Positions 1 through 64,000 of a DNA stretch of 64,000 nt are shown in pieces. The first letter of the stretch is position 1. The number at the start of each line of letters is the position of its first letter. The notes beneath the pieces were generated by a model. It was not told where the DNA came from. It searched no databases and saw nothing but the letters and a program-made list of their open reading frames with translations. This DNA comes from Planktothricoides raciborskii GIHE-MW2. Lineage in GTDB: Bacteria > Cyanobacteriota > Cyanobacteriia > Cyanobacteriales > Laspinemataceae. The DNA lies in contig NZ_CP159837.1 of the NCBI RefSeq assembly GCF_040564635.1, positions 6,497,001 to 6,561,000 on the forward strand, given 5' to 3'. The position numbers and the translations under genes were made by a program.

Positions 1-200
1 GGGAAATTCTGGGCTTTTGCTCCTGCCCCCTGCGGAATGTTTTCTCAGTCCAGGAGGCACAAATTATCAGGCAAATCTTCAAGTTTTCGTTAGCATTCTC
101 ACCTATCCCAAAGTCCCTACTGACTGCCCAAATTGTCAGCCAAATTCTCAGCAAACTTTGTTAAAGCTGGCTAATTTAAAGCTAATTTAAAACAGAGATA

Positions 201-230
201 TTTACCACAAAGACACAGAGAACACAAAGA
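201..230. repeat. Dispersed cyanobacterial repeat (TTACCACAAAGACAC type)
   Basis: This is one copy of a dispersed element whose core is ACCACAAAGACACA. Related copies lie near 8083-8110, 15727-15760, 25433-25463 and 60190-60215, and inside each 248-bp unit at 19971-21210. Read on the minus strand the element encodes MCLCGKK, which creates false N-terminal extensions of neighbouring genes. Bases 1-248 show no gene. Confidence 0.6.
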
Positions 231-248
231 TCAGATATATCTATTATT

Positions 249-1499
249 CTAACCTAGAATATCTTGATATAAATTGATATAAGCCCGAGCTAAAATTTCC
301 ATCGTAAATTTCTGCTCAACGGTTTTTATAGCGCATTGGGAAAGCGATCGCCTGCGGTTTTCATCCTGCAAAACCCAAGTAATTCCTGCGGCTAAATCAT
401 CCTCACTAAAACATTTCGCCCGATAGCCATTTTGTTGATGATCGACAATTTCTTTTAAGCCGCTGCTATCAAAACAAACCACTGGAGTGCCACAAGCTAA
501 AGACTCAATCGGCGTTTTCGGACAAGCATCGAGATAGGAAGGAACAATCATCACATCTGCTGCGGCATAAACTAAGGCTAAAGTTAAATCATCATTTAAC
601 CGTCCTAGATAAGTCGTTTTCATGCCCAAATTCGGGCGATCGCGAGGTTCTGAAGCTCCAAATATCACTAATTCTGTATCAGCGGCTAAATCACTTTCGG
701 CAAATTTTTTAATCGCAGAACTCAAATATTCAAAACCTTTGCGGCGATCGCTCGTTGCTCTGATTGCCCCAAATAAAATCAACTTACGATTCTCTGGTAA
801 ATTCAGCAATTGTCTCGCTAACTTTTTATCTCTGGGCTGAAAAGTTAACGTATTAATCGCATTATAAATAACTTCTATTCGGGAATCTTTAAACAAACTA
901 CTTTGTCTCGTACAGTCTGCCAACCACTGACTAACCGCTACAATCGTCATATTTAAATCATTAAACGATTTTTGTTTTCGGTGCCAAAGCTTTCGAGATA
1001 AATCGTGTTCTTTTCCCGACCCTAAATGAGGACATAACCCACAATTCACTTGATAGCGAGTGCAGTCCTCCGTATAATGGCAGCCTCCCGTGAACCCCCA
1101 CATATCCCGAAATGTCCAGACAATTGGTTTTTCAATTTTAGCAATAGTTTCGGGATTCAAGAAAGATTTACCAATCCAATGGATATTCACAATATCTGGG
1201 TTAATCGATTTAACTTTAGACAAGATATTTTGGGAATACCAAGCGGGAGAAAACAATTCTTTTTTTTGATTTTTATATTGTTTCAGCGGCCATTCATCAA
1301 TATATTCACCAATATCTCTGCGGAGTTTCTCCGATATCGTCCTATACTGACTGCCCATCACCGTATAATCGTCACTCAACTTATGACCCACCAGCATCAT
1401 AGAATTCACACCTGCTTTTAAGAGAGACTGGTGCATCCAATAAGCCCCACGAGAAGCCCCTCCTTCAATATCCCAAGTATTCAAATGTAATATTTTCAT
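249..1499 (-). CDS. GT4-type glycosyltransferase
   Basis: GT-B fold glycosyltransferase that probably adds a sugar to a surface polysaccharide from a nucleotide-sugar donor. The N-terminus begins MKILHLNTWDIEGGASRGA, with the glycine-rich loop expected for GT4 enzymes. The donor-site block PIESLACGTPVV lies near residue 330, with the usual conserved glutamate. A cysteine cluster near residues 140-160 (CHYTEDC and CGLC) is seen in some polysaccharide-cluster GT4 proteins. An ATG two codons upstream (1505) is also possible; 1499 was chosen because the family normally starts at MKILHL. It is the last gene of a minus-strand run of four glycosyltransferases. The donor and acceptor sugars cannot be told from sequence. 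Confidence 0.8.
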   Translation of the reverse strand: MKILHLNTWDIEGGASRGAYWMHQSLLKAGVNSMMLVGHKLSDDYTVMGSQYRTISEKLRRDIGEYIDEWPLKQYKNQKKELFSPAWYSQNILSKVKSINPDIVNIHWIGKSFLNPETIAKIEKPIVWTFRDMWGFTGGCHYTEDCTRYQVNCGLCPHLGSGKEHDLSRKLWHRKQKSFNDLNMTIVAVSQWLADCTRQSSLFKDSRIEVIYNAINTLTFQPRDKKLARQLLNLPENRKLILFGAIRATSDRRKGFEYLSSAIKKFAESDLAADTELVIFGASEPRDRPNLGMKTTYLGRLNDDLTLALVYAAADVMIVPSYLDACPKTPIESLACGTPVVCFDSSGLKEIVDHQQNGYRAKCFSEDDLAAGITWVLQDENRRRSLSQCAIKTVEQKFTMEILARAYINLYQDILG

Positions 1500-1667
1500 T
1501 ATCATTATGAACTATAGACAAAAAACCTGTACCAAGCTGCCCTCGTTCGGGAATCCATCTTTTTAAGCATCTCAGCAGACAAATCGATCTTGGCATCGCA
1601 TCAGGCGTGAGTTTTAGATCAATTTTATATCATAGACATTCGGCAATCTATGATTACTCGGTAAAAA

Positions 1668-2618
1668 TTATGCAGATAGCTTTTTCAAATTCTCGATCAA
1701 GATTCTGGATTGCTTAGGCAGAAAAATCGTGATTAATATTTTTATTAGCAGCACCGACACAAATCGTGATTTCGTCAGGATCGATGGATTGTGAAGAATC
1801 GCTTTCACAAAACATTTAAATGCAATCAATCCTTCTTGTGTAGTGGGATAATTTTCTAAAGCCTTGGCCATCAAATATTTGTATCGATTTGCTAAACAAA
1901 TCTTCTTTAAATGTTGGAGAGATTCAGGCGCATTAGCAAATGCTCTTTCCAGGGTTTTTAGGCTAACTTGCTCCATTTTCAAAACATTTTGAGTCACAGA
2001 ACCAGCACTTTGTTGTCTATACAAAATTTGCACATGTGGCACTACGACTAAATTATATTTAGCCAATAACCTAAGCCATAAATCCCAATCAGCCGCTGGA
2101 GCAAGTGATACTTCAAAATTTCCTACTTCATCTAATGCTTGCTTACGAATCAAGGGATTAGAACCCGAACCTACATAATCTTCCAACAAGAGTTTGGTAT
2201 AAGCATCGCCATTAAAAGTAGGGTGAGGTCCTTGACGTAAAAACTGACCGGATTTATCGATGTGATCTGTCCAGCTTATTGCCACGGCAGCTTCAGGATT
2301 ATTTTGCAGTGATTTCAATTGATCTTTTAATTTATCCGTTGTCCATAGATCATCTGCATCTATAAATGAAATATATTCACCCTTAGCTAGAGATAATCCT
2401 CTATTGTTACTAAAAGCTTGACCTGAATTTGCATGAGAAAATACCTGTATTCTTGAATCAGAAATGCTGTTAATGACATCTAAAGTTGCATCCTGAGATC
2501 CGTCATTAATAATAATTAGTTCCCAATCTGTAAAACTTTGATTTATGACCGATTTAATTGTTTCGGCTATGGTTTCCGATCCGTTATAAACCGACAAAAT
2601 TACTGAAATTAATGGCAT
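1668..2618 (-). CDS. GT2 family glycosyltransferase
   Basis: GT-A fold family 2 glycosyltransferase of 316 residues. The nucleotide-binding start ISVILSVYNGSETI, the IINDGSQDAT block near residue 40 and the metal-binding ISFIDADDLW near residue 90 are all visible. The C-terminal part holds a hydrophobic stretch (residues ~285-305) that may associate with the membrane. It lies between an hpsE-like gene upstream and a GT4 gene downstream, all minus strand with gaps of 60-170 bp, so they may be co-transcribed. The role is inferred to be assembly of an exported polysaccharide; the specific sugar is unknown. Confidence 0.8.
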   Translation of the reverse strand: MPLISVILSVYNGSETIAETIKSVINQSFTDWELIIINDGSQDATLDVINSISDSRIQVFSHANSGQAFSNNRGLSLAKGEYISFIDADDLWTTDKLKDQLKSLQNNPEAAVAISWTDHIDKSGQFLRQGPHPTFNGDAYTKLLLEDYVGSGSNPLIRKQALDEVGNFEVSLAPAADWDLWLRLLAKYNLVVVPHVQILYRQQSAGSVTQNVLKMEQVSLKTLERAFANAPESLQHLKKICLANRYKYLMAKALENYPTTQEGLIAFKCFVKAILHNPSILTKSRFVSVLLIKILITIFLPKQSRILIENLKKLSA

Positions 2619-2679
2619 ATATTTCCTGTTTTTTAAAAAACTAAAATTTGCTCCAGTAAAACCATTAATATTTGATCAA

Positions 2680-3633
2680 TTATTGATCGATTTTCATTAA
2701 CTCAACAAAAGGACTCATCAAACTTCCCCAAGAAAATTCCATTTCAAAGGCTGGAATTAACTGATTTTTCACGTCACTTCTATATTTTAACCGATATTCT
2801 AGTAAACGACGCAAATTACCCAGTATTGTCCTAATAAAAATTACTGGTCTTTCACCAGGTTTAGCATTAATCATCCTCAGTTGATAGGTGGCTAAACCGC
2901 AACCTCTAGCAATAGAAAGCAGATAATCTCTTTCCAATCGCCAGTGGGGAATCTGATGATGAGTGTGCATCGCTGGATTATACCAAATTTTCCAACCTGT
3001 TTTATATATATAAAGCAAGGGCTCGTAATCATCGCCCTGGATTAACAACCCTGGTAATTTTCCCGTTAACCGGGGGCGATCGGGCACACTTTCCAGCCAA
3101 GCTTGCTTGCGAACCACCAAAGCTGCCGCAGGGGGTAATCTAATATTTGCCGCATCAAAAGTAAAAGGTTCTGAACCATGTTCTCTAATGGCTAGAAATT
3201 GTTGAATTTTCTCAAAACCTTCTGGGGGTTGGACTTCAAAATCACCGTGGATCTGTCCGCCAATTGCACCAGCATCAGGATGTGCTTGGGCAAAGGAATA
3301 AGCCGCCGCGATCCAGTCTGGTTCAGGTAAATTATCATCATCCAGAAATCCAATCCATTCTCCTTGGGCTTCTCGAACTGCTTTCAGTCTAGCAAATGCC
3401 GCCCCCTGCTCGGGTTCAAAAAAGTATTTTAAAGCTACCCCAGGCATAGATTTTGACCAAGTTGCTTGATATTCTTGCACAACTTTGGCTGTGTCATCTT
3501 TGCTGTTATTATCAACAATAATAATTTCCCTGGAAAGATTTTCAATACCTGTTTGTTTTTCCAGCTTTGCCAATACTTTAGTCAAACGGCTGGCTCCATT
3601 ATAAGTAGGAATTGCTACGGTGAAGTAAACCAC
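2680..3633 (-). CDS. hpsE: GT2 glycosyltransferase, HpsE-like (hormogonium polysaccharide)
   Basis: Family 2 glycosyltransferase resembling HpsE, which in filamentous cyanobacteria helps make the polysaccharide secreted during gliding. Visible motifs are FTVAIPTYNGASRL at the N-terminus, IIVDNNSKDDTAKVV near residue 40 and the acidic metal site IGFLDDDNLPEPDW near residue 95. The 317-residue length suits the family. The next gene upstream (3739-4710) is a clear paralogue with the same motif order, so the pair looks like a tandem duplication that diverged. The HpsE name rests on recalled family sequence, not on a search. Confidence 0.65.
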   Translation of the reverse strand: MVYFTVAIPTYNGASRLTKVLAKLEKQTGIENLSREIIIVDNNSKDDTAKVVQEYQATWSKSMPGVALKYFFEPEQGAAFARLKAVREAQGEWIGFLDDDNLPEPDWIAAAYSFAQAHPDAGAIGGQIHGDFEVQPPEGFEKIQQFLAIREHGSEPFTFDAANIRLPPAAALVVRKQAWLESVPDRPRLTGKLPGLLIQGDDYEPLLYIYKTGWKIWYNPAMHTHHQIPHWRLERDYLLSIARGCGLATYQLRMINAKPGERPVIFIRTILGNLRRLLEYRLKYRSDVKNQLIPAFEMEFSWGSLMSPFVELMKIDQ

Positions 3634-3738
3634 TTTTTCCCCCGATTAACTGAATGAATATCACCCTTGGTTTTAACTGTAGTGAAATGATTCAAGCATG
3701 AGCGATCGCGATCGCCTCCCATGATTTTTTTATTTTTT

Positions 3739-4710
3739 TCAGTTTTTTTCAGCTTTTTTCAAATAACCATGCCTCCATAAATAAAAGGGACTTTGCAAAC
3801 TACTGACTAAAAGTTGCATTTCACAAGCGGCCACCAAGTCGGTTTTAATTTTAGTGCCATATTTTAGCAAATGTAGCAATATTTTGCGAATATCGTTGGC
3901 GCTATAAGCTAAGAGAACCAAAGGTTTAAGCCAAGATTTAACTCCTACCATTCGAGTGACATAGCGACTTAAACCAATGCCACGAAAAAAAGGAATTAAA
4001 TAATCTTTTTCAAAGCGCCACTTAGGAATTTTATGTCTAACTTCCATTGCTGGATTATACCAAATTTCCCAGCCAGACTGTTGAATATAGGCTAAAACCT
4101 CCAAATCTTCACTGGTGAGCATACTGCCAGGAACTCTGCCACTTAATATACAGTGTTTTGGCACATTTGCCAGCCAGATTTCTTTTCTCACGACCAGTCC
4201 CGCAGAAGGGGGTAAAACTTTTTTTTTGGAATTGTATAAAAGCGGTTTATATCCCCGTTCATTGATGGCTAAAAATGGGACTATCCGCTCAAAATTTTCT
4301 GGTGTTTCTACTTCAAATTGGCCATGAATTTGACTGGCATAAGCCCCGGCTTTGGGGTATTTTTGCCCAAATAAAAATGCTTCATTTACCCAATTATTTG
4401 CAGGTAAATTATCGTCATCGATAAAACCAATTAAGTCTGATTTCGCTTCTTTAATCGCTCGTTTCCTGGCAAAACCCGCACCTTGTTGGGATTCAAAAAC
4501 ATATTTTAAGGGATAAGTTTCTGGCCAATTATTTTGATATTCGCGCACGATTTTGGCGGTGCCATCTTTGCTGTTATTGTCAATCACCATAATTTCCCAG
4601 GAAATATTTTCCGGGTTGATTTGCGATCGCAGACAATCTAAAACTTCGGGCAACCGCTTTTCTCCATTATAAGTGCATATCGCTACGGTAAAATTGACCA
4701 TAAGTGCCAA
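3739..4710 (-). CDS. hpsE: GT2 glycosyltransferase, second HpsE-like paralogue
   Basis: Second family 2 glycosyltransferase of the HpsE type (323 residues). FTVAICTYNGEKRLPEVLD at the start, VIDNNSKDGTAKIV near residue 42 and the metal-binding IGFIDDDNLPANNW near residue 98 line up with the neighbour at 2680-3633. Both share the GLVVRK block near residue 170 and a C-terminal KYGTKIKTDLVAACEMQ / KYRSDVKNQLIPAFEME type segment. It is the first gene of the glycosyltransferase run after clpB. The start used is the first good ATG (MALMVNFTV); the internal ATG at MVNFTV is an alternative. Confidence 0.65.
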   Translation of the reverse strand: MALMVNFTVAICTYNGEKRLPEVLDCLRSQINPENISWEIMVIDNNSKDGTAKIVREYQNNWPETYPLKYVFESQQGAGFARKRAIKEAKSDLIGFIDDDNLPANNWVNEAFLFGQKYPKAGAYASQIHGQFEVETPENFERIVPFLAINERGYKPLLYNSKKKVLPPSAGLVVRKEIWLANVPKHCILSGRVPGSMLTSEDLEVLAYIQQSGWEIWYNPAMEVRHKIPKWRFEKDYLIPFFRGIGLSRYVTRMVGVKSWLKPLVLLAYSANDIRKILLHLLKYGTKIKTDLVAACEMQLLVSSLQSPFYLWRHGYLKKAEKN

Positions 4711-4739
4711 TGTTGAGTGATGCTAGATTGTTGATTGTT

Positions 4740-4787
4740 GGGTAGGGATTCTTTCACGGTTGACTGTTAACAAAAGAATCCCTACCC
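4740..4787. terminator. Strong hairpin between clpB and glycosyltransferase run
   Basis: A 15-bp perfect inverted repeat (GGGTAGGGATTCTTT and its complement) with an 18-nt loop lies just downstream of the clpB stop. No T-tract follows on the minus strand, so it is not a textbook intrinsic terminator. It could slow transcription, stabilise the clpB 3' end, or be a mobile palindromic repeat. Confidence 0.5.
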
Positions 4788-4799
4788 TGCTGCCTTCGG

Positions 4800-7667
4800 T
4801 TAAGATTTCATCGGCTGACTATTAATTTCTATCGTCTGTCCGGTAATGGGGAATGATTTACCCCGCTGAACCGCTACGGGTTCCGGTTCTTCTGACCAGG
4901 GGTCAGTTTCCGAGGTTGTCGTGACTTCAGTGGCTTCTAAAACGTCTACTTCCAAAGTTTCGGCAGCATTCACCGCTGAAGTTTCGGACAGTTCATCAGA
5001 GCTTTCTGACAATGTTTCCGAACTATCAGAAATATCGGAGCTAAATCTTAGCTGCCCGTCTCCGAGACTAATATATATCGTGTCACCGGCGACAAACTTT
5101 TGCTCTAGGAGCAAGTTCGCAATGGGATTTTCTAATTCCCGCTGAATGGCTCGTTTGAGGGGTCTAGCCCCATACACCGGATCGTACCCTACATCGGCAA
5201 TATATTTCTGCGCTGCGGGCATTAAATTGAAAGTAATTTTTTGTTCGGCGAGGAGTTTTTCCAGTCGTTTGACCTGAATGGCGACAATTTGCGCTAGTTC
5301 TGAACGGCTGAGGGGGTGGAAAATAATCGTGTCATCTACCCGGTTGAGAAATTCCGGGCGGAAATGTTTGCGTAAAGAATGCATGACTCGTTTCCGCATT
5401 TCCTCATATTTAGAGTCATCCCCGGAAACATCGAGAATATGGTCGCTGCCAATATTGCTGGTCATTACGATGACGGTGTTGCGGAAATCTACCACCCGCC
5501 CTTGGGAGTCAGTAATGCGGCCATCGTCCAGGACTTGTAGGAGGATATTAAATACGTCCGGGTGGGCTTTTTCTACTTCATCAAATAAGACTACGGAGTA
5601 AGCATGACGCCGCACCGCTTCCGTGAGTTGACCCCCTTCATCGTATCCCACATAACCGGGAGGGGCGCCGACTAACCGGGCGACGGAATGTTTTTCCATG
5701 TATTCGGACATATCGATGCGAACGATCGCCTCTTCGCTGTCAAACATAGCCTCTGCCAGGGTTCGGGCTAACTCGGTTTTGCCCACTCCCGTCGGCCCCA
5801 TAAATAGGAAAGAACCAATGGGACGGCTGGGGTCTTTCATGCCAGCGCGAGCTCGCCGAATGGCCGCCGATACAGCGGTGACGGCTTCTTGCTGGCCGAT
5901 GACCCGTTGATGTAGATAGGATTCCAGGTGCAGGAGTTTTTGGCGTTCCGATTCTAATAACCGATTTACGGGAATGCCGGTCCATTTGGCGACAATTTCC
6001 GCAATATCTGATTCGGTGACTTGTTCCCGCAATAGGGTAGCGCCGCTAGATTGTAACTTCAGCAGTTCCGCTTCTTTGGCTTCGCGATCGCGCTGCAAAA
6101 CTGCCAACTGTCCGTATTTCAACCGTGAAGCCCGTTCCAGTTCATATTTCCGTTCTGCTTGTTCGATTTGCACCCGGATTTGGTCTTCTTCTTCTTTTAA
6201 AGTATTGATGTCATCCAAAAGATGCTTTTCCGTTTGCCACTGAGAACTGAGGGATTCTTGTTTGGTTTTCAGAGAGGTAATTTCTGAGTTAATTCGGGCT
6301 AACCGTTCTTTGGAGGAACGATAAGCACTCGACCCAACGACTCCTTCCCCTTCTCCTTCCAGAGACAGTTTTTCCATTTCTAACTGCATTAACCGCCGGT
6401 CTACCCCTTCCAGTTCCGCCGGTTTAGAGGTAATTTCCATTTTTAGTTTTGCTGCCGCTTCGTCTACCAGGTCGATCGCTTTATCGGGCAAAAACCGCTC
6501 GGAAATATAGCGATCGCTCAACGTAGCTGCTGCCACCAAAGCGGAATCCAGGATTTTCACCCCGTGGTGGACTTCATAGCGTTCTTTCAGACCCCGCAAA
6601 ATGGAGATGGTATTTTCCACCGTAGGCTGACCCACAAACACTTGTTGAAAACGCCGTTCCAGGGCGGCATCTTTTTCAATATGTTTGCGATATTCATCCA
6701 AGGTGGTAGCGCCAATACAGCGGATTTCTCCCCTAGCTAACATGGGTTTGAGCAGGTTACTGGCATCCATTGTCCCCTGTCCGGCCCCTGCCCCTACGAC
6801 CGTATGGAGTTCGTCAATAAATAGGACAATTTGCCCGTCGGATTGAATTACTTCCCGCAAAACCGCCCGGAGTCGTTGCTCAAATTCCCCGCGAAATTTC
6901 GCCCCAGCAATCAAGCTGCCCATGTCCAGGGAAATCAACTGACGATTTTTCAGGGATTCCGGCACATCCCCATTCAGGATCCGTTGGGCTAAGGCTTCGG
7001 CGATCGCGGTTTTGCCCACCCCTGGCTCCCCAATGAGTACGGGATTATTTTTCGTCCGCCGCGAAAGTACCTGAATCACTCGGCGAATTTCCTCATCTCG
7101 ACCAATTACCGGATCTAATTTACCTTTGCGGGCTTCTTCGGTTAAATCGCGGCCATACTTTTCCAGGGCTTCATATTGACTTTCTGGGTTTTGATCGGTG
7201 ACTTTGGTATTGCCGCGAATGGTTTTAATCGCTGCTGCCAGTTGTTGTTGCTCAAAGGGAGTCCGGGGGTCTTGGGTGGAGGCTTTCATTACCCGTCGTC
7301 CGACTCGTTCTTCTTCTGCCAAAGCCAGCAGAATATGTTCCACAGAGATAAAATTATCGTTCCAATTTACCCGCGCTTCTTCCGCTTTGTCCAACATCAC
7401 ATCTAAACTACGGCCTAAGTACAACTCCGTGGTGTTGGGGACTTTCGGCTGTCGGACGGCAAAGGCGTTGAGTTGTTGTAGAAGCTTTTCCGGGAGAATT
7501 CCCGCACGAGTCAGAACTCGGTTGGCTAATGATTTTTGTTCCAGGAGGGCGATCGCCACGTGCTCCACTTCTAAATATTGATGCTGATAGCGACGCGCAA
7601 CATCTTGGGATTTGACAATTGCTTCCCAAGCGGTATCGGTGAATTTACTAGGGTCGGTGGGCTGCAT
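4800..7667 (-). CDS. clpB: ATP-dependent disaggregase ClpB with acidic C-terminal tail
   Basis: Hsp104/ClpB hexameric disaggregase that works with DnaK to rescue aggregated proteins in the cytoplasm. The Clp N-domain spans about residues 6-150. NBD1 has Walker [10 protein letters not shown] near residue 215. The coiled-coil middle domain runs about 410-540, and NBD2 has Walker [10 protein letters not shown] near residue 615 and sensor-2 [11 protein letters not shown] near residue 830. Typical ClpB ends soon after that point (about 860-880 residues). This protein reaches 955 because of an extra tail of about 80 residues rich in Ser, Glu, Asp and Thr. No CIRCE-like operator was seen upstream. 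Confidence 0.95.
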
Positions 7668-8113
7668 ACGTGGAAATCTTCTCTTAGATGACAGCTATAT
7701 TTTAGTAGAGTGACAGATATTTTTTGCAGACAACAGCAATGAAATCCGTCTAGATTCAGGCAAATCATACCAAATGACTATCCCAGAAACCAGGTTTCTT
7801 TTTGGGATATCACAGTTATCTATTTTTCGCCACCAAGAAACCCGGTTTCTCTTTTCTCAACAATACCGCTGTCAACACCCATCCGGTGCCAATCACTATC
7901 CGAAAATAAAATAGTCAACAATACTGCTGTCCACTGTCTCAGAAACCGGGTTTAAGAAGGTGAATACCAAAAAAAGGACTTTATTCTTGTTTCAAGGGAT
8001 TTCAAGCCCTCGCAAATAAAAACGGTTTCTCAAGGCATCCATGCGATCGCACCTCTGGACAGAAACCAAAACCCTCTGTGTATCTCTGTGTCTCTGTGGT
8101 AAAAATTCGCCCT
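7668..8113. repeat. Intergenic region with AGAAACC palindromes
   Basis: No gene is visible. The stretch holds at least three copies of the 15-bp palindrome family AGAAACC(C/G)GGTTTCT, near 7790, 7830 and 7940, some degenerate, plus a copy of the TTACCACAGAGACAC repeat near 8083-8110. The clpB promoter must lie in its left part, but no convincing -35/-10 pair could be assigned. Confidence 0.6.
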
Positions 8114-9127
8114 TTAAAATCCTAACTTTTCTTGCAAAAGTTCTTGCAAATGCGGCAAAGATTTCCGTTGAGGCAAACTTAAAGCTTTCACTCCCGTGAG
8201 TTTTTCTACTAATTCCACTCCGGCACTATCGCTGGCGGCAATCCCACTCACTAAATCGGGGTGTAAGCCAAAACTGTTAATTAACGCCAATACAGAATAA
8301 GGATCGGACGAACAAATCACCGTACAACGAATCTGCTCTTTAATTTCATCTAAAACTATCGATCCATTGTAGGGTTCTAATGGGGAAGCCCCCGCTTCAG
8401 CCACCACTACATCGGGCTTTTCTGCGGCAATTTTGGCTAATAATTTATGAACAGAAACCCGAAACTCGTCTTCAGGGCAAACCGTAGAGGGTAAACCGAC
8501 ATCGACAAAATCAAATATCGCATCAGCCCCCGCATCTTCCATTGATAAAATATCATGGTATTGTCCAGCCCCGGCAAATTTAACTCCCACTACTTTTAAG
8601 CCCGATCGCTTCAATTGAGAAATAATCGATCGAATAGATGTAGTCTTGCCACAAGACATAGAAGTACCCACCACCATTACCGTGGGACATTGGTAATTTG
8701 TCTCTGAAATATCTGGGGCAAAATCCTGCATACAAACTTTCTTTCCTTCCCGGACAACATGACCTTGATAAGTCATCGATGCCATCGGGTCTGCCAAAAA
8801 TGACTCAGATGTCACCCGACCAAACAGACCCCCTTCGGTCATAGCTTGCATCACCCCATCATCGCCGATACTTTGCCAATCTCCCACCGCTTCCAAAGTA
8901 GCGCGACGCACCCCAAAAGCACCGACCACTAAATCTCCTTCCATTACCTCCGTCATTCTTCCTGTAGGCAGTTCCACTACTAAGTGATTTCCAGAAGGAG
9001 AAATCACTTCCCCGACCACATAATCCCCGGTTTCCCATTGCTCTTGTGGTAAAACACGCACCTCAAATGGGCGAGATTCTAAATCAGAAATCCGGGTCAT
9101 TGATGTGAAGAAATACTTTTGAAACAT
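8114..9127 (-). CDS. P-loop NTPase, DUF1611-like
   Basis: Cytoplasmic P-loop protein of 337 residues. The nucleotide-binding loop is GTSMSCGKTTS near residue 153, followed by a second acidic/glycine block AEAGASPLEPY near residue 250. About 140 residues precede the P-loop and resemble a small beta-rich domain. The arrangement recalls DUF1611/DgcN-like and MobB-like P-loop proteins, but the substrate is not evident. The gene stands alone on the minus strand with repeats on one side and a long AT-rich gap on the other. An internal ATG at 9100 (MTRISDLESR) is an equally good start; neither has a clear ribosome-binding site. Confidence 0.55.
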   Translation of the reverse strand: MFQKYFFTSMTRISDLESRPFEVRVLPQEQWETGDYVVGEVISPSGNHLVVELPTGRMTEVMEGDLVVGAFGVRRATLEAVGDWQSIGDDGVMQAMTEGGLFGRVTSESFLADPMASMTYQGHVVREGKKVCMQDFAPDISETNYQCPTVMVVGTSMSCGKTTSIRSIISQLKRSGLKVVGVKFAGAGQYHDILSMEDAGADAIFDFVDVGLPSTVCPEDEFRVSVHKLLAKIAAEKPDVVVAEAGASPLEPYNGSIVLDEIKEQIRCTVICSSDPYSVLALINSFGLHPDLVSGIAASDSAGVELVEKLTGVKALSLPQRKSLPHLQELLQEKLGF

Positions 9128-9624
9128 AATTCTTAGCGCCTTGTCAAATCTTCATAGCTATTTTCATGCTGATGATGATGAATCAAGCTATTGTGTTTCG
9201 CTATTGTATAGCGGTTTGTCCCTGATGAACGATCACTTTTTCGTCAGTTTATGTCGCTCCCCCTCAAAGCACAATGAAAAATTAGATTAAATTTGATGTG
9301 AAATGGCGGAAATTCTGGGGAACTTCAATGATTTATGAATTTTTTTATATTTTTGTGAAAAAAAAATTACATTTTGATAAAAATTGTTAAGATAAATTTT
9401 ACAAGGCCACTAACGATCATATTTAGTAGAATTAAACTGCCTGGAGCGATCGCGGATTCAGCCCGGTGACAGTCTCGATCGGTTTAACAATTCTGATCGA
9501 TATGCTGTAATAGAAGAGTCTAAGTGATTGGCCTGTGCTAACCGTCAGGGAACTATCACAGTCGCGGGCAGCTACCCAGGGGAAGGACCCCGACAGGTCA
9601 TCGGAATACGCGGAGCAAAATTTT
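9128..9624. other. AT-rich intergenic promoter region, no gene
   Basis: Divergent region between the P-loop gene (minus) and the flavin-reductase-like gene (plus). The middle (about 9300-9420) is very AT-rich with runs of A and T and probably holds promoters for one or both genes. An open frame upstream of 9625 exists but lacks coding character. No RNA gene or strong hairpin was seen. Confidence 0.4.
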
Positions 9625-10227
9625 ATGTCTGTCCCAAATAAGCTGGTCAGTCTTGATGTAAACAAAGCCTTATGGGAGCGTTTTTTCTATGTCTCACCAC
9701 TCGTTATTGTGGGCAGTCGAGAAGAAGACGGCAGCTACGATCTAGCGCCAAAGAGTATGACTATGCCGTTAGGTTGGGATAATTACTTCGGATTTATTTG
9801 CACCCCAAAACATCGCACTTACGCCAATATTAAACAATCCCAAAGTTTTACTGTCACCTTTCCCCGACCGGAACAAGTGGTTCTGACTAGCCTGAGTGCG
9901 GCGCCCCGTTGTGAGGATGATTCTAAACCAACTTTAGCGACTTTACCCACATTTCCAGCCAGCAAGGTGGATGGAATATTTCTCAAAGATGGCTATTTAT
10001 TTATTGAATGCGAACTCGATCGCATTGTGGATGGGTTCGGGGAAAATAGTTTAATTGCCGGAAAAATTGTCGCGGTTCAGGTTCAAGAAGCGGCGCTAAG
10101 AATGAGCGATCGCGACGATCAAGATTTACTGCTAAATTCACCGTTACTGGCTTATCTCTCACCCGGACGGTACGCCACTATTAATCATAGTTGCTCATTT
10201 CCCTTTTACAACGGGTATAAAAGATAA
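9625..10227 (+). CDS. Flavin reductase-like (FMN-binding split barrel) protein
   Basis: Protein of 200 residues resembling the flavin reductase/DIM6-NTAB family, which binds FMN in a split barrel. Family-like features are FFYVSPLVIVGSREEDGSYD at the N-terminus, the SMTMPLG and FGFICTPKHRTYANI stretch (residues ~50-80), and SFTVTFPRPEQV. The start at 9625 was chosen over an in-frame upstream ATG at 9535 because CGGAG sits 9 nt before it and the family begins near here. Its TAA stop overlaps the next ATG by one base (TAATG), so it is translationally coupled to the M20 peptidase. A joint catabolic role is plausible but unproven. Confidence 0.7.
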   Translation: MSVPNKLVSLDVNKALWERFFYVSPLVIVGSREEDGSYDLAPKSMTMPLGWDNYFGFICTPKHRTYANIKQSQSFTVTFPRPEQVVLTSLSAAPRCEDDSKPTLATLPTFPASKVDGIFLKDGYLFIECELDRIVDGFGENSLIAGKIVAVQVQEAALRMSDRDDQDLLLNSPLLAYLSPGRYATINHSCSFPFYNGYKR

Positions 10228-11411
10228 TGAAGATCGATCCTCTCCAGGCGAAAATTGCACAACGGTTGCGAGATTATCTCCACAATCGCCAAACCGAGAT
10301 GACTAATTTATTGGCACAATTAGTGCTGGCTGAGTCTCCGTCGGTGGTAGCAGAATCACAACACCAAGTCTTAAGTCTGCTTCAGACAGAATTAGAACAA
10401 AGAAATTATCGAGTTAAGCGGATACCGGGGCAGAAAACAGGTGGGCAACTGTTCGCAGTTCCGGGCGATCGCACCAAAAACCAATCGATTCAAATGCTCT
10501 TAGGGCATTGTGACACCGTATGGCCGTTGAACACTTTAAAAAAAATGCCCCTACGTCAGGAGCAGGGGAAAATGTATGGGCCGGGAATCTATGATATGAA
10601 AGCGGGATTAGTTCAAGTCATCTTTGCTTTAGAAGCATTGCGGGCTTTGGAAATCCAGCCAGAAATTGCTCCAGTAATTTTTATTAATTCTGATGAAGAA
10701 ATTGGCAGTAATGAATCCAAAGTTCATATTCAAAGATTGGCAAAAGTTGCCGATCGCGTCTTTGTCATGGAACCGTCCCTCGGTCCGAGTGGAAAATTGA
10801 AAACACAACGTAAAGGACTCGGTGAATTTACTGTTCACGTCATCGGTAAAGCTGCCCATGCTGGGTTAGAACCAGAAAAAGGGGCCAGCGCAATTTTAGA
10901 ATTATCCTTTGCCATTCAGCAATTATTTGCCCTCAATGATCCAGAACGCGGTATCACTGTGAATGTGGGCAATATTGATGGGGGAATTCGCCCCAATGTG
11001 ATTGCCCCTTCCAGTAAAGCAGTGGTGGATGTGCGGGTACTCCACCGAGAAGATGCCGATCGCATTGACGCCAAAATTCGCTCGCTTCAACCCAGTACCC
11101 CAGGCACTAAAATTATTGTCGAGGGAGGATTCGATCGCCCGCCTTTGGAAAAAACCCCTGGAAATCAGCAATTATGGCAACGAGCTCAAAAAGCAGCCTC
11201 GGAGTTGGGCATAGAAATTGATGAAGCCACCGCTGGGGGAGGATCTGATGGGAACTTTACCAGTTTATATGCTCCCACATTAGATGGTCTGGGGGCAGTG
11301 GGAGATGCAGCCCATGCACTGGGAGAATTTGTCTATTTGGATCTTATGGTCGAGCGATCGGCTTTGTTATCTCGATTATTGTTAGAGTCTGCGATTAAAA
11401 ATATTGGATGA
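10227..11411 (+). CDS. M20 family metallopeptidase (carboxypeptidase G2-like)
   Basis: Zinc-dependent M20 peptidase/deacylase of 394 residues. The first metal ligand motif is LLGHCDTVWP near residue 92. The bridging aspartate lies in GPGIYDMKAGL near residue 115, and the catalytic pair EE in NSDEEIGS near residue 151. The dimerisation domain inserted at about 185-300 starts with the usual GLGEFTVHVIGKAAHAG. This pattern fits carboxypeptidase G2-like enzymes acting on amide or peptide bonds of small molecules; the substrate is unknown. It overlaps the upstream gene by 1 bp and ends 7 bp from the convergent drmB gene. Confidence 0.85.
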   Translation: MKIDPLQAKIAQRLRDYLHNRQTEMTNLLAQLVLAESPSVVAESQHQVLSLLQTELEQRNYRVKRIPGQKTGGQLFAVPGDRTKNQSIQMLLGHCDTVWPLNTLKKMPLRQEQGKMYGPGIYDMKAGLVQVIFALEALRALEIQPEIAPVIFINSDEEIGSNESKVHIQRLAKVADRVFVMEPSLGPSGKLKTQRKGLGEFTVHVIGKAAHAGLEPEKGASAILELSFAIQQLFALNDPERGITVNVGNIDGGIRPNVIAPSSKAVVDVRVLHREDADRIDAKIRSLQPSTPGTKIIVEGGFDRPPLEKTPGNQQLWQRAQKAASELGIEIDEATAGGGSDGNFTSLYAPTLDGLGAVGDAAHALGEFVYLDLMVERSALLSRLLLESAIKNIG

Positions 11412-11418
11412 TGAAGTG

Positions 11419-13332
11419 TTAAAAATCTTTTGGGAAAAAAGCAGCGTTTTCTCTGGCGATGGTGTTGACTACTAAGGCGCGATCGAGAAAGTCGTTACTT
11501 CTTTCACAAGAACTTTCCGCAATTAACACGCAACCATGACAAGCTGCCCCTTGTAATAAGGCATCGTCTTCGCGATCGCCGGGGATATGTTGAGAGCAAA
11601 TCGGATCGTTAGAACATATTTCTCCGCTTTCTAAGGCTAGTTCGAGGTAATATTCTAAGTGATCGCCGATTTCAATTAATCCCCCTAAGGTGCCTTCAGA
11701 ACCACTCGAACCCGTATAAATTAATATACCATAACCGAGGTCAGGATTAGCATAAATTCTTTCTTTAATTGCCGTAGACGAATAGCCGCATTTTAAGGAA
11801 ATGGTAGTAATTAATAAATGGGATAAAGAATGCAGCATAATGTATGGCATTCCCGGAAAATGTTCCTCTTTTTTGGGAATATTGTTAATTTCTAGCCATG
11901 CTTTATAGCCTGTTTGTAAATCTTTGCAGCGTTCGATTACCGGCGATCGCTCTGCCCAAGTTTTGATTTTTTCTTGGTTGAAAGAAAAGAAAATTCCCTC
12001 TCCTTTATTGGCGATCGCGGGCACCCATGATATTCCACTGGTTTCCCAGTCTAAACTTGCCCGACGGACATTAATATCTAATTCCCCATTAATATCTGGC
12101 ATTACCGCTTCAAACCGCGTAAAACCTACTTGGGCAATTACTTCTCGGAGGCGGTGAACTAAGACAATTTTATCTAGGAAAGGTTGCCAGTTACTTTCGA
12201 TGGGTTTTGTGCGTAAATATGCCTCAAAATCTACCTCATCAATGGGTTTATTTTGTGCTGCTTGGGGTTCTGAAACACAAGCTAACAGCACCTCTAACTC
12301 CGCGTCTTTAATGGTTTTTTCAACTTCCGGTTCGTCGCTTTTTCGGCGTTCTAATTCTCCCCAAACTTTCGGAATTCCCAGGGCTTTTAGTTCGGCTAAA
12401 CCGTCCATTAAATTGACAATCATATTCAGCATTTCTACTGAGTCGATATTTTTTAAATATTGGTCATAAAATTTATCCACGACTTTTCTTAATTCGTGGT
12501 CGGAGTCCGGCAAAGAAATCACGCTGAGAGTTTGACTAAAATAAGCGTTACTAGCCGATCGCACTAATAAACGGCTTTGTTCCGGTTCATTAGTAGGAAT
12601 TAACTCCTCGGTTTCTGGATCTCGTTTATAACCTTGGCATTCTTCTTTGGTGTTTTTAGTCGGATTTAACCACGGGCGATCGCCCAAACATTTGCCTAAT
12701 ATTTTGGAATTGGGTAACTTAGCCAAAGAAAGGGGATGGCGTTTTTTACAAGCGTCACAGCGGACGAAAATTTCCTCAAAATCATTCCCCGAACCCGCTT
12801 CATCTAACCAAATTTGTCCTGGGCAGTTGGTTTGAAAATCTTGATGGGCAAAAGCCCGCCAATTAATATCACTTAAATGGCCATTTACGCAAGCTTGAAC
12901 AAAGCGAACGGGCACCGCATGGCATTTTTTCCCTTCCCATGTACAGCCTTTTTTAATCCCACTCCAAGGGAATAGGGGACGAGTGCGATATAGCTTACCT
13001 TGAATAGTAATATTGCGTTCGATTTGCACTAGAAACCAGCGGGGAAATACAAAAGCATCGATGCCAGAAATCGCCGCCCCCGTCGGGTCGGAATCATCCA
13101 CAGGTGGGGCATAAAGTTGCACATTTTCCCCTGGATTTATCTTTAATATTTTTTGCACTTTTTGCCGCAGACGTTCTTCTTGAATTGGTTGTTTATATCC
13201 TTTCCAATAGGATAAACCGCTAATCACCACCGACTGTTCTGGTAGGTCTACCATTGCCCCCGGCCCAAAGGTAGTAAGTAGTTGACTTTGCCGGAGTTCG
13301 CCATCAGGTTGAATGTTATTTGTATTTGCCAT
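11419..13332 (-). CDS. drmB: DISARM protein DrmB (DUF1998)
   Basis: DUF1998-type protein of the DISARM anti-phage system, where DrmA and DrmB form the core complex that senses and blocks incoming DNA. The signature start LLTTFGPGAMVDLP is at residues ~19-33. CVNGHLSDINW (about 148) and the zinc-ribbon-like CDAC (about 193) follow. The C-terminal DUF1998 part holds GSSGSEGTLGGL, CSNDPICSQH and ACHGCVLIAESSCE, with clustered cysteines typical of metal binding. It is the last gene of the minus-strand island, 212 bp after the endonuclease gene. Bases 13332-13351 repeat a 20-bp sequence found before the methyltransferase start. No Shine-Dalgarno is visible. Confidence 0.9.
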   Translation of the reverse strand: MANTNNIQPDGELRQSQLLTTFGPGAMVDLPEQSVVISGLSYWKGYKQPIQEERLRQKVQKILKINPGENVQLYAPPVDDSDPTGAAISGIDAFVFPRWFLVQIERNITIQGKLYRTRPLFPWSGIKKGCTWEGKKCHAVPVRFVQACVNGHLSDINWRAFAHQDFQTNCPGQIWLDEAGSGNDFEEIFVRCDACKKRHPLSLAKLPNSKILGKCLGDRPWLNPTKNTKEECQGYKRDPETEELIPTNEPEQSRLLVRSASNAYFSQTLSVISLPDSDHELRKVVDKFYDQYLKNIDSVEMLNMIVNLMDGLAELKALGIPKVWGELERRKSDEPEVEKTIKDAELEVLLACVSEPQAAQNKPIDEVDFEAYLRTKPIESNWQPFLDKIVLVHRLREVIAQVGFTRFEAVMPDINGELDINVRRASLDWETSGISWVPAIANKGEGIFFSFNQEKIKTWAERSPVIERCKDLQTGYKAWLEINNIPKKEEHFPGMPYIMLHSLSHLLITTISLKCGYSSTAIKERIYANPDLGYGILIYTGSSGSEGTLGGLIEIGDHLEYYLELALESGEICSNDPICSQHIPGDREDDALLQGAACHGCVLIAESSCERSNDFLDRALVVNTIARENAAFFPKDF

Positions 13333-13544
13333 AGGATTAGGTTTTAATGGTAGTTTGGGTAGGGTGTGTTAGGCGCGGGGATAATTAATATTATAAACCA
13401 TTAAATGAAATGTCCGCGCCGTAACGCACCATTAGGTAGAGGGTACAGAAACCGGGTTTCTTAGTTAACTTTTGGATATTTGCGTAAATTTTCGCAGAAA
13501 CCCGGTTTCTTGGTTGCTTAATTAGCGTTGAATATTAAATATTA
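13333..13544. repeat. Intergenic AGAAACC palindrome pair upstream of drmB
   Basis: Two 15-bp palindromes of the AGAAACCGGGTTTCT family, near 13449 and 13497, are separated by about 33 bp and can form hairpins in the drmB leader. Next to drmB lies the 20-bp sequence also found upstream of the methyltransferase gene. Confidence 0.6.
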
Positions 13545-14456
13545 TTAAAAATGACCCTGATTGAGAACATTCTCCATTGATGGGCTTGTATCATCAATGA
13601 GAGATTGGATCTTATCGATCATTCTTTGAAATACATCACTATAGTATCTAGAGGAATCCAAAAAATCTATATATTCCTGTCTATGGTTTCGTCTTGCTTC
13701 TGGGGTTCTATACTCTTGACGAATATTAGAGGACATTCGCTTCGTCTTGCGGACGATTAAAACATCATCAATTTGAGTTGAGATCAGCGAAACTGGGGTC
13801 ATATCCAGAAATTCACAGACAATAAAATATAAAGATCCAGGAACAGCAGTTTTTAAGTCTCGACTTGTCGCTACTGCCTCTTGAAACATCGTTTTGTCTA
13901 GATTAGTTTTACACTCTGCACAAACATATCCAAGATGTGACTCAATGAACTTACAATCTTGAAATTCTCGGTCGAATGATGATTTTAGATATAATTTTTT
14001 ACCCAAGATAAAGTCTTGGTCTTTACTTCTAATAATTGGTTCACCACCTTGACCTAAATTTCCCAGAGATGATAGAAAACTTAATCCAGCAAACGTATTT
14101 CTCAGTCCTAACTCAAAAGAATCATCGATTCCCCGCAAACTACGAAAAACTACTTGTGGCAAGAATTCTTCTAGGATAGTATTGTCTAGTTTTAACTGTC
14201 CTTTCTGTCTGTATAGAAAGTTTTCTGCACTATCAAAAATAAAATCAAGTTCGATAAAACGCTTGTATCGATTGGTTGCCTCGACGAGTCTTTCAACCGT
14301 ATCCGGTTGACCCCGTTCAATTGATTCCATATCCGATATCCATTGATGATACTTTCTGATTGCTTCTTCTAACCGTTCTCGATCAGATTCAGGTAAGCGA
14401 CGGTTGTTGAGACAAGCGATTAACTTTGTGTAATGAGGTCGAGAAATCTCAGGCAT
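13545..14456 (-). CDS. Type II restriction endonuclease, Bpu10I-like
   Basis: Probable restriction endonuclease of 303 residues. The core AECKTNLDKTMFQEA near residues 178-192 gives the ExK half of a PD-(D/E)xK nuclease site and, from memory, matches the Bpu10I family pattern. The N-terminus is a charged helical region, and a helical tail follows the core. It lies 40 bp after a DNA methyltransferase on the same strand, the usual arrangement of a restriction-modification pair. Both are inserted between drmA and drmB, where DISARM loci do not normally carry them. The family name is moderately certain; the recognition site is unknown. Confidence 0.65.
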   Translation of the reverse strand: MPEISRPHYTKLIACLNNRRLPESDRERLEEAIRKYHQWISDMESIERGQPDTVERLVEATNRYKRFIELDFIFDSAENFLYRQKGQLKLDNTILEEFLPQVVFRSLRGIDDSFELGLRNTFAGLSFLSSLGNLGQGGEPIIRSKDQDFILGKKLYLKSSFDREFQDCKFIESHLGYVCAECKTNLDKTMFQEAVATSRDLKTAVPGSLYFIVCEFLDMTPVSLISTQIDDVLIVRKTKRMSSNIRQEYRTPEARRNHRQEYIDFLDSSRYYSDVFQRMIDKIQSLIDDTSPSMENVLNQGHF

Positions 14457-14496
14457 AGAGTGAAGTTTTATTTTTATTTTATTGATAATTTTACAA

Positions 14497-15699
14497 TTAT
14501 TTTATCCGATCGCTAACTATTTTTCGATCTAAAATCGGGGTACTTTTAATATAGTCTACTTTATCAATAGCCTCTTCAAGCAAACCGATATTTTGGCGAT
14601 CGCATAAAGAGAGACCACTCTTTAATATATCAAAAGCTACCTCCCTGGCAATTTTTTCCACGGCTTCCTGTGATATTTTATTATCCAAGTTATAAAAACC
14701 AATAATATCTTCCCTGATTAATTGGCCGAACTTATTTTTGAATTCTCTTTCTTGCCTTAATTTTTCTTCAAATAGGTTAGCTTTTAACCCAATTTTTTCG
14801 ATAATATCAGCATTATAAAATGGTACGCCTATTACATTAGATTTATGCCCGATAATCAGGACGATTCGGGCTTTTTCTTTGCTGACTCTAGAAATCTCTC
14901 TGAGAGTATCAGCCATGTCTAAACAGTATTGAACTACTGTGTAAAATCGATTGCTTCTGTTCGCTCTATTGGAGCCAATTTCTGACCGGGCTATTTTTAA
15001 AATATCCCAGCCGAGTATTTCAGCGGATTTCCGATAGTTTTGATGATAATTAAATACATTAATATAGGGGGGAGATGTGACGACAAAATCTATCGAATTG
15101 CTTTCTAAGGGAAGCGATCGCGCATCGGCTAAACCCATATTAATCGGCTGGTTGGAGTAAGGAATATTTTCCATAAGATTTACCAAATCAGCAAATTTTG
15201 CCTGAACAGATTCATTGGTGACAGTATTATTGGCGATATCGAGTAAAATCACCAATGCGTCAAATATCTTGATTGATTCTCGATCTAGCTGATGCCTAAT
15301 ATTGTTGATTTTTTCGGCAAAATTATCCACTGGATCTTGGGCAAAAATTCTAAAAGGAAACTCTCGATCTATAACTTCTCTGAGAAGGTTAATCGATTGT
15401 TTTTTTCTGGAGTTATTAATAAATTCATATATTGTGCTAAGTATCCAAGCTGCCGGATTAATATCAAATCCATAGGCTTCAAGCTGGAGAATTCCCGCTT
15501 CTAGTAAAACAGTGCCGCTGCCTGCAAAAGGATCTAAAATTACCGAATCAGGCAGGCAGTATTCATTCAGGATAACCTCAATAAGCTGAGGCGAAAATTG
15601 ACCGCGCCAGGTAAACAAGTTAGACCTGGTTTTTTCCACGATGTCAAGTTTTTCTTTTGGGATTGGTTTGTCAAACTGCTTCAATGTTTTCTGGTACAT
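14497..15699 (-). CDS. DNA methyltransferase (amino-methyltransferase) of the island
   Basis: S-adenosylmethionine-dependent DNA methyltransferase of about 400 residues. Motif I is LDPFAGSGTVLLEA at residues ~55-68, preceded by a motif X-like FTWRGQFSPQLIEVI. Motif IV VVTSPPYINVF lies near residue 207. TSPPY indicates N4-cytosine or N6-adenine methylation rather than C5. Order I then IV is gamma-like. The start at 15699 was chosen because the longer frame begins with MCLCGKK, the translation of the dispersed repeat at 15727-15760. It probably protects host DNA from the adjacent endonuclease, and might also mark DNA for DISARM. Confidence 0.8.
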   Translation of the reverse strand: MYQKTLKQFDKPIPKEKLDIVEKTRSNLFTWRGQFSPQLIEVILNEYCLPDSVILDPFAGSGTVLLEAGILQLEAYGFDINPAAWILSTIYEFINNSRKKQSINLLREVIDREFPFRIFAQDPVDNFAEKINNIRHQLDRESIKIFDALVILLDIANNTVTNESVQAKFADLVNLMENIPYSNQPINMGLADARSLPLESNSIDFVVTSPPYINVFNYHQNYRKSAEILGWDILKIARSEIGSNRANRSNRFYTVVQYCLDMADTLREISRVSKEKARIVLIIGHKSNVIGVPFYNADIIEKIGLKANLFEEKLRQEREFKNKFGQLIREDIIGFYNLDNKISQEAVEKIAREVAFDILKSGLSLCDRQNIGLLEEAIDKVDYIKSTPILDRKIVSDRIK

Positions 15700-15774
15700 T
15701 TGCTTAGGATTAGGTTTTAATGGTGGGTATTTTTTACCACAGAGACACAAAGGACACGAAGAGATTATATTGAA

Positions 15775-18700
15775 TTAATCCCGGCTAATCCAGAGGTTAA
15801 CGGTGGGTTCTACGTCCCGTAAACTGCGCGGGGTTTTGAATTTTTTCGCGGCTTCGGAAAGGTTGGCGGTTTTGGGGTCGTTGGGGTCGCACAATAGCGG
15901 GCCAATGTTTTCCGCTTCGGTCTGATTATATTGCAGTATTTTATCGTTGCTTTCCCATAATTCCGTCCAAGTATCTAATAAGTTCATTACTCGTTTTTCT
16001 ATTTCTTGGCGAATTTTGGCGCTTTCTGCTGGGGACATGGGGGTATGACTCGCTGCCCGATCGCATATTGGGGCGATCGCCTGTTCGATAGTTGACCGGA
16101 GTTGGGCTATTTTACCGGCGCCCATAGGCGGAGTCATTTCGGCTAAATTTAAGCGGGTTAAGGCAACGGTGACAGCAGCTAAACCGCGATCTAAGGCCCG
16201 AACGGAGAAGGGAGTGACACTGGTGACTTCTACGGAACGATAGAAATTATTGTGCCAATGCATAAATCTTTCATAATGTGAGCGATCGCGCGGTCGATGG
16301 ATATTTAATAAAGTAACTACCAACCCCGGACGACTGGGGTCACGACCGACCCGGCTGCTACTTTGAATATATTCGGCGGCAGTTTTTGGTTGACCGAGAA
16401 TCACCATTAATCCTAAACGGACAATATCCAAACCCACAGAAATCATATTTGTGGCTAAGGCAATATCTACCCGTTCTTTTTTCGGGTCTTTTTCGGCAAA
16501 AGAAATAGATAAGCGGCGTTTGGTATTGGCTATTTTATCGGTGGTGACTCGCGAGGTGAGTTCTTGCTGATCGTCTTGGATTTTTCGGTTAGCAAATAAG
16601 CCGTCTTTTTCTCCATAACGCTGGCGGCTTTGATAGTTTTGCAGTCGAGAAACTACCTCATCTTCCACAATGCGGCGACTGCCCCCTAATTCTCGCAGAG
16701 AGTTAAAATATCCCAGCAAGGTCATATATGGATCGACCGGGTTATGGGAATTTTTTTGGCCTCCAGCTAATTCCCATTGTTTTTGGGCTGCACTTAATAA
16801 GGCCAAATAGGTTCTTAATAAGACTACTTTTAAACTACGGCCTTGGGCGGCTACTCCTATATATAGTCGTCCAGGGCTTTTTTTAGTCGGTATGGTTTGG
16901 GCAAAAAATGAATCATCCAAGTTTGGCCCCGGAGGAGGAAAAACTTGAATTTCCGTCCGATTAAATAGGGCTTGAATTTGTCGATCTGCCCTGCGGACTG
17001 TGGCAGTAGAGGCGACGATTTTCGGGCGAATTATTCTATCTCCCCCCTTTTCAAGGGGGGCAAGGGGGGCATCTCCTGCTGGGGTGGAAATTCTGCGGCT
17101 GCAAAGTTCATCGATCGCGGTTTCATAAAGTCCCACCATTGTCCCTAATGGCCCAGAAATTAGGTGCAATTCATCTTGAATAATTAAATCTGGGGGTGGC
17201 AAAGGTTGCTTGAGTTGAGTTCCTTTGATACCTCGTCCTTTAATATTATCTGCGGTACTATAAAAACCTTCTCCAGTTTGATAATGGCTAACTTTACCAA
17301 ATAAGGCCGCAGTTTGGCCAAACCACGGCAAACCCGCAAATTTATCTACAGTGGAAATGAGAAAACAAGGTAAACGCCGATAGATGGATTCATCGATCGC
17401 AATTATGGGTAAATGATTGTTTTCCTCAGAAAATTCACAGTCAAAGTTTTGACATTTAACTAATAGTTGCGTTGGGTGGCTTTCGTCCGGGTGTAACCAA
17501 AAAGAATCAGGAGTGAATTTTTCCCCACACCAGGGACATTTTTCTAAGGGAATGGGCGATCGCGATCGCTTACTATCCTTTTTAAAATTAAGGGTAATTT
17601 GGCGGGCTGAATCGGGATTTTTATCGCCTTTTTTGCCCATACGGTTGGGGGTGGCGCTTTGTCCCACCCACAGGCCAATTTCAAACGGCCATTGTCCTAA
17701 TTTTTTTAAGTTATCCGGGTGGTTTTTTCTGATTAATTCTAAGGCACAAATTAACCGAGTTGCCCTTTCTAATTGGTCTAAGGTTAGCAGGCGCAAAGTA
17801 TAGCGCATGATGACGCTAACTCCCGCGCCATATATGTCTTGATTGGTTAATCGGCGATAGACTAAAGTAAATGCCGCTAGTCCTAAATAGGCTTCGGTTT
17901 TACCGCCACCTGTGGGAAAAAATAGCAGGTCAACTATATCGCGATCGCTTTTATCTCCTATTTTATCTCCCCCTTCTTCCCCTGCCAAAGAAAGAGTTTG
18001 ATTGTCATTCCCGCGCAGGCGGGAATCCATCTTATCGCGATCGCTTTTATCTCCTATTTTATCTCCCCCTTCTTCTCCTGCCAAAGAAAGAGTTTGATTG
18101 TCATTCCCGCGCCGGCGGGAATCCATCTTATCGCGATCGCTTTTATCTCCTATTTTATCTCCCCCTTCTTCTCCTGCCAAAGAAAGAGTTTGATTGTCAT
18201 TCCCGCGCAGGCGGGAATCCATCTTATTACTATTGACAATACCGCCAATATTTAGTAAAATAAAAGCTAACTGAAATGGTCGCCAATTTGGGGCAGAAAA
18301 AGCATCCGCCGGTTGCTTACTTTCTTGGGCTAACTGTTGGCGACGGGCTTGGGCTACCGCTTGATTGGCAAGTTTAAAAGCGTAGAATACTTGGCTATCT
18401 GTTAGTAAGTCTATGCCTTGGTTGATGCGATCGCAGGCAATTTGCGCCCGACTTAGCAGTTTTTTGCTAGTTTCTATCTGCTTCTCGGAATCCACAGGAA
18501 TCTTCTCTTGTTCGGCAATCCATTGGCGATAAGCAATAGTTAAAGGGCGGAGGCTTTCTTGCAAAGATTCCGATTGAGAAAATTGGCCAATTTTCTCCAT
18601 ATTTAACTCAACTTGGTCTAACTTTGCCGGGGCAACTTGGGCAACTTCTGCCGCAGGAACCCAAGTAGTTTTAATCAGCGGACAATAGGCGGAATTTTCC

Positions 18701-19821
18701 GGGTCAATTTGGGCAAAAGCGGAGGCATTGTGACCCACCGCAAACTCATAATTATGGCGATATTGGACAGCGGCAACTCTTTCATCCCAATCATCATCAC
18801 CGCCTTCTCGCAAGTCGGGACGAGGGAGAAATCCTTCCCTACATTCTAACTGTAATTGGGCTTGGAAAATATAGCTAGTATCTCGTTGTTTGCCCTCAGC
18901 AATTTTTCGTTTATTAACTAAAAATACGGATAAAATATTAGTATCGGCGAAAAGGCGACGATGATTTGCTTGAATATTTCCCTGGATATGCAAAGGGCGG
19001 TTATTTATGGCTAATTCTAACCCATTGCTATCGGGAATTGGCATATAAATTGTTTTTTCTGTGGTTCGCAGTTTTAGGGTTAATTCATATTTATGGGGAG
19101 TTCTTTGCCAATATTCTGGGTCCGAGAAACCGGGTTTCTCAGAAAGAGAATTGTCATTCCCGCGAAGGCGGGAATCCATATTTTCTGGTGTTAACTCGAT
19201 CGCTTCATATATATTGTCATTCCCGCGAAGGCGGGAATCCATATTTTCTGGTTCTAATTCGATCGCCTCACATATATTGTCATTCCCGCGAAGGCGGGAA
19301 TCCATATTTTCTGGTGTTAACTCGATCGCCTCATATATATTGTCATTCCCGCGAAGGCGGGAATCCATATTTTCTGGTGTTAATTCGATCGCCTCACATA
19401 TATTGTCATTCCCGCGAAGGCGGGAATCCATATTTTCTGGTTTTAATTCGATCGCTTCATAGTCTCCCCAAGTCACCGTCACCTCTAACTCTTCGATGGT
19501 ATTTTTTAATAAGAAAGTCAGCCCTACCGAAGAGGGAAACGGGGCAGTTCGGGCAGCTTTTTTTTCGGGACTGTAGCTATCTTCCCCGCGATCGCTTTTA
19601 TTCAGGCTACTATTTAAATCATCTTGACCGCGATCGTCATCAATGCGGTCTTTCAGGGGGGCACCTTTGGGACAGAGAAACCCGGTTAAATACCATTTAG
19701 TTGGGGGAGAATTAATAATTTCTCTTGCGTGTTCGATATCGTCTGGGGTTGGCCCGATTAAATCGAATTCTAAGGCATTAACCAGGATATCTCTAACTTG
19801 GGCAGAGGTAATTGAGGACAT
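15775..19821 (-). CDS. drmA: DISARM helicase DrmA with in-frame repeat insertions
   Basis: Large SF2-type helicase of DISARM (1348 residues). Motif I is LLFFPTGGGKTEAYLG near residue 635, motif II IIQDELHLISG near 880, and motif VI QSSSRVGRDPSRPGL near 1160. It acts with DrmB on incoming phage DNA. Two repeat arrays lie inside the frame. Five 21-residue units (core MDSRLRGNDN) occupy residues ~120-225. Three 32-residue units with the same core stand immediately before motif I (residues ~533-628). A further 15-bp palindrome at 19125-19139 encodes EKPGF. All insertions keep the frame, so the protein is probably still made. Without the arrays it would be about 1150 residues. Confidence 0.9.
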   Translation of the reverse strand: MSSITSAQVRDILVNALEFDLIGPTPDDIEHAREIINSPPTKWYLTGFLCPKGAPLKDRIDDDRGQDDLNSSLNKSDRGEDSYSPEKKAARTAPFPSSVGLTFLLKNTIEELEVTVTWGDYEAIELKPENMDSRLRGNDNICEAIELTPENMDSRLRGNDNIYEAIELTPENMDSRLRGNDNICEAIELEPENMDSRLRGNDNIYEAIELTPENMDSRLRGNDNSLSEKPGFSDPEYWQRTPHKYELTLKLRTTEKTIYMPIPDSNGLELAINNRPLHIQGNIQANHRRLFADTNILSVFLVNKRKIAEGKQRDTSYIFQAQLQLECREGFLPRPDLREGGDDDWDERVAAVQYRHNYEFAVGHNASAFAQIDPENSAYCPLIKTTWVPAAEVAQVAPAKLDQVELNMEKIGQFSQSESLQESLRPLTIAYRQWIAEQEKIPVDSEKQIETSKKLLSRAQIACDRINQGIDLLTDSQVFYAFKLANQAVAQARRQQLAQESKQPADAFSAPNWRPFQLAFILLNIGGIVNSNKMDSRLRGNDNQTLSLAGEEGGDKIGDKSDRDKMDSRRRGNDNQTLSLAGEEGGDKIGDKSDRDKMDSRLRGNDNQTLSLAGEEGGDKIGDKSDRDIVDLLFFPTGGGKTEAYLGLAAFTLVYRRLTNQDIYGAGVSVIMRYTLRLLTLDQLERATRLICALELIRKNHPDNLKKLGQWPFEIGLWVGQSATPNRMGKKGDKNPDSARQITLNFKKDSKRSRSPIPLEKCPWCGEKFTPDSFWLHPDESHPTQLLVKCQNFDCEFSEENNHLPIIAIDESIYRRLPCFLISTVDKFAGLPWFGQTAALFGKVSHYQTGEGFYSTADNIKGRGIKGTQLKQPLPPPDLIIQDELHLISGPLGTMVGLYETAIDELCSRRISTPAGDAPLAPLEKGGDRIIRPKIVASTATVRRADRQIQALFNRTEIQVFPPPGPNLDDSFFAQTIPTKKSPGRLYIGVAAQGRSLKVVLLRTYLALLSAAQKQWELAGGQKNSHNPVDPYMTLLGYFNSLRELGGSRRIVEDEVVSRLQNYQSRQRYGEKDGLFANRKIQDDQQELTSRVTTDKIANTKRRLSISFAEKDPKKERVDIALATNMISVGLDIVRLGLMVILGQPKTAAEYIQSSSRVGRDPSRPGLVVTLLNIHRPRDRSHYERFMHWHNNFYRSVEVTSVTPFSVRALDRGLAAVTVALTRLNLAEMTPPMGAGKIAQLRSTIEQAIAPICDRAASHTPMSPAESAKIRQEIEKRVMNLLDTWTELWESNDKILQYNQTEAENIGPLLCDPNDPKTANLSEAAKKFKTPRSLRDVEPTVNLWISRD
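17937..18224. repeat. 96-bp tandem repeat x3 inside drmA
   Basis: Three near-identical 96-bp units start at 17937, 18033 and 18129. Each contains ATTCCCGCG(C)xGGCGGGAAT, a palindrome like the Neisseria dRS3 or REP type, at 18007-18026, 18103-18122 and 18199-18218, plus a HIP1-containing segment. The period is 32 codons, so the drmA frame is preserved. Copies differ by one or two bases (for example GCAGGC versus GCCGGC). Confidence 0.95.
19151..19461. repeat. 63-bp tandem repeat x5 inside drmA
   Basis: Five copies of ATTCCCGCGAAGGCGGGAAT start at 19156, 19219, 19282, 19345 and 19408, exactly 63 bp apart. Each is followed by a spacer that includes a CGATCG core. The period is 21 codons, so copies add an in-frame peptide with core MDSRLRGNDN. 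A 15-bp AGAAACCGGGTTTCT palindrome (19125-19139) abuts the array. Confidence 0.95.
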
Positions 19822-19868
19822 AAGTTGTTTGTTGTTTGTTGTTTGTTGTTGGTTGTTGGTTGGTTGTT
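19822..19868 (-). promoter_or_regulatory. Heptamer (STRR) A/C-rich leader of drmA
   Basis: Directly upstream of the drmA ATG the transcript strand reads as repeated AACAACAAAC units (GTTGTTT heptamers on the plus strand), then a degenerate part with AACCAACC. No Shine-Dalgarno is present. Similar leaders stand before drmMI and drmD. Copy-number change could alter expression, and an unstructured A/C leader could also favour translation. Confidence 0.65.
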
Positions 19869-19970
19869 GCTTGGTATTATATCAAAGTTTGCAGGGTAAT
19901 TAGAGAAACCGGGTTTTTTAATTATTTTTTAATGTTATCCGTAAATTTACGCAGAAACCCGGTTTCTTGG

Positions 19971-21210
19971 TTTAACCGTAACGCACCATATTATTTTTTT
20001 ACCACAAAGACACAAAGAAACACAAAGATATTTTGTAGGGGCGAAGCATTCCGGCAGATAAATTATTGCTTAAAACGTTAACCTGAATACCGGAATGCTT
20101 CGCCCTCGCTGTGGGATTAGGGCAAAGCATTCCGGTAAATAAATTGTCGTTTATATATTAAATCAATCGCCGGAATGCTTTGCCCCTACATATCCCGAAT
20201 AGAAACCGGGTTTCTTGGTTTAACCGTAACGCACCATATTATTTTTTTACCACAAAGACACAAAGAAACACAAAGATATTTTGTAGGGGCGAAGCATTCC
20301 GGCAGATAAATTATTGCTTAAAACGTTAACCTGAATACCGGAATGCTTCGCCCTCGCTGTGGGATTAGGGCAAAGCATTCCGGTATTTAAATTGTCGTTT
20401 ATATATTAAATCAATCGCCGGAATGCTTTGCCCCTACATATCCCGAATAGAAACCGGGTTTCTTGATTTAACCGTAACGCACCATATTATTTTTTTACCA
20501 CAAAGACACAAAGAAACACAAAGATATTTTGTAGGGGCAAAGCATTCCGGCGGATAAATTATTGCTTAAAACGTTAACCTGAATACCGGAATGCTTCGCC
20601 CTCGCTGTGGGATTAGGGCAAAGCATTCCGGTAAATAAATTGTCGTTTATATATTAAATTACCCGCCGGAATGCTTTGCCCCTACATATCCCGAATAGAA
20701 ACCGGGTTTCTTGGTTTAACCGTAACGCACCATATTATTTTTTTACCACAAAGACACAAAGAAACACAAAGATATTTTGTAGGGGCGAAGCATTCCGGCA
20801 GATAAATTATTGCTTAAAACGTTAACCTGAATACCGGAATGCTTCGCCCTCGCTGTGGGATTAGGGCAAAGCATTCCGGTAAATAAATTGTCGTTTATAT
20901 ATTAAATTACCCGCCGGAATGCTTTGCCCCTACATATCCCGAATAGAAACCGGGTTTCTTGGTTTAACCGTAACGCACCATATTATTTTTTTACCACAAA
21001 GACACAAAGAAACACAAAGATATTTTGTAGGGGCGAAGCATTCCGGCAGATAAATTATTGCTTAAAACGTTAACCTGAATACCGGAATGCTTCGCCCTCG
21101 CTGTGGGATTAGGGCAAAGCATTCCGGTATTTAAATTGTCGTTTATATATTAAATTACCCGCCGGAATGCTTTGCCCCTACATATCCCGAATAGAAACCG
21201 GGTTTCTTGA
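19971..21210. repeat. Five tandem 248-bp units between drmMI and drmA
   Basis: Units begin at 19971, 20219, 20467, 20715 and 20963, with a constant 248-bp period. Each unit holds a TTACCACAAAGACACAAAG segment and two long imperfect hairpins whose arms are GTAGGGGCGAAGCATTCCGG/CCGGAATGCTTCGCCC and GGGCAAAGCATTCCGG/CCGGAATGCTTTGCCCC. It also carries one AGAAACCGGGTTTCTTG palindrome. Copies differ at only a few positions, for example AATCAATC versus AATTACCC. The array ends two bases before the drmMI stop codon. No gene is present; plus-strand open frames here are repeat artefacts. Confidence 0.97.
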
Positions 21211-21212
21211 TT

Positions 21213-24200
21213 TTATAAAAGATTAAGTTGATCGCTATTTACCTCTTTTTTCGGTTTACTTGGCGGCTTACTTTGCTTCTTTTTCCCTTGGCTATGTTTG
21301 CCCAGGCGAATTTCCGCGTCATAGCGTTCCTGGTTCAGTTGCAAAAGTCGGGCCAAGATATCGTTATGGGTGGGTTCGTCCCAACGACGACGCCAGGGCA
21401 ATTTGCGTTTGCCGGTTTGGACCGCGTTGGCAAATTCTAGGGCTGCGTCGGCGGTGGGGAAAAACAGGTCATGGCTATCTATGCGGTCTTGTATGTCCGG
21501 GGGATAGCTGTGGTCTGGGTCTGTGTCCAGGTAGTCCAGGGCAAAGCCGCATTCCGGGGTCAGGTCCGACCAACCGTAGGCAGAGAGGACCGCTAGATCC
21601 ATTTGTTCATGGAGTTCTCGCAGTTGCAGGATTTCTGGGTCGGTTTCGTTGGGGTCGTGAAAGCGGTTATAAGTGTCCGTAAGTCCCTGGTTATTTTCGA
21701 TCATTAATTGGGCGCGAGTTTCGTAGTAGGTTTGGCCAATTTGTTCTAGGTTCGCCTCGGTTTCCCAGTTTTCAGGAAAGGGGAAGGTTTCAAAACAATC
21801 TGTGGGAGTGTAGCGGAGTCGATCTTCCAGAGATGATCCGAAAAATCGCGCCCAAGTTTCATGGATGCGGGATTGTAAAATAGTGAAAGCAGAAAATGTT
21901 TCAAGTGAAAATACAGCAAGTGCGTGGGAAAATACACTGTTTGCTGATAAAAAGGCAAATGATAAATTTGCCGAGTGCAAAGAACAAACTAAGACGCGGG
22001 AAAGAGGCGCGATCGCCTTTTTTAATCCTGGTCGTTTTTCTGCATATTGCCACCACCGTTCACACAATGCTTTTCTTTTCTGTACATCACGTTCTGGCTT
22101 AACCTTATCGTGAACAATTTGCATTAAATCAGGGTAATTTTCCCAACACTCTGATTCTTCTCTATCAAAAAAATCAATTGCATAACGATAATATTGATGA
22201 GTCGGACTAGAATTCACCTCAGACCCGCCAATATAGGGAAAAATCACCTCTTGATTCTGGGGATTTGCGGCAATTAAACGGTGCATTTCCGCGATCGGGG
22301 TCGCGTCCGCATTGCGATCGTCAAAAGTGAAACCCATCCCTAAAACATAACTGCCAATAAAACTTTTTTCTGCATTAGCTAACAAAGGTTTCGGGTCATC
22401 ATTTCCCCCGTCATTAAATAAGAATGCGGTAATTTTCTTCACCGGACGACCATCAAGAATTGGTTGGGGTAATTGTAGGGGTGGTGCCCCCGTGCCCACC
22501 CCGATATTTTTCCCTCCCTTAAAAATATGCACTAAACTAACCACAACTGCCGCCATTCCCGGCCAGCGATAACGCTGAGTTGCATGATAAATCATCCCGC
22601 CATGATTACAAATAAACCGCAACCCACTGCTGCGGGTATCCCCTTGAGAAATAGTATTTGTCGCAATTAATCCCAAGGTGCCATAATCTCTAATTAAATT
22701 AAAAGAACGGCGGAAAAAATGCGCCACTAAATCCGCGTTTCCGTGGGATTCGGGATGAACTTCTTTTAACCAATCCACATATCCCTCTGGGTTGCCATTA
22801 ATAATCGTATTTTTTCCCGCAAACGGCGGATTGCCCACAATACAATCAAACCCAGGATTGGGGCGATTAAATACTTCGGGAAATTCCACCTCCCAATTAA
22901 ACGGGGTGGGAATAGAAACCTCGTTGGAGGTAGAAACCGGGTTTTTTGAAAAAACCCGGTTTCTGGCGTCTCCATCACCGCTTAAACTGTTCTCAACTAA
23001 TAGCCGATATTTATTCTCAATTTCTACTTTTTCCGACTTATTCTTACTTGCCCCATCAAAAAAAGCCGCCACTTTTGCCCAAGCCGCAAACCGGGCATTT
23101 TCTAACGCCGATTCTGACTGATTCCACCGTTCGGCATTCGCCTCCGCGTCCGCATCAGTTTGGGTATCCGTTGCCTGAATTTGTAACCGAAAATCCTCGG
23201 ATTCTCTCACCTGATTATTTAATAGTTTACTTAACGGTAAATCCGCCGTAGGATCGACAAATGCGCCGATTTCTTTAGTAGTCAATCCCACCAAAGAATC
23301 CCCACATTTCAGGGCATGATCCACAAAAGTAAACGGCGCATCTTTAGCTAAAGTAACTAACCATAAAGATAACTTAGCCAAATTCACCGCAAACGGGTTT
23401 TTATCCACCCCATATAAACACCGTTGGGCAATTTTCCGCCTCGCTTGAATAATGGGTATTTGCGTCGTGGAGAGAAACCGGGTTTCTTCAAGAAACCCGG
23501 TTTCTGTGGCGTCTGCAACTACCAACAACTCCGCCAATTGACGGCAAACTTCTACTAAAAATGCCCCAGACCCCATCGCTGGATCGCATATTTTTAAACT
23601 TAATATCTGTTCCGCAGTTGGATTAGACCCAAATTGCTGCAATATCGGCTTTAAAGTATTAGCAACTATTGGCCCTGTTAAGGCGCGAGGGGTATAATGA
23701 GAACCAGATTTCCGCCGTTCTTCTCCCGGTTGTAAATATAATGAACCTTTGGGCAATAAATTCTGAGTTCGGTCAGAAATTCGCCGCCCCAATGCTGCTA
23801 AAATATCCTCAATGGTTTTCGCCTGTTTTAACTCCGTTGCCCCTTTCGTGGGTAGGCTACATTCAGCCCAATCTTTTAATAATTTTGCGCGATCGCCCGG
23901 TTTTGCCGCCAACAATTCTGCCACATTAATCACAATATCTTGGGGGGATAGGGCAATAGACAAATCAGGGGCGGTTTGCACTTCAAACCCCATAATTCCC
24001 TCATACACCGAACCAATATCTTCTACATCTAAAGACCGATAAGATAAGCGATCGCCATTTAACATCACCAGCTTATCTAATATGCGATAGATCGTCCCAT
24101 CAGGAATTTGGGGAACGTTCAAAGGTTCTTCGATATCCTTAAATTTACTCCCTTCCGGTCTGCCTTCCAAAAACCCATAAACATCAGGATCAAATAACTG

Positions 24201-25289
24201 CCCATGTCGGGCTGGTAAATAGTCTTCATAGGGCCCGCCCCCATCATAAACTAAGCGAAATAAACTCAATAATCCCGCATAAGCCCCATATCGCAAATCC
24301 ATCGTATCCGGGTATTGCCCCGCATCATTTCGCAACTTTTCATAAAGCCCCGACACCGCATAATAACGCTGATAAACGGGTTCGTCGGGCATTAATCCTT
24401 CATCTTCCGCATAGAGTAAAAAAACCAACCGCATTAATATAGTAATTAAGCCGCCATAAATGTGGGTTTTTCCCTCTGGATTTTGCCGCAATTCCTTTAA
24501 TAATTGCCCCTGAACTGCCGCGTCTGCGGTTTGCATTCCCCGCAACAATTCCCACAAAGCATCTAACACTTGGGCTGATAATTGGGTGGAAACTTCCGCT
24601 TGATATTGCCGACTGTTGGCCAAAATTTGAGGCAGTCGATCTTTTGCGGGCACCGTATATAAACGGGATTTTCCTAGCAACATTTCTAAAGCCCCTAAGA
24701 TTAACCGCCCCGCGACTTCGGTCATAGCTTTTACGGGAAAAGTGAGATAACCGGAAGATTCACCTCTGGGGGCATAAATTAATCTAATTTCTGTCCCATT
24801 ACATAAGAGTCCGATGGGATTTTGGGTTTCTCGGAGAAGTCGTTCAAATTTTGCTTGGGGGGATGCTTTCCAACCTTGTCCCGGTTTCTCCGTTTCTGCC
24901 CGATCTAAATCCGTTCCCGGTGAGACTATTTTAATTAAAAATAGCCACTCGTTGCCCTCCCGATTTTTTAACCCATAATCCGCTTGTAAAATTTCTCCAT
25001 AGTCCCGTAAAAATACGCTTAATTCTGCGGGCAATTCGCGAACAATGACTTTTTCGGGCCACTCTAATACTTGTTTGCCCATTTCTAATAAATCTGATAT
25101 CCACGGTTCACCGTTCGGCAACGGTTCCGGGGCCAAATATTCTTTAAATTTCTGCTGCAATTCGATTAGTTTGCCCCGATCTATATTAGCTTGGGCTTTA
25201 ATTAATGCTGGTGGGGCCACTACTAAGCCAATGGGTTGCAGCAGTCCTAGCCATTCTTTATGTTCAAATAAGGTGCGATCGATGTTCAT
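21213..25289 (-). CDS. drmMI: DISARM class 1 adenine methyltransferase DrmMI
   Basis: DNA adenine-N6 methyltransferase of class 1 DISARM (1358 residues), which marks host DNA as self. Motif I is LKICDPAMGSGAFLVE near residue 565, and the catalytic motif IV is CIVGNPPFAGKN near residue 820. The long N-terminus resembles type IIG/BREX-like enzymes, and the C-terminal target-recognition region ends with a lysine-rich tail. Two 33-bp paired palindromes lie in frame (23473-23505 and 22932-22964), each encoding 11 residues (ETGFLEETRFL in the first), between motifs I and IV. The start ATG abuts a heptamer repeat leader. It follows drmD after a 572-bp repeat-filled gap. Confidence 0.88.
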   Translation of the reverse strand: MNIDRTLFEHKEWLGLLQPIGLVVAPPALIKAQANIDRGKLIELQQKFKEYLAPEPLPNGEPWISDLLEMGKQVLEWPEKVIVRELPAELSVFLRDYGEILQADYGLKNREGNEWLFLIKIVSPGTDLDRAETEKPGQGWKASPQAKFERLLRETQNPIGLLCNGTEIRLIYAPRGESSGYLTFPVKAMTEVAGRLILGALEMLLGKSRLYTVPAKDRLPQILANSRQYQAEVSTQLSAQVLDALWELLRGMQTADAAVQGQLLKELRQNPEGKTHIYGGLITILMRLVFLLYAEDEGLMPDEPVYQRYYAVSGLYEKLRNDAGQYPDTMDLRYGAYAGLLSLFRLVYDGGGPYEDYLPARHGQLFDPDVYGFLEGRPEGSKFKDIEEPLNVPQIPDGTIYRILDKLVMLNGDRLSYRSLDVEDIGSVYEGIMGFEVQTAPDLSIALSPQDIVINVAELLAAKPGDRAKLLKDWAECSLPTKGATELKQAKTIEDILAALGRRISDRTQNLLPKGSLYLQPGEERRKSGSHYTPRALTGPIVANTLKPILQQFGSNPTAEQILSLKICDPAMGSGAFLVEVCRQLAELLVVADATETGFLEETRFLSTTQIPIIQARRKIAQRCLYGVDKNPFAVNLAKLSLWLVTLAKDAPFTFVDHALKCGDSLVGLTTKEIGAFVDPTADLPLSKLLNNQVRESEDFRLQIQATDTQTDADAEANAERWNQSESALENARFAAWAKVAAFFDGASKNKSEKVEIENKYRLLVENSLSGDGDARNRVFSKNPVSTSNEVSIPTPFNWEVEFPEVFNRPNPGFDCIVGNPPFAGKNTIINGNPEGYVDWLKEVHPESHGNADLVAHFFRRSFNLIRDYGTLGLIATNTISQGDTRSSGLRFICNHGGMIYHATQRYRWPGMAAVVVSLVHIFKGGKNIGVGTGAPPLQLPQPILDGRPVKKITAFLFNDGGNDDPKPLLANAEKSFIGSYVLGMGFTFDDRNADATPIAEMHRLIAANPQNQEVIFPYIGGSEVNSSPTHQYYRYAIDFFDREESECWENYPDLMQIVHDKVKPERDVQKRKALCERWWQYAEKRPGLKKAIAPLSRVLVCSLHSANLSFAFLSANSVFSHALAVFSLETFSAFTILQSRIHETWARFFGSSLEDRLRYTPTDCFETFPFPENWETEANLEQIGQTYYETRAQLMIENNQGLTDTYNRFHDPNETDPEILQLRELHEQMDLAVLSAYGWSDLTPECGFALDYLDTDPDHSYPPDIQDRIDSHDLFFPTADAALEFANAVQTGKRKLPWRRRWDEPTHNDILARLLQLNQERYDAEIRLGKHSQGKKKQSKPPSKPKKEVNSDQLNLL
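22932..22964. repeat. 33-bp paired palindrome in drmMI
   Basis: Two head-to-head copies of the AGAAACC..GGTTTCT palindrome form a 33-bp unit within the coding sequence. At 11 codons it keeps frame and falls between methyltransferase motifs I and IV, near the NPPF motif. Confidence 0.85.
23473..23505. repeat. 33-bp paired palindrome in drmMI
   Basis: A second 33-bp unit of paired AGAAACCGGGTTTCT palindromes separated by a CA/TG centre. It adds ETGFLEETRFL to the protein, just after motif I. A degenerate relative encoding ETGFDEKTRVI is found in drmD near 26960-26994. Confidence 0.85.
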
Positions 25290-25382
25290 GGTTGTTGTTG
25301 GTTGTTCGTTGGTGGTTGGTGGTTGGTGGTTGGTGGTTGGTGGTTGGTGGTTGGTGGTTGGTGGTTGGTGGTTGGTGGTTGG
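25290..25382 (-). promoter_or_regulatory. GGTGGTT heptamer (STRR) leader of drmMI
   Basis: About ten tandem GGTGGTT heptamers (AACCACC on the transcript strand) end in a short GTTGTTGGTTGTTCG tract that touches the drmMI start codon. No Shine-Dalgarno is visible. Such heptamers are known as STRR sequences in filamentous cyanobacteria and are prone to copy-number change. Confidence 0.7.
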
Positions 25383-25861
25383 TATAAATTATTATGCCAA
25401 AATTTGCACCGTAACGCACCATGTTATTTTTTTTACCACAAAGACACAAAGAAACACAAAGATATTTTGTAGGGGCGAAGCATTCCGGCAGATAAATTAT
25501 TGCTTAAACCGTTAACCTGAATACCGGAATGGTTCGCCCTGATCCCACAGCGAGGGCGAAGCATTCCGGTAAATAAATTATCGTTTATATATTAAATTAC
25601 CCGCCGGAATGCTTTGCCCCTACAAAATGAAAATTCAATAAAAATTTACAATGAGGGCGAAGCATTCCGGTAAATAAATTATCGTTTATATATTAAATTA
25701 CCCGCCGGAATGCTTTGCCCCTACAAAATGAAAATTCAATAAAAATTTACAATGAGGGCGAAGCATTCCGGTAAATAAATTATCGTTTATATATTAAATT
25801 ACCCGCCGGAATGCTTTGCCCCTACATATCCCGAATAGAAACCCGGTTTCTTGATTTTAAA
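25383..25861. repeat. 101-bp tandem units and a 248-type unit between drmD and drmMI
   Basis: A partial relative of the 248-bp unit (25406-25551) is followed by two full 101-bp units (25552 and 25653) and a third truncated at 25826. Each 101-bp unit contains the GGGCGAAGCATTCCGG...CCGGAATGCTTTGCCCC hairpin and an AT-rich spacer. An AGAAACCCGGTTTCTTG palindrome ends the tract. No gene is present. These hairpins are transcribed if drmD and drmMI share a transcript. Confidence 0.93.
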
Positions 25862-28800
25862 TTAACTGGAAGTCGGCCATAAATAGACGACCCCAACGGG
25901 TTCTATGCGGATCGCTTTTACTTGGTAGCTTTGTTCGATCCGTTCCGGTTCCGTATTAATTTCTTCGGTTAGTTGGTCTAACCGAATTTCCCAGTAACGG
26001 CGATCGGCTTCTATTTGTCGCTTTTCATCGGTATTAAATAGAGAAAGTTGATAGGCTTCGATTTTTTGTTGATCGAGGATGCGATCGCGTTGTTGGGTTA
26101 AAAGTTGCTGCATTTCTTTGGCTTCTTGTTCTCCCCGTTTGGTGAGTTCTCGAATGGCCCGATCGCTGATAATTTCTGCCCGTTTTGCCAAATGTCCTTT
26201 TAATTCGGCAATATCTTGAGAAACATAAGCCTTAAATCGGTCTAATAGCTGGTCGGGGACATTGCGTAAGAGGCGATCGCCCAAACAAGTTTCTAACTCG
26301 TCCATCACATTGGCTTTTTCGGTTTCCGACAAAGGCCGTAATTTGCCCCGCCCCCGACTTTCTGGGTTATTCCATTGGGCAGCAACGGCCAAAATTTCGT
26401 CATGGAGTCGGGCTGCGCGATCGCCATATAAAGATAACCGCCCCAAAATAACCACTTTAGGAATAGCATCATTAGTGAAGCAAACGCAAGCGCGAGTTAA
26501 CTGGTCTTGGGCAAAACCTTGAGATAAAAATCGCCCTAATAACCGCTGAACTAAACGATGTTCTAAATGTAGATGGACAACTTCCCCGTCTAAAGTTCCA
26601 GGGTCACGAAATACCACGGGACGAATCGGAGTTTCTCGGCGCCAGTCCCAGAGAGTTTTGCCCTTGGTTCGCGGCGATCGCAAACTATCAAGAGTATTGG
26701 CCCAAGTTGCATCCCCAGTTTGTTGGTCTAAGTTCGGCAAAATATAGCGATCGACATAGCGATCGGCAGAATTCGCGGCGGAACTTTCAAGCTGTAAACC
26801 TTCAGCCCCCATTAACTGCAAAGACACAGAAAGGGCATGGCGAAAATGAATGTCATCAAGTCCTAACCATTGCCGGGACTTTTGCAAAATTTCCTCTAAT
26901 TCTTCCTGCTGCTGATAGAGTTTTTGCTGTTGTTCCCGAATCGGTTCCAGTTCTCCTTGAATGACGCGAGTTTTTTCATCAAATCCGGTTTCGCTGGATT
27001 GGGCGATCGCCTCCGTAAGTTTCCCCTCTTCTTTTGCGGAAATGCCCGCATCTAAAATTTGGGTTAAATTTTTCTCCACTACGGGGGATAAACTGCCCAA
27101 CTCTTGCAAAATAGTCTGGGTTTTTTTCACCAACACATCCAAAACCCGATCCTCGGAACGTTGCTGCAAAATAAAATAGTGACAGCGGACAATTGTCTCT
27201 CGTTGCAACTTGCGATCGATGCGACCATTGCGCTGTTCCATGCGGCTAGGATTCCAGGGTAAATCAAAGTGAAATAAATCGGCGCAATAGTTTTGTAAAT
27301 TCACCCCTTCTCTCGCAGCATCCGTGGCAATTAAAATCCGTAACGGATGCTGGGCTGGATTCTCATTAAATGCTTTTTTAATCTCCTCGCGGCGATCGTC
27401 CCCGATACCCCCATGAAACGTGGCAATTCGGTCTTCTGCTTGGTCAGAATTCGCGATCGCCTGTTTTAGCTGCCGTTCCAAATAGCGTTTAGTATCCGCA
27501 TATTCGGTAAAAATTAATACACGGCGATCGTGCCATTGCGCCCCAGGTTGCCCTAAATTGGGACAAAGGTTTTCCCGAATCCACTCAATTAATTTTACCA
27601 TCCGACTATCGGGTTGATAGCGGGCAGTGTCCGCAATATCCGCCATAGTTGCTAATAACTGTAACTCCTGGGGAGAAACTTGCCCCAAATCTTGAGCAAT
27701 TGCCTGAGAAGCAGCGGTCATTTGCGCTTCTTCTTCTGCCTCCACTTCCGCTTCTGCTAAATCAGCGCGATCGTCATCACTGCTAATACTTTCCTGCAAT
27801 AAAGCATAACGCCCAGAATCAGCGGAAAAAGCGGAAAAACTCGATAAATTAGTCGATTTTGACTTCTCTATTGCCCGTTCAATGGACTGCCGATGCACCT
27901 GCAAAGTCCGGGCAAAAGCCTCAATAGAAGACAACAGCCGTTTTTGCAAAGAAGTTAACACCAAAATAGCCGTAGTTTGGGTTGACTTCTTAGCAGTTTT
28001 TAACCGTTCTTCTCGACTACTGCGATAAGCTTGCAATAATTCCGCTAATTTTAACTCTGGGGCATCCTTGGGCAACCCATCAATGATAATGGGAATCACC
28101 AGACGTTCGGGAAAATCCGCTGGATCGATCGCCCGTAAATCTTGTTTTAACCGCCGTACCATCACCGCTTCTAATAGTCTCTTATCGACGGAAATACCGC
28201 GACAAAACCGCTGCGGATCGAGAATTTCTAATAAGGTAGAGAAACTATTAGAATGGCCATTATGCGGGGTCGCACTTAAGAATAATTTATGCTCAAATTT
28301 CGGGGCAATTTCCCGGACAACTTTGGTTAAATGGGAATCCACGGCATAACGAGAACTGCTAGATGGGGCCGCATGATGGGCTTCATCTAATATTAGCAAA
28401 GAACCGGCAGAAAGATTATCTTTATCTAACCAATCCCGTAAAAGAGAAGCATAAATTTCATCCCGTAATAAAGCATGAGAAATAATAAATCGGTTGTGAG
28501 TTTTCCAAGGATTAATTCCATAACCCCGTTCTCTTCTTTTACCAGCCATAAATTCGCGATCGAAGATTTGAAACAGCAACCCAAAGCGATGTTCCATTTC
28601 TTCTTGCCATTGTTGCACCACCGACGGAGGACAAGAAATCACTACTCGTTTCACTTTTTGCCGCAAAATCATTTCCCGCAAAATTAAGCCCGCTTCAATG
28701 GTTTTTCCCAATCCCACATCATCGGCAATAAACAAAGAAACCCGTGGCATTGATAATGCTTTCCGCAGGGGTTCTAACTGATAGGTTTTAATTTGAATGC

Positions 28801-29119
28801 CCGCCCGATAGGGAGATTGAAATAATTCTTTTTTCGTGGAAGTGACACAATTCCAACGCAAAGTATGTAAATAAGCGGAAAAATCATTTCCGCGATCGAA
28901 CCCTCTTTTTGCCACTAAATCCCAAGAGGACTCAGGCAAAATTTTGGCATCAAGTTCTCGATGCCAAAATACGGTCAATTCTTCCCCGATCGCATCATCA
29001 TCCACACAAGCTAAACTGACACTTTCATCCTTTCCTGCTTCCGTCGGTGGGATAATTTCCTGAACTAAATAATGGCGCGATCGGACTTTAACAATTTGCC
29101 CTAAAGATAACTGATTCAT
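25862..29119 (-). CDS. drmD: DISARM SNF2-like helicase DrmD
   Basis: SNF2/SWI2-type ATPase of class 1 DISARM (1085 residues). Motif I is IADDVGLGKTIEAGL near residue 130, and motif II LLILDEAHHAAP near 245, followed by LFLSATPHNGH. The C-terminal helicase half carries the DAAREGVNLQNY and RMEQRNGRIDRKLQ blocks near residues 590-635. A charged coiled-coil region makes up the last 300 residues. It is the first gene of the island and is divergent from the CCB1-like gene at 29337. A degenerate 11-residue palindrome-derived peptide (ETGFDEKTRVI) occurs near residue 715. The start codon touches a heptamer repeat. Confidence 0.9.
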   Translation of the reverse strand: MNQLSLGQIVKVRSRHYLVQEIIPPTEAGKDESVSLACVDDDAIGEELTVFWHRELDAKILPESSWDLVAKRGFDRGNDFSAYLHTLRWNCVTSTKKELFQSPYRAGIQIKTYQLEPLRKALSMPRVSLFIADDVGLGKTIEAGLILREMILRQKVKRVVISCPPSVVQQWQEEMEHRFGLLFQIFDREFMAGKRRERGYGINPWKTHNRFIISHALLRDEIYASLLRDWLDKDNLSAGSLLILDEAHHAAPSSSSRYAVDSHLTKVVREIAPKFEHKLFLSATPHNGHSNSFSTLLEILDPQRFCRGISVDKRLLEAVMVRRLKQDLRAIDPADFPERLVIPIIIDGLPKDAPELKLAELLQAYRSSREERLKTAKKSTQTTAILVLTSLQKRLLSSIEAFARTLQVHRQSIERAIEKSKSTNLSSFSAFSADSGRYALLQESISSDDDRADLAEAEVEAEEEAQMTAASQAIAQDLGQVSPQELQLLATMADIADTARYQPDSRMVKLIEWIRENLCPNLGQPGAQWHDRRVLIFTEYADTKRYLERQLKQAIANSDQAEDRIATFHGGIGDDRREEIKKAFNENPAQHPLRILIATDAAREGVNLQNYCADLFHFDLPWNPSRMEQRNGRIDRKLQRETIVRCHYFILQQRSEDRVLDVLVKKTQTILQELGSLSPVVEKNLTQILDAGISAKEEGKLTEAIAQSSETGFDEKTRVIQGELEPIREQQQKLYQQQEELEEILQKSRQWLGLDDIHFRHALSVSLQLMGAEGLQLESSAANSADRYVDRYILPNLDQQTGDATWANTLDSLRSPRTKGKTLWDWRRETPIRPVVFRDPGTLDGEVVHLHLEHRLVQRLLGRFLSQGFAQDQLTRACVCFTNDAIPKVVILGRLSLYGDRAARLHDEILAVAAQWNNPESRGRGKLRPLSETEKANVMDELETCLGDRLLRNVPDQLLDRFKAYVSQDIAELKGHLAKRAEIISDRAIRELTKRGEQEAKEMQQLLTQQRDRILDQQKIEAYQLSLFNTDEKRQIEADRRYWEIRLDQLTEEINTEPERIEQSYQVKAIRIEPVGVVYLWPTSS

Positions 29120-29243
29120 TGTTGTTGGTTGGCTGTTGTTTGTTGTTTGTTGTTTGTTGTTTGTTGTTTGCCCCGCCGCCCCGCCGCCCCGCCGCCCCGC
29201 CGCCCCGCCGCCCCTCCGCCCCTCCGCCCCTCCGCCCCTCCGC
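29120..29243 (-). promoter_or_regulatory. Heptamer plus G-rich octamer leader of drmD
   Basis: Next to the drmD ATG is a run of GTTGTTT heptamers (about 29133-29169), then about nine octamers of GCCCCGCC and CCTCCGCC type (29170-29243). On the drmD transcript strand the octamers read GGCGGGGC, with repeated G-runs that could form G-quadruplexes. The whole island promoter probably lies here or in the remaining ~90 bp before the divergent gene at 29337. Confidence 0.65.
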
Positions 29244-29336
29244 TTCAGATAATTTCTGGCTGACCCCTAGCATCAAAGCCGGTTACTTTGTAAACTTATG
29301 TAAAGTTAATCCCAAAACCTTAAACAGTGAACAGCT

Positions 29337-29873
29337 ATGAATCCGCCTATTATCTCATCGACATTCTTATTGACCTTATTGATGATGATCGGGCTAGTCT
29401 TCTTTATTCGGGCTTCGGTGAAAGATCGCACGGAGGAACTTGAGTTTAGCAGCCAGCAGCCGGAAGACTCTGTACTTCGACAACTAGAAAAACATTTTAC
29501 CGATCGCTCCTACCGGGTCGCGGCGGTCAACCCCCAGGAACACCAGGTAAAGTTTGAAGGGCTTGTCAGTCCTAGCTGGTTTTTGGCCATATTTTTATCG
29601 TTTCTGGCCGGTGCGGGAACTCTCTGCTTGGCGTTGGTGTTATCCATGTTATTCCCGAATGTAGGCAATCTGTTTTTGAGCTTATTGTTACTATCACCCT
29701 TAGCGGGAGTTTTCTATTGGCAAAAAGCCGGTCGGCTGGAGCAGGTGTTACTCACGGTGAAGACCCCAGAGTCGCTAGAAAATACGCAGTCAGGGTGTCA
29801 GGTGAGAGTAACGGCTCACCGGGATGAACTAATTGTTTTGCGGGAAACACTTCAGTTGCCGTTATCTGATTAG
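29337..29873 (+). CDS. CCB1-like cofactor assembly protein of cytochrome b6 (DUF3529)
   Basis: Conserved cyanobacterial/plastid-type membrane protein of 178 residues that looks like the CCB1 family, which helps attach heme c(i) to cytochrome b6. A transmembrane helix lies at residues ~7-25 (STFLLTLLMMIGLVFFIRAS). A soluble loop follows, then a helical hairpin at ~80-125 with two hydrophobic segments and a soluble tail. The family name is from recall of the pattern RTEEL...L...F..R.YRV and the QVKFEG block. It is divergent from drmD and convergent with the DUF3155 gene, with a bidirectional hairpin (30177-30212) between. Confidence 0.6.
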   Translation: MNPPIISSTFLLTLLMMIGLVFFIRASVKDRTEELEFSSQQPEDSVLRQLEKHFTDRSYRVAAVNPQEHQVKFEGLVSPSWFLAIFLSFLAGAGTLCLALVLSMLFPNVGNLFLSLLLLSPLAGVFYWQKAGRLEQVLLTVKTPESLENTQSGCQVRVTAHRDELIVLRETLQLPLSD

Positions 29874-30176
29874 TTTGAAGTTCTTTGGCGGAACAAACCA
29901 CAAAAAAACCACAACAAAACCAGAAAAAACAGCCACAAAACCACAAAAAAAATCCAAAAAAACCCAAAACAAAAACCCAAAAAACCCAAAAAATATGCGA
30001 TCGCGACTCTTTTCAGAATGTTTAACTCAAGACAATCAAGACAATTTGCCCCGATATTCTGAGTATTTGCTCATCAGAAAACCGTACCGCTTTTTATCTG
30101 AGCAATGATCCATCGCTTGGCCGAACATCTCTAATTGCCCCATTGAGCAAAAATACTAGATTATTCAATCAATAAA
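29874..30176. other. A-rich low-complexity intergenic tract
   Basis: Downstream of the CCB1-like stop, about 29896-29997 consists almost entirely of AAACC/AAAACC-like units (A and C on the plus strand). An open frame across it encodes mostly K, P, T and N and is an artefact. No RNA gene was seen. Confidence 0.5.
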
Positions 30177-30212
30177 TAGCCCCAGTCAAACCTTTGGGGT
30201 TGATTGGGGCTA
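30177..30212. terminator. Bidirectional terminator-like hairpin
   Basis: The arms TAGCCCCAGTCAAACC and GGGGTTGATTGGGGCTA pair with one G-U pair and a small bulge around a 3-4 nt loop. The hairpin lies between two convergent genes (29337-29873 plus and 30282-30623 minus). Short T/A-rich flanks on both sides fit a shared intrinsic terminator. Confidence 0.65.
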
Positions 30213-30281
30213 GTACAGTATAAAAAGCTCTAACCTAAATTTTCATCAGTACCAGCAGAGCGCGGTCTCTGCCGGGATTTT

Positions 30282-30623
30282 TCATACAGCTTTTGCTTTT
30301 AGTTCTGAGCGGGTGTTAACAGATGTGAGAGAATTATCTGTATGTACTTCGATGGATTTAAGGCTAGGGAATAAAAAGTGATTTTCTTCCACATATTGTG
30401 CCCCAAACAAACCTTTTTCTGCCCAGAAGTATCGATCAGTGGTGTGTTCATTTCTTTTTACTAGCAATAAAGCGGGGGGCGTAATCCCTTCTGCTTTAAT
30501 GTATTTGCGGGCAGCCGTTACGGGCTTATCTTCTCCACTTTCGATACTATATTGAGGCACCTGTTCGAGAATTCTACGCCCCTCTTGGCGACGACGGCTT
30601 TTCCGCTTACGTCTCCTAGCCAA
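30282..30623 (-). CDS. DUF3155 family conserved cyanobacterial protein
   Basis: Basic protein of 113 residues starting with ARRRKRKSRRRQEGRRILE, then VPQYSIESGEDKPVTAARKYI. It matches the DUF3155 family pattern as recalled; function is unknown. The initiator is TTG (30621-30623), strongly supported by a near-perfect AGGAGGT Shine-Dalgarno 7 nt upstream. The very basic N-terminus suggests nucleic-acid contact, but this is only inference. Confidence 0.7.
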   Translation of the reverse strand: MARRRKRKSRRRQEGRRILEQVPQYSIESGEDKPVTAARKYIKAEGITPPALLLVKRNEHTTDRYFWAEKGLFGAQYVEENHFLFPSLKSIEVHTDNSLTSVNTRSELKAKAV

Positions 30624-31107
30624 TCTCGTTACCTCCTATTTCAGCCAACGGTTGTAGTGATAGTTACAAAAACCTAGGAGATTATATCGTTTTTAGCTAG
30701 AAAAGTCAACAGTTTTTAATTTGGAAATACAAAACCTGTAAACGCTATGCTACGGTTCGATAATGGACTAAATTTATAAAATATAGCCAATAAATGGTGA
30801 TTTTTTTTACAAAAATACATAAATTTAAAGATTTTGTTACAAATTTTTAATCAGTAAAAACACTTAAGTCATTAGGTCAAAGGATATCTGCTCTGGTTGT
30901 GTTATTTGTTGTTATTTGTTATTTGTTATTTATTGTTTATTAGTCATTTGTTCATTATTCGGCAGGCGGCCTAACAAACAACCAACAACCAAAAATCAAC
31001 AAATAACAAATAGCAAATAACAAATAGCAAATAACAAATAACAAAAATAATTAGATGAATTACAGATAGTCTGATAAGATACTAGAGATTGGGAAGAGTA
31101 AAGTTTT
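30624..31107. repeat. Intergenic region with AT-rich STRR tracts
   Basis: No gene. At about 30895-30955 the plus strand has repeats of GTTATTT(G/A) type. At 30975-31055 the complementary type AACAAATAGCAAAT appears, so the two tracts form a long imperfect inverted repeat. They lie 50-200 bp before the histidine kinase start, so they may sit in its promoter or leader. Confidence 0.6.
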
Positions 31108-32550
31108 GTGCTCATGTTCATGCCTGCCAGTTCTGAATTTGTGACACTCTGCCGATCGCAAATGACTTTATTAAGTCAAGTTTTGGGAGCGGCATTGAGT
31201 GTGGTGTATTTAACCGAGGAACTGGCGGAAGGAGAACAGGCCAAACTGATTCCCGTTGTGGCCTATCCTGACAGTGATGTGGTTTGGCAACAAGATCAAG
31301 AGATGGGTTTGTTGCCGGTTCAACCTTTGACTAAACAACCGATTCGCGGGTTACTTAGCGCCGGCAAATCCCCGGAATTGTCGCGATCGCTGCCAGCAGA
31401 AGAGTCGATGGAAGAGTTTTTAGCGGATGCGGATGACACCTCTTATGGGCAGAATCAAGCCGAAAACGCCACTCCAACTCGGCAGTTAGTTTTGCCTTTA
31501 ATTCACGATGGGATTGTAATTGGTTTGTTGGTGACAACTCGACGCGATCGCCCTTGGCAACCCCGCGAAGTGAGTCAGATTTCCCGAATTGCCGATACAT
31601 TGGCGATCGCCCGGATTTTGGATCAACGGGGGGGCTGGTTAGAAAATCAGCTACGGCAAAAACAAATGATTCAATCTCAACAACAGGATCTCCTAGATAA
31701 TTTACTGCATCAACTCCGCAGCCCCCTGACCGCTTTACGCACCTTTGGTAAATTGTTACTCAAGCGTTTTACCGCCGAAGATCCCAATCGCCAAATCGCC
31801 GCGAATATCCTCCGAGAAAGCGATCGGGTGCAAGAATTCCTGACTCTTATGGATCGGATGATTGACCTAAATCATCCAGAACCGATTCATCCGTTAGAAC
31901 TGGTTGGTGAGCCTGAAAAAATTCAGAAAAATGCCAAAACTTCCCCAGGGAGTAGTTCCGGGATGTTGCGGTTATTACCTCCGAGTCCGATCGCCTCCTG
32001 TTCTGTAGCGGCAGTGCTTAAACCGTTGCTAGTTTCCGCAGAGGCGATCGCCGCCGACAAAAACATCTCTTGTCACCTCGACTTACCGGAAAACTTGCCA
32101 TCGGTTCGGGCAAATCCGCAAGCTTTGCGGGAAGTGTTAAGTAATTTAATCGATAATGCGGTGAAATATACCGCCCCCGGTGGCCATATCTATATTCAAG
32201 TGAATCTTCCAGATCGACAAACTGACTCCAGCAAAACTCAGTCTCAGGGGTCATCCTCGCTCATGGCGATCGCGATTAGCGATACGGGGCCGGGAATTCC
32301 TGAACAGGATTTAGACCATTTATTTGAAAGACATTATCGCGGAGTCCAAGCCAACGGCAACATCCCCGGGACAGGATTAGGATTGGCGATCGTTCAAGAC
32401 CTTCTTAACGAAATGCAGGCAGATATTGAAGTATTTAGCCCTGCCGCGACCCAGTGGCTACCAGCCAACCGTTTACCCACCCCAGATCCGGGCACCACTT
32501 TTGTGATTTGGCTAACCACCGAAACCCCAGAAACGAAAAAAACACCCTGA
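31108..32550 (+). CDS. Sensor histidine kinase (GAF-like input, possibly Hik2/CSK type)
   Basis: Soluble histidine kinase of 480 residues. A GAF-like input domain fills about residues 10-170. The phospho-acceptor histidine is in LLHQLRSPLTALRTFGKLLLK near residue 197. The ATP-binding domain shows N-box NLIDNAVKYT (~350), DTGPGIP (~395) and GTGLGLAIV (~425). The sequence around the H-box recalls the Hik2/chloroplast sensor kinase group, which reads plastoquinone redox state; this assignment is tentative. The GTG start at 31108 has GGAAGAG 9 nt upstream. ATGs at 31114 and 31120 are alternatives. Confidence 0.8.
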   Translation: MLMFMPASSEFVTLCRSQMTLLSQVLGAALSVVYLTEELAEGEQAKLIPVVAYPDSDVVWQQDQEMGLLPVQPLTKQPIRGLLSAGKSPELSRSLPAEESMEEFLADADDTSYGQNQAENATPTRQLVLPLIHDGIVIGLLVTTRRDRPWQPREVSQISRIADTLAIARILDQRGGWLENQLRQKQMIQSQQQDLLDNLLHQLRSPLTALRTFGKLLLKRFTAEDPNRQIAANILRESDRVQEFLTLMDRMIDLNHPEPIHPLELVGEPEKIQKNAKTSPGSSSGMLRLLPPSPIASCSVAAVLKPLLVSAEAIAADKNISCHLDLPENLPSVRANPQALREVLSNLIDNAVKYTAPGGHIYIQVNLPDRQTDSSKTQSQGSSSLMAIAISDTGPGIPEQDLDHLFERHYRGVQANGNIPGTGLGLAIVQDLLNEMQADIEVFSPAATQWLPANRLPTPDPGTTFVIWLTTETPETKKTP

Positions 32551-32589
32551 AAAAATATCATCTTTAGCAGAATTAGAGATTAGACTAAT

Positions 32590-33141
32590 CTAGACCAATG
32601 TTGAACCTTGTTTAATCCCTTGAATCAATCGCTCAAATTTAGCCTTGGCCATTTCCCAGTTAGCTCCTCCCATCACATCCTCTGCATCATCCAAAGCGTT
32701 ATTTTGGGGTTCGGAAGATTCCTTCATGCTAAAACTCTGGAAAGTGCCGCGTAATCGGTAGGAGAGAAACTTAGTAATTGCTTGGTAAAAGCGCAAAGCA
32801 AACAGCACATCTTCCTCTAGTTTTTGGCTCAATTTTTTTTGATTAATTGCTAAAACTAAAGAATTTTCAATGGCTTTCACCGTAGCGGACGGGGGGCTAC
32901 CATCCACAAAAGACATTTCTCCCAAAACTTCCCCACAGACAATTTTAGCCACTTCCCGGTTGCCTAACCCGGCCACGGAAACCGTCAAAATGCCATCTAG
33001 GACAATGTACAAAGCATCAAGGGGCAGTCCTTCGTGAATCAATACAGTGCCTTTGGTGACTTCTTGGACTTGCCCATGAGTCAATAGCCAGTCAATATCC
33101 CGCGTACTCAATTCACTCAGGATAAATAAAACTTTTTTCAT
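32590..33141 (-). CDS. Cyclic nucleotide-binding domain protein
   Basis: Protein of about 183 residues made of one cNMP-binding beta-barrel with no DNA-binding domain. The phosphate-binding cassette-like segment GEVLGEMSFVDGSPPSATV (residues ~70-88) is well formed but has Pro-Pro-Ser where many cAMP receptors have R-A/S, so nucleotide binding is uncertain. A short helical tail follows. GTG at 33147 is an alternative start (VIMKK). It converges with the histidine kinase gene, only 40 bp apart. Confidence 0.75.
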   Translation of the reverse strand: MKKVLFILSELSTRDIDWLLTHGQVQEVTKGTVLIHEGLPLDALYIVLDGILTVSVAGLGNREVAKIVCGEVLGEMSFVDGSPPSATVKAIENSLVLAINQKKLSQKLEEDVLFALRFYQAITKFLSYRLRGTFQSFSMKESSEPQNNALDDAEDVMGGANWEMAKAKFERLIQGIKQGSTLV

Positions 33142-33292
33142 AATCACTTGCTCTCACAAGTTGAATGGGTTGACGATCGCTATTTCAAACCTATTTATAT
33201 CATACACTGCCGCATCTCACCCTAGCCACTAGCTGCTGAATTGTGGTTTTATCTGAGCAAGACAATTTCCCTGAAAATTTAATTATTTAATT

Positions 33293-33380
33293 AGACAATT
33301 CTGGTAAAATTCTCAAAACCAGAGTGGCGCTGGATCGGAGGGTTGGGGGGATCTACGTCGGTATTTTGCCAGAATTGTCT
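33293..33380. mobile_element. Small MITE-like inverted repeat
   Basis: AGACAATTCTGG (33293-33304) and its exact complement CCAGAATTGTCT (33369-33380) flank about 64 bp without coding potential. Adjacent bases (AAAAT and ATTTT) extend the pairing with one mismatch. It may be a small non-autonomous element or a structured leader just before the group II intron. Confidence 0.45.
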
Positions 33381-33413
33381 ATTGTTTAATTTAGTTTTAT
33401 AGTCATTTTAAAT

Positions 33414-34408
33414 GTGCGATTCGTTTCCCTCCAAAGTGGAAGCAAAACGGCTGAAACGTTTTTTTGGTGTGGGTTTGAGGAACGAAGAGTCTAAGCCGAT
33501 GAACGGCTCCACAAACCCTTATAACTGTGGTGAAAGTTGTCCAATAAGGAGGAAAATACCCGGATTTCCTAGAATTATAATTACATTCCAGGGGTAATAG
33601 GCAACCGCCCCACTGCTGAGACTCACCATCAAAAGTTGTGAAGCGGGTTTATTGGTGGTAACTCTTAACACGATAGGGAATCCCCGAAGATCCAATTAGG
33701 GTTAGGCGTGGGTTAGCGCAAGCAAACGCCCGTCCTGAACCCTCTCTAATAATAAGTAGCGAAACTGGTTGATCTGCTGCGTTCAAAATGAACATGGGGA
33801 ATAAATGAGTAATTATTTGATTAACCGACAAAAGTCAAAGTAAGTAGTAAACAATGCTTTGATACTGAAGTCCTAAAAGTACCCAGGGGCATAGGGTGAA
33901 CCATTAGCTAATTAAACCCGAAACCACGGAACGAAGTATCCCCCTCTTGGCTCTCAAAGCAATTTGAGTAGTGATAAGTGTAAGGGCAAACCTTTGTGGG
34001 GGTCAGATGTATCTAGAAGCAAAAGACTGGGGTAATAATGCCTGGTATATGCAGACGGAATACGGCGGTAAAGTTAGTCTTAACATGGTTTACCTGAATA
34101 CGTTATCAGCCACCCGCAAGGGTAGGAATAAATTAAAACATTCATTGTGCGTACAGTGAGCGAAAGCTGAGTAGGTAATTGCCCCCACAATGCATATGAA
34201 TGCAATACATCGAACGACCCGAACCGAGCCATCAAGGCGGCATCGTCCAACGGGTCAAAGTGAGAAGAATATGCCAAACGGGATAGTGCAAGCTACCCTA
34301 GTAGGAGCCAAGTAAAGCGAGTAACGCCCGGAGCGACAGGGCGGTGAAAGTGGCACGTTGCGTTCTGAATGGTAGGTAGGGAAAGCGATTTCCCTATTGA
34401 CCCCTAAT
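33414..34408 (+). mobile_element. ORF-less group II intron in the rsmB leader
   Basis: About 995 nt with group II hallmarks. The 5' end is GTGCGATTCG (consensus GUGYG). A domain-V-like stretch contains GGTGAAAGTGGCACGTTGCG, with the GAAA tetraloop and catalytic pattern. A domain VI hairpin (TAGGGAAAGCGATTTCCCTA) is followed by TTGACCCCTAAT, which supplies a bulged-A candidate and an AY 3' end. Domain-I-like blocks such as GAAGTCCTAAAAGTACCC and GGGTGAACCATTAGC occur in between. No reverse transcriptase/maturase frame is present; internal open frames are under 65 codons. It ends 26 nt before the rsmB ATG, so splicing would join an upstream leader to rsmB. A candidate EBS1 (ATTTGA at 33815) can pair with the 5' exon end TTAAAT. 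Confidence 0.72.
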
Positions 34409-34434
34409 CGTAAGTCTTAATTATGAGATGAAAA

Positions 34435-35841
34435 ATGCAAAATTCTCGTCAGATAGCGTTTCTAATACTTCGAGATATCCATCGTCGAGGTGCTTTTGCG
34501 GATGTGGCTTTGGATAAGTGGCTGCGTCAGGTTCAGATCGAATCCAAGGCTGAAGAAATAAAATCCGATCGCGCAGAGTCTCGGAACGAGAATCGCGCTT
34601 TGGTGACCGAACTGGTTTATGGCTGTGTCAGAAGGATGCGATCGCTGGATGCGTTGATTGATTTATTGGCTAAAAAGCCTGCGGACAAACAACCCCCGGA
34701 TTTGCGGATTATTCTGCATATAGGATTCTATCAACTGCGATATTTAAATCAAATTTCCGCAGCTACGGCGGTGGATACTACGGTGGAATTGGCAAAAACA
34801 AATGGGATGTCAGGATTAACCGGGGTAGTTAATGGTTTACTTCGGCAGTATCTTCGGCAGGCCGAAGCTGGTACGATTGAAGATGGACTGATCAAAGCCA
34901 GTGGCGATAGTTCTATTCCAGGAAAACATTTGGGAATTATCCATAGTTATCCTGACTGGATTGTGAATAATTGGTTAGAACAATTAGGATTAGAAGAAAC
35001 TGAGCAACTTTGTGAATGGTTTAATCAATCACCCACCATTGATTTGCGGGTTAATCCATTGCGAAGTTCCGTGGATCAAGTGGAAACGGCATTACAAGAT
35101 GGAGGAGTTAAGGTTAGTCGTTTGCCTGCTTTGCCCCAAGGATTAAGATTAACCGGAAAAGTGGGAGCGATCGCTGCTCTCCCCGGATATGAACAAGGCT
35201 GGTGGACTATCCAAGATAGTAGTGCTCAATTAGTCACTTATTTATTAGATCCTCAACCAGATAGCGTAGTAATTGATGCTTGTGCTGCCCCTGGAGGCAA
35301 AACCACCCATATTGCAGAGTTAATGGGAGATAAAGGCACAATTTGGGCGTGCGATCGCACCCCTTCTCGACTGAAAAAAGTCAAAGAAAATGCTCATAGA
35401 TTACAACTCAAATCGATTCAAACTATTACTGGGGATAGTCGCAAATTATCTCAATTTAAAGAAACCGCTGATTTTGTGCTTTTAGATGCCCCTTGTTCGG
35501 GATTAGGCACCCTACATCGCCGTGCGGATATTCGGTGGAGACAAACCCCAGAAAATATTCAAGAAATTTGTCAATTACAAAGGGAACTTTTAGAGCAAGT
35601 TTGCCAATGGGTCAAACCAGGGGGCATTTTAGTTTATTCCACTTGTACTCTTTATTCTCCTGAAAATGAAGAGGCGATCGCCGATTTCTTATCTCAACAC
35701 CATGACTGGCAAATTGAACTACCAAAAGCAGGCAATCCTGCGGCAGAATTTATCACTCCTGAAGGGTGGATAAAAGTTTGGCCTCATCGTCATATAATGG
35801 ATGGATTTTTTATGGTGAGATTAAGAAAAACTACCCAATAA
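34435..35841 (+). CDS. rsmB: 16S rRNA (cytosine-967-C5)-methyltransferase RsmB
   Basis: RsmB/Sun methyltransferase (468 residues) that methylates C967 of 16S rRNA. The N-terminal NusB-like RNA-binding domain is at residues ~1-150. The SAM-binding motif DACAAPGGKTTHIAE lies near residue 280. The two conserved cysteines are in LDAPCSGLGTLHRRADIRW (~350) and YSTCTLYSPENEE (~402). Length and motif order are normal. A group II intron sits in its leader, so expression may depend on splicing or on a promoter inside the intron. The 3' end is followed by a GGGCGAAT-type hairpin repeat. Confidence 0.93.
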   Translation: MQNSRQIAFLILRDIHRRGAFADVALDKWLRQVQIESKAEEIKSDRAESRNENRALVTELVYGCVRRMRSLDALIDLLAKKPADKQPPDLRIILHIGFYQLRYLNQISAATAVDTTVELAKTNGMSGLTGVVNGLLRQYLRQAEAGTIEDGLIKASGDSSIPGKHLGIIHSYPDWIVNNWLEQLGLEETEQLCEWFNQSPTIDLRVNPLRSSVDQVETALQDGGVKVSRLPALPQGLRLTGKVGAIAALPGYEQGWWTIQDSSAQLVTYLLDPQPDSVVIDACAAPGGKTTHIAELMGDKGTIWACDRTPSRLKKVKENAHRLQLKSIQTITGDSRKLSQFKETADFVLLDAPCSGLGTLHRRADIRWRQTPENIQEICQLQRELLEQVCQWVKPGGILVYSTCTLYSPENEEAIADFLSQHHDWQIELPKAGNPAAEFITPEGWIKVWPHRHIMDGFFMVRLRKTTQ

Positions 35842-35876
35842 ACTGCCAAAATAGACCAAAATAAAATTGACGGTTT

Positions 35877-35904
35877 GTAAGGGCGAATAGCCATTCGCCC
35901 CTAC
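35877..35904. repeat. GTAGGGGCGAAT-type hairpin repeat
   Basis: Inverted repeat GGGCGAAT-AGCC-ATTCGCCC between rsmB and the convergent small membrane protein gene. It is the same class of dispersed hairpin seen at 40860-40935 and in the 248-bp units, and may terminate both transcripts. Confidence 0.6.
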
Positions 35905-35932
35905 CGTCAAGAAAATCTCAATTCAGAGATAT

Positions 35933-36142
35933 TTAACTATCTTTTTGGTCGTTTTTCTCAGTGTTTAAGTCAGGGATAATATTAGGACGTTCCGCATTTT
36001 CCCAGCCGGGAGGACGCTTGGAGTTATACCAGGCGATCGAACCAATCGTCACCGCTGCAATAAATCCCACTACATAAACAGCGACAAATTCTACGGGAAA
36101 ATTTGTGGCTGGATTAGCCCCAACCTCGATCAGTATATTCAT
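35933..36142 (-). CDS. Small single-TM protein, possibly photosystem II assembly Psb35
   Basis: Protein of 69 residues with one transmembrane helix (FPVEFVAVYVVGFIAAVTI, residues ~15-33), then a conserved-looking SIAWYNSKRPPGWENAERP and a charged tail. From recall it fits the Psb35/Ssl2148 group that stabilises CP47 in photosystem II assembly; this is tentative. The only in-frame ATG is at 36142. An AGGAGGT Shine-Dalgarno lies 29 nt upstream and is separated from it by a perfect 8-bp hairpin (36154-36171), whose folding would bring it to about 11 nt. Confidence 0.55.
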   Translation of the reverse strand: MNILIEVGANPATNFPVEFVAVYVVGFIAAVTIGSIAWYNSKRPPGWENAERPNIIPDLNTEKNDQKDS

Positions 36143-36153
36143 GCAATTAATGC

Positions 36154-36178
36154 ACGGCGATTGATCGCCGTACCTCCT
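36154..36178 (-). promoter_or_regulatory. Hairpin between Shine-Dalgarno and start codon
   Basis: ACGGCGAT-TG-ATCGCCGT (36154-36171) lies directly between the AGGAGGT site (36172-36178) and the start at 36142 of the small membrane protein. Its folding would set the ribosome-binding site at normal distance. Confidence 0.45.
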
Positions 36179-36239
36179 AACTTAAGAATCAACAATTTCC
36201 AATCTTAAAGAAATATTAACCGATCGCGATCGACTTTAC

Positions 36240-38672
36240 TTACTCATAGCCCTGTGGGTATTCATAGTCATTCGTCACCGAAACATTCTCAACTTTTTGG
36301 GCATTATCCGGGGTGGTATCGCCGTAAATCACAGAATTAGGCTGTACGGGTTGGGCTTTGATGGTGGGTTCCCGTCCTTCCCAGCTTGGCACTTCAGGAA
36401 AGTTTGCCACAGGAATGTCTTCACGTACCTTATTCATAAATTCCCCCCAAGTGAATGCCGCTGTGCCGCTACTGCCCCAAGTGGGATAGCTGTCATCGTT
36501 GCCCAACCAAACCCCAGCCACAAGTTGAGGAATATAGCCAATAAACCAGAGGTCACGGGCTTCATCAGAGGTGCCAGTTTTTCCTGCAACCGGGCGATCG
36601 CGCAGTTGGGCAGGGCCGCCAGTACCCGCATTAACCACTGATTCCAACATCCAAGTGACAATGGCAGCACTATCACGATCTACCGCTTGTTTGGGAGCGA
36701 ACTTAGGCTCATAAATCACCTCCCCTCGGCGATCGCGCACTCGGACAATTCCGTGGGGTGGGATATATTTACCTTCTGCCGCTAAGGTGCCGTAAGCACT
36801 GGTTAACTCCAAGAGGTTGACTTCGGAACCGCCCAAGGCTAAAGAATAGATGGGTTCAAGTTTTGATTTAATCCCCATTGCATTAGCCAATTTAATGGTA
36901 GGTTCAAAACCCACCTCCATTAAGACTTTTACCGCTACCACATTGGTAGAGGAAGTCAGGGCATCCCGCATGGTGATCCAACCGCGATATTTGCCGTCAT
37001 AGTTCTTGGGTTTGTAGCCATCAACAGTAAAGTTGGCGTCTTCATAGCCATCGGTGGGATAAAACCCAGCCGCGATCGCCGCAGTATAAACCAACCCTTT
37101 AAAAGTCGAACCGGGTTGACGTTGAGCTTGAGTGACGCGATTAAACTCGCTTTCTTTGAAACTGCGTCCTCCCACCATTGCCTTAATTTCTCCGGTGACA
37201 GGTTCGATCGCCACAAATGCCGCTTGCTCAAATCCTTGGGCATAGCCATCGATTTCCACCGTCTCGCGAATAGTTTGTTCGGCAATTTTCTGCCATTTCG
37301 GATTAACCGTGGTTTCCACCGTCAGCCCTCCGAGTTCCAGAGCTTCTGATGAGATATATTTGGGTAATTCTTTTTGAATATAAGAGGTAAAATACGGCGC
37401 CTCCACATAAAGCCGTTTCGGAGAACTGGCTTTAATCGCCAAGGGTTCCGCTTTTGCCTGAGATGCCTTTTCAGGAGTAATAAATCCTAACTCAGCCATT
37501 GAATCCAAGACTAAATTACGTCGTTCTTTGCTCAGGTCTTGATTCACCAAAGGAGAATAGACACTAGGGGCTGGAGGTAAACCGGCAATCAAGGCCATTT
37601 CTGGTAAGGTCAACTGATCTACGGACTTACTGAAATAAACCCAAGCGGCATCTGCTACCCCATAAGCGCCTGAACCTAAATAAACATTATTGAGGTAGCT
37701 TTCTAAGATATCTTGTTTGCTGATATGTTTTTCCAGTTTCCAGGACAGCAGGGCTTCCCGCAGTTTCCGCCATACAGTCTGTTCTTGAGTCAGAAAGACC
37801 ACTCTGGCTAACTGTTGGGTGATGGTACTGGCTCCTTGGACAACACCCCCCGCTTTTAGGTTAGAAAACATGGCTCGGAAAATTCCTTGGTAATCGATGC
37901 CATTGTGCTGGTAAAAGCGGCGGTCTTCTGAAGCGATAAAGGCATCAATCTGGAGTTGAGGAATCTTTTCAATGTCGAGTTTTTCTCGCGTGGCAGGGCC
38001 TAATTGTTGGAGTATGGTGCCATCAGCGGCTTTGATGGTGACGGTGCCATCCCGGACAAAGCTGAAGACTTCACTCACATCGGGCAATGTGCTGTTTAAG
38101 TACCATAAGCCAAAGCCGGCGGTTCCTACACCCCCTGTCACCGCGATCGCACCCACGGTATAGACCCAAAATGACACAGTGCGATACCGGGGTTTGCCAT
38201 CTTTAGTGGTTAACAATGGTTTTAAGACAACAGCCCATTTGCGTATTTGATTCGCCGTTGACTTTTCTTCGGCAGGATTGGTCTGTTCCTCGGTTTGCGG
38301 CTGATTATTTTCAGGATTTTCACTTTCTGAACTAAGCATTGTTGCCGCAACGTCATTGTCGAGCTTTTGATCTGATTGATCTGATTGATCTGATTGATTA
38401 TCCCAGGTGGTTAAATCGACATTTTCCGGAGGGCGAACGGCTTCTGGGGTCGATGTTGCTGGGGATAATTCCGTTTGGGGATCCACAGCAGCATCAACCG
38501 CAGCATCAATGGGGCGATCGCCTGCTTCGACAGGAGAAGATGCCATAACACCATTGGCAGCCTCTAATTTGTCATCGATCGAGGGTAATTCGGGACTCAA
38601 GGCATCATCCTTAGATTCAGACATCCTGACTTTATGAGAGATTTTGGGAAATTTAGCAAAAAAATTGGCCAC
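36240..38672 (-). CDS. Bifunctional penicillin-binding protein 1A
   Basis: Class A PBP of 810 residues that polymerises and cross-links peptidoglycan. A disordered acidic, Gln/Pro-rich cytoplasmic N-terminus (~1-145) precedes a transmembrane helix (~170-195). The GT51 domain shows EDRRFYQHNGIDYQGI near 252 and ASTITQQLAR near 285. The transpeptidase domain has STFKG (catalytic Ser, ~527), SSTN (~580) and GKTGTSDEA (~705). The GTG start at 38672 is well supported by GAGGAG 6 nt upstream; ATG at 38624 (MSESKDD) is the alternative. A QSDQSDQSDQ triplet in the N-terminus comes from a short tandem repeat. Confidence 0.9.
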   Translation of the reverse strand: MANFFAKFPKISHKVRMSESKDDALSPELPSIDDKLEAANGVMASSPVEAGDRPIDAAVDAAVDPQTELSPATSTPEAVRPPENVDLTTWDNQSDQSDQSDQKLDNDVAATMLSSESENPENNQPQTEEQTNPAEEKSTANQIRKWAVVLKPLLTTKDGKPRYRTVSFWVYTVGAIAVTGGVGTAGFGLWYLNSTLPDVSEVFSFVRDGTVTIKAADGTILQQLGPATREKLDIEKIPQLQIDAFIASEDRRFYQHNGIDYQGIFRAMFSNLKAGGVVQGASTITQQLARVVFLTQEQTVWRKLREALLSWKLEKHISKQDILESYLNNVYLGSGAYGVADAAWVYFSKSVDQLTLPEMALIAGLPPAPSVYSPLVNQDLSKERRNLVLDSMAELGFITPEKASQAKAEPLAIKASSPKRLYVEAPYFTSYIQKELPKYISSEALELGGLTVETTVNPKWQKIAEQTIRETVEIDGYAQGFEQAAFVAIEPVTGEIKAMVGGRSFKESEFNRVTQAQRQPGSTFKGLVYTAAIAAGFYPTDGYEDANFTVDGYKPKNYDGKYRGWITMRDALTSSTNVVAVKVLMEVGFEPTIKLANAMGIKSKLEPIYSLALGGSEVNLLELTSAYGTLAAEGKYIPPHGIVRVRDRRGEVIYEPKFAPKQAVDRDSAAIVTWMLESVVNAGTGGPAQLRDRPVAGKTGTSDEARDLWFIGYIPQLVAGVWLGNDDSYPTWGSSGTAAFTWGEFMNKVREDIPVANFPEVPSWEGREPTIKAQPVQPNSVIYGDTTPDNAQKVENVSVTNDYEYPQGYE

Positions 38673-38962
38673 GTCAACTCCTCAAACACCACCACGACTA
38701 AGAAAGACTAGGATCCTGCTAGACGGGATCGCTTGCTCGCAAAAAGAAAAATCATTGAGATAGATTTAATAATGTTTTAGCCGAAACAGTGATGTTTCGG
38801 CTAACTTGAAGTATAAACGATCAAAAATCTAACCGTAAGAATACCGCTTTTCTCATCCGTATAAGATACAAAATTTTTTGAATTTCCCATATAAGCGGGC
38901 ATCAAAGCTTTGGATCTGTATCTGATGAGTCGGATAATTGCTAGAAAATTTCAGGAAATCAG

Positions 38963-39985
38963 TTAGATCACCTGATGACCGATCGCCAATGCAGTCACCA
39001 ACATCCCCAAAACCAAAAAGGGTTGGGCACTAGCTTGATATTTCACGTCATTTTCCAGGGGGTTGCGTAAGAAGTACATATCCTGGAAAGTAATTTGCGG
39101 GATCACTAATAGGATCAATATGACCGCATAAAGGTTTTGATGAATACTGAGTAAGTATCCGGCAATCCCCAGTTGGAATACATCAATCATTAGTACACAA
39201 ATCCAGGCTGCAGTTCCTACCCCAAACATAACGGGCAAAGATTTTAAGCCCAGTTGGCGATCGCCTTCCACACTTTTAAAATCATTGACGATCGCAATAC
39301 CTAATCCCGCCAGACTATAGATTAAGGTGATGATCATAATCTTGGCATCAATTGTGCCAAACAGGGCTTGACCTGCCCACCAAGGTAAGGCAATATAACT
39401 CGCACCCAAAGCATAGTTACCCAACCAGCCATTTTTCTTTAATTTCAACGGTGGGGCTGAGTAAATATAGGACAAGAAAGAACCGCCCAAGGCTAAAACC
39501 GTAATGGTGGGAAACTCATGGTTTGCCCAAACATCTAAACCATAAGCCACCCCAATACCCGCAAGTAGCAACACCAGAATCTGGGTGACAACCTGGGGAA
39601 CGGAGATCGCCCCAGAGGGAATGGGACGATAGGGTTCGTTAATCGCATCTAAGTCGCGATCATAAAAATCATTAATGGTTTGAGTATAGCCAGCCAACAG
39701 AGGGCCAGACATCAACATACAAGCGGCGGCAATTAATATATGTTCTAATTTCCATTCATAGTTGCCGGAAGCGGCGGCCCCGCAAACCACCCCCCAAATC
39801 AGCGGGATCCAGGTGATTGGTTTCATCAGTTGCAGCCGAATTTTCCAAATCGATGTTTCTTTAACATCAGCGCCTTTCATCCCTAACATTTGCCGCGTTT
39901 TGGCGCTGCGTTTGGATGTGGGGTCAGGGGGTGCGGGATTAGATGCGTTAGTAGGATTGGACTCAGGTGCAGGCTGGTTGCTCAT
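38963..39985 (-). CDS. chlG: Chlorophyll a synthase ChlG
   Basis: UbiA-type membrane prenyltransferase (340 residues) that attaches geranylgeranyl or phytyl diphosphate to chlorophyllide a in the thylakoid. The first aspartate-rich motif is NDFYDRDLDAINEPYRPIPSG near residue 107 (20 of its residues are conserved), and the second is DFKSVEGDRQLGLKSLP near 237. About eight hydrophobic helices are visible. The N-terminus is Pro/Asn-rich and poorly conserved. Length and motifs match the family closely. Confidence 0.93.
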   Translation of the reverse strand: MSNQPAPESNPTNASNPAPPDPTSKRSAKTRQMLGMKGADVKETSIWKIRLQLMKPITWIPLIWGVVCGAAASGNYEWKLEHILIAAACMLMSGPLLAGYTQTINDFYDRDLDAINEPYRPIPSGAISVPQVVTQILVLLLAGIGVAYGLDVWANHEFPTITVLALGGSFLSYIYSAPPLKLKKNGWLGNYALGASYIALPWWAGQALFGTIDAKIMIITLIYSLAGLGIAIVNDFKSVEGDRQLGLKSLPVMFGVGTAAWICVLMIDVFQLGIAGYLLSIHQNLYAVILILLVIPQITFQDMYFLRNPLENDVKYQASAQPFLVLGMLVTALAIGHQVI

Positions 39986-40344
39986 AATATGACGATTAGA
40001 CTGTACAACTTATAATGATTAATTTAAGGCATGATGAGCGATCGACTTCAGATTCAGAAACCGATGCTTCGTTTTTTAGCCAACCGGACGTAGTAGCAAA
40101 TTTATACCCCATCCTCCCAAACCCCGATCGCTGCTCCCCGAACCAGACCAACGCAAAACAAAAGTGCGGTCTTGGGGGTTTCCCCAAGTAGAGCAACATT
40201 GTACTCGTCAAACTCCGCGATCGCCGATTGCGGTTCCCCACACTCCTTCGTTTTACGCCCGGTTACAATGACAGGTTTTACGCCCGGTTACAATGACATT
40301 GGTAGGTATTGCGAACGAACCATATTAAAAGAGGAATATTTCAG
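39986..40344. other. Intergenic region with a 25-bp tandem duplication
   Basis: No gene with coding character. Bases 40250-40299 are two copies of a 25-bp unit (core TTTTACGCCCGGTTACAATG). The promoter of the antitoxin-like gene at 40345 is presumably at the right end, where GAGGA forms its ribosome-binding site. Confidence 0.45.
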
Positions 40345-40788
40345 ATGCTAGACCAGACAATATCAAAAACAAATTTTTTGTTTCCCACAAAAAATCTACA
40401 AGCAATTGCCAAATTGTCTCAATTATTTAATTCAGAAAATCCGGCAACAAAATTAATCCTAAAAAATGGAGAAAAATTGATAATAACTGAAGATATTCAT
40501 AGCTTTTTACACAAAATATTTCAAGAAATTGAATCTGGTAATATTCTTCATTTTTTACCAGCAAATTATCAAATTACAACAGATATGGCCGCCAATATTT
40601 TGCAAATATCTCAGGCTGAATTATTGCAGCTTATAGAATCAAAAGTGATTCCGGCGATGCATCTGGAGGCAGCATCGATAATTTCTCTACAGGATTTACT
40701 AGATTACAAAATTAAACGCGATGAACAAAGGGAAATCCTGTTAGATGAAATCATGGAAATTAGTCAAGAAGCAGGTTTTTATGAGTAA
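40345..40788 (+). CDS. Excisionase-like antitoxin, orphan
   Basis: Protein of 147 residues with a helical N-terminal half and an MerR/excisionase-like helix-turn-helix in ITTDMAANILQISQAELLQLIE (20 central residues), followed by KVIPAMHL and SLQDLLDYK. This layout is common in antitoxins of PIN-domain toxin pairs in cyanobacteria. The start at 40345 has GAGGA 9 nt upstream. ATG at 40780 overlaps its stop (ATGAGTAA), as a toxin gene would, but that frame stops after about 40 codons at a dispersed hairpin repeat. The toxin seems lost. Confidence 0.6.
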   Translation: MLDQTISKTNFLFPTKNLQAIAKLSQLFNSENPATKLILKNGEKLIITEDIHSFLHKIFQEIESGNILHFLPANYQITTDMAANILQISQAELLQLIESKVIPAMHLEAASIISLQDLLDYKIKRDEQREILLDEIMEISQEAGFYE

Positions 40789-40908
40789 AGCAGATATTAC
40801 ACAAAGCGCTCAAAATGAAGAGATATCTGTTGTCTCAATTGTACTTGAGATAATCAATCAGGGGCGCAAGCATTGCGCCCCTACAATATTTTTTGATTTG
40901 CTGTAGGG
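40780..40908 (+). pseudogene. Possible remnant of toxin gene behind the antitoxin
   Basis: A frame beginning MSKADITQSAQN overlaps the antitoxin stop in the ATGAGTAA manner of coupled toxin genes. It runs about 40 codons and ends within the GGGCGCAAGCATTGCGCCCC repeat. No PIN motif can be recognised, so it is only positional evidence of a lost partner. Confidence 0.25.
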
Positions 40909-40942
40909 GCGGCGCAATGCTTGCGCCCTTGCGCGGGGCAAC
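40858..40942. repeat. Inverted pair of GGGGCGCAAGCATTGCGCCCC repeats
   Basis: Two hairpin copies in opposite orientation, about 25 bp apart, with TGTAGGGGCG and its complement at the inner borders. Same class as the dispersed hairpins in the DISARM repeat units. It separates the antitoxin remnant from the convergent uvrB gene. Confidence 0.65.
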
Positions 40943-41015
40943 CACCGCCACGGAAAAGCCCCTACGATCGCCCCTGATTCCTTCTCTCAAGCACAATTGA
41001 AATAACTATATTCCG

Positions 41016-43022
41016 CTAAATTTTATGTCCCACCAGCCTTTCTCTCAATAACTTAATGCGATCGCGCAACTGAGCCGCTTGCTCAAATTCCAAAGCCTTC
41101 GCCGCTTGTTTCATCTCACTTTCTAACTGAGTAATTAACTGGGGAATTTCCTCTAAAGGCAACTGTTCAATTAACGGTAAATCCTCACGGTTTTTACCAT
41201 CCGTATGCAACCGCCGAGAAATTTCCAAAAACGATAAAATTGCATTACTCGAAGTTTTCACAATCGACCGGGGCGTAATGCCGTGTTTTTGATTATACTC
41301 CAATTGAATTTGGCGGCGACGTTCCGTTTCACTAATGGCTTTAGCCATACTCTCTGTCAGATTATCCGCATATAAAATCGCTTGTCCTTGCACATGACGG
41401 GCTGCCCGACCAATCGTTTGAATCAAAGAACGTTCTGCCCGCAAAAATCCCTCCTTATCCGCATCTAAAATAGCCACCAAAGAAACTTCCGGTAAATCCA
41501 AACCTTCTCGTAATAAATTCACCCCAATCAAAACATCAAATTCGCCCTGACGCAATGCTTGGATAATTTCAATTCGCTCAATAGATTTCACATCGGAATG
41601 CAGATAACGCACTCGCACCCCTTGGTCTTGGAAATATTCCGTCAAATCTTCCGCCATGCGTTTAGTTAAAGTAGTCACCAGTACCCGTTCTTTGCGGTCA
41701 ATTCGCTGGTTAATTTCTCCTAATAAATCATCCACTTGTCCCTTACTTGGTCTGACAAATAACTCTGGATCTACCACCCCAGTCGGGCGAATAATTTGCT
41801 CGACAATTTCCCCTTGAGATTCTTCGATTTCCCAATCTCCTGGAGTCGCTGAGACAAAAATACATTGACTAACTTTTTGCCAAAACTCCTCCGCTTTTAA
41901 AGGGCGATTATCCGCCGCACTGGGTAAGCGAAATCCATGCTCAATTAACACTTGTTTGCGGGATCGATCTCCATGATACATCCCCCGAATTTGCGGCACC
42001 GTAACATGAGATTCATCCACCACTAATAACCAGTCGGAGGGAAAGTAATCAATTAAACATTCTGGGGGTTCCCCTGGGTTTCTACCGGCTAAATGCCGAG
42101 AATAGTTTTCTACCCCATTACAATATCCCACTTCCGACAGCATTTCTAAATCATAGCGAGTGCGCTGTTCTAAGCGTTGCGCTTCTAAAAGTTTGCCCGC
42201 TTTTTCTAATTCAACCAATCGATTTTCTAATTCAGTTTTAATATCTTGACAAGCGGCTTCTAGTTGGTCTTGCGGGGTGACAAAGTGACGGGCTGGATAG
42301 ATATTTAAACTATCTAAACTTTGGATAATTGCCCCTGTCACCGGGTCTATATAGCGAATGGCATCAATTTCATCGCCAAAAAATTCAACGCGAATAATGC
42401 GGTCTTCGTAAGCAGGGCCAATTTCTAAAACATCTCCTTTAACCCGGAAACGTCCCCGCCCTAAATCCAGGTCATTTCTCATATATTGGAGGGTGGCTAA
42501 TTCCCGCAGCAATTGCCGTTGATCTAGTTCTTCTCCTACGGATAAAGGAATCGCCGCTTTGAGATATTCGGCGGGAATTCCTAACCCATAAATACAGCTA
42601 ATTGAAGCGACGACAATTACATCCCGGCGTTCAAATAATGACCGGGTGGCTGAATGGCGCAACATATCAATTTCATCGTTGATGGATGCACTTTTTTCAA
42701 TATAAGTATCGCTGACCGGGATATAGGCTTCTGGTTGATAATAGTCGTAGTAAGAAATAAAGTATTCAACCGCATTGTGAGGGAAAAAATTTCTAAATTC
42801 GTTGCAAAGTTGGGCGGCTAAGGTTTTATTATGGGCTAGGACTAAGGTGGGTTTGCCAATTTTTTCAATGGTTTTGGCAATGGTGTAAGTTTTGCCGGTG
42901 CCCGTGGCGCCCAGGAGCGTTTGGCGGCGTTTTCCTCCTTGCAAATTGGCAATCAGTTGCGCGATCGCCTTTGGTTGGTCGCCAGTGGGTTGAAATGGGG
43001 CTTCGAGACAAAAGTTTTTCAT
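41016..43022 (-). CDS. uvrB: Excinuclease ABC subunit UvrB
   Basis: UvrB (668 residues), the damage-verifying helicase-like subunit of nucleotide excision repair. Walker [11 protein letters not shown] is near residue 39. The damage-inserting beta-hairpin region [12 protein letters not shown] is near 93, with DESHVTVPQ near 340. Motif [14 protein letters not shown] lies near 538. A C-terminal UVR domain ([19 protein letters not shown]) contacts UvrC. Length and all motifs are normal. Confidence 0.96.
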
Positions 43023-43524
43023 TGTTTCTCAGAACTATTGACAAATTGCTTAATATATGTATTAACTTCAGGGATATATTAGCCAAGGCAAAAAAAACCG
43101 AGTTGGCGGCTTTTTGTTGGCAATTTTGGGGCAAATTCAGCCCGAAAAAACCCGGTTTCTCTGATTGGGATTATATTAACTTTTCTTAAGAGAGCGATCG
43201 CATATTTTTATTCCCATCATCTAGATTCTCTATGTATAACAGACCGATGAAACTATGTTTTCCCCAGGCAAAAACCGCCTCCCTTGAAATTAAGCGGGCA
43301 TCGAGGGGAAATTCTCAGGGCAAAGATAATTGTGGAGCGATCGCCAGCAAACATAACAGCTATCTGATTTGCAGGCATTCCCCTTTGGGGCGAAAGTTTA
43401 ACTAATGGTGGGGGTGTGGGGGAGGCAATAAATCCCGCGTTCCAGTGGGGTCAACATCGGGATACATGGACATCCCCCACATTTTATGCTAGAGTTAACT
43501 TAACATGAATTCATTTTCTTACAA
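43023..43524. other. Intergenic region upstream of tnpB, putative left end
   Basis: No gene. A degenerate AGAAACC palindrome lies near 43147. The inverted repeat TGTGGGGGA (43415-43423) and TCCCCCACA (43473-43481) about 45-110 bp before tnpB could be the left-end hairpin of the transposable element. No tnpA is present. Confidence 0.4.
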
Positions 43525-44697
43525 ATGGTCAAGGCAACAAAGTACCGACTCTATCCAACCCCAGAACAAGCGTTACATTTTCGACGCTCGTTTGGCTGTT
43601 GTCGGTTCGCTTGGAATTATGCCTTGAATCAAGTCAAAGAAACTTACAAGAATACAGGTAAAGGGCTGAGTCGTTTTGCGATTCAAAAAGCCATTACAGA
43701 CTTAAAAAAAGAGCATGAATGGTTATTAGAGCCTTATTCCCAATGCCTACAAGTTGTTGCTCTTAATTTATCTAGAGCATTTATTAACTTCTTTGAACGT
43801 CGAGCTAAGTATCCTAAGTTCAAATCCAAACGAGGGCATCAATCCATTAGTTACCCTCAAAACGTCAAAGTCCTAGACAGAAGCATCAAGTTCCCCAAAA
43901 TAGGAGAAGTTCCTGCTGTTATTCATAGAGACTTAGAAGGGACAGTCAAAACCGTAACAGTGTCTATGAACAGTAAGGGACAATATTTTGCTTCTGTTTT
44001 GGTAGACGACGGAAAAGAATCTCCTGAGCTATCTACTGAAGGGAAAGCGATAGGGATTGATTTGGGGATGAACCATTTCGCAGTCACCAGCGACGGTTCA
44101 AAATTTGCCAATCCACGATGGTTAGAAAAGCATGAGCGCAACTTAAAACGGAAGCAAAAGCGTTTATCGCGCCGCCAAAAAGAGTCTAATAATCGTGAAA
44201 AAACCAGACGGCAGGTAGCTGCTATCCATAACAAAATAGCTCGTTGCAGAGAGGATTTTCACCATAAACTATCGCGCAGGATAGTAGACGAAAACCAAGT
44301 CATTTTGGTAGAAAATCTGGCTGTACAAAATCTGAGGCAAAATCATTGCCTAGCCAAGTCCATTGGACAAGTAGGCTGGGGGCAATTTTGCACCATGTTA
44401 AAGTACAAGCCAGAATGGGAAGGGAAAGTTTATCTGGAAGTTGACAGATTTTTCCCATCTTCTAAAACCTGCAACGTATGCTTAAATAGGGTTGACAGCC
44501 TTCCCCTAGATGTTCGTTTTTGGCAGTGCCATAGTTGCGGTACAAAACATGATCGTGACATCAACGCTGCCATCAATATTCGAGATGAAGGACTGCGCAT
44601 TTTGACCTCTGGAACGGGGGATTCCGCCTATTGTCAAACTGTAAGACGAGGCAGTAAAGGACGGAAGTCTTCTACTGTCTCGCAGGTTTCTGGATAG
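43525..44697 (+). CDS. tnpB: TnpB, RNA-guided endonuclease of an IS200/IS605-type element
   Basis: Solitary TnpB of 390 residues. The N-terminus KYRLYPTPEQALHFRRSFG and the RFAWNYALNQ block are typical. The RuvC-like catalytic aspartate lies in IGIDLGMNHFAV (~175), the glutamate in VILVENLAV (~258), and the last aspartate in HDRDINAAINI (~345). A zinc ribbon CNVC...CHSC is intact (~315-340). All three acidic residues are present, so the nuclease may be active. No TnpA neighbour exists, so it is an IS1341-type or domesticated copy. A strong 3' hairpin immediately follows, as in omega-RNA right ends. Confidence 0.92.
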   Translation: MVKATKYRLYPTPEQALHFRRSFGCCRFAWNYALNQVKETYKNTGKGLSRFAIQKAITDLKKEHEWLLEPYSQCLQVVALNLSRAFINFFERRAKYPKFKSKRGHQSISYPQNVKVLDRSIKFPKIGEVPAVIHRDLEGTVKTVTVSMNSKGQYFASVLVDDGKESPELSTEGKAIGIDLGMNHFAVTSDGSKFANPRWLEKHERNLKRKQKRLSRRQKESNNREKTRRQVAAIHNKIARCREDFHHKLSRRIVDENQVILVENLAVQNLRQNHCLAKSIGQVGWGQFCTMLKYKPEWEGKVYLEVDRFFPSSKTCNVCLNRVDSLPLDVRFWQCHSCGTKHDRDINAAINIRDEGLRILTSGTGDSAYCQTVRRGSKGRKSSTVSQVSG

Positions 44698-44699
44698 GA

Positions 44700-44739
44700 A
44701 GCCCACGCCGTAATCTTTGATTCGGCGTGGGTAGTTCAC
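44700..44739 (+). ncRNA. Putative omega-RNA right-end hairpin of TnpB
   Basis: CCCACGCCG (44702-44710) pairs perfectly with CGGCGTGGG (44723-44731) around a 12-nt loop, followed by TAGTTCAC ending at 44739. In TnpB systems the guide RNA overlaps the 3' end of tnpB and the guide begins right after the right-end boundary, here around 44740. The 5' end of the RNA cannot be placed. Confidence 0.6.
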
Positions 44740-44836
44740 TAATGTAAGCGTGTTATCACAAGCTGAATCCTGTTGTTATTTTAGGGTTCTCCTTGATTGC
44801 TAACGGCGTCACAAATCGAATCGAGAGGAATAGACC

Positions 44837-45226
44837 GTGACCACCAGCACTGAGGAAGCTAAAGGGACAAGCAAAACCAGCAGCCCTGAAGAAAAAAAGA
44901 CTGTAAAGAAAACTGAGGAAAAAACCATTAACGAGAATCCAGCAGAAACCAAAACATCCGCAGCCATTCAGGTAGCCATACCGAAAATGGTGTTTGCCAA
45001 CCGCCCGGTCACTCCAAGTAGTTTAGTAGTGGTTGATACCTTCAACCAAGCAGGGATTCGCCCAATTGGCGCCGGAAGCCTCAAAGTTCAAGATACGATG
45101 TTTGCTTCCGGGACTCGACCGATTACCTCGAGCACCCTGCACATTACTGGGATGCTGACCGCCCTTCGCCCGATCGCATCCAATATTATTGATGATTATG
45201 AAGTCCTGATGGGCTATTTAGATTAA
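44837..45226 (+). CDS. Conserved-looking hypothetical protein with RP repeats
   Basis: Protein of 129 residues with a charged, Lys/Glu/Thr-rich first 45 residues, then four spaced repeats of the type RP(I/V)xxSxL (NRPVTPSSLVV, IRPIGAGSLKV, TRPITSSTLHI, LRPIASNI) about 20 residues apart. This suggests a small beta-structured repeat domain. The GTG start at 44837 has GAGAGGAA 7 nt upstream. I do not recognise the family. It follows the TnpB element and precedes a low-complexity repeat tract. Confidence 0.7.
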   Translation: MTTSTEEAKGTSKTSSPEEKKTVKKTEEKTINENPAETKTSAAIQVAIPKMVFANRPVTPSSLVVVDTFNQAGIRPIGAGSLKVQDTMFASGTRPITSSTLHITGMLTALRPIASNIIDDYEVLMGYLD

Positions 45227-45354
45227 GTCTTGTTTTTTCGATCATCTCATGCCTGTTGAACTCACCCCTGGAGGCATTATTGGCTCAGAAACCAGGGAAA
45301 ACGTGAGACGACAGGCTTTTATTTGGCTCAAATACCCGAAATTTTACCCAGCTA

Positions 45355-45535
45355 TATTCATGGGGAGCGGGGGAGCGGGGGTGCAGGGGTGCAGGGGGGA
45401 TATTTTTCTCCTCATCTCCTCTGCCCCTCTGCTCCTGAAACTCCTCTGCCGACGGCGGTCTCCTCTGCTCCTGAAGCTCCTCTGCCCCTCATCCCCTCCG
45501 CTCCCCTACACCGATGGCGGTCCCAGACCCTACAC
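45355..45535. repeat. Low-complexity GC-rich tandem repeats before wecB
   Basis: GGGGAGCGGGGGAGCGGGGGTGCAGGGG-like units are followed by CTCTGCCCCTCTGCTCCTGAA-like units. These are STRR-type degenerate octamers between the hypothetical gene and the convergent wecB. A 99-codon plus-strand open frame across it has repeat-driven composition and was not accepted. Confidence 0.6.
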
Positions 45536-45536
45536 C

Positions 45537-46658
45537 CTAAGAGTCTAAACCGAAATAATCACTAACAATTTGCAAAATCCGCTCACTTGCATGACCATCC
45601 CCAAACGGATTTACGGCCTTGGCCATTTTCTCATAAGCCGCCGTGTCACTGAGTAGCTCACTGGCAGCCGCTAGAATCCCCCCTGGTTCAGTCCCCACCA
45701 GCTTGGAAGTTCCCGCCTCAACCGCTTCTGGCCGTTCCGTAGTTTCTCGCAACACCAACACCGGCTTACCCAAAGCGGGAGCTTCTTCTTGCAATCCACC
45801 AGAATCACTCAATAACAAATAACAGCGCTGCATCGCCCCAACTAACTGACCATAATCCAGGGGTTCGGTTAAAAAAACCCTAGGATGATCTCCTAAGATC
45901 CCTTGCAAAGGTTCCCGTACCGTGGGATTGCGATGTAATGGCAACAACAACGCAGTATCGGGAAATTTCTCTAAAATTTGGCAAAATCCTTGGGCAATTC
46001 CTTGCAGGGGTTCGCCCCAATTTTCCCGGCGATGAACCGTAGCTAACAATACCCGGTATTTATGCCAGTCCAACCCCTCAACGGGACAATCAGGTTGTCC
46101 CTGGGCAACGGTCAGCAACGCATCAATCACCGTATTGCCGGTTTGGTGAATCGCCCCAGCAATCCCAGAACGTTGGAGATTTACCACCGATTGGGTGGTG
46201 GGGGCAAAATTAAGCTGGGCGATCTGGGAAATTAAACGTCGGTTGGCTTCTTCGGGATAGGGATTAAATAAATGATCCGTTCTTAACCCGGCTTCCACAT
46301 GACCCACGGGGATTTGTTGATAAAATGCCGCCAAAGCCGCAGCAAACGCAGTGGTTGTATCCCCTTGCACCAAAACCAGTTGGGGTTTTTCCTGAGTAAA
46401 CAACTCTTCGAGTCCTTTTAAACTCCGACAGGTAATATCCGTCAGGGTTTGTTTGGGCTGCATAATCTTCAGATCCGAGTCAGCGGCTAAATCAAATAGT
46501 TGCATCACTTGATCCACCATTTCCCGATGCTGCCCGGTTAAGACCACCTGAGTGGTAAAAGCTGGCGATCGCTGAAACAAGCTAATCACGGGAGCCAGTT
46601 TAATCGCTTCCGGGCGAGTTCCCAGGGTAATACAAATCTTAATCGGGGATTTTGACAT
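45537..46658 (-). CDS. wecB: UDP-N-acetylglucosamine 2-epimerase (non-hydrolysing)
   Basis: Epimerase of about 373 residues that interconverts UDP-GlcNAc and UDP-ManNAc for surface polysaccharides. The start KICITLGTRPEAIKLAPVI is diagnostic. Further blocks are VQGDTTTAFAAALAAFYQ (~85), VGHVEAGLRTD (~105) and LLSDSGGLQEEAPALGKPV (~280), the last binding UDP. The ATG at 46658 was chosen over an in-frame start 30 codons upstream, because the family begins with the KICITLGTRPE segment and a GGTGAG site precedes it. Confidence 0.93.
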   Translation of the reverse strand: MSKSPIKICITLGTRPEAIKLAPVISLFQRSPAFTTQVVLTGQHREMVDQVMQLFDLAADSDLKIMQPKQTLTDITCRSLKGLEELFTQEKPQLVLVQGDTTTAFAAALAAFYQQIPVGHVEAGLRTDHLFNPYPEEANRRLISQIAQLNFAPTTQSVVNLQRSGIAGAIHQTGNTVIDALLTVAQGQPDCPVEGLDWHKYRVLLATVHRRENWGEPLQGIAQGFCQILEKFPDTALLLPLHRNPTVREPLQGILGDHPRVFLTEPLDYGQLVGAMQRCYLLLSDSGGLQEEAPALGKPVLVLRETTERPEAVEAGTSKLVGTEPGGILAAASELLSDTAAYEKMAKAVNPFGDGHASERILQIVSDYFGLDS

Positions 46659-46880
46659 ATGAATAAACTCACCAGTAAATATTGAAACCGTTAAAATTCT
46701 GACAGATCGTCTAAAATTCTGAGAAACGTCACAAAAAAGCCAAATCAAATTTAGTGTAAACAGTCAACGGCTTGACCGTCTGACAATGACCCTAAATTTT
46801 TTAATTAATTCATCCATCTGGAAACAGATCGGTGAAAATATTGCTATCCGATGTCTGTATCGTCAACTTAGGAGCCTGTT

Positions 46881-48185
46881 ATGACATCAAAGCGCCCAGC
46901 ACCACCCCCGCCCCCCGCCGGACGCCCGCCCGTACCGCCGCCGCCGATGGCGGGTCGGCCTCCATCTCCTCCCACTGCTGGGCCTCCCCCCACCGCGCCC
47001 CCTGCAAAACCACCGGCGCCCAGCGTACCCGCCCCCCCCGCCCCCGCCCCGGCAGCCGCCCGCCCGCCTCAAGCTAGTCAACCGGCAGCCCCGGCAACTC
47101 CGGCAAGTTCGGGTCTTGGTCCGGGACAGCCAACCTTGAGAGATATTATCTGGCGAGCCAATGAAGAAGGGATTTCTGACGTTCACCTTGGTGTAAACGA
47201 GCTTCCCCGGTTTCGTAAACGCGGTGAAATTACTGACGCTGGTTATCCCGTAACCGATTTGAATACCTTTATGTCCTGGTTGCGGGAATGCATGACCCCA
47301 GAGGAAATTCAACAATTCCAACAAAACTTGGACTTTGACGGGGTGTTTGACTTTGGGTTTGTGCGGATCCGGATCAGTGCCTTTGACTCCTTAGCCGGTC
47401 CTGCGGTGGTATTCCGACTGATTGCGGCGAAAATATTGACGATGGAGCAGTTGAGCTTACCGCCAGTGTTTAAAAAAGTCTGTCACTACCACAAGGGGCT
47501 GATTTTGGTGACGGGACCGACGGGTTCAGGCAAGTCTACCACGATGGCGGCAATGATTGACTACATTAATAAGGAGTTTGCCCATCACATTATCACCATT
47601 GAAGACCCGGTAGAATTCGTCCATGAGAGTAAAAAGTCGCTGATTAAGCACCGGGAAGTCGGACGACATACGCTGAAATTTATGAACGCCCTGAAAGGGG
47701 CGCTGCGACAAGACCCGGACATGATGCTGGTGGGAGAAATTCGGGACGCGGAAGCGATGCAAATTGCTCTCAAAGCGGCTTCTACAGGTCACTTGGTGGC
47801 GGGAACCCTGCACACTAACAGTGCCGTGGGAACCTTGACTCGGATTTTGGATATGTTTCCCCCAGAAGAAAAACCTCCCTTGAGAAAATCAATTTCCGAA
47901 TCTCTGGTGGCAATTATTGCCCAGCTACTCTGTAAAACTGCGGATGGGAAACGGGCTGCGTTTCACGACATCTTAATTAATACCGACGTGATTAAGGAAT
48001 ACATCGTCAAAGAACAGTATGAGGAAATTCAACAAATAATGCTGAAAGATACTTTTGAAGGTATGACGACGATGAACCGATCGCTTTATGAGCTTTATCA
48101 AGCCGGTAAAATTACTGAAGAAATTGCCTTAGAACAGTCTCCCACTCCTAACGAAATGGGTCAAATGTTGCGGGGTCGGATCTAA
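46881..48185 (+). CDS. pilT: PilT-type retraction ATPase with proline-rich N-terminus
   Basis: Type IV pilus retraction ATPase (434 residues). The first ~85 residues are almost only Pro, Ala and Gly with Ser/Thr, absent from classical PilT (about 345-370 residues). The rest is canonical: TLRDIIWRANEEGISDVHLGV, Walker A GPTGSGKSTT (~210), the Asp box around IEDPVEF, Walker B-like MMLVGEIRDAEA (~295) and His box GTLHTNSA (~318). Its length recalls the PilT2 type linked to phototaxis in cyanobacteria. It is followed 4 bp later by a KaiB-domain gene, and pilB and pilC are not adjacent. Confidence 0.88.
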   Translation: MTSKRPAPPPPPAGRPPVPPPPMAGRPPSPPTAGPPPTAPPAKPPAPSVPAPPAPAPAAARPPQASQPAAPATPASSGLGPGQPTLRDIIWRANEEGISDVHLGVNELPRFRKRGEITDAGYPVTDLNTFMSWLRECMTPEEIQQFQQNLDFDGVFDFGFVRIRISAFDSLAGPAVVFRLIAAKILTMEQLSLPPVFKKVCHYHKGLILVTGPTGSGKSTTMAAMIDYINKEFAHHIITIEDPVEFVHESKKSLIKHREVGRHTLKFMNALKGALRQDPDMMLVGEIRDAEAMQIALKAASTGHLVAGTLHTNSAVGTLTRILDMFPPEEKPPLRKSISESLVAIIAQLLCKTADGKRAAFHDILINTDVIKEYIVKEQYEEIQQIMLKDTFEGMTTMNRSLYELYQAGKITEEIALEQSPTPNEMGQMLRGRI

Positions 48186-48189
48186 GTGC

Positions 48190-49116
48190 ATGATGCTGGC
48201 AAGTCCCTGGAAGTTTTGGCGGAATGTCAGACTTCCAGACTTTCTCGATAGGGTTGAGTTTTTCTATTTCACTTTTTATTACTTTTCACACACTTTTCAC
48301 AGATTTATCGAGAATCCATTGACTACGAAAAAAACTACAGAAATTCCGAAATCCTTTAAAGGAATTGCCCTATTTACTCCTGGAGGAGATGTCATTTATT
48401 GTATCGATGCTAATAAACAAGGTAGATGGCATCTGCATTTATGTGCCGCTTTGCAAGAATATCTGGGCTTATCTGAACCTCCACATTTCTTGGTTCCAGG
48501 TTATACAGCAACCGTTGATCGATGGCTCGATCCGCGCACGCAGCAAGTTAAAGTTTTTGCGGAGGCTTATCCCCCGGTAATTCGTCATCAAGGATTACTT
48601 AATCTTTTATTTGATACGGGTGATTTAGTTTGGGCTTGTTCTCATTGGCCTGAAGATTTATTTTATCCAATGGTATTGGGTAAGTATCATCAAAAATTCC
48701 CGATTCTTTGGCAAACTCACCAGTTTATTTTTCGCTGCGACCCTCCGGAAAATTTTCTCAGTTTTGCCTCTAACAACTCAGCGGATAAATCGGGTAAAGT
48801 TTCTATTATTGTATCGGCAAATCAAGAGTCCCTTCAAGAATCAACCCAAGAATATGTATTTCATTTATTTGTATCCGGTCGGTCGGCGATTACCCAGCGA
48901 ACTATGGAAATTTTGCATCAAATTTTAGAAGATTCTTTGGGGATGACTTACACTTTAAAAGTTATTGATATTTCCCGGCATCCAGAACAAACAGAAATTT
49001 ATCAAATTACTGCTACTCCGACTTTGGTAAAAATTTGGCCATTGCCGATGAGAAAAATTGTGGGTGATTTAGAAAATTTGGATAAACTGAGACAAGTTTT
49101 ATCCACTTTTAGGTAA
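48190..49116 (+). CDS. KaiB-domain protein with cyanobacterial N-terminal domain
   Basis: Protein of 308 residues. The C-terminal ~85 residues (YVFHLFVSGRSAITQRTMEIL to the end) have the KaiB thioredoxin-like pattern, including the LKVIDISRHPEQTEIYQITATPTL style segment (20 core residues shown in part). The N-terminal ~210 residues form a separate domain (LFTPGGDVIYCIDANKQGRW, WACSHWPEDLF, ILWQTHQFIFRC) that I do not recognise beyond cyanobacterial homologues. It begins 4 bp after pilT, so the two are likely co-transcribed. A signalling or timing link to motility is inference. The start is uncertain; later ATG/TTG codons are possible. Confidence 0.75.
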   Translation: MMLASPWKFWRNVRLPDFLDRVEFFYFTFYYFSHTFHRFIENPLTTKKTTEIPKSFKGIALFTPGGDVIYCIDANKQGRWHLHLCAALQEYLGLSEPPHFLVPGYTATVDRWLDPRTQQVKVFAEAYPPVIRHQGLLNLLFDTGDLVWACSHWPEDLFYPMVLGKYHQKFPILWQTHQFIFRCDPPENFLSFASNNSADKSGKVSIIVSANQESLQESTQEYVFHLFVSGRSAITQRTMEILHQILEDSLGMTYTLKVIDISRHPEQTEIYQITATPTLVKIWPLPMRKIVGDLENLDKLRQVLSTFR

Positions 49117-49121
49117 TCTAA

Positions 49122-49211
49122 TCAGGACTTACGCTTTCTAATGGGGTTTTTACCAGCCCTTGTCGGAGCAATTCACGAATCGCCGTTTTATAATTTTGGC
49201 GTAAGTCCTGA
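49122..49211. mobile_element. 90-bp MITE with TCAGGACTTACGC ends
   Basis: Perfect 13-bp terminal inverted repeats TCAGGACTTACGC (49122-49134) and GCGTAAGTCCTGA (49199-49211) enclose a non-coding core. The ends resemble those of cyanobacterial insertion sequences, so this is likely a non-autonomous derivative. No target duplication is evident. It sits between the convergent KaiB-domain and secreted-protein genes. Confidence 0.7.
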
Positions 49212-49226
49212 AGTGGGTTCCCTATT

Positions 49227-49898
49227 TTAAAGTGATTTAAGAGAATCCGATAATGTGCCGATCGCACTAGGAATATTGTCCTTGGCATCTTCGGTGGCTG
49301 ACACCAGTAACATGATAATTTGATCTTGATTCTGTCGCACCAAGATTTCACCTGTTATCGGCTGTTTATTTTTGCCAATGGTGAGGCTACCTGTCCAGGG
49401 AATTAAAATTTCTCCGGGGGATAATATTTTTAACTGATTTGGTTGAAATCCTTCTCCCCGTTGAAACTGATTGCTGGCCATTTGTGCCAATGCTTCATTG
49501 GTGAATGATTCGGTGGTAATTTTGGCTTGCACAACTACGGTATAAGCCAGATTTCCATCCGGTGATTCGATTAATGGTGCATCGGCGATTCGCGAAGGCG
49601 ATCCGCTTTGCGGAATCGCGCTAACTTTGTAGTTTTCCAGAATTCCCACTTCAAATCGACCCTGGGGATCTTTGTACGGTGCCTCACTCAGTGGCAGGGT
49701 CGGGGCTGAGAGGGTTGCCGCAGGCGGGTTGGAAGTGGTAGCTGGGGCTACGGAAACTCCGGGGGACGCAGGTGCTGCTGCCCTAAAAAAATTTTGAACT
49801 GCTGAGGTAGAGGGCTCTACGGTGCTAAAAATCAGCAGCATGGAAGTGATCCAAGCTAAACCGATAAACCACAATTGTTTTCGTTTCATATTCTCCAC
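49227..49898 (-). CDS. Secreted/lipid-side protein of unknown function, PsbP-like fold possible
   Basis: Protein of 223 residues. It has an N-terminal signal or anchor (KQLWFIGLAWITSMLLIFSTV, residues ~6-26), an Ala/Pro/Ser-rich linker to ~70, then a domain beginning DPQGRFEVGILENYKVS. That motif and the later alternation of strands recall PsbP/DUF1795-like proteins, but this is only pattern similarity. It is separated from the next upstream gene (nucleoside transporter) by about 10 bp on the same strand, suggesting co-transcription. Confidence 0.6.
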   Translation of the reverse strand: MENMKRKQLWFIGLAWITSMLLIFSTVEPSTSAVQNFFRAAAPASPGVSVAPATTSNPPAATLSAPTLPLSEAPYKDPQGRFEVGILENYKVSAIPQSGSPSRIADAPLIESPDGNLAYTVVVQAKITTESFTNEALAQMASNQFQRGEGFQPNQLKILSPGEILIPWTGSLTIGKNKQPITGEILVRQNQDQIIMLLVSATEDAKDNIPSAIGTLSDSLKSL

Positions 49899-49907
49899 TC
49901 CGATATT

Positions 49908-51332
49908 TTATCTGCCCAAAATCGATGCACTATCGCCGAAGAAGAAAACCCCCGCAATACATCCGGTCATTAAGGTGGCTAATGTGGCAGCCCATAAGGA
50001 TATCCAACCCAGAGAACTGATTTCATTGCGCCGAGAGGGGACTAGACTGGCCAAACCGCCGACGAAAATCCCATAGGAAGGAATGTGGGCAAAGCCACAA
50101 AGCACATAGCTGACAATCAACATGGCGCGATCGCTAATGAGTTGTTGTGAATTCAGTCGGGCGAGTTCAATATAAGGCGGAATTGAAGTTTGCAGCACCC
50201 GTTGGCCAATTAACACCGAAGCTTGCCAAATTTCTGGGGGATTTAAGGAAACCCCAGTTAACAAAGTTAAGGGGAAAAATAACACCCCGAAAATATTGTT
50301 CAGAGTCACCAAAGAGAATAAGTTGCCGATCGTTTGCCAAGGACCAAAAGAACTTTGGGAAAGACCCGCTAAACTACCAAACATATTATTCAGCAGTGCC
50401 ACCAACCCAATAATCGCAATTAACACCGCAGCAATCCCGGTGGCCATGTTCACTCCATCGAGGGCGCCTAAAATTAAGCTGTCCATTGGGCTGGGTTTCT
50501 CTTTAGTTTCATCCTCTGGTTCTTCGGGAATGGTGCCCAATGTTTTGGGTTCTCCTTTTTCCGGCACCAGGATTTTGGCGATGACAAAGCAAGCGGGAAT
50601 GGTTAAGATTGACGCGGACATCATGTGGGCGGTGATGTTGGGAAAGGTGCCGCGCAAATAACTCGCATAAAGTCCCAACACCGTGGAGGCGATCGAGCCA
50701 AAACAACTGGTTAAAATGGCACAGAGTTCACTCCGAGTCATATCGACCAAAAATGGCTTGACGGCGATCATCGATTCAATCCCCACGAAGATATTCGCTG
50801 CCCCGGATAACGATTCTGCTCCACTAATTCCCAGGGTGGCACGAAAGATCGTGGCAAATAACTTGACGATCGGTTGAATGATGCCCAAACGGTATAACAA
50901 ACTGACGATCGCCGAGAAGAAAATCACCTGGGGCAATGCCCGAAACGCGAAAATATAACCAAAGTCCAGAAAGTTGTTGCCTAGGCGATCGCCCGGAACT
51001 GCCACATAAGGATTTTGTAATGCCCTAGTAATCCAGCGTCCGGCGGCTCCAGGCCCCACGGATTCCATCTTGGGCACAATCAAGTCCCCAAACAGAAACC
51101 GAGCCCCGGTATCAGCCGCGTCAATTAAGGCATTAAACAAATCGCCCAAATTGGCGATTAGATTGCGGGTGATGGGGACTTGAAACACCAACAACCCCAG
51201 CACCAATTGCAGAGCAATACCCCAAACAATCACTTTGATTGGTAATGCTTTGCGATCTTCGCTTCCCAGCCATGCCACGAAGCAAAGCGCAAAAATTCCC
51301 AGAAAGGAAATTAAATTTAAGGTTAAATTCAT
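49908..51332 (-). CDS. Concentrative nucleoside transporter (NupC/CNT family)
   Basis: Membrane protein of 474 residues with about ten hydrophobic helices. It carries CNT family blocks: the N-terminal LGIFALCFVAWLGS helix, GALDGVNMATGIAAVLIA and FVGIESMIAVKPFL (CNT nucleoside/cation site region). The C-terminal YVLCGFAHIPSYGIFVGGLASLVPSRR is typical. It imports nucleosides with protons or sodium across the inner membrane. It lies about 10 bp upstream of the secreted-protein gene, so they may be one operon. Confidence 0.88.
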   Translation of the reverse strand: MNLTLNLISFLGIFALCFVAWLGSEDRKALPIKVIVWGIALQLVLGLLVFQVPITRNLIANLGDLFNALIDAADTGARFLFGDLIVPKMESVGPGAAGRWITRALQNPYVAVPGDRLGNNFLDFGYIFAFRALPQVIFFSAIVSLLYRLGIIQPIVKLFATIFRATLGISGAESLSGAANIFVGIESMIAVKPFLVDMTRSELCAILTSCFGSIASTVLGLYASYLRGTFPNITAHMMSASILTIPACFVIAKILVPEKGEPKTLGTIPEEPEDETKEKPSPMDSLILGALDGVNMATGIAAVLIAIIGLVALLNNMFGSLAGLSQSSFGPWQTIGNLFSLVTLNNIFGVLFFPLTLLTGVSLNPPEIWQASVLIGQRVLQTSIPPYIELARLNSQQLISDRAMLIVSYVLCGFAHIPSYGIFVGGLASLVPSRRNEISSLGWISLWAATLATLMTGCIAGVFFFGDSASILGR

Positions 51333-51510
51333 CGATCTAGTAGTCTCCTACTGGAAACACTCCCTCATCTATCTAAAAAAAGTAACCCACTATGGGTTAC
51401 ATCTTCACTATTGAAGCAGATATAAAGGGATTACAAGGCGATCGCATCAAATTTTCCTGACGAATACAGCAAGCGAATCAGCGTTTTTGCTCTTGTTTTC
51501 GGTTAAACGC

Positions 51511-51795
51511 TCATTGCACCGTGCTTAGATTATCGATTCCCTTAACATTGTCTTCGTTTAAAACCTGCAAAGTTTGACAACTAATCTTGTCTACTAAATC
51601 GGTGCCGGTAAATGTTTGGCGATGAACTTCTAAAAAAGAATTGGGAAAAGCCTCAAAAAACAATCTTTGCTTAGGAAAAACTACTCTTTCATAGTGTTTT
51701 TTCGCTAGGTTTTTCACTGTGATAATTTGTAGTTCACTACTAGGATTAAAATAGTAGCAAAGAATTTTTTGATTATAGGCATTTTGCATATTCAT
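51511..51795 (-). CDS. DUF1830 family protein
   Basis: Small cyanobacterial protein of 94 residues. The pattern ILCYYFNPSSELQIITVKN, then ERVVFPKQRLFFEA and LEVHRQT, matches the DUF1830 family as remembered. Function is unknown; it is cytosolic with beta-rich character. ATG at 51789 is an alternative start (two Met in MNMQNAY). Confidence 0.8.
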   Translation of the reverse strand: MNMQNAYNQKILCYYFNPSSELQIITVKNLAKKHYERVVFPKQRLFFEAFPNSFLEVHRQTFTGTDLVDKISCQTLQVLNEDNVKGIDNLSTVQ

Positions 51796-51973
51796 ACAAT
51801 GACTATCCCCTTGTTAATTAGCCTCTATTAATGAATTTATTACCCTCGTAAAATTACCTAAAAAGTATAATAAAAAGAGGGTTTTGCGTATTTGAAAAAC
51901 GTGAAAACTTGGCATATGGTCTAACAGATGATATTAAAGTCATAGAGCGATCGCGGGTCAGATTGCAATTCAG

Positions 51974-52285
51974 TCAATCACTCAATTTATTGAATTGGTG
52001 TCCTTGCAATCTGAATTTAATGGCTGCGTGTGCATAGTCCTCAATCAGTAAGCGCAATTCTAGCGATCTATAAGGCAATCTTTGAAACGAGGATTTTTCA
52101 CGTTTTTGCAACAATCGATTTGACAAGATTTTTTCAGTCACATCGGTGATGACTTCTTGTCTAAAATCACGTAAATTTTGATTAGATTTACAACACTCTG
52201 GATAGGATGCTAAAGCATTTTCAACCTCTTCAATAACGATTTGATAGCTGATTTTATCCAGGCATTTTTCGGTAATTTGATACAT
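51974..52285 (-). CDS. Hypothetical protein, helical
   Basis: Protein of 103 residues, mostly helical and charged, with one Cys pair (ECCKSN) near residue 31. No motif or family recognised. ATG start MYQITEKCLDKI is used. It stands alone on the minus strand, downstream of the OmpR regulator, with about 400 bp between them. Confidence 0.55.
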   Translation of the reverse strand: MYQITEKCLDKISYQIVIEEVENALASYPECCKSNQNLRDFRQEVITDVTEKILSNRLLQKREKSSFQRLPYRSLELRLLIEDYAHAAIKFRLQGHQFNKLSD

Positions 52286-52693
52286 AATTCAAGGTTAAAC
52301 TGACGATGACAATCAAAATAGACGATTCAAATCTCCCCGGTTTCTGGTAATCAGCATCACTTTTTGAGCAAATTTTGAGCAAATTTTGCTCAAATCTTGA
52401 TACTAAACAGGATGTAAGACCTGAGACAAACTTGGATCTTTAACCCTTTTAAGTCGGGGTGATAAACCGAATCACCGCTACCAGATCGGCGATCCGTAAA
52501 TCCTGAATTTCAACAAAAAACGATGATTTTGGCCGCATCAAATAGGATAAATCCCTAAACTGACTGCCAAATCACTGGTTTTTTGTTCACCTATTGTCAC
52601 CGTACTCCCAAAATCAGAAGATTTTGGGTAAAAAATCGGGAAAAAATCGGGACAATCAGCGATCGAGAATCTAAAAAAAATCTTAAGAAAATC
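52286..52693. other. Intergenic region with small hairpin
   Basis: No gene. Near 52365-52400 the AAATTTTGAGCAAATTTTGCTCAAAT segment forms a small AT-rich hairpin. Near the right end are two AATCTTAAGAAA copies immediately after the OmpR regulator stop (minus strand), possibly terminator debris. Confidence 0.4.
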
Positions 52694-53371
52694 TTAAGAA
52701 AATTGTTTGAGGCGATAACCCAAGCTGTGAACGGTCTCAATCAAATTTTTCGGCGCACCAACCGCGTGCAGTTTTTTTCTTAACCGCTTGATGTGAGCTT
52801 TGACCGTTTCTTCTCCGGGTGGATCGTCGCTATTCCAAAGATGTTCAATAATAATGCTACGACTAAGGACTCGGCGACCGTTACGCATCAACAACTCTAG
52901 GACAGAATACTCTTTCGGGGTGAGGTGCAAAGGCTGCTTCTGATAGGTCACGTCATAAGTGATCGGATCGAGTTCTAGTCCATCCCAATACAATTTGTGT
53001 GAGGCTGTAGCCACCTCTCGACGTAATGCCGCCCGCACTCTGGCGAATAACTCTTGAAAATCAATGGGTTTGACTAAATAATCATCGGCGCCTGCATCCA
53101 ATCCACGCACTTTATCGGTACTACCACTCAGGGCTGTGAGGATCAGGATCGGCATGGAGTAACCATCAGCCCGTAGTCGGCGACAGAGAGTGATTCCATC
53201 AAGTTTAGGTAATAGAATATCGAGTAAAATTAAGTCATATTTGCCCGTGTTGAGATATTTCCAACTCTGTTCCGGATCGGAAATCACGTCAACAATATAG
53301 TGCTGATCCCTCAGCGCTTCGGCTAGTGCTTGACTGAGGAGCTTATCATCTTCTACTACCAGGATTTTCAT
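52694..53371 (-). CDS. OmpR-family response regulator
   Basis: Two-component transcription regulator of 225 residues. The receiver domain has the acidic pocket VVEDDKLL (residues 7-9 region), the phosphorylated Asp in LILLDILLPKLDG (~51), Thr in ILTALSG (~79) and Lys in DDYLVKPIDF (~101). A winged-helix DNA-binding domain follows (~125-225, LTPKEYSVLELLMRNGRRV and VKAHIKRLRKKL). No kinase gene is adjacent. A 25-bp inverted repeat lies about 55 bp upstream of its start and may shape its leader. Confidence 0.9.
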   Translation of the reverse strand: MKILVVEDDKLLSQALAEALRDQHYIVDVISDPEQSWKYLNTGKYDLILLDILLPKLDGITLCRRLRADGYSMPILILTALSGSTDKVRGLDAGADDYLVKPIDFQELFARVRAALRREVATASHKLYWDGLELDPITYDVTYQKQPLHLTPKEYSVLELLMRNGRRVLSRSIIIEHLWNSDDPPGEETVKAHIKRLRKKLHAVGAPKNLIETVHSLGYRLKQFS

Positions 53372-53425
53372 TAGAGCAATTGCTAAACATTAAAAGTTTT
53401 GTAATTCTGAATACAGATTAATTGG

Positions 53426-53536
53426 TTATTGGTTATTCGTTATTGGTTATTTGAACGCTATTTCTTCAAATCACCAATCAGCATTAAGCGATAACTAATA
53501 AGCGATAACTAATAACCAATAACGAATAACCAATAA
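53426..53536. repeat. 25-bp perfect inverted repeat of heptamer type
   Basis: TTATTGGTTATTCGTTATTGG-type tract at 53426-53450 is exactly complementary to 53512-53536, with about 61 bp between. The arms are themselves made of (TTGGTTA)-like STRR heptamers. It lies directly upstream of the OmpR regulator, so it may form a long hairpin in its 5' region. Confidence 0.75.
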
Positions 53537-53685
53537 TAGTTATAAATGAGAATTCGGGGAAAATGTTCAAGCCCGCGAAAAAACTTGCTAAATCAGGATT
53601 ATGCTCATAAATTTGAAGGGTCTTAATTATTTTATCGGCGATCGCAAAATAAAGACAACATTAAAACCAGATTGATTTAAGCAAA

Positions 53686-53786
53686 AAAGCTGGGGAACCG
53701 GAATTTACTATAAACTATTCTTTATGGTTGAGGCATTTTGCAAATATTGTGCAAATAGTTTCCATTTCAAATGCTTCCCCAGCTTT
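53686..53786 (+). ncRNA. Stem-closed structured element upstream of RHH gene
   Basis: AAAGCTGGGGAA (53686-53697) pairs perfectly with TTCCCCAGCTTT (53775-53786). Inside, GCATTT and AAATGC can form a second stem abutting the first, leaving a GGAACCGG-containing junction. This looks like a folded RNA or regulatory element about 130 bp before a ribbon-helix-helix gene. I could not match it to a known riboswitch. Confidence 0.4.
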
Positions 53787-53917
53787 GTGCTGCTACGTCT
53801 TGATGTCGGTTGATGAAGTGAATCACATTCTCTAGGGTGTTTCTTTTTGAATTATGGCCGCTTGTCATAATTTGCGAGAAATAGGTACTCTAAGAATGTA
53901 AGGAGAATTAAAAGGAT

Positions 53918-54067
53918 ATGCCTAGAGATTATATGCTGCGAATTCGGCTGAACACTCAGGAACTAGAACGTTTAAAGGCAGTCGCCCAAAACCGTCAAGT
54001 TTCCATGTCGGAAGTAATTAGGAATTATATTAAGCGTTTACCAAAACCTCAGAAAAAATCTGAATAA
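53918..54067 (+). CDS. Ribbon-helix-helix (CopG-like) small protein
   Basis: A 49-codon gene: MPRDYMLRIRLNTQELERLK, then a helix (AVAQNRQVSMSEVIRNYIK) and a basic Pro-rich tail. This is the beta-strand-helix-helix pattern of MetJ/Arc/CopG DNA-binding proteins. Two purine-rich sites upstream (AGGAG 12 nt and AAAGG 2 nt before the ATG) could serve as Shine-Dalgarno. It may be an antitoxin or a small repressor. No toxin-like gene is adjacent, and the next gene is convergent. Confidence 0.7.
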   Translation: MPRDYMLRIRLNTQELERLKAVAQNRQVSMSEVIRNYIKRLPKPQKKSE

Positions 54068-54236
54068 TTATCGGTTTTTATTTAATTGATGACATAATAT
54101 AATGTGTTTTTTGTTTTGATTGTTAATTGCATAATTTTTAATGGTATGATATCTCCCTTTGAATTTATGAGTTATATGAATTAGATGAGGGATAATTCCA
54201 GGAATGAAAATGCTTTCGCGATTTTAATTCAATATT

Positions 54237-55820
54237 TTACCGGCTTTCAGTATTTTCCCGGTTTTCAGTATTTTCCCGGTTTTCACTGTCTAAAGTTAGG
54301 CTAAATTCATCTATAGTTACATCATCGGTGGATAGCTTTTGTGACAATTCTGCTGCCGCTTCTGAGGCAAAAGTATCGGGGTCGCAAATCTCCGCTAAAT
54401 GTTCAACGAATTCTTGGTCTTGAGGCAATTGAGTGTTTTCAGGACGGTAGATTTGAATTTGGTTTAAACGGGGGCCGTCCGTAGCGATGACGGTAATTTC
54501 TAGGCCATCATAGATGAAGGTTTCTCCCTGGTTGGGAATTTTTTGGAGTTGATAAATGATAAAACCGCCAAAGGTTTGGTATTCATCATTGATGGGAAAA
54601 TTGAGATTGAGAAGTTCGTTGAGTTCTTCAATGTCAATTTGGGCTTGAACTAGGAAGGTTTGATCGTCGATCATTTGCACGATCGCCGTTTCTGGTCTTT
54701 CTAATTCATGGCGATCGCCGATAATTTCTGCCACTAAATCATTAATGGTGACTAATCCAGCCGTCCCCCCAAATTCATCAACCACCATCACCATTGCTTG
54801 CTGCGATCGCTGCATTAAGGGTAATAATTCACTTAATGGCATATATTCTTGGACAAACCGGGCTGGTCGCACCCATTCAGCGAGCGGACTTTCTAAACCC
54901 AGCATCCCCTTTGACAACGGTTCGGCTAATTTTTTGAAATCAATAATCCCCCGAATATCATCTAAAGATTCTCCCATGACCGGATAACGGGAGTGACCGC
55001 TGCTGACCACTTCATTGAGTAAAGTTTTAAAATTGCCCTCATAAGAAAGGGCGCGAATTTGGGTACGGGTAACCATGACTTCACCGACTAAGACATCCCC
55101 AAATTCAAAGACATTACTGAGTAATTCTCGTTCTTCCGCTTCTAATCCTGTGGATTCTCTTTCCGTGGCAATAATCATTTGCAGTTCTTCGGGGGTGACC
55201 CGATTGTACCAACTGCCTGGGGTGTAACGAATTCCTCCCAGACGTAATAACCAGCGGGTGGATTGATTGAGAATCCAAATGAAGGGATTAAAAAAACGGG
55301 CGATCGCTAAACTTAGTGGGCCTAATAATAAAGCCAGTTGTTCTGAGTACAACATGGCCAAAGATTTCGGACATAGTTCCCCCAGCACAATTTGCAGGTA
55401 AGCCACCAGCAAAAATGCCAGAGGAATGGCTAAAGAATGGGCTAGAGTTTGGTTGAGTGGGTCAGGGATCGGCAAGTGGGCGATCGCTCTAGCGACCACA
55501 ATCGCCATAGTATTTTCGCTAATCCAACCCAGGGCTAAACTGGAAAGAGTAATGCCCAACTGGGTGGTGGAGAGCAGTCGCTCAATATTTCGTTGTAAGT
55601 TTTGCACGGTTTTCGCTGGAATATTCCCAGAATCCACCAACTGATTAATCCGCGATCGCCGCACCGACACCATAGCAAATTCAGCGGTGACAAAAAAGCC
55701 ATTAATCGCAATCAGCGCCAACACGGATAATAAACGCAGAACAATATCCGACGGCCAAGCTGTTTCCGCAGCCATTGCTAATCTTAGTAAAAATATTGAA
55801 GGCTCCAGCATCAAATTCAT
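54237..55820 (-). CDS. CNNM/CorC family membrane protein (DUF21, CBS pair, CorC_HlyC)
   Basis: Membrane protein of 527 residues, formerly called hemolysin-like, probably involved in magnesium or cobalt efflux. The DUF21 region with four hydrophobic segments spans ~25-200 (AINGFFVTAEFAMVSVRRSR marks it). The CBS pair is at ~215-340, and the CorC_HlyC domain follows (VMVVDEFGGTAGLVTINDL near 345). The last residues are a short ENxENTE repeat, from a near-perfect 18-bp tandem repeat at 54243-54282, which extends the usual C-terminus. Confidence 0.88.
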   Translation of the reverse strand: MNLMLEPSIFLLRLAMAAETAWPSDIVLRLLSVLALIAINGFFVTAEFAMVSVRRSRINQLVDSGNIPAKTVQNLQRNIERLLSTTQLGITLSSLALGWISENTMAIVVARAIAHLPIPDPLNQTLAHSLAIPLAFLLVAYLQIVLGELCPKSLAMLYSEQLALLLGPLSLAIARFFNPFIWILNQSTRWLLRLGGIRYTPGSWYNRVTPEELQMIIATERESTGLEAEERELLSNVFEFGDVLVGEVMVTRTQIRALSYEGNFKTLLNEVVSSGHSRYPVMGESLDDIRGIIDFKKLAEPLSKGMLGLESPLAEWVRPARFVQEYMPLSELLPLMQRSQQAMVMVVDEFGGTAGLVTINDLVAEIIGDRHELERPETAIVQMIDDQTFLVQAQIDIEELNELLNLNFPINDEYQTFGGFIIYQLQKIPNQGETFIYDGLEITVIATDGPRLNQIQIYRPENTQLPQDQEFVEHLAEICDPDTFASEAAAELSQKLSTDDVTIDEFSLTLDSENRENTENRENTESR

Positions 55821-55918
55821 GGTGATTGCTTCATGCCTTCAATATTTAGCAGATTTTCCTGGAGATTAAACATTGCCCAACCTGATTAGAGAACCTCAAC
55901 GATTGAATTAAACCTGGA

Positions 55919-56611
55919 TTATCTCACCACTGGAATATTGGCAAGTTGCAATTGCAACTGTTGATCTGGGTAATCCGTCAGAGTCAAAGAAAGCTGTTTG
56001 GCATTATCTAGTAAAGCCGTAGAAATTTTAATCTTGCCCGAATAATTTTTTTGATCCGCAGGCAACTCACCGGGTAAACCCTCGGTGGTGGCACTCAATG
56101 CCCGACCTTGCTCGTCAGTGATATTCAGAAAACTATACAAAAACTGCACGGAGCGATCGCTATCATTTTTTAAGCTGACATCCATGATCAGCCAAGATCC
56201 ATCTTTTTGCACCGAGTTGATATTCAAAGTCACATCCTGACTTTTGCTGGTCAGAGGAAAGTTACCCTCTGCTTTTTTCGGTTCCGGTGCTTTCTCAGGT
56301 TCAGCAGCAGCTTTGTCCGGTTTTTTCGCTTCGGCTTTGTTTTCTGGGGATTTTTCGGCGGGAACTTTGCCTTCTTCGATCGCCTTGACTCGCTGAAGAA
56401 TTTTGTCCTCACTCAAAAAAGAGATGGCGTTTCCTTTGCCTAACCCTTCTTCTTGTTCTTTGCGGTTTCTGGTAGGACTGATTTCCGGCTGGGTAATTTC
56501 TTTGAGGGCATCAGTCCCCAGTTTTAAGCCCAACTGGGCACTGGTGGCACCAGCCGCAAACATCATCCCTAAAAGCAATAAGGTCAAAATAACAGTCGGA
56601 TTAATTCTCAT
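55919..56611 (-). CDS. Membrane-anchored protein with C-terminal beta domain, unknown
   Basis: Protein of 230 residues with an N-terminal anchor helix (TVILTLLLLGMMFAAGATSA), a long Lys/Glu/Pro/Ala-rich linker (~50-115), and a C-terminal domain (~120-230) that reads like a DUF4352/FxLYD-type fold with LNINSVQKDGSWLIMDVSLK and SDRSVQFLYSFLNITDEQGR. It is probably exported and anchored on the periplasmic side. No operon partner is evident. Confidence 0.65.
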   Translation of the reverse strand: MRINPTVILTLLLLGMMFAAGATSAQLGLKLGTDALKEITQPEISPTRNRKEQEEGLGKGNAISFLSEDKILQRVKAIEEGKVPAEKSPENKAEAKKPDKAAAEPEKAPEPKKAEGNFPLTSKSQDVTLNINSVQKDGSWLIMDVSLKNDSDRSVQFLYSFLNITDEQGRALSATTEGLPGELPADQKNYSGKIKISTALLDNAKQLSLTLTDYPDQQLQLQLANIPVVR

Positions 56612-56909
56612 CGGTGATAGTACAACGTCTCAATTAATATGGTGGAAAATGGCTGATCTGCTTTTGACCACGGATTTAGACAGTGGCGGCCAAGATGCCA
56701 ATCCCGCTTTCTCGTCAGCGAATCCAGGCTACAGCATATCTCACCTTTTTACTTTATTACACCAAGGCTGGGACAGATTCCGTCAGGAGCCGATAAAATT
56801 AATTCGGCGATCGCTAGACATATCCTACCAATTTAGGATACAATCAAAGTATCTTTGACGTAATCTGTATCACAAAAATCTCCGTAAATCCTCGGATCGG
56901 GGAATCTTT

Positions 56910-56982
56910 GGGCGGTTGGCCGAGCGGTTGAGGCAGCGAACTCATAATTCGCCTTAGGCGGGTTCAACTCCTGCACTGCCCA
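56910..56982 (+). tRNA. trnI-CAU: tRNA-Ile(CAU), lysidine-type
   Basis: Complete cloverleaf of 73 nt. The acceptor GGGCGGT pairs with ACTGCCC (one G-U), the anticodon stem GCGAA pairs with TTCGC around loop CTCATAA (anticodon CAT), and the T-arm GCGGG-TTCAACT-CCTGC is normal. The D-arm TGGCCGAGCGGTTGAGGC and the AACTCATAATT anticodon arm resemble chloroplast tRNA-Ile(CAU), not elongator or initiator Met, so the C34 is probably modified to lysidine to read AUA. CCA is not encoded. Confidence 0.88.
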
Positions 56983-57034
56983 TTTTACTTATCTACTTGC
57001 GGATTAAGGCCGATCGCGATGGCCTTAATCCTGA

Positions 57035-57105
57035 CAAGCATAGAATCACTCAAATTTTCCTCAAATTTTACTCAAATTTTCCTCAAATTTTACTCAAATT
57101 TTACC
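57035..57105. repeat. 11-bp tandem repeat at the holB 3' end
   Basis: CTCAAATTTTC/A units repeat five to six times with period 11 (about 57050-57103), reaching into the last codons of holB and its 3' flank. This is another STRR-type tract. It separates holB from tRNA-Ile. Confidence 0.6.
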
Positions 57106-58080
57106 TATTAGCACGCTCGGCGTCGGGGAATTGTTGACCCCGGCGCTAATTTCCATTAAGGTGACTTCCCAAACCAGACGGGGTTGCACATAATTCAGTA
57201 AATAGCTGCGGGCATTTTCTAATTTTTGAATGGGAAAAGTATCGCGAAAAGGATCGTGATGTTGTTGCTGCCAATATAACTGTTGTAAGTAATCAATTAA
57301 CCACAATTGGGCGGGGGTATCCAGAGTTTTATTGATTTGTTTGGCAAGTTCTAAGGCTTGTTTGACCGTCGAGGGCTTTTGAGCGATCGCCCTTAACAAG
57401 TCTTCGGGAATTTCTTGCAATTGTTCCCAACAGGCGATCGCTCGACCGGGAGAACCCTGAGCCATTGCTATCACTGCTTTATCCTCAGCTACCTCACCCT
57501 TGCCCACTCGCTGCAACACTTGCACCATTGCCTCTTCTTCCAAGCGATAAAAGGGAATCCGCTGACACCGGGACACCAAAGTAGGCAACAGCGACTCCAC
57601 CGACGGAGCAATTAAAATTAACGTCGCCCTTCCCGGTTCTTCCAGAGTTTTAAGCAACGCATTCGCGGGTGCTTCCCCCATTGTTTCCGCTTGTTCAATT
57701 ACCACCACCGCTTGACTCGCTGCCAACGGCGGACGGCCTAAAAATTGACTAATTTCTCTAATTTGTTCTAAGCGAATTTGTGGCGGCGCCTTGCGTTTTA
57801 GTCCGGTTTCCGTTGCTTCCGCGCTAGTCAATCTTTGCCCTTGATGCATATAAGTAGGTTCCACCCAGAGAAAATCTGGGTGATTTTTCAAATCCCGATG
57901 TTTTTGTGACTTAGTAGCGGTGACTTCCAAGATTACATTGGCAAAACATATGGCCGCCAAAGCCCGTCCCACCCCATCAGGTCCGGCAAATAAATAAGCT
58001 GGGGCAATGCGATTTTTCGTGACCGCCTGAGTCAGTAATGCTATTGCTTGGGGTTGGCCAATGAGCGAAGAAAAAAGCAT
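57094..58080 (-). CDS. holB: DNA polymerase III subunit delta-prime (clamp loader)
   Basis: Clamp-loader subunit of 328 residues. The N-terminal AAA-like region has PAYLFAGPDGVGRALAAICF, a degenerate Walker A lacking the GKT, as expected for delta-prime which does not hydrolyse ATP. The central VVVIEQAETMGEAPANALLKTLEEPG and the SRC segment LVSRCQRIPFYRL are the diagnostic clamp-loader blocks. The C-terminal helical collar domain follows. The ATG at 58080 is supported by an AAAGAG site. It ends in an 11-bp tandem repeat. Confidence 0.9.
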   Translation of the reverse strand: MLFSSLIGQPQAIALLTQAVTKNRIAPAYLFAGPDGVGRALAAICFANVILEVTATKSQKHRDLKNHPDFLWVEPTYMHQGQRLTSAEATETGLKRKAPPQIRLEQIREISQFLGRPPLAASQAVVVIEQAETMGEAPANALLKTLEEPGRATLILIAPSVESLLPTLVSRCQRIPFYRLEEEAMVQVLQRVGKGEVAEDKAVIAMAQGSPGRAIACWEQLQEIPEDLLRAIAQKPSTVKQALELAKQINKTLDTPAQLWLIDYLQQLYWQQQHHDPFRDTFPIQKLENARSYLLNYVQPRLVWEVTLMEISAGVNNSPTPSVLIGKI

Positions 58081-58162
58081 AAATTTCTCTTTAATTATCG
58101 TTTAAGTTTATCTGATTTTGGTAATTATTGTTAATCATAAAATTTATGATTTTTATGATGAT

Positions 58163-58839
58163 CTATATTGCATCATTTAATAAATCAATAATTTGGCTAT
58201 AAAAATAACGAAAACTAGGAGACTTATTTTCAGAGACATTCATGTGAGGAGCAATATTATCTGCCCACAGTGACTTTTGTTTACCAACCTCTTGCCACCC
58301 ACGCTCTAAGAGTTTTTTTGATCCTCCTGGATAAATCGCATCTGCTAATATTTCCCATGTGCCACATACAGAGTCATTAATGTATGAATTCAAAATATCT
58401 GACTTAACATCTGGGTAAGCTTTCGCGATCGCATCTAAATCACCCAGAAACCATGCTTCTCCTTCCTCAATAGCCAGACAAAAGCGAGTCAATGGTTGAG
58501 GATCGCATTCATTTAAGAGTTTGAGTAATTCATGCTTAAACCTTTTTAAACATTGGTCATCCAAATCGCAGATAACAATCACCGCAGCTTGGTAATTTTT
58601 ACCGTATGCGGCATTTTACCATATCCTCTTAATAACTTAGGGAGTTGATCGAGCAATATGCGCTTGCTGGGATCGCTCGTTCCTTTTAAGTTTTTTGGTA
58701 AACGTCCGATTCCTCTGTAAGCCCGAACCACAAATGTATGGTTAGGGCCGATTATATTAGGAACTAAAATATCTAATGCCTTTTTACCAGACTGATCCTC
58801 AAATTTCCAAGTGCATCTGATTACCTGACATCTAAATAA
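58163..58839 (-). pseudogene. Frameshifted DUF4276-like gene paired with AAA ATPase
   Basis: Two frames make one protein: CTWKFEDQSGKKALDIL..LLRGYG in the upstream half, and VIVICDLDDQCLKRFKHEL..EEGEAWFLGDLDAI in the downstream half (58163-58582). They join if the 17 bp at 58598-58614, an imperfect duplication, are removed, giving the continuous GYGKNYQAAVIVICDLDD. The EEGEAWFLGD motif is typical of DUF4276. No ATG, GTG or TTG exists in the upstream frame before the overlap with the AAA gene stop, so a second lesion may exist near the start (ATG then an extra T at 58828-58833). The gene is probably inactive. Confidence 0.65.
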
Positions 58840-60128
58840 TCACTATACCAAAGACTTCCCAGGGGTAAGCCTTCACTCACCATATTATTAATTATGGGAT
58901 CTTCACTGGATCTTTTAATTTTGGCAAAGCCATCATCCCCTTTTTCTAGAACCCAGACTTCTGATGGTTCCAAAGCATCTACTAAATAAGGTTGATGAGT
59001 CGTTAGAAATATCTGTGAATCACTTTTACGACCCGTGGCATGGGCGCGGAATTCAGCGACTAAAGTTTCTAGTAAATTATGATACAAGCCATTTTCCGGT
59101 TCTTCGATACAGATAAATGGAGACGGGCTGGGGTCTTCCAGAAGCAGAAGGTATGCAAATACTTTCAATGTGCCATCGGACATTTTTTGCGAATAAAATG
59201 GATCGGTGAATCCTCGGTCATTAAACTGGAGTAATAGTCGGCCATCGGGAGTTTTTTCTGTACTGATTCTTTCTATACCGGGAATTTTATTTGATATTTG
59301 TTCTAGAATCGCTTTAAATCGTTTGGGATGCTCCCTTTCCATAAATTGAACTACATTCCCTAAGTTATCTCCGTGTATATTCAGGTGTCTTTGCGGCCCT
59401 GCTAATGGCAAGCTTCGCGCCGCATCAGGAGTAAAATAACTCAGATACCATCCTTCAATAAACTGACGAAATGCAGAAATTCTGGGGTGTTGTTTCAAAG
59501 ACCCCAGGGTGGCAATTCCCAACTTACGCTTATCGTCAAGTTCAACGAATTCAGTTTTTTTACTTTCTTCTCGATCGTCGGACATTTCTATGTCTTTGAT
59601 TAATTGGAATAAATCAAAATTGCGATCGCCTTCCTCGATCTGTTGTCCATTTTCTTCCCCTTTCCAGACAACACCTGTCCCCTCATTCAGTACCAAAAAC
59701 GAAAACGGCCAACCATAACGCTGACCTTTGCGCCTCTGCCGCAGTCGTTCTTTTTTCACATAAGGGCGATCGAAGCTATCAATATCAATCGACAGTTCAT
59801 AGGTAATTGGGCGAGCATTCCGATCTTGTTTATAGTAAATTTCAAATTCAATTGGCTCATTAATTCCTTGAGAGCGTAATTTCCCAAATCCCCCACGCCC
59901 TTTAGCATCGCAAGCCTCCTCCACCCCAAGCTTTAAACAATCGGCGAGAAAACCAAACGCATCAAAAAGAGTGCTTTTTCCTACCCCATTCTTACCAATA
60001 ACTGCGGTTAATGGGGTAATTGGTTCTAGGTTTCCTGTATTCCATAATCTACCAATTGTTATATTTCTTAAAACCTGATAATTTTTAACTCTAAATACCT
60101 CAATTTTTGCCATGTTTTTATCCAGCAT
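58821..60128 (-). CDS. AAA ATPase of RecF/OLD-like defence type
   Basis: SMC/RecF-like AAA ATPase of 435 residues. Walker A is AVIGKNGVGKSTLFDA near residue 45. The ABC-type D-loop and Walker B are FICIEEPENGLYHNLLETLV near 347, with TTHQPYLVDALEP near 380. Its stop overlaps the upstream frame of the DUF4276-like gene, which suggests translational coupling of the two. Such AAA plus DUF4276 pairs resemble two-gene abortive-infection-type modules. With the partner frameshifted, the system is probably dead or depends on another copy. The substrate is unknown. Confidence 0.75.
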   Translation of the reverse strand: MLDKNMAKIEVFRVKNYQVLRNITIGRLWNTGNLEPITPLTAVIGKNGVGKSTLFDAFGFLADCLKLGVEEACDAKGRGGFGKLRSQGINEPIEFEIYYKQDRNARPITYELSIDIDSFDRPYVKKERLRQRRKGQRYGWPFSFLVLNEGTGVVWKGEENGQQIEEGDRNFDLFQLIKDIEMSDDREESKKTEFVELDDKRKLGIATLGSLKQHPRISAFRQFIEGWYLSYFTPDAARSLPLAGPQRHLNIHGDNLGNVVQFMEREHPKRFKAILEQISNKIPGIERISTEKTPDGRLLLQFNDRGFTDPFYSQKMSDGTLKVFAYLLLLEDPSPSPFICIEEPENGLYHNLLETLVAEFRAHATGRKSDSQIFLTTHQPYLVDALEPSEVWVLEKGDDGFAKIKRSSEDPIINNMVSEGLPLGSLWYSDYLDVR

Positions 60129-60323
60129 AAATTAAGTTTTATATTATAAAAAAGCAGAAATTATGGTAGATTATCTTTAGATTTTTTGTGTTCTCTGTGC
60201 CTCTGTGGTTAGTTCACATGGAAACCATATTTTCAGAGGTCAGAAACCGGGTTTCTTTGATTAAGTATCTGTCACCCAGCCCAAAGACTCATAGAAACCC
60301 GGTTTCTTTACCACGGCGTTATT

Positions 60324-62531
60324 TTACCCTAACAATTCATGGGCTCGTTTGACCATATTTTCTGCGGTAATGCCATTCATATTTAACACTTCATTGGCAC
60401 TGGCAGCAGTTTCGCCCCGCTTCCAAGCAAAGATATCCCGCTTGGCAGTAGAACGCAACATAATCGGTTCTAACATGGCGGAAGTTCCCCCGGTAACGGC
60501 AATTAAAGCATCGCCACCAAAGAACTTTTCAAAGTCAGCATCTTCTAAGAAAAGACCATCGGGTTCGGAACAGGTTGCCCAGGCAGTATCGCTATCACGA
60601 TATAAGCGACGGGGATTGATAACTGAGATAATTTTCGAGCCAATTCCTTGGGCTTTTAATTGTTCCGCAGCGGCAAACACTGGGGCTAAAACCATATCCC
60701 CGACCACTGGGAAAACTACGGTCTTTTCTCCGGGAATTTCTTGGAGAAGTATCGCCCCTTTTTCTAAGCCTTCGCGGGTTTGTTCAAAGGTGGTGTAAAT
60801 CGGTAACGGCGACTTACTGGCAATAATCACAATGCCCTTATTTTTGGTGGTTAATGCCCAGTCATAACAGACTTGAATACTGTTAGCATCGGTGGGGAAT
60901 AAGGGGAACACATTGCCATTCCGCATCATGGCGGCAAAGTAGTTTTCGATTTCAGGCCGTTGGTGCGTCCAACCGTTGCGTCCTTGTTCTAATGCCCCGG
61001 CAGTTAATAACATAATGGTGGAGGGAGTAGACCGGCGCAATTCGGCCATTGCTTGAGTCACCGTTTGCCAAATTGGTAAACCATTGATAGCAAAAGATTC
61101 ATAAGAACACCAAAGAGTCCGCGACCCAAATAAGGCTAATCCTGCGGCTAAACCGGCACAAGCATCTTCACTCAGGGGTTCGTAAACTTGACCCTCTGGC
61201 CCTTGATAGTAAATTTCGTCAATGGTGGGGTGGGCAATTTTGAGGGCAACGTTGATATTATTAATCCCCGAAGCGGCGTTACCATCAGCGTTGGAGACGA
61301 TGAAACTGGGGTCAGTTTTGCCCACATGGGCGACTAATTCACCCATTGCGGTGGTGGCGACTTGCTTGTCCCCAATGGCATATTCTTCCAGGGGTAGTTG
61401 ACCCAGTTCGGGTAAGGGTAGTTCAAATTCTGTCACCACGGTTTTCACTGCCGGACCACCACCAGCCCGTTCGCAGTTGGTGCGGACGAGTTGCCATGCT
61501 TCTGGGGACAGGGCGCGGGTTTTCAGGGCGTTGACGATTTCTGCGTTGTCCAGGGTGTGATGGGCGTAGAGGTTGTGGGATTTGGCGCCCCGGGCGTGGA
61601 CTCCGGCCCCTTTGAGTTGTTTGATGATAAAGACGGTGAGTTTGCCGGATAGGGCGGATTTAGCGGCTTTGTCTACGCCTTCGAGCACCGCTTGGGTGAA
61701 TTTTAGCCGTTGTTCTAGGGAGAATTCGGTGCTGTCTACATAGTCACCGGGCTGGTTTTGGTCGTCGAAGTCTTTGGCGTTGACCAGGATGATTTCTTGG
61801 AAGCCGTTGCCTTCCCAATATTCGATCATTTCCTGGTTGGGTTTGGTGGAAACCATGCTGTGATGTTCCTGGGAGTAGCCGTTCCAAACCAGGATGGGCA
61901 GGAAGTTGGTGACGTTGGGATAGGCGGTGTGGAAGTGGGCCATGCTACTCATAATGTAGGGTTCGCCGAGTCCACCGTCGCCAATGGTGACAGGGAATAG
62001 GACGCCGGGGTGGAGTTTGGCGCCAGCCATTGCGAAGTGTTGCCCTTGTCCCAATGGACCTGCAGGGCCAAGAAGTCCCGGAATTTGCCCGGAAAGGTGG
62101 CCGAGGAGTCCTTTGTGTTCCCGGAAGCGATCGCGCATTTGTTGCACGTTATCGATATCCATCTGTTCTAAGGAGCGATCGAGGAACATGGCACTATAAA
62201 ATCCGGGGGCATGGTGGCCCACTTCCGTGAGGATATTTTTGTAACCCAGCATGACCAAGGCGGCATAAACTTCGGCTTTGCTGGCAAATCCACCAGGGTG
62301 CCCGGATGCTTTGCTGGCGGTGACTTGCATGGTTAGGTAACGCAGGGCGTCGGCAACGAGAAGGGTTTGAAAGACCGCCGCAGGATCCGACGGAGAGGCG
62401 ATCGCTTTTGTCCCAGGGGCGATCGCGGGTTCTTGGCCATATTTGTCAAATCCGGGCAACGGTTCGCCAAAATATTGGATGCCTTCGCAAAATGCCGGAA
62501 CTGTGGTGGGGGCTGGTGCTGTGCTGGTCAT
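60324..62531 (-). CDS. Thiamine-diphosphate enzyme of transketolase/phosphoketolase type
   Basis: Protein of 735 residues with transketolase-family architecture. The ThDP motif is IGDGGLGEPYIMSSMAHFHT and ends near WNGYSQE (GDG..N, about residues 185-215). A second pyrimidine-type domain spans ~400-580 (SNADGNAASGINN, EDACAGLAAGLALFGS). A C-terminal domain ~600-735 follows. It differs from standard transketolase and phosphoketolase in the substrate region and resembles a cyanobacterial group sometimes labelled second phosphoketolase. The reaction cannot be fixed from sequence. A minus-strand gene stands alone with dispersed AGAAACC palindromes on both sides. Confidence 0.8.
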   Translation of the reverse strand: MTSTAPAPTTVPAFCEGIQYFGEPLPGFDKYGQEPAIAPGTKAIASPSDPAAVFQTLLVADALRYLTMQVTASKASGHPGGFASKAEVYAALVMLGYKNILTEVGHHAPGFYSAMFLDRSLEQMDIDNVQQMRDRFREHKGLLGHLSGQIPGLLGPAGPLGQGQHFAMAGAKLHPGVLFPVTIGDGGLGEPYIMSSMAHFHTAYPNVTNFLPILVWNGYSQEHHSMVSTKPNQEMIEYWEGNGFQEIILVNAKDFDDQNQPGDYVDSTEFSLEQRLKFTQAVLEGVDKAAKSALSGKLTVFIIKQLKGAGVHARGAKSHNLYAHHTLDNAEIVNALKTRALSPEAWQLVRTNCERAGGGPAVKTVVTEFELPLPELGQLPLEEYAIGDKQVATTAMGELVAHVGKTDPSFIVSNADGNAASGINNINVALKIAHPTIDEIYYQGPEGQVYEPLSEDACAGLAAGLALFGSRTLWCSYESFAINGLPIWQTVTQAMAELRRSTPSTIMLLTAGALEQGRNGWTHQRPEIENYFAAMMRNGNVFPLFPTDANSIQVCYDWALTTKNKGIVIIASKSPLPIYTTFEQTREGLEKGAILLQEIPGEKTVVFPVVGDMVLAPVFAAAEQLKAQGIGSKIISVINPRRLYRDSDTAWATCSEPDGLFLEDADFEKFFGGDALIAVTGGTSAMLEPIMLRSTAKRDIFAWKRGETAASANEVLNMNGITAENMVKRAHELLG

Positions 62532-63104
62532 GCTGATGGTTTACCTCAAAGTGACTATATCTATAGCGTTTCATAGATTAGATCGATTTAACTATTATTT
62601 TTGCACTTTCGCAACAGGTTTGTTGTTTAACTATCCTCTGAGAAACCGGAAGCGGTGAGAAACCGGGTTTCTATGTAGGGGCCGGTGGGGGGTGACCAGA
62701 AACCGGGTTTCTCTAAGAAACCTTTGCCACCAACCAACAACCATCATAGAAACCCGGTTTCTTGGAAAGCCGAAGTCAAATAGCCCCAACACCTGAAGCG
62801 CTTAGAAACCTGGAGAGTTTAGAAACCGGGTTTCTATGGAGGGGTCGGTGGGGTGGCAAGGGTTTCTTAGAGAAACCCGGTTTCTTGTCCTTGGGGCAGG
62901 GGCAGCCGGGAGAGGTTAGAAACCGGGTTTCTATGTAGGGGCCGGTGGGGTGGCAAGGGCTGACTTAAGAAACCCGGTTTCTTGTCCCTGGGGCGGCCCA
63001 GAAACCGGGTTTCTTGCGTTAACCTTTGCTACCAACCAACAACGCTAATAGAAACCCGGTTTCTTTCTTCAACCCGGTTTCTTTCTTCAACCCGGTTTCT
63101 TTAC
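62532..63104. repeat. Cluster of AGAAACCGGGTTTCT palindromes
   Basis: At least nine copies of the 15-bp palindrome lie between 62658 and 63104, for example at 62658, 62698, 62748, 62821, 62872, 62918, 62968, 62999 and 63048, with a TTTCTTCAACCCGG run at the right end. Two larger units of about 97 bp (from 62821 and 62918) include them. No gene is present. The copies flank the end of the WD40 gene. Confidence 0.9.
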
Positions 63105-64000
63105 TCACACCACCCGCCAAACCTTAATCGTCTGGTCCTCACTGCCACTCACAAGAGTCCGCCCATCGGGGCTAATGGCGAGGCAAGTAACCGTGCCATA
63201 ATGTCCGGTGAGGGTGCCAAGTTCCTGCCCCGTACTCAAATCCCAAATTTTGATGGTGTTGTCCTTACTGCCACTGACAAGAGTCTGCCCATCGGGACTG
63301 ATGGCGAGGCAAGTAACCGTGCTAGAATGTCCGTTGAGGGTGCGAAGTTCCTGCCTTGTACTCAACTGCCAAATCTTAATCCTGCGGTCATCACTACCAC
63401 TTATAAGAGTCTCCCCATCGGGGCTAATGGCGAGGCAAATAACCTCATCAGAATGTCCAGTGAGTTCATGCTCTTCTGGATAATTATAGAACTTAATATT
63501 GTTGCCAAGGGCATGAGCAGTCCCATAGCGTTTAATCTGACGGATATAATTCTTATCGTTTAAAATCTCCTCAAAAGGATGACGCTCAACGATACGGATA
63601 TAATTCTTATCGTTTAAAGTCTCCTCAAAAGGATGACGCTCAACGATGACGGTGCCAAGTTCCCATCCCGTACTCAACTGCCAAGTCTTATTAGTTCTGA
63701 TTTTACATGAAGATGTCTGATAATGCTCGTGTGTCTCTATATGGCCACTAACAAGGGTTTGCCCATCCGAACTGATGGCGAGGGAGCCAACTGGTCCCGC
63801 ATGACCGTTAAGAACCGCCACAAGTGAGACATTTTCTAACTTCTGTTTGTCTTTCATCTTGTCCTCAACTGCTTCTTGTTGCTTTTTCTGTTCTGTTTGC
63901 TGGTGGCGCTGAATCTTATCCCCAATCAATTTTTGGTATTGACTTTCCCCAATAGCAGCCAAGCACTGATTCAGCTTTTCCAGATATTCACCATCCGCCA
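63105..64000 (-). CDS. WD40 repeat protein, 5' end beyond window
   Basis: C-terminal part of a WD40 beta-propeller protein. The open frame continues to the window edge (ADGEYLEKLNQCLAAIG and onwards), so the annotated N-terminus is not the true start. Repeats end in SDGQTLVSG, SPDGETLISGSDDRRIKIW, SPDGQTLVSGSKDNTIKIW and SPDGRTLVSGSEDQTIKVW. A charged coiled segment with many Gln and Lys residues precedes them. A 54-bp tandem duplication (63540-63593 and 63594-63647) adds an 18-residue repeat IVERHPFEE..LNDKNYIR. Likely a scaffold; partner unknown. Confidence 0.85.
   Translation of the reverse strand, partial: ADGEYLEKLNQCLAAIGESQYQKLIGDKIQRHQQTEQKKQQEAVEDKMKDKQKLENVSLVAVLNGHAGPVGSLAISSDGQTLVSGHIETHEHYQTSSCKIRTNKTWQLSTGWELGTVIVERHPFEETLNDKNYIRIVERHPFEEILNDKNYIRQIKRYGTAHALGNNIKFYNYPEEHELTGHSDEVICLAISPDGETLISGSDDRRIKIWQLSTRQELRTLNGHSSTVTCLAISPDGQTLVSGSKDNTIKIWDLSTGQELGTLTGHYGTVTCLAISPDGRTLVSGSEDQTIKVWRVV

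Follow-up and report, generated by a model that had tools for sequence, protein, structure and literature searches.

Does a restriction-modification (R-M) gene pair that lies inside a DISARM operon work as part of that defence system, or is it a separate system that happens to be lodged there? The question is raised by a 64,000-nucleotide stretch of the Planktothricoides raciborskii GIHE-MW2 genome (contig NZ_CP159837.1, positions 6,497,001 to 6,561,000; hereafter the window, to which all coordinates refer). The genome is assembled as one contig of 7,215,835 bases and is 99% complete. A preliminary description, made from the letters of the window, had reported a minus-strand series of drmD, drmMI, drmA, methyltransferase, Bpu10I-like endonuclease and drmB genes, and had suggested that the R-M module either replaces the nuclease role of DrmC or shares self-marking with DISARM. 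The comparisons reported here favour a different answer: very likely a stand-alone R-M cassette was inserted into the DISARM operon and acts separately from it.

A class 1 DISARM locus with R-M genes between drmA and drmB

Gene identities were assigned by PADLOC and Pfam profile matches, and all six genes match their models (Table 1), which supports both the reported gene order and the anatomy of a class 1 DISARM locus with an R-M pair between drmA and drmB; of the components sought, only drmC has no match. The six reading frames are all open at the coordinates given in the table. By its core genes for DrmA, DrmB, DrmD and DrmMI the locus is a class 1 DISARM system, with a predicted role in defence, and its DrmA aligns to chain 7s9v_A at E 6.8e-169. 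As in the class 1 DISARM of Serratia sp. SCBI (DrmAB 7S9V and 7S9W), drmD, drmMI, drmA and drmB are co-directional; unlike it, the present locus has no drmC, carries the R-M pair between drmA and drmB, and has repeat arrays inside DrmA. The adjacency of drmA and drmB that is usual in DISARM, but does not define it, is not found here, where the two genes are 2.4 kb apart and the R-M pair occupies the interval. The methyltransferase gene lies 40 bp upstream of its partner endonuclease gene, and the reported spacers of 75 and 40 bp are correct when the methyltransferase is taken to begin at ATG 15699, its likely start; the open frame itself reaches a TTG at 15750 (14497-15750). The flanks are closed, as first described, by a convergent and a divergent gene. 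A promoter scan gave 37 sites (38.0 in shuffled sequence) and a terminator scan gave 33 (23.9 in shuffles, sd 4.6), six of which are plus-strand copies in the drmA repeat arrays; on the minus strand no terminator was predicted at either R-M junction. The cassette is presumably co-transcribed with the operon.

Table 1. Features of the DISARM locus and its flanks, in window coordinates.
Feature	Position	Strand	Evidence or remark
drmD, SNF2-type helicase of class 1 DISARM	25862..29119	-	PDLC02621 E 0; SNF2-rel_dom, Helicase_C
drmMI, MmeI/Eco57I-like methyltransferase of class 1 DISARM	21213..25289	-	PDLC02643 E 0; MmeI_TRD residues 1000-1173
drmA, DISARM helicase	15775..19821	-	PDLC02575 E 8.1e-295; 567 bits to Serratia DrmA 7s9v
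In-frame repeat arrays of drmA (n=2)	19150-19461 and 17937-18227		inside drmA
Left copy of 20-bp direct repeat, drmA/methyltransferase junction (putative target duplication)	15705..15724	-	exact 20 bp
DNA methyltransferase, DPFAGSGT and TSPPY motifs	14497..15699	-	PF01555 (N6_N4_Mtase) E 4.5e-15
Bpu10I/BbvCI-family restriction endonuclease	13545..14456	-	PF09549 (RE_Bpu10I) E 3e-105; BbvCI subunit 2 6eg7 E 3.9e-16
Right copy of direct repeat, ending on first base of drmB	13332..13351	-	
drmB, DUF1998/MZB protein, DrmA partner	11419..13332 (ATG at 13332)	-	PDLC02583 E 6.8e-78; MZB E 5.6e-9
M20-type peptidase gene, convergent flank	10227-11411	+	
CCB1-family gene, divergent flank	29337-29873	+	

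DrmC is not found in three genomes of the genus

The observation that drmC is absent from the window, and is unlikely to be adjacent, proved correct and can be widened. The whole genome has seven PLDc_2 matches, all of them outside the window. We also searched with a DrmC profile made from 16 proteins that adjoin drmB in other cyanobacterial loci, two of which were checked and match the PADLOC DrmC model. It found no DrmC anywhere in the window genome (G000) or in two congeners (G395 and G396), two of these three genomes being drafts. The best match in the three is 21.7 bits over 30 residues, within frames of 556-577 aa, and the DrmC genes of five relatives score 295-347 bits with the same profile. 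We therefore rejected the idea that drmC sits elsewhere in the genome.

This absence might mean that the endonuclease took over the nuclease role of DrmC, with DrmAB recruiting it or feeding DNA to it. Such a takeover would fit the lack of DrmC in all three genomes of the genus and the presence, in each of them, of a nuclease gene under constraint between the genes of the DrmAB complex. However, DrmC is also lacking where there is no such R-M pair: in 28 informative cyanobacterial loci of other genera, with drmA and drmB co-directional and no hit to the R-M genes, DrmC is full in 16, partial in three (L115, L140 and L143) and absent in nine. (Besides the seven loci left out of the gap count below, these figures exclude the two congeners and L147, whose contig stops 46 bp past drmB; the DrmC profile finds no DrmC elsewhere in the L147 genome, G393.) DrmC is, moreover, reported by Bravo et al. 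(PMC9142583) to be dispensable and often missing from DISARM. The endonuclease itself is similar in size to its stand-alone relatives and keeps their catalytic and specificity residues, and because it keeps them it should need its own recognition site. A takeover of the DrmC role is thus highly improbable.

The R-M pair is found mostly apart from DISARM

A scan for relatives of the endonuclease, with each of 84,980 species represented by a single genome, found 39 loci. In 37 of these there is no drm tblastn match in the surrounding 5.5-20.9 kb of DNA, which also speaks against a module that replaces DrmC, and these drm-less relatives span cyanobacteria to Anaerolineales and Deltaproteobacteria. 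The two loci with drm genes alongside belong to Planktothricoides sp. SR001 (L038, G395), which is the same species as the window genome, and to the Oscillatoriales MAG S07.Bin090 (L039, G396), which is of the same genus. Wherever related loci show both genes, the methyltransferase gene is upstream of the endonuclease gene on the same strand, and within the phylum the endonuclease family was matched in 30 of 386 sampled genomes. Judged by this distribution, the methyltransferase and endonuclease genes form a stand-alone R-M system of wide occurrence.

The survey of other cyanobacterial DISARM loci that the preliminary description called for covered 38 drmA loci, namely 33 places of at least 135 bits from 95 DrmA-matching genomes plus five more. 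None of the 36 outside the genus matches either R-M gene, so the pair is not a regular part of cyanobacterial DISARM; among the loci examined, it is found within DISARM only in the three genomes of the window's genus. The usual drmA-drmB gap is short, from -147 to 603 bp in 28 of 31 countable co-directional pairs, the three outliers being the loci of the two congeners and a locus that carries a DrmMI-like fragment. Seven of the 38 loci are not in the gap count: five have no drmB match (L124, L136, L142, L144 and L145), L131 has drmB inverted, and L146 has no separate drmA.

A probable insertion scar

We propose that a Type II R-M cassette, methyltransferase gene first and endonuclease gene second, entered the short spacer separating drmA from drmB in a class 1 DISARM operon, one that today has no drmC. 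A single event, in a common ancestor of the three genomes sampled from the genus, is probable. The cassette would have entered co-directional with the operon, and because the insertion appears to have duplicated the leader of drmB, both drmA and drmB would have been left intact.

The evidence for this event lies at the edges of the cassette. The drmA/methyltransferase and endonuclease/drmB junctions have in common an exact 20-bp direct repeat that ends at the start of drmB, and a 19-bp piece of it has two copies only in the 7.2 Mb genome, allowing up to 2 mismatches. In SR001 the repeat is 45 bp long with one mismatch and runs on into the same leader of drmB, with 11 additional bases in its right copy; a 21-bp piece of this repeat occurs in the G395 genome only at the two R-M junctions. 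Direct repeats also flank the R-M genes in three other family members, L045 (92 bp), L046 (41 bp) and L064 (65 bp, this repeat being the 3' end of the upstream open frame). Flanking repeats were scored in 29 of the 39 loci, since nine are without a full pair and L055 is without enough flank; four score at least 30 and five at least 20, with SR001 and S07.Bin090 representing the same insertion counted twice among these five. Among 5381 control pairs drawn from the same loci, six score at least 30 (all in L045) and 26 at least 20. Control pairs drawn across loci (best 3 per locus) score at most 14, except for one of 39, which is between the two congeners. L045 is the weakest of the three other repeat-flanked loci, because its own control pairs also reach 30 or more at similar spacing.

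These direct repeats are likely the scar of an insertion with target duplication. R-M insertion with long, variable target duplication has been described (PMC3031569, citing Nobusato 2000 and Furuta 2010), and the present case resembles it in that a cassette lies between direct repeats of an apparent target with its neighbours intact; it differs in that the target is another defence operon. Because the 38 drmA loci included no uninterrupted drmA-drmB junction from a close relative, target duplication is argued from the repeats themselves; the repeat sequence was found in seven of the 153 loci examined, every one a piece of G000 or G395. The two copies of the repeat resemble each other more within each species than across species, a pattern that points to conversion or exchange between the copies at a later time.

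The insertion point is common to all three genomes of the genus, and the R-M reading frames are open in each of them. Synonymous divergence (dS) from G396 is 0.104 for the methyltransferase gene and 0.110 for the endonuclease gene, between the values of drmA (0.081) and drmB (0.155). Since the insertion point is shared and the divergence of the cassette falls between those of its neighbours, the insertion probably predates the separation of the two species, and we rejected the idea that each species had recently acquired the cassette on its own. The dN/dS values against G396 (0.21 for the methyltransferase and 0.14 for the endonuclease) indicate constraint on both genes.

A predicted recognition site

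The endonuclease aligns to both BbvCI subunits, and this alignment gives D148, E181 and K183 as its catalytic residues. In BbvCI, Asp204 and Arg227 of R1 are proposed to specify the outer base in the CCT half-site, as are Lys214 and Asn236 of R2 for the GCT half-site; Met is reported at the central position in Bsu36I (CCTNAGG), BlpI (GCTNAGC) and Bpu10I (CCTNAGC) (PMC6326814). The endonuclease has D218 and R240 at the positions of the R1 residues for the CCT half-site, and its central-base residue is Met. The same Asp, Arg and Met occur in 43 other aligned sequences, save for a gap in the shortened copy L021. It shares with this family PF09549, the catalytic D, E and K, and Met for an unspecified central base (for Bsu36I and BlpI the likeness is drawn from their reported residues), and differs in its location inside DISARM. 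BbvCI and Bpu10I have two subunits; the window system has one endonuclease gene, so its site is probably symmetric.

Site avoidance was measured on both strands of 864 kb of the genome. CCTNAGG occurs 6 times (expected 270 from base composition and 196 from a Markov model) and GCTNAGC, which is even rarer, 0 times (expected 270 and 144); among 64 gapped palindromes none is avoided more strongly than these two. The Bpu10I site CCTNAGC is seen 272 times against 270 expected from base composition and was rejected as a candidate. The whole 7.2 Mb genome has 35 CCTNAGG sites.

We then compared 38 genomes, expressing CCTNAGG counts as a ratio to a reversed-pattern control. CCTNAGG is rare in all 15 genomes with a 72-100% identical enzyme, with ratios of 0.009-0.261 and a median of 0.029 (one of these carriers, G255, has a shorter match of 239 of 303 residues). 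Twenty genomes without the enzyme have a median of 0.458 (p 1.7e-4 against the 15 carriers, a value that ignores kinship); they are the first 20 listed without a match, hence a non-random set, and genomes with only weak Bpu10I-like matches were left out. Kept apart from both groups were three genomes whose enzyme is 44% identical and has these specificity residues too; their ratios are 0.43, 0.28 and 0.09. Depletion of GCTNAGC is also associated with carriers (p 0.0022), but two of the 15, G305 and G101, are not depleted in it, and for this reason GCTNAGC was set aside as the better site, although it stays a candidate.

The avoidance is, however, broader than the enzyme. In the taxonomic family of the window genome CCTNAGG is depleted in all 14 genomes, with ratios of 0.009-0.040 in five carriers and 0.020-0.203 in nine others, counting G387 and G390 with their weak or broken matches as non-carriers; the test of carriers against others gives p 0.0145 for CCTNAGG and the identical p for GCTNAGC. 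When eight family genomes are added to the wider comparison, the 28 non-carriers have a median of 0.224 (p 4.8e-4), and in 15 of them the depletion reaches that of the least depleted carrier. Many 6-base palindromes are also avoided. CCTNAGG is favoured because specificity residues and site avoidance agree, and we consider it a reasonably likely recognition site, a judgement brought down a step because the whole family avoids this sequence. The partner methyltransferase possibly modifies N4-cytosine, which we take to be a reading that its TSPPY motif allows.

DISARM and the R-M pair probably act apart

If the two systems are separate, DISARM would be expected to act as it is known to, with DrmMI marking self DNA and DrmAB and DrmD acting on unmarked DNA, while the endonuclease would cut unmethylated CCTNAGG and the methyltransferase would protect that site. 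The divergence of DrmMI bears on this. Its residues from about 1039 to 1149, within the target-recognition domain, differ strongly from those of G396, as if replaced. Because this region differs while the R-M proteins of the window and G396 remain 94-97% identical, the DISARM mark and the R-M mark seem to evolve apart.

The earlier proposal of shared self-marking, by which the extra methyltransferase would also shield the host from DrmAB, does not fare well against these data. In its favour, methylated DNA lowers the DrmAB ATPase, as tested with 5-methylcytosine (PMC9142583), and the methyltransferase gene adjoins drmA. DrmMI, though, is itself intact, with a recognition region that varies without matching change in the R-M pair, and the predicted site is too rare to mark a chromosome: with so few copies in the genome, R-M methylation could hardly be the self-mark of DISARM if the site is CCTNAGG. 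We regard shared self-marking as extremely improbable. Functional coupling of the R-M pair with DISARM is in general unlikely on present sequence comparisons. In particular, we assign very little probability to a composite unit whose DrmAB would unwind unmarked DNA or stall on it and leave the cutting, otherwise the task of DrmC, to the embedded CCTNAGG endonuclease, the arrangement having become fixed when the cassette landed between the genes that encode the DrmAB complex.

The locus is real and uncommon. Its parts were already known, as, probably, was the manner of their joining; the apparent novelty is their combination, with an R-M cassette lodged within the drmA-drmB pair of a drmC-less class 1 DISARM. 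We found no prior report of R-M genes nested in DISARM in the literature, as judged by titles, the openings of abstracts and some passages. With one defence system inside the core of another and an apparently readable scar, a route to nested defence loci becomes visible. CCTNAGG is a named prediction that is cheap to check, and a natural drmC-less DISARM whose adjoining nuclease can be cleanly removed allows one to ask whether DISARM needs a nuclease.

As to why a separately acting cassette has stayed in place, it may serve as an addiction module and so stabilise the DISARM island, or provide a second layer of defence that is expressed together with DISARM. We hold this as a tentative possibility, somewhat unlikely at present, since retention within one genus may be chance. 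It would accord with the description of R-M systems as selfish, mobile elements that can stabilise linked DNA (PMC3031569), and with the nesting itself, which is kept in all three genomes; in G396 the downstream gene is a different one, encoding a 964-aa ClpB-like protein.

Divergence among the drm genes of close relatives

Comparison with genomes of the same species (Planktothricoides sp. SR001, G395) and the same genus (Oscillatoriales MAG S07.Bin090, G396) located differences in several drm genes. Residues ~1039–1149 of DrmMI, in its target-recognition region, appear to have been replaced relative to G396, which suggests that DISARM methylation specificity has changed between the sister species. 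DrmB carries a strongly divergent block at residues ~288–323, where G395 and G396 agree with one another and the window differs from both; drmB dN/dS is 0.56 between the window and G395.

Locations of features at the DISARM locus and a related locus
Feature	Location	Remarks
drmMI	window 21213–25289	
248-bp repeat, five copies	window 19953–21213	between drmMI and drmA
In-frame repeat arrays within DrmA (two)	window 19150–19461 and 17937–18227	
Direct-repeat copies at R-M junctions	window 15705–15724 and 13332–13351	same places in locus L151
drmB	window 11419–13332	
Single methyltransferase + endonuclease frame	L045:8762–10912	also in L008

The DrmA arrays consist of five 63-bp and three 96-bp units, with MDSRLRGNDN present in the units, and their copy number varies among the window's genome (G000), G395 and G396. 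By alignment they fall at residues 264–281 and 584–598 of Serratia DrmA (7s9v), the latter immediately preceding the FPTGGGKT ATP-binding motif. The drmMI–drmA interval of G396 contains a DUF3037-domain gene in reversed orientation, which is also present upstream of drmA in G395; it was not seen between drmMI and drmA in the window.

Junctions and alternative arrangements of the R-M and drm genes

The direct-repeat copies flanking the R-M pair are similar within each species and different between species, as if they had been homogenised after the species split. At two loci (L045 and L008) methyltransferase and endonuclease occupy one open frame of ~715 aa, possibly encoding a fused R-M protein. 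Locus L133 (G131), from the drmA set, is a second kind of drmA–drmB separation, in which a 320-aa DrmMI-like fragment occupies a 2.2-kb gap.

Palindrome avoidance

In an 864-kb sample of G000 many 6-base palindromes are very strongly avoided, and ACTAGT, GTCGAC, GTGCAC and CGTACG do not occur in it at all; such avoidance suggests many restriction systems, past or present.
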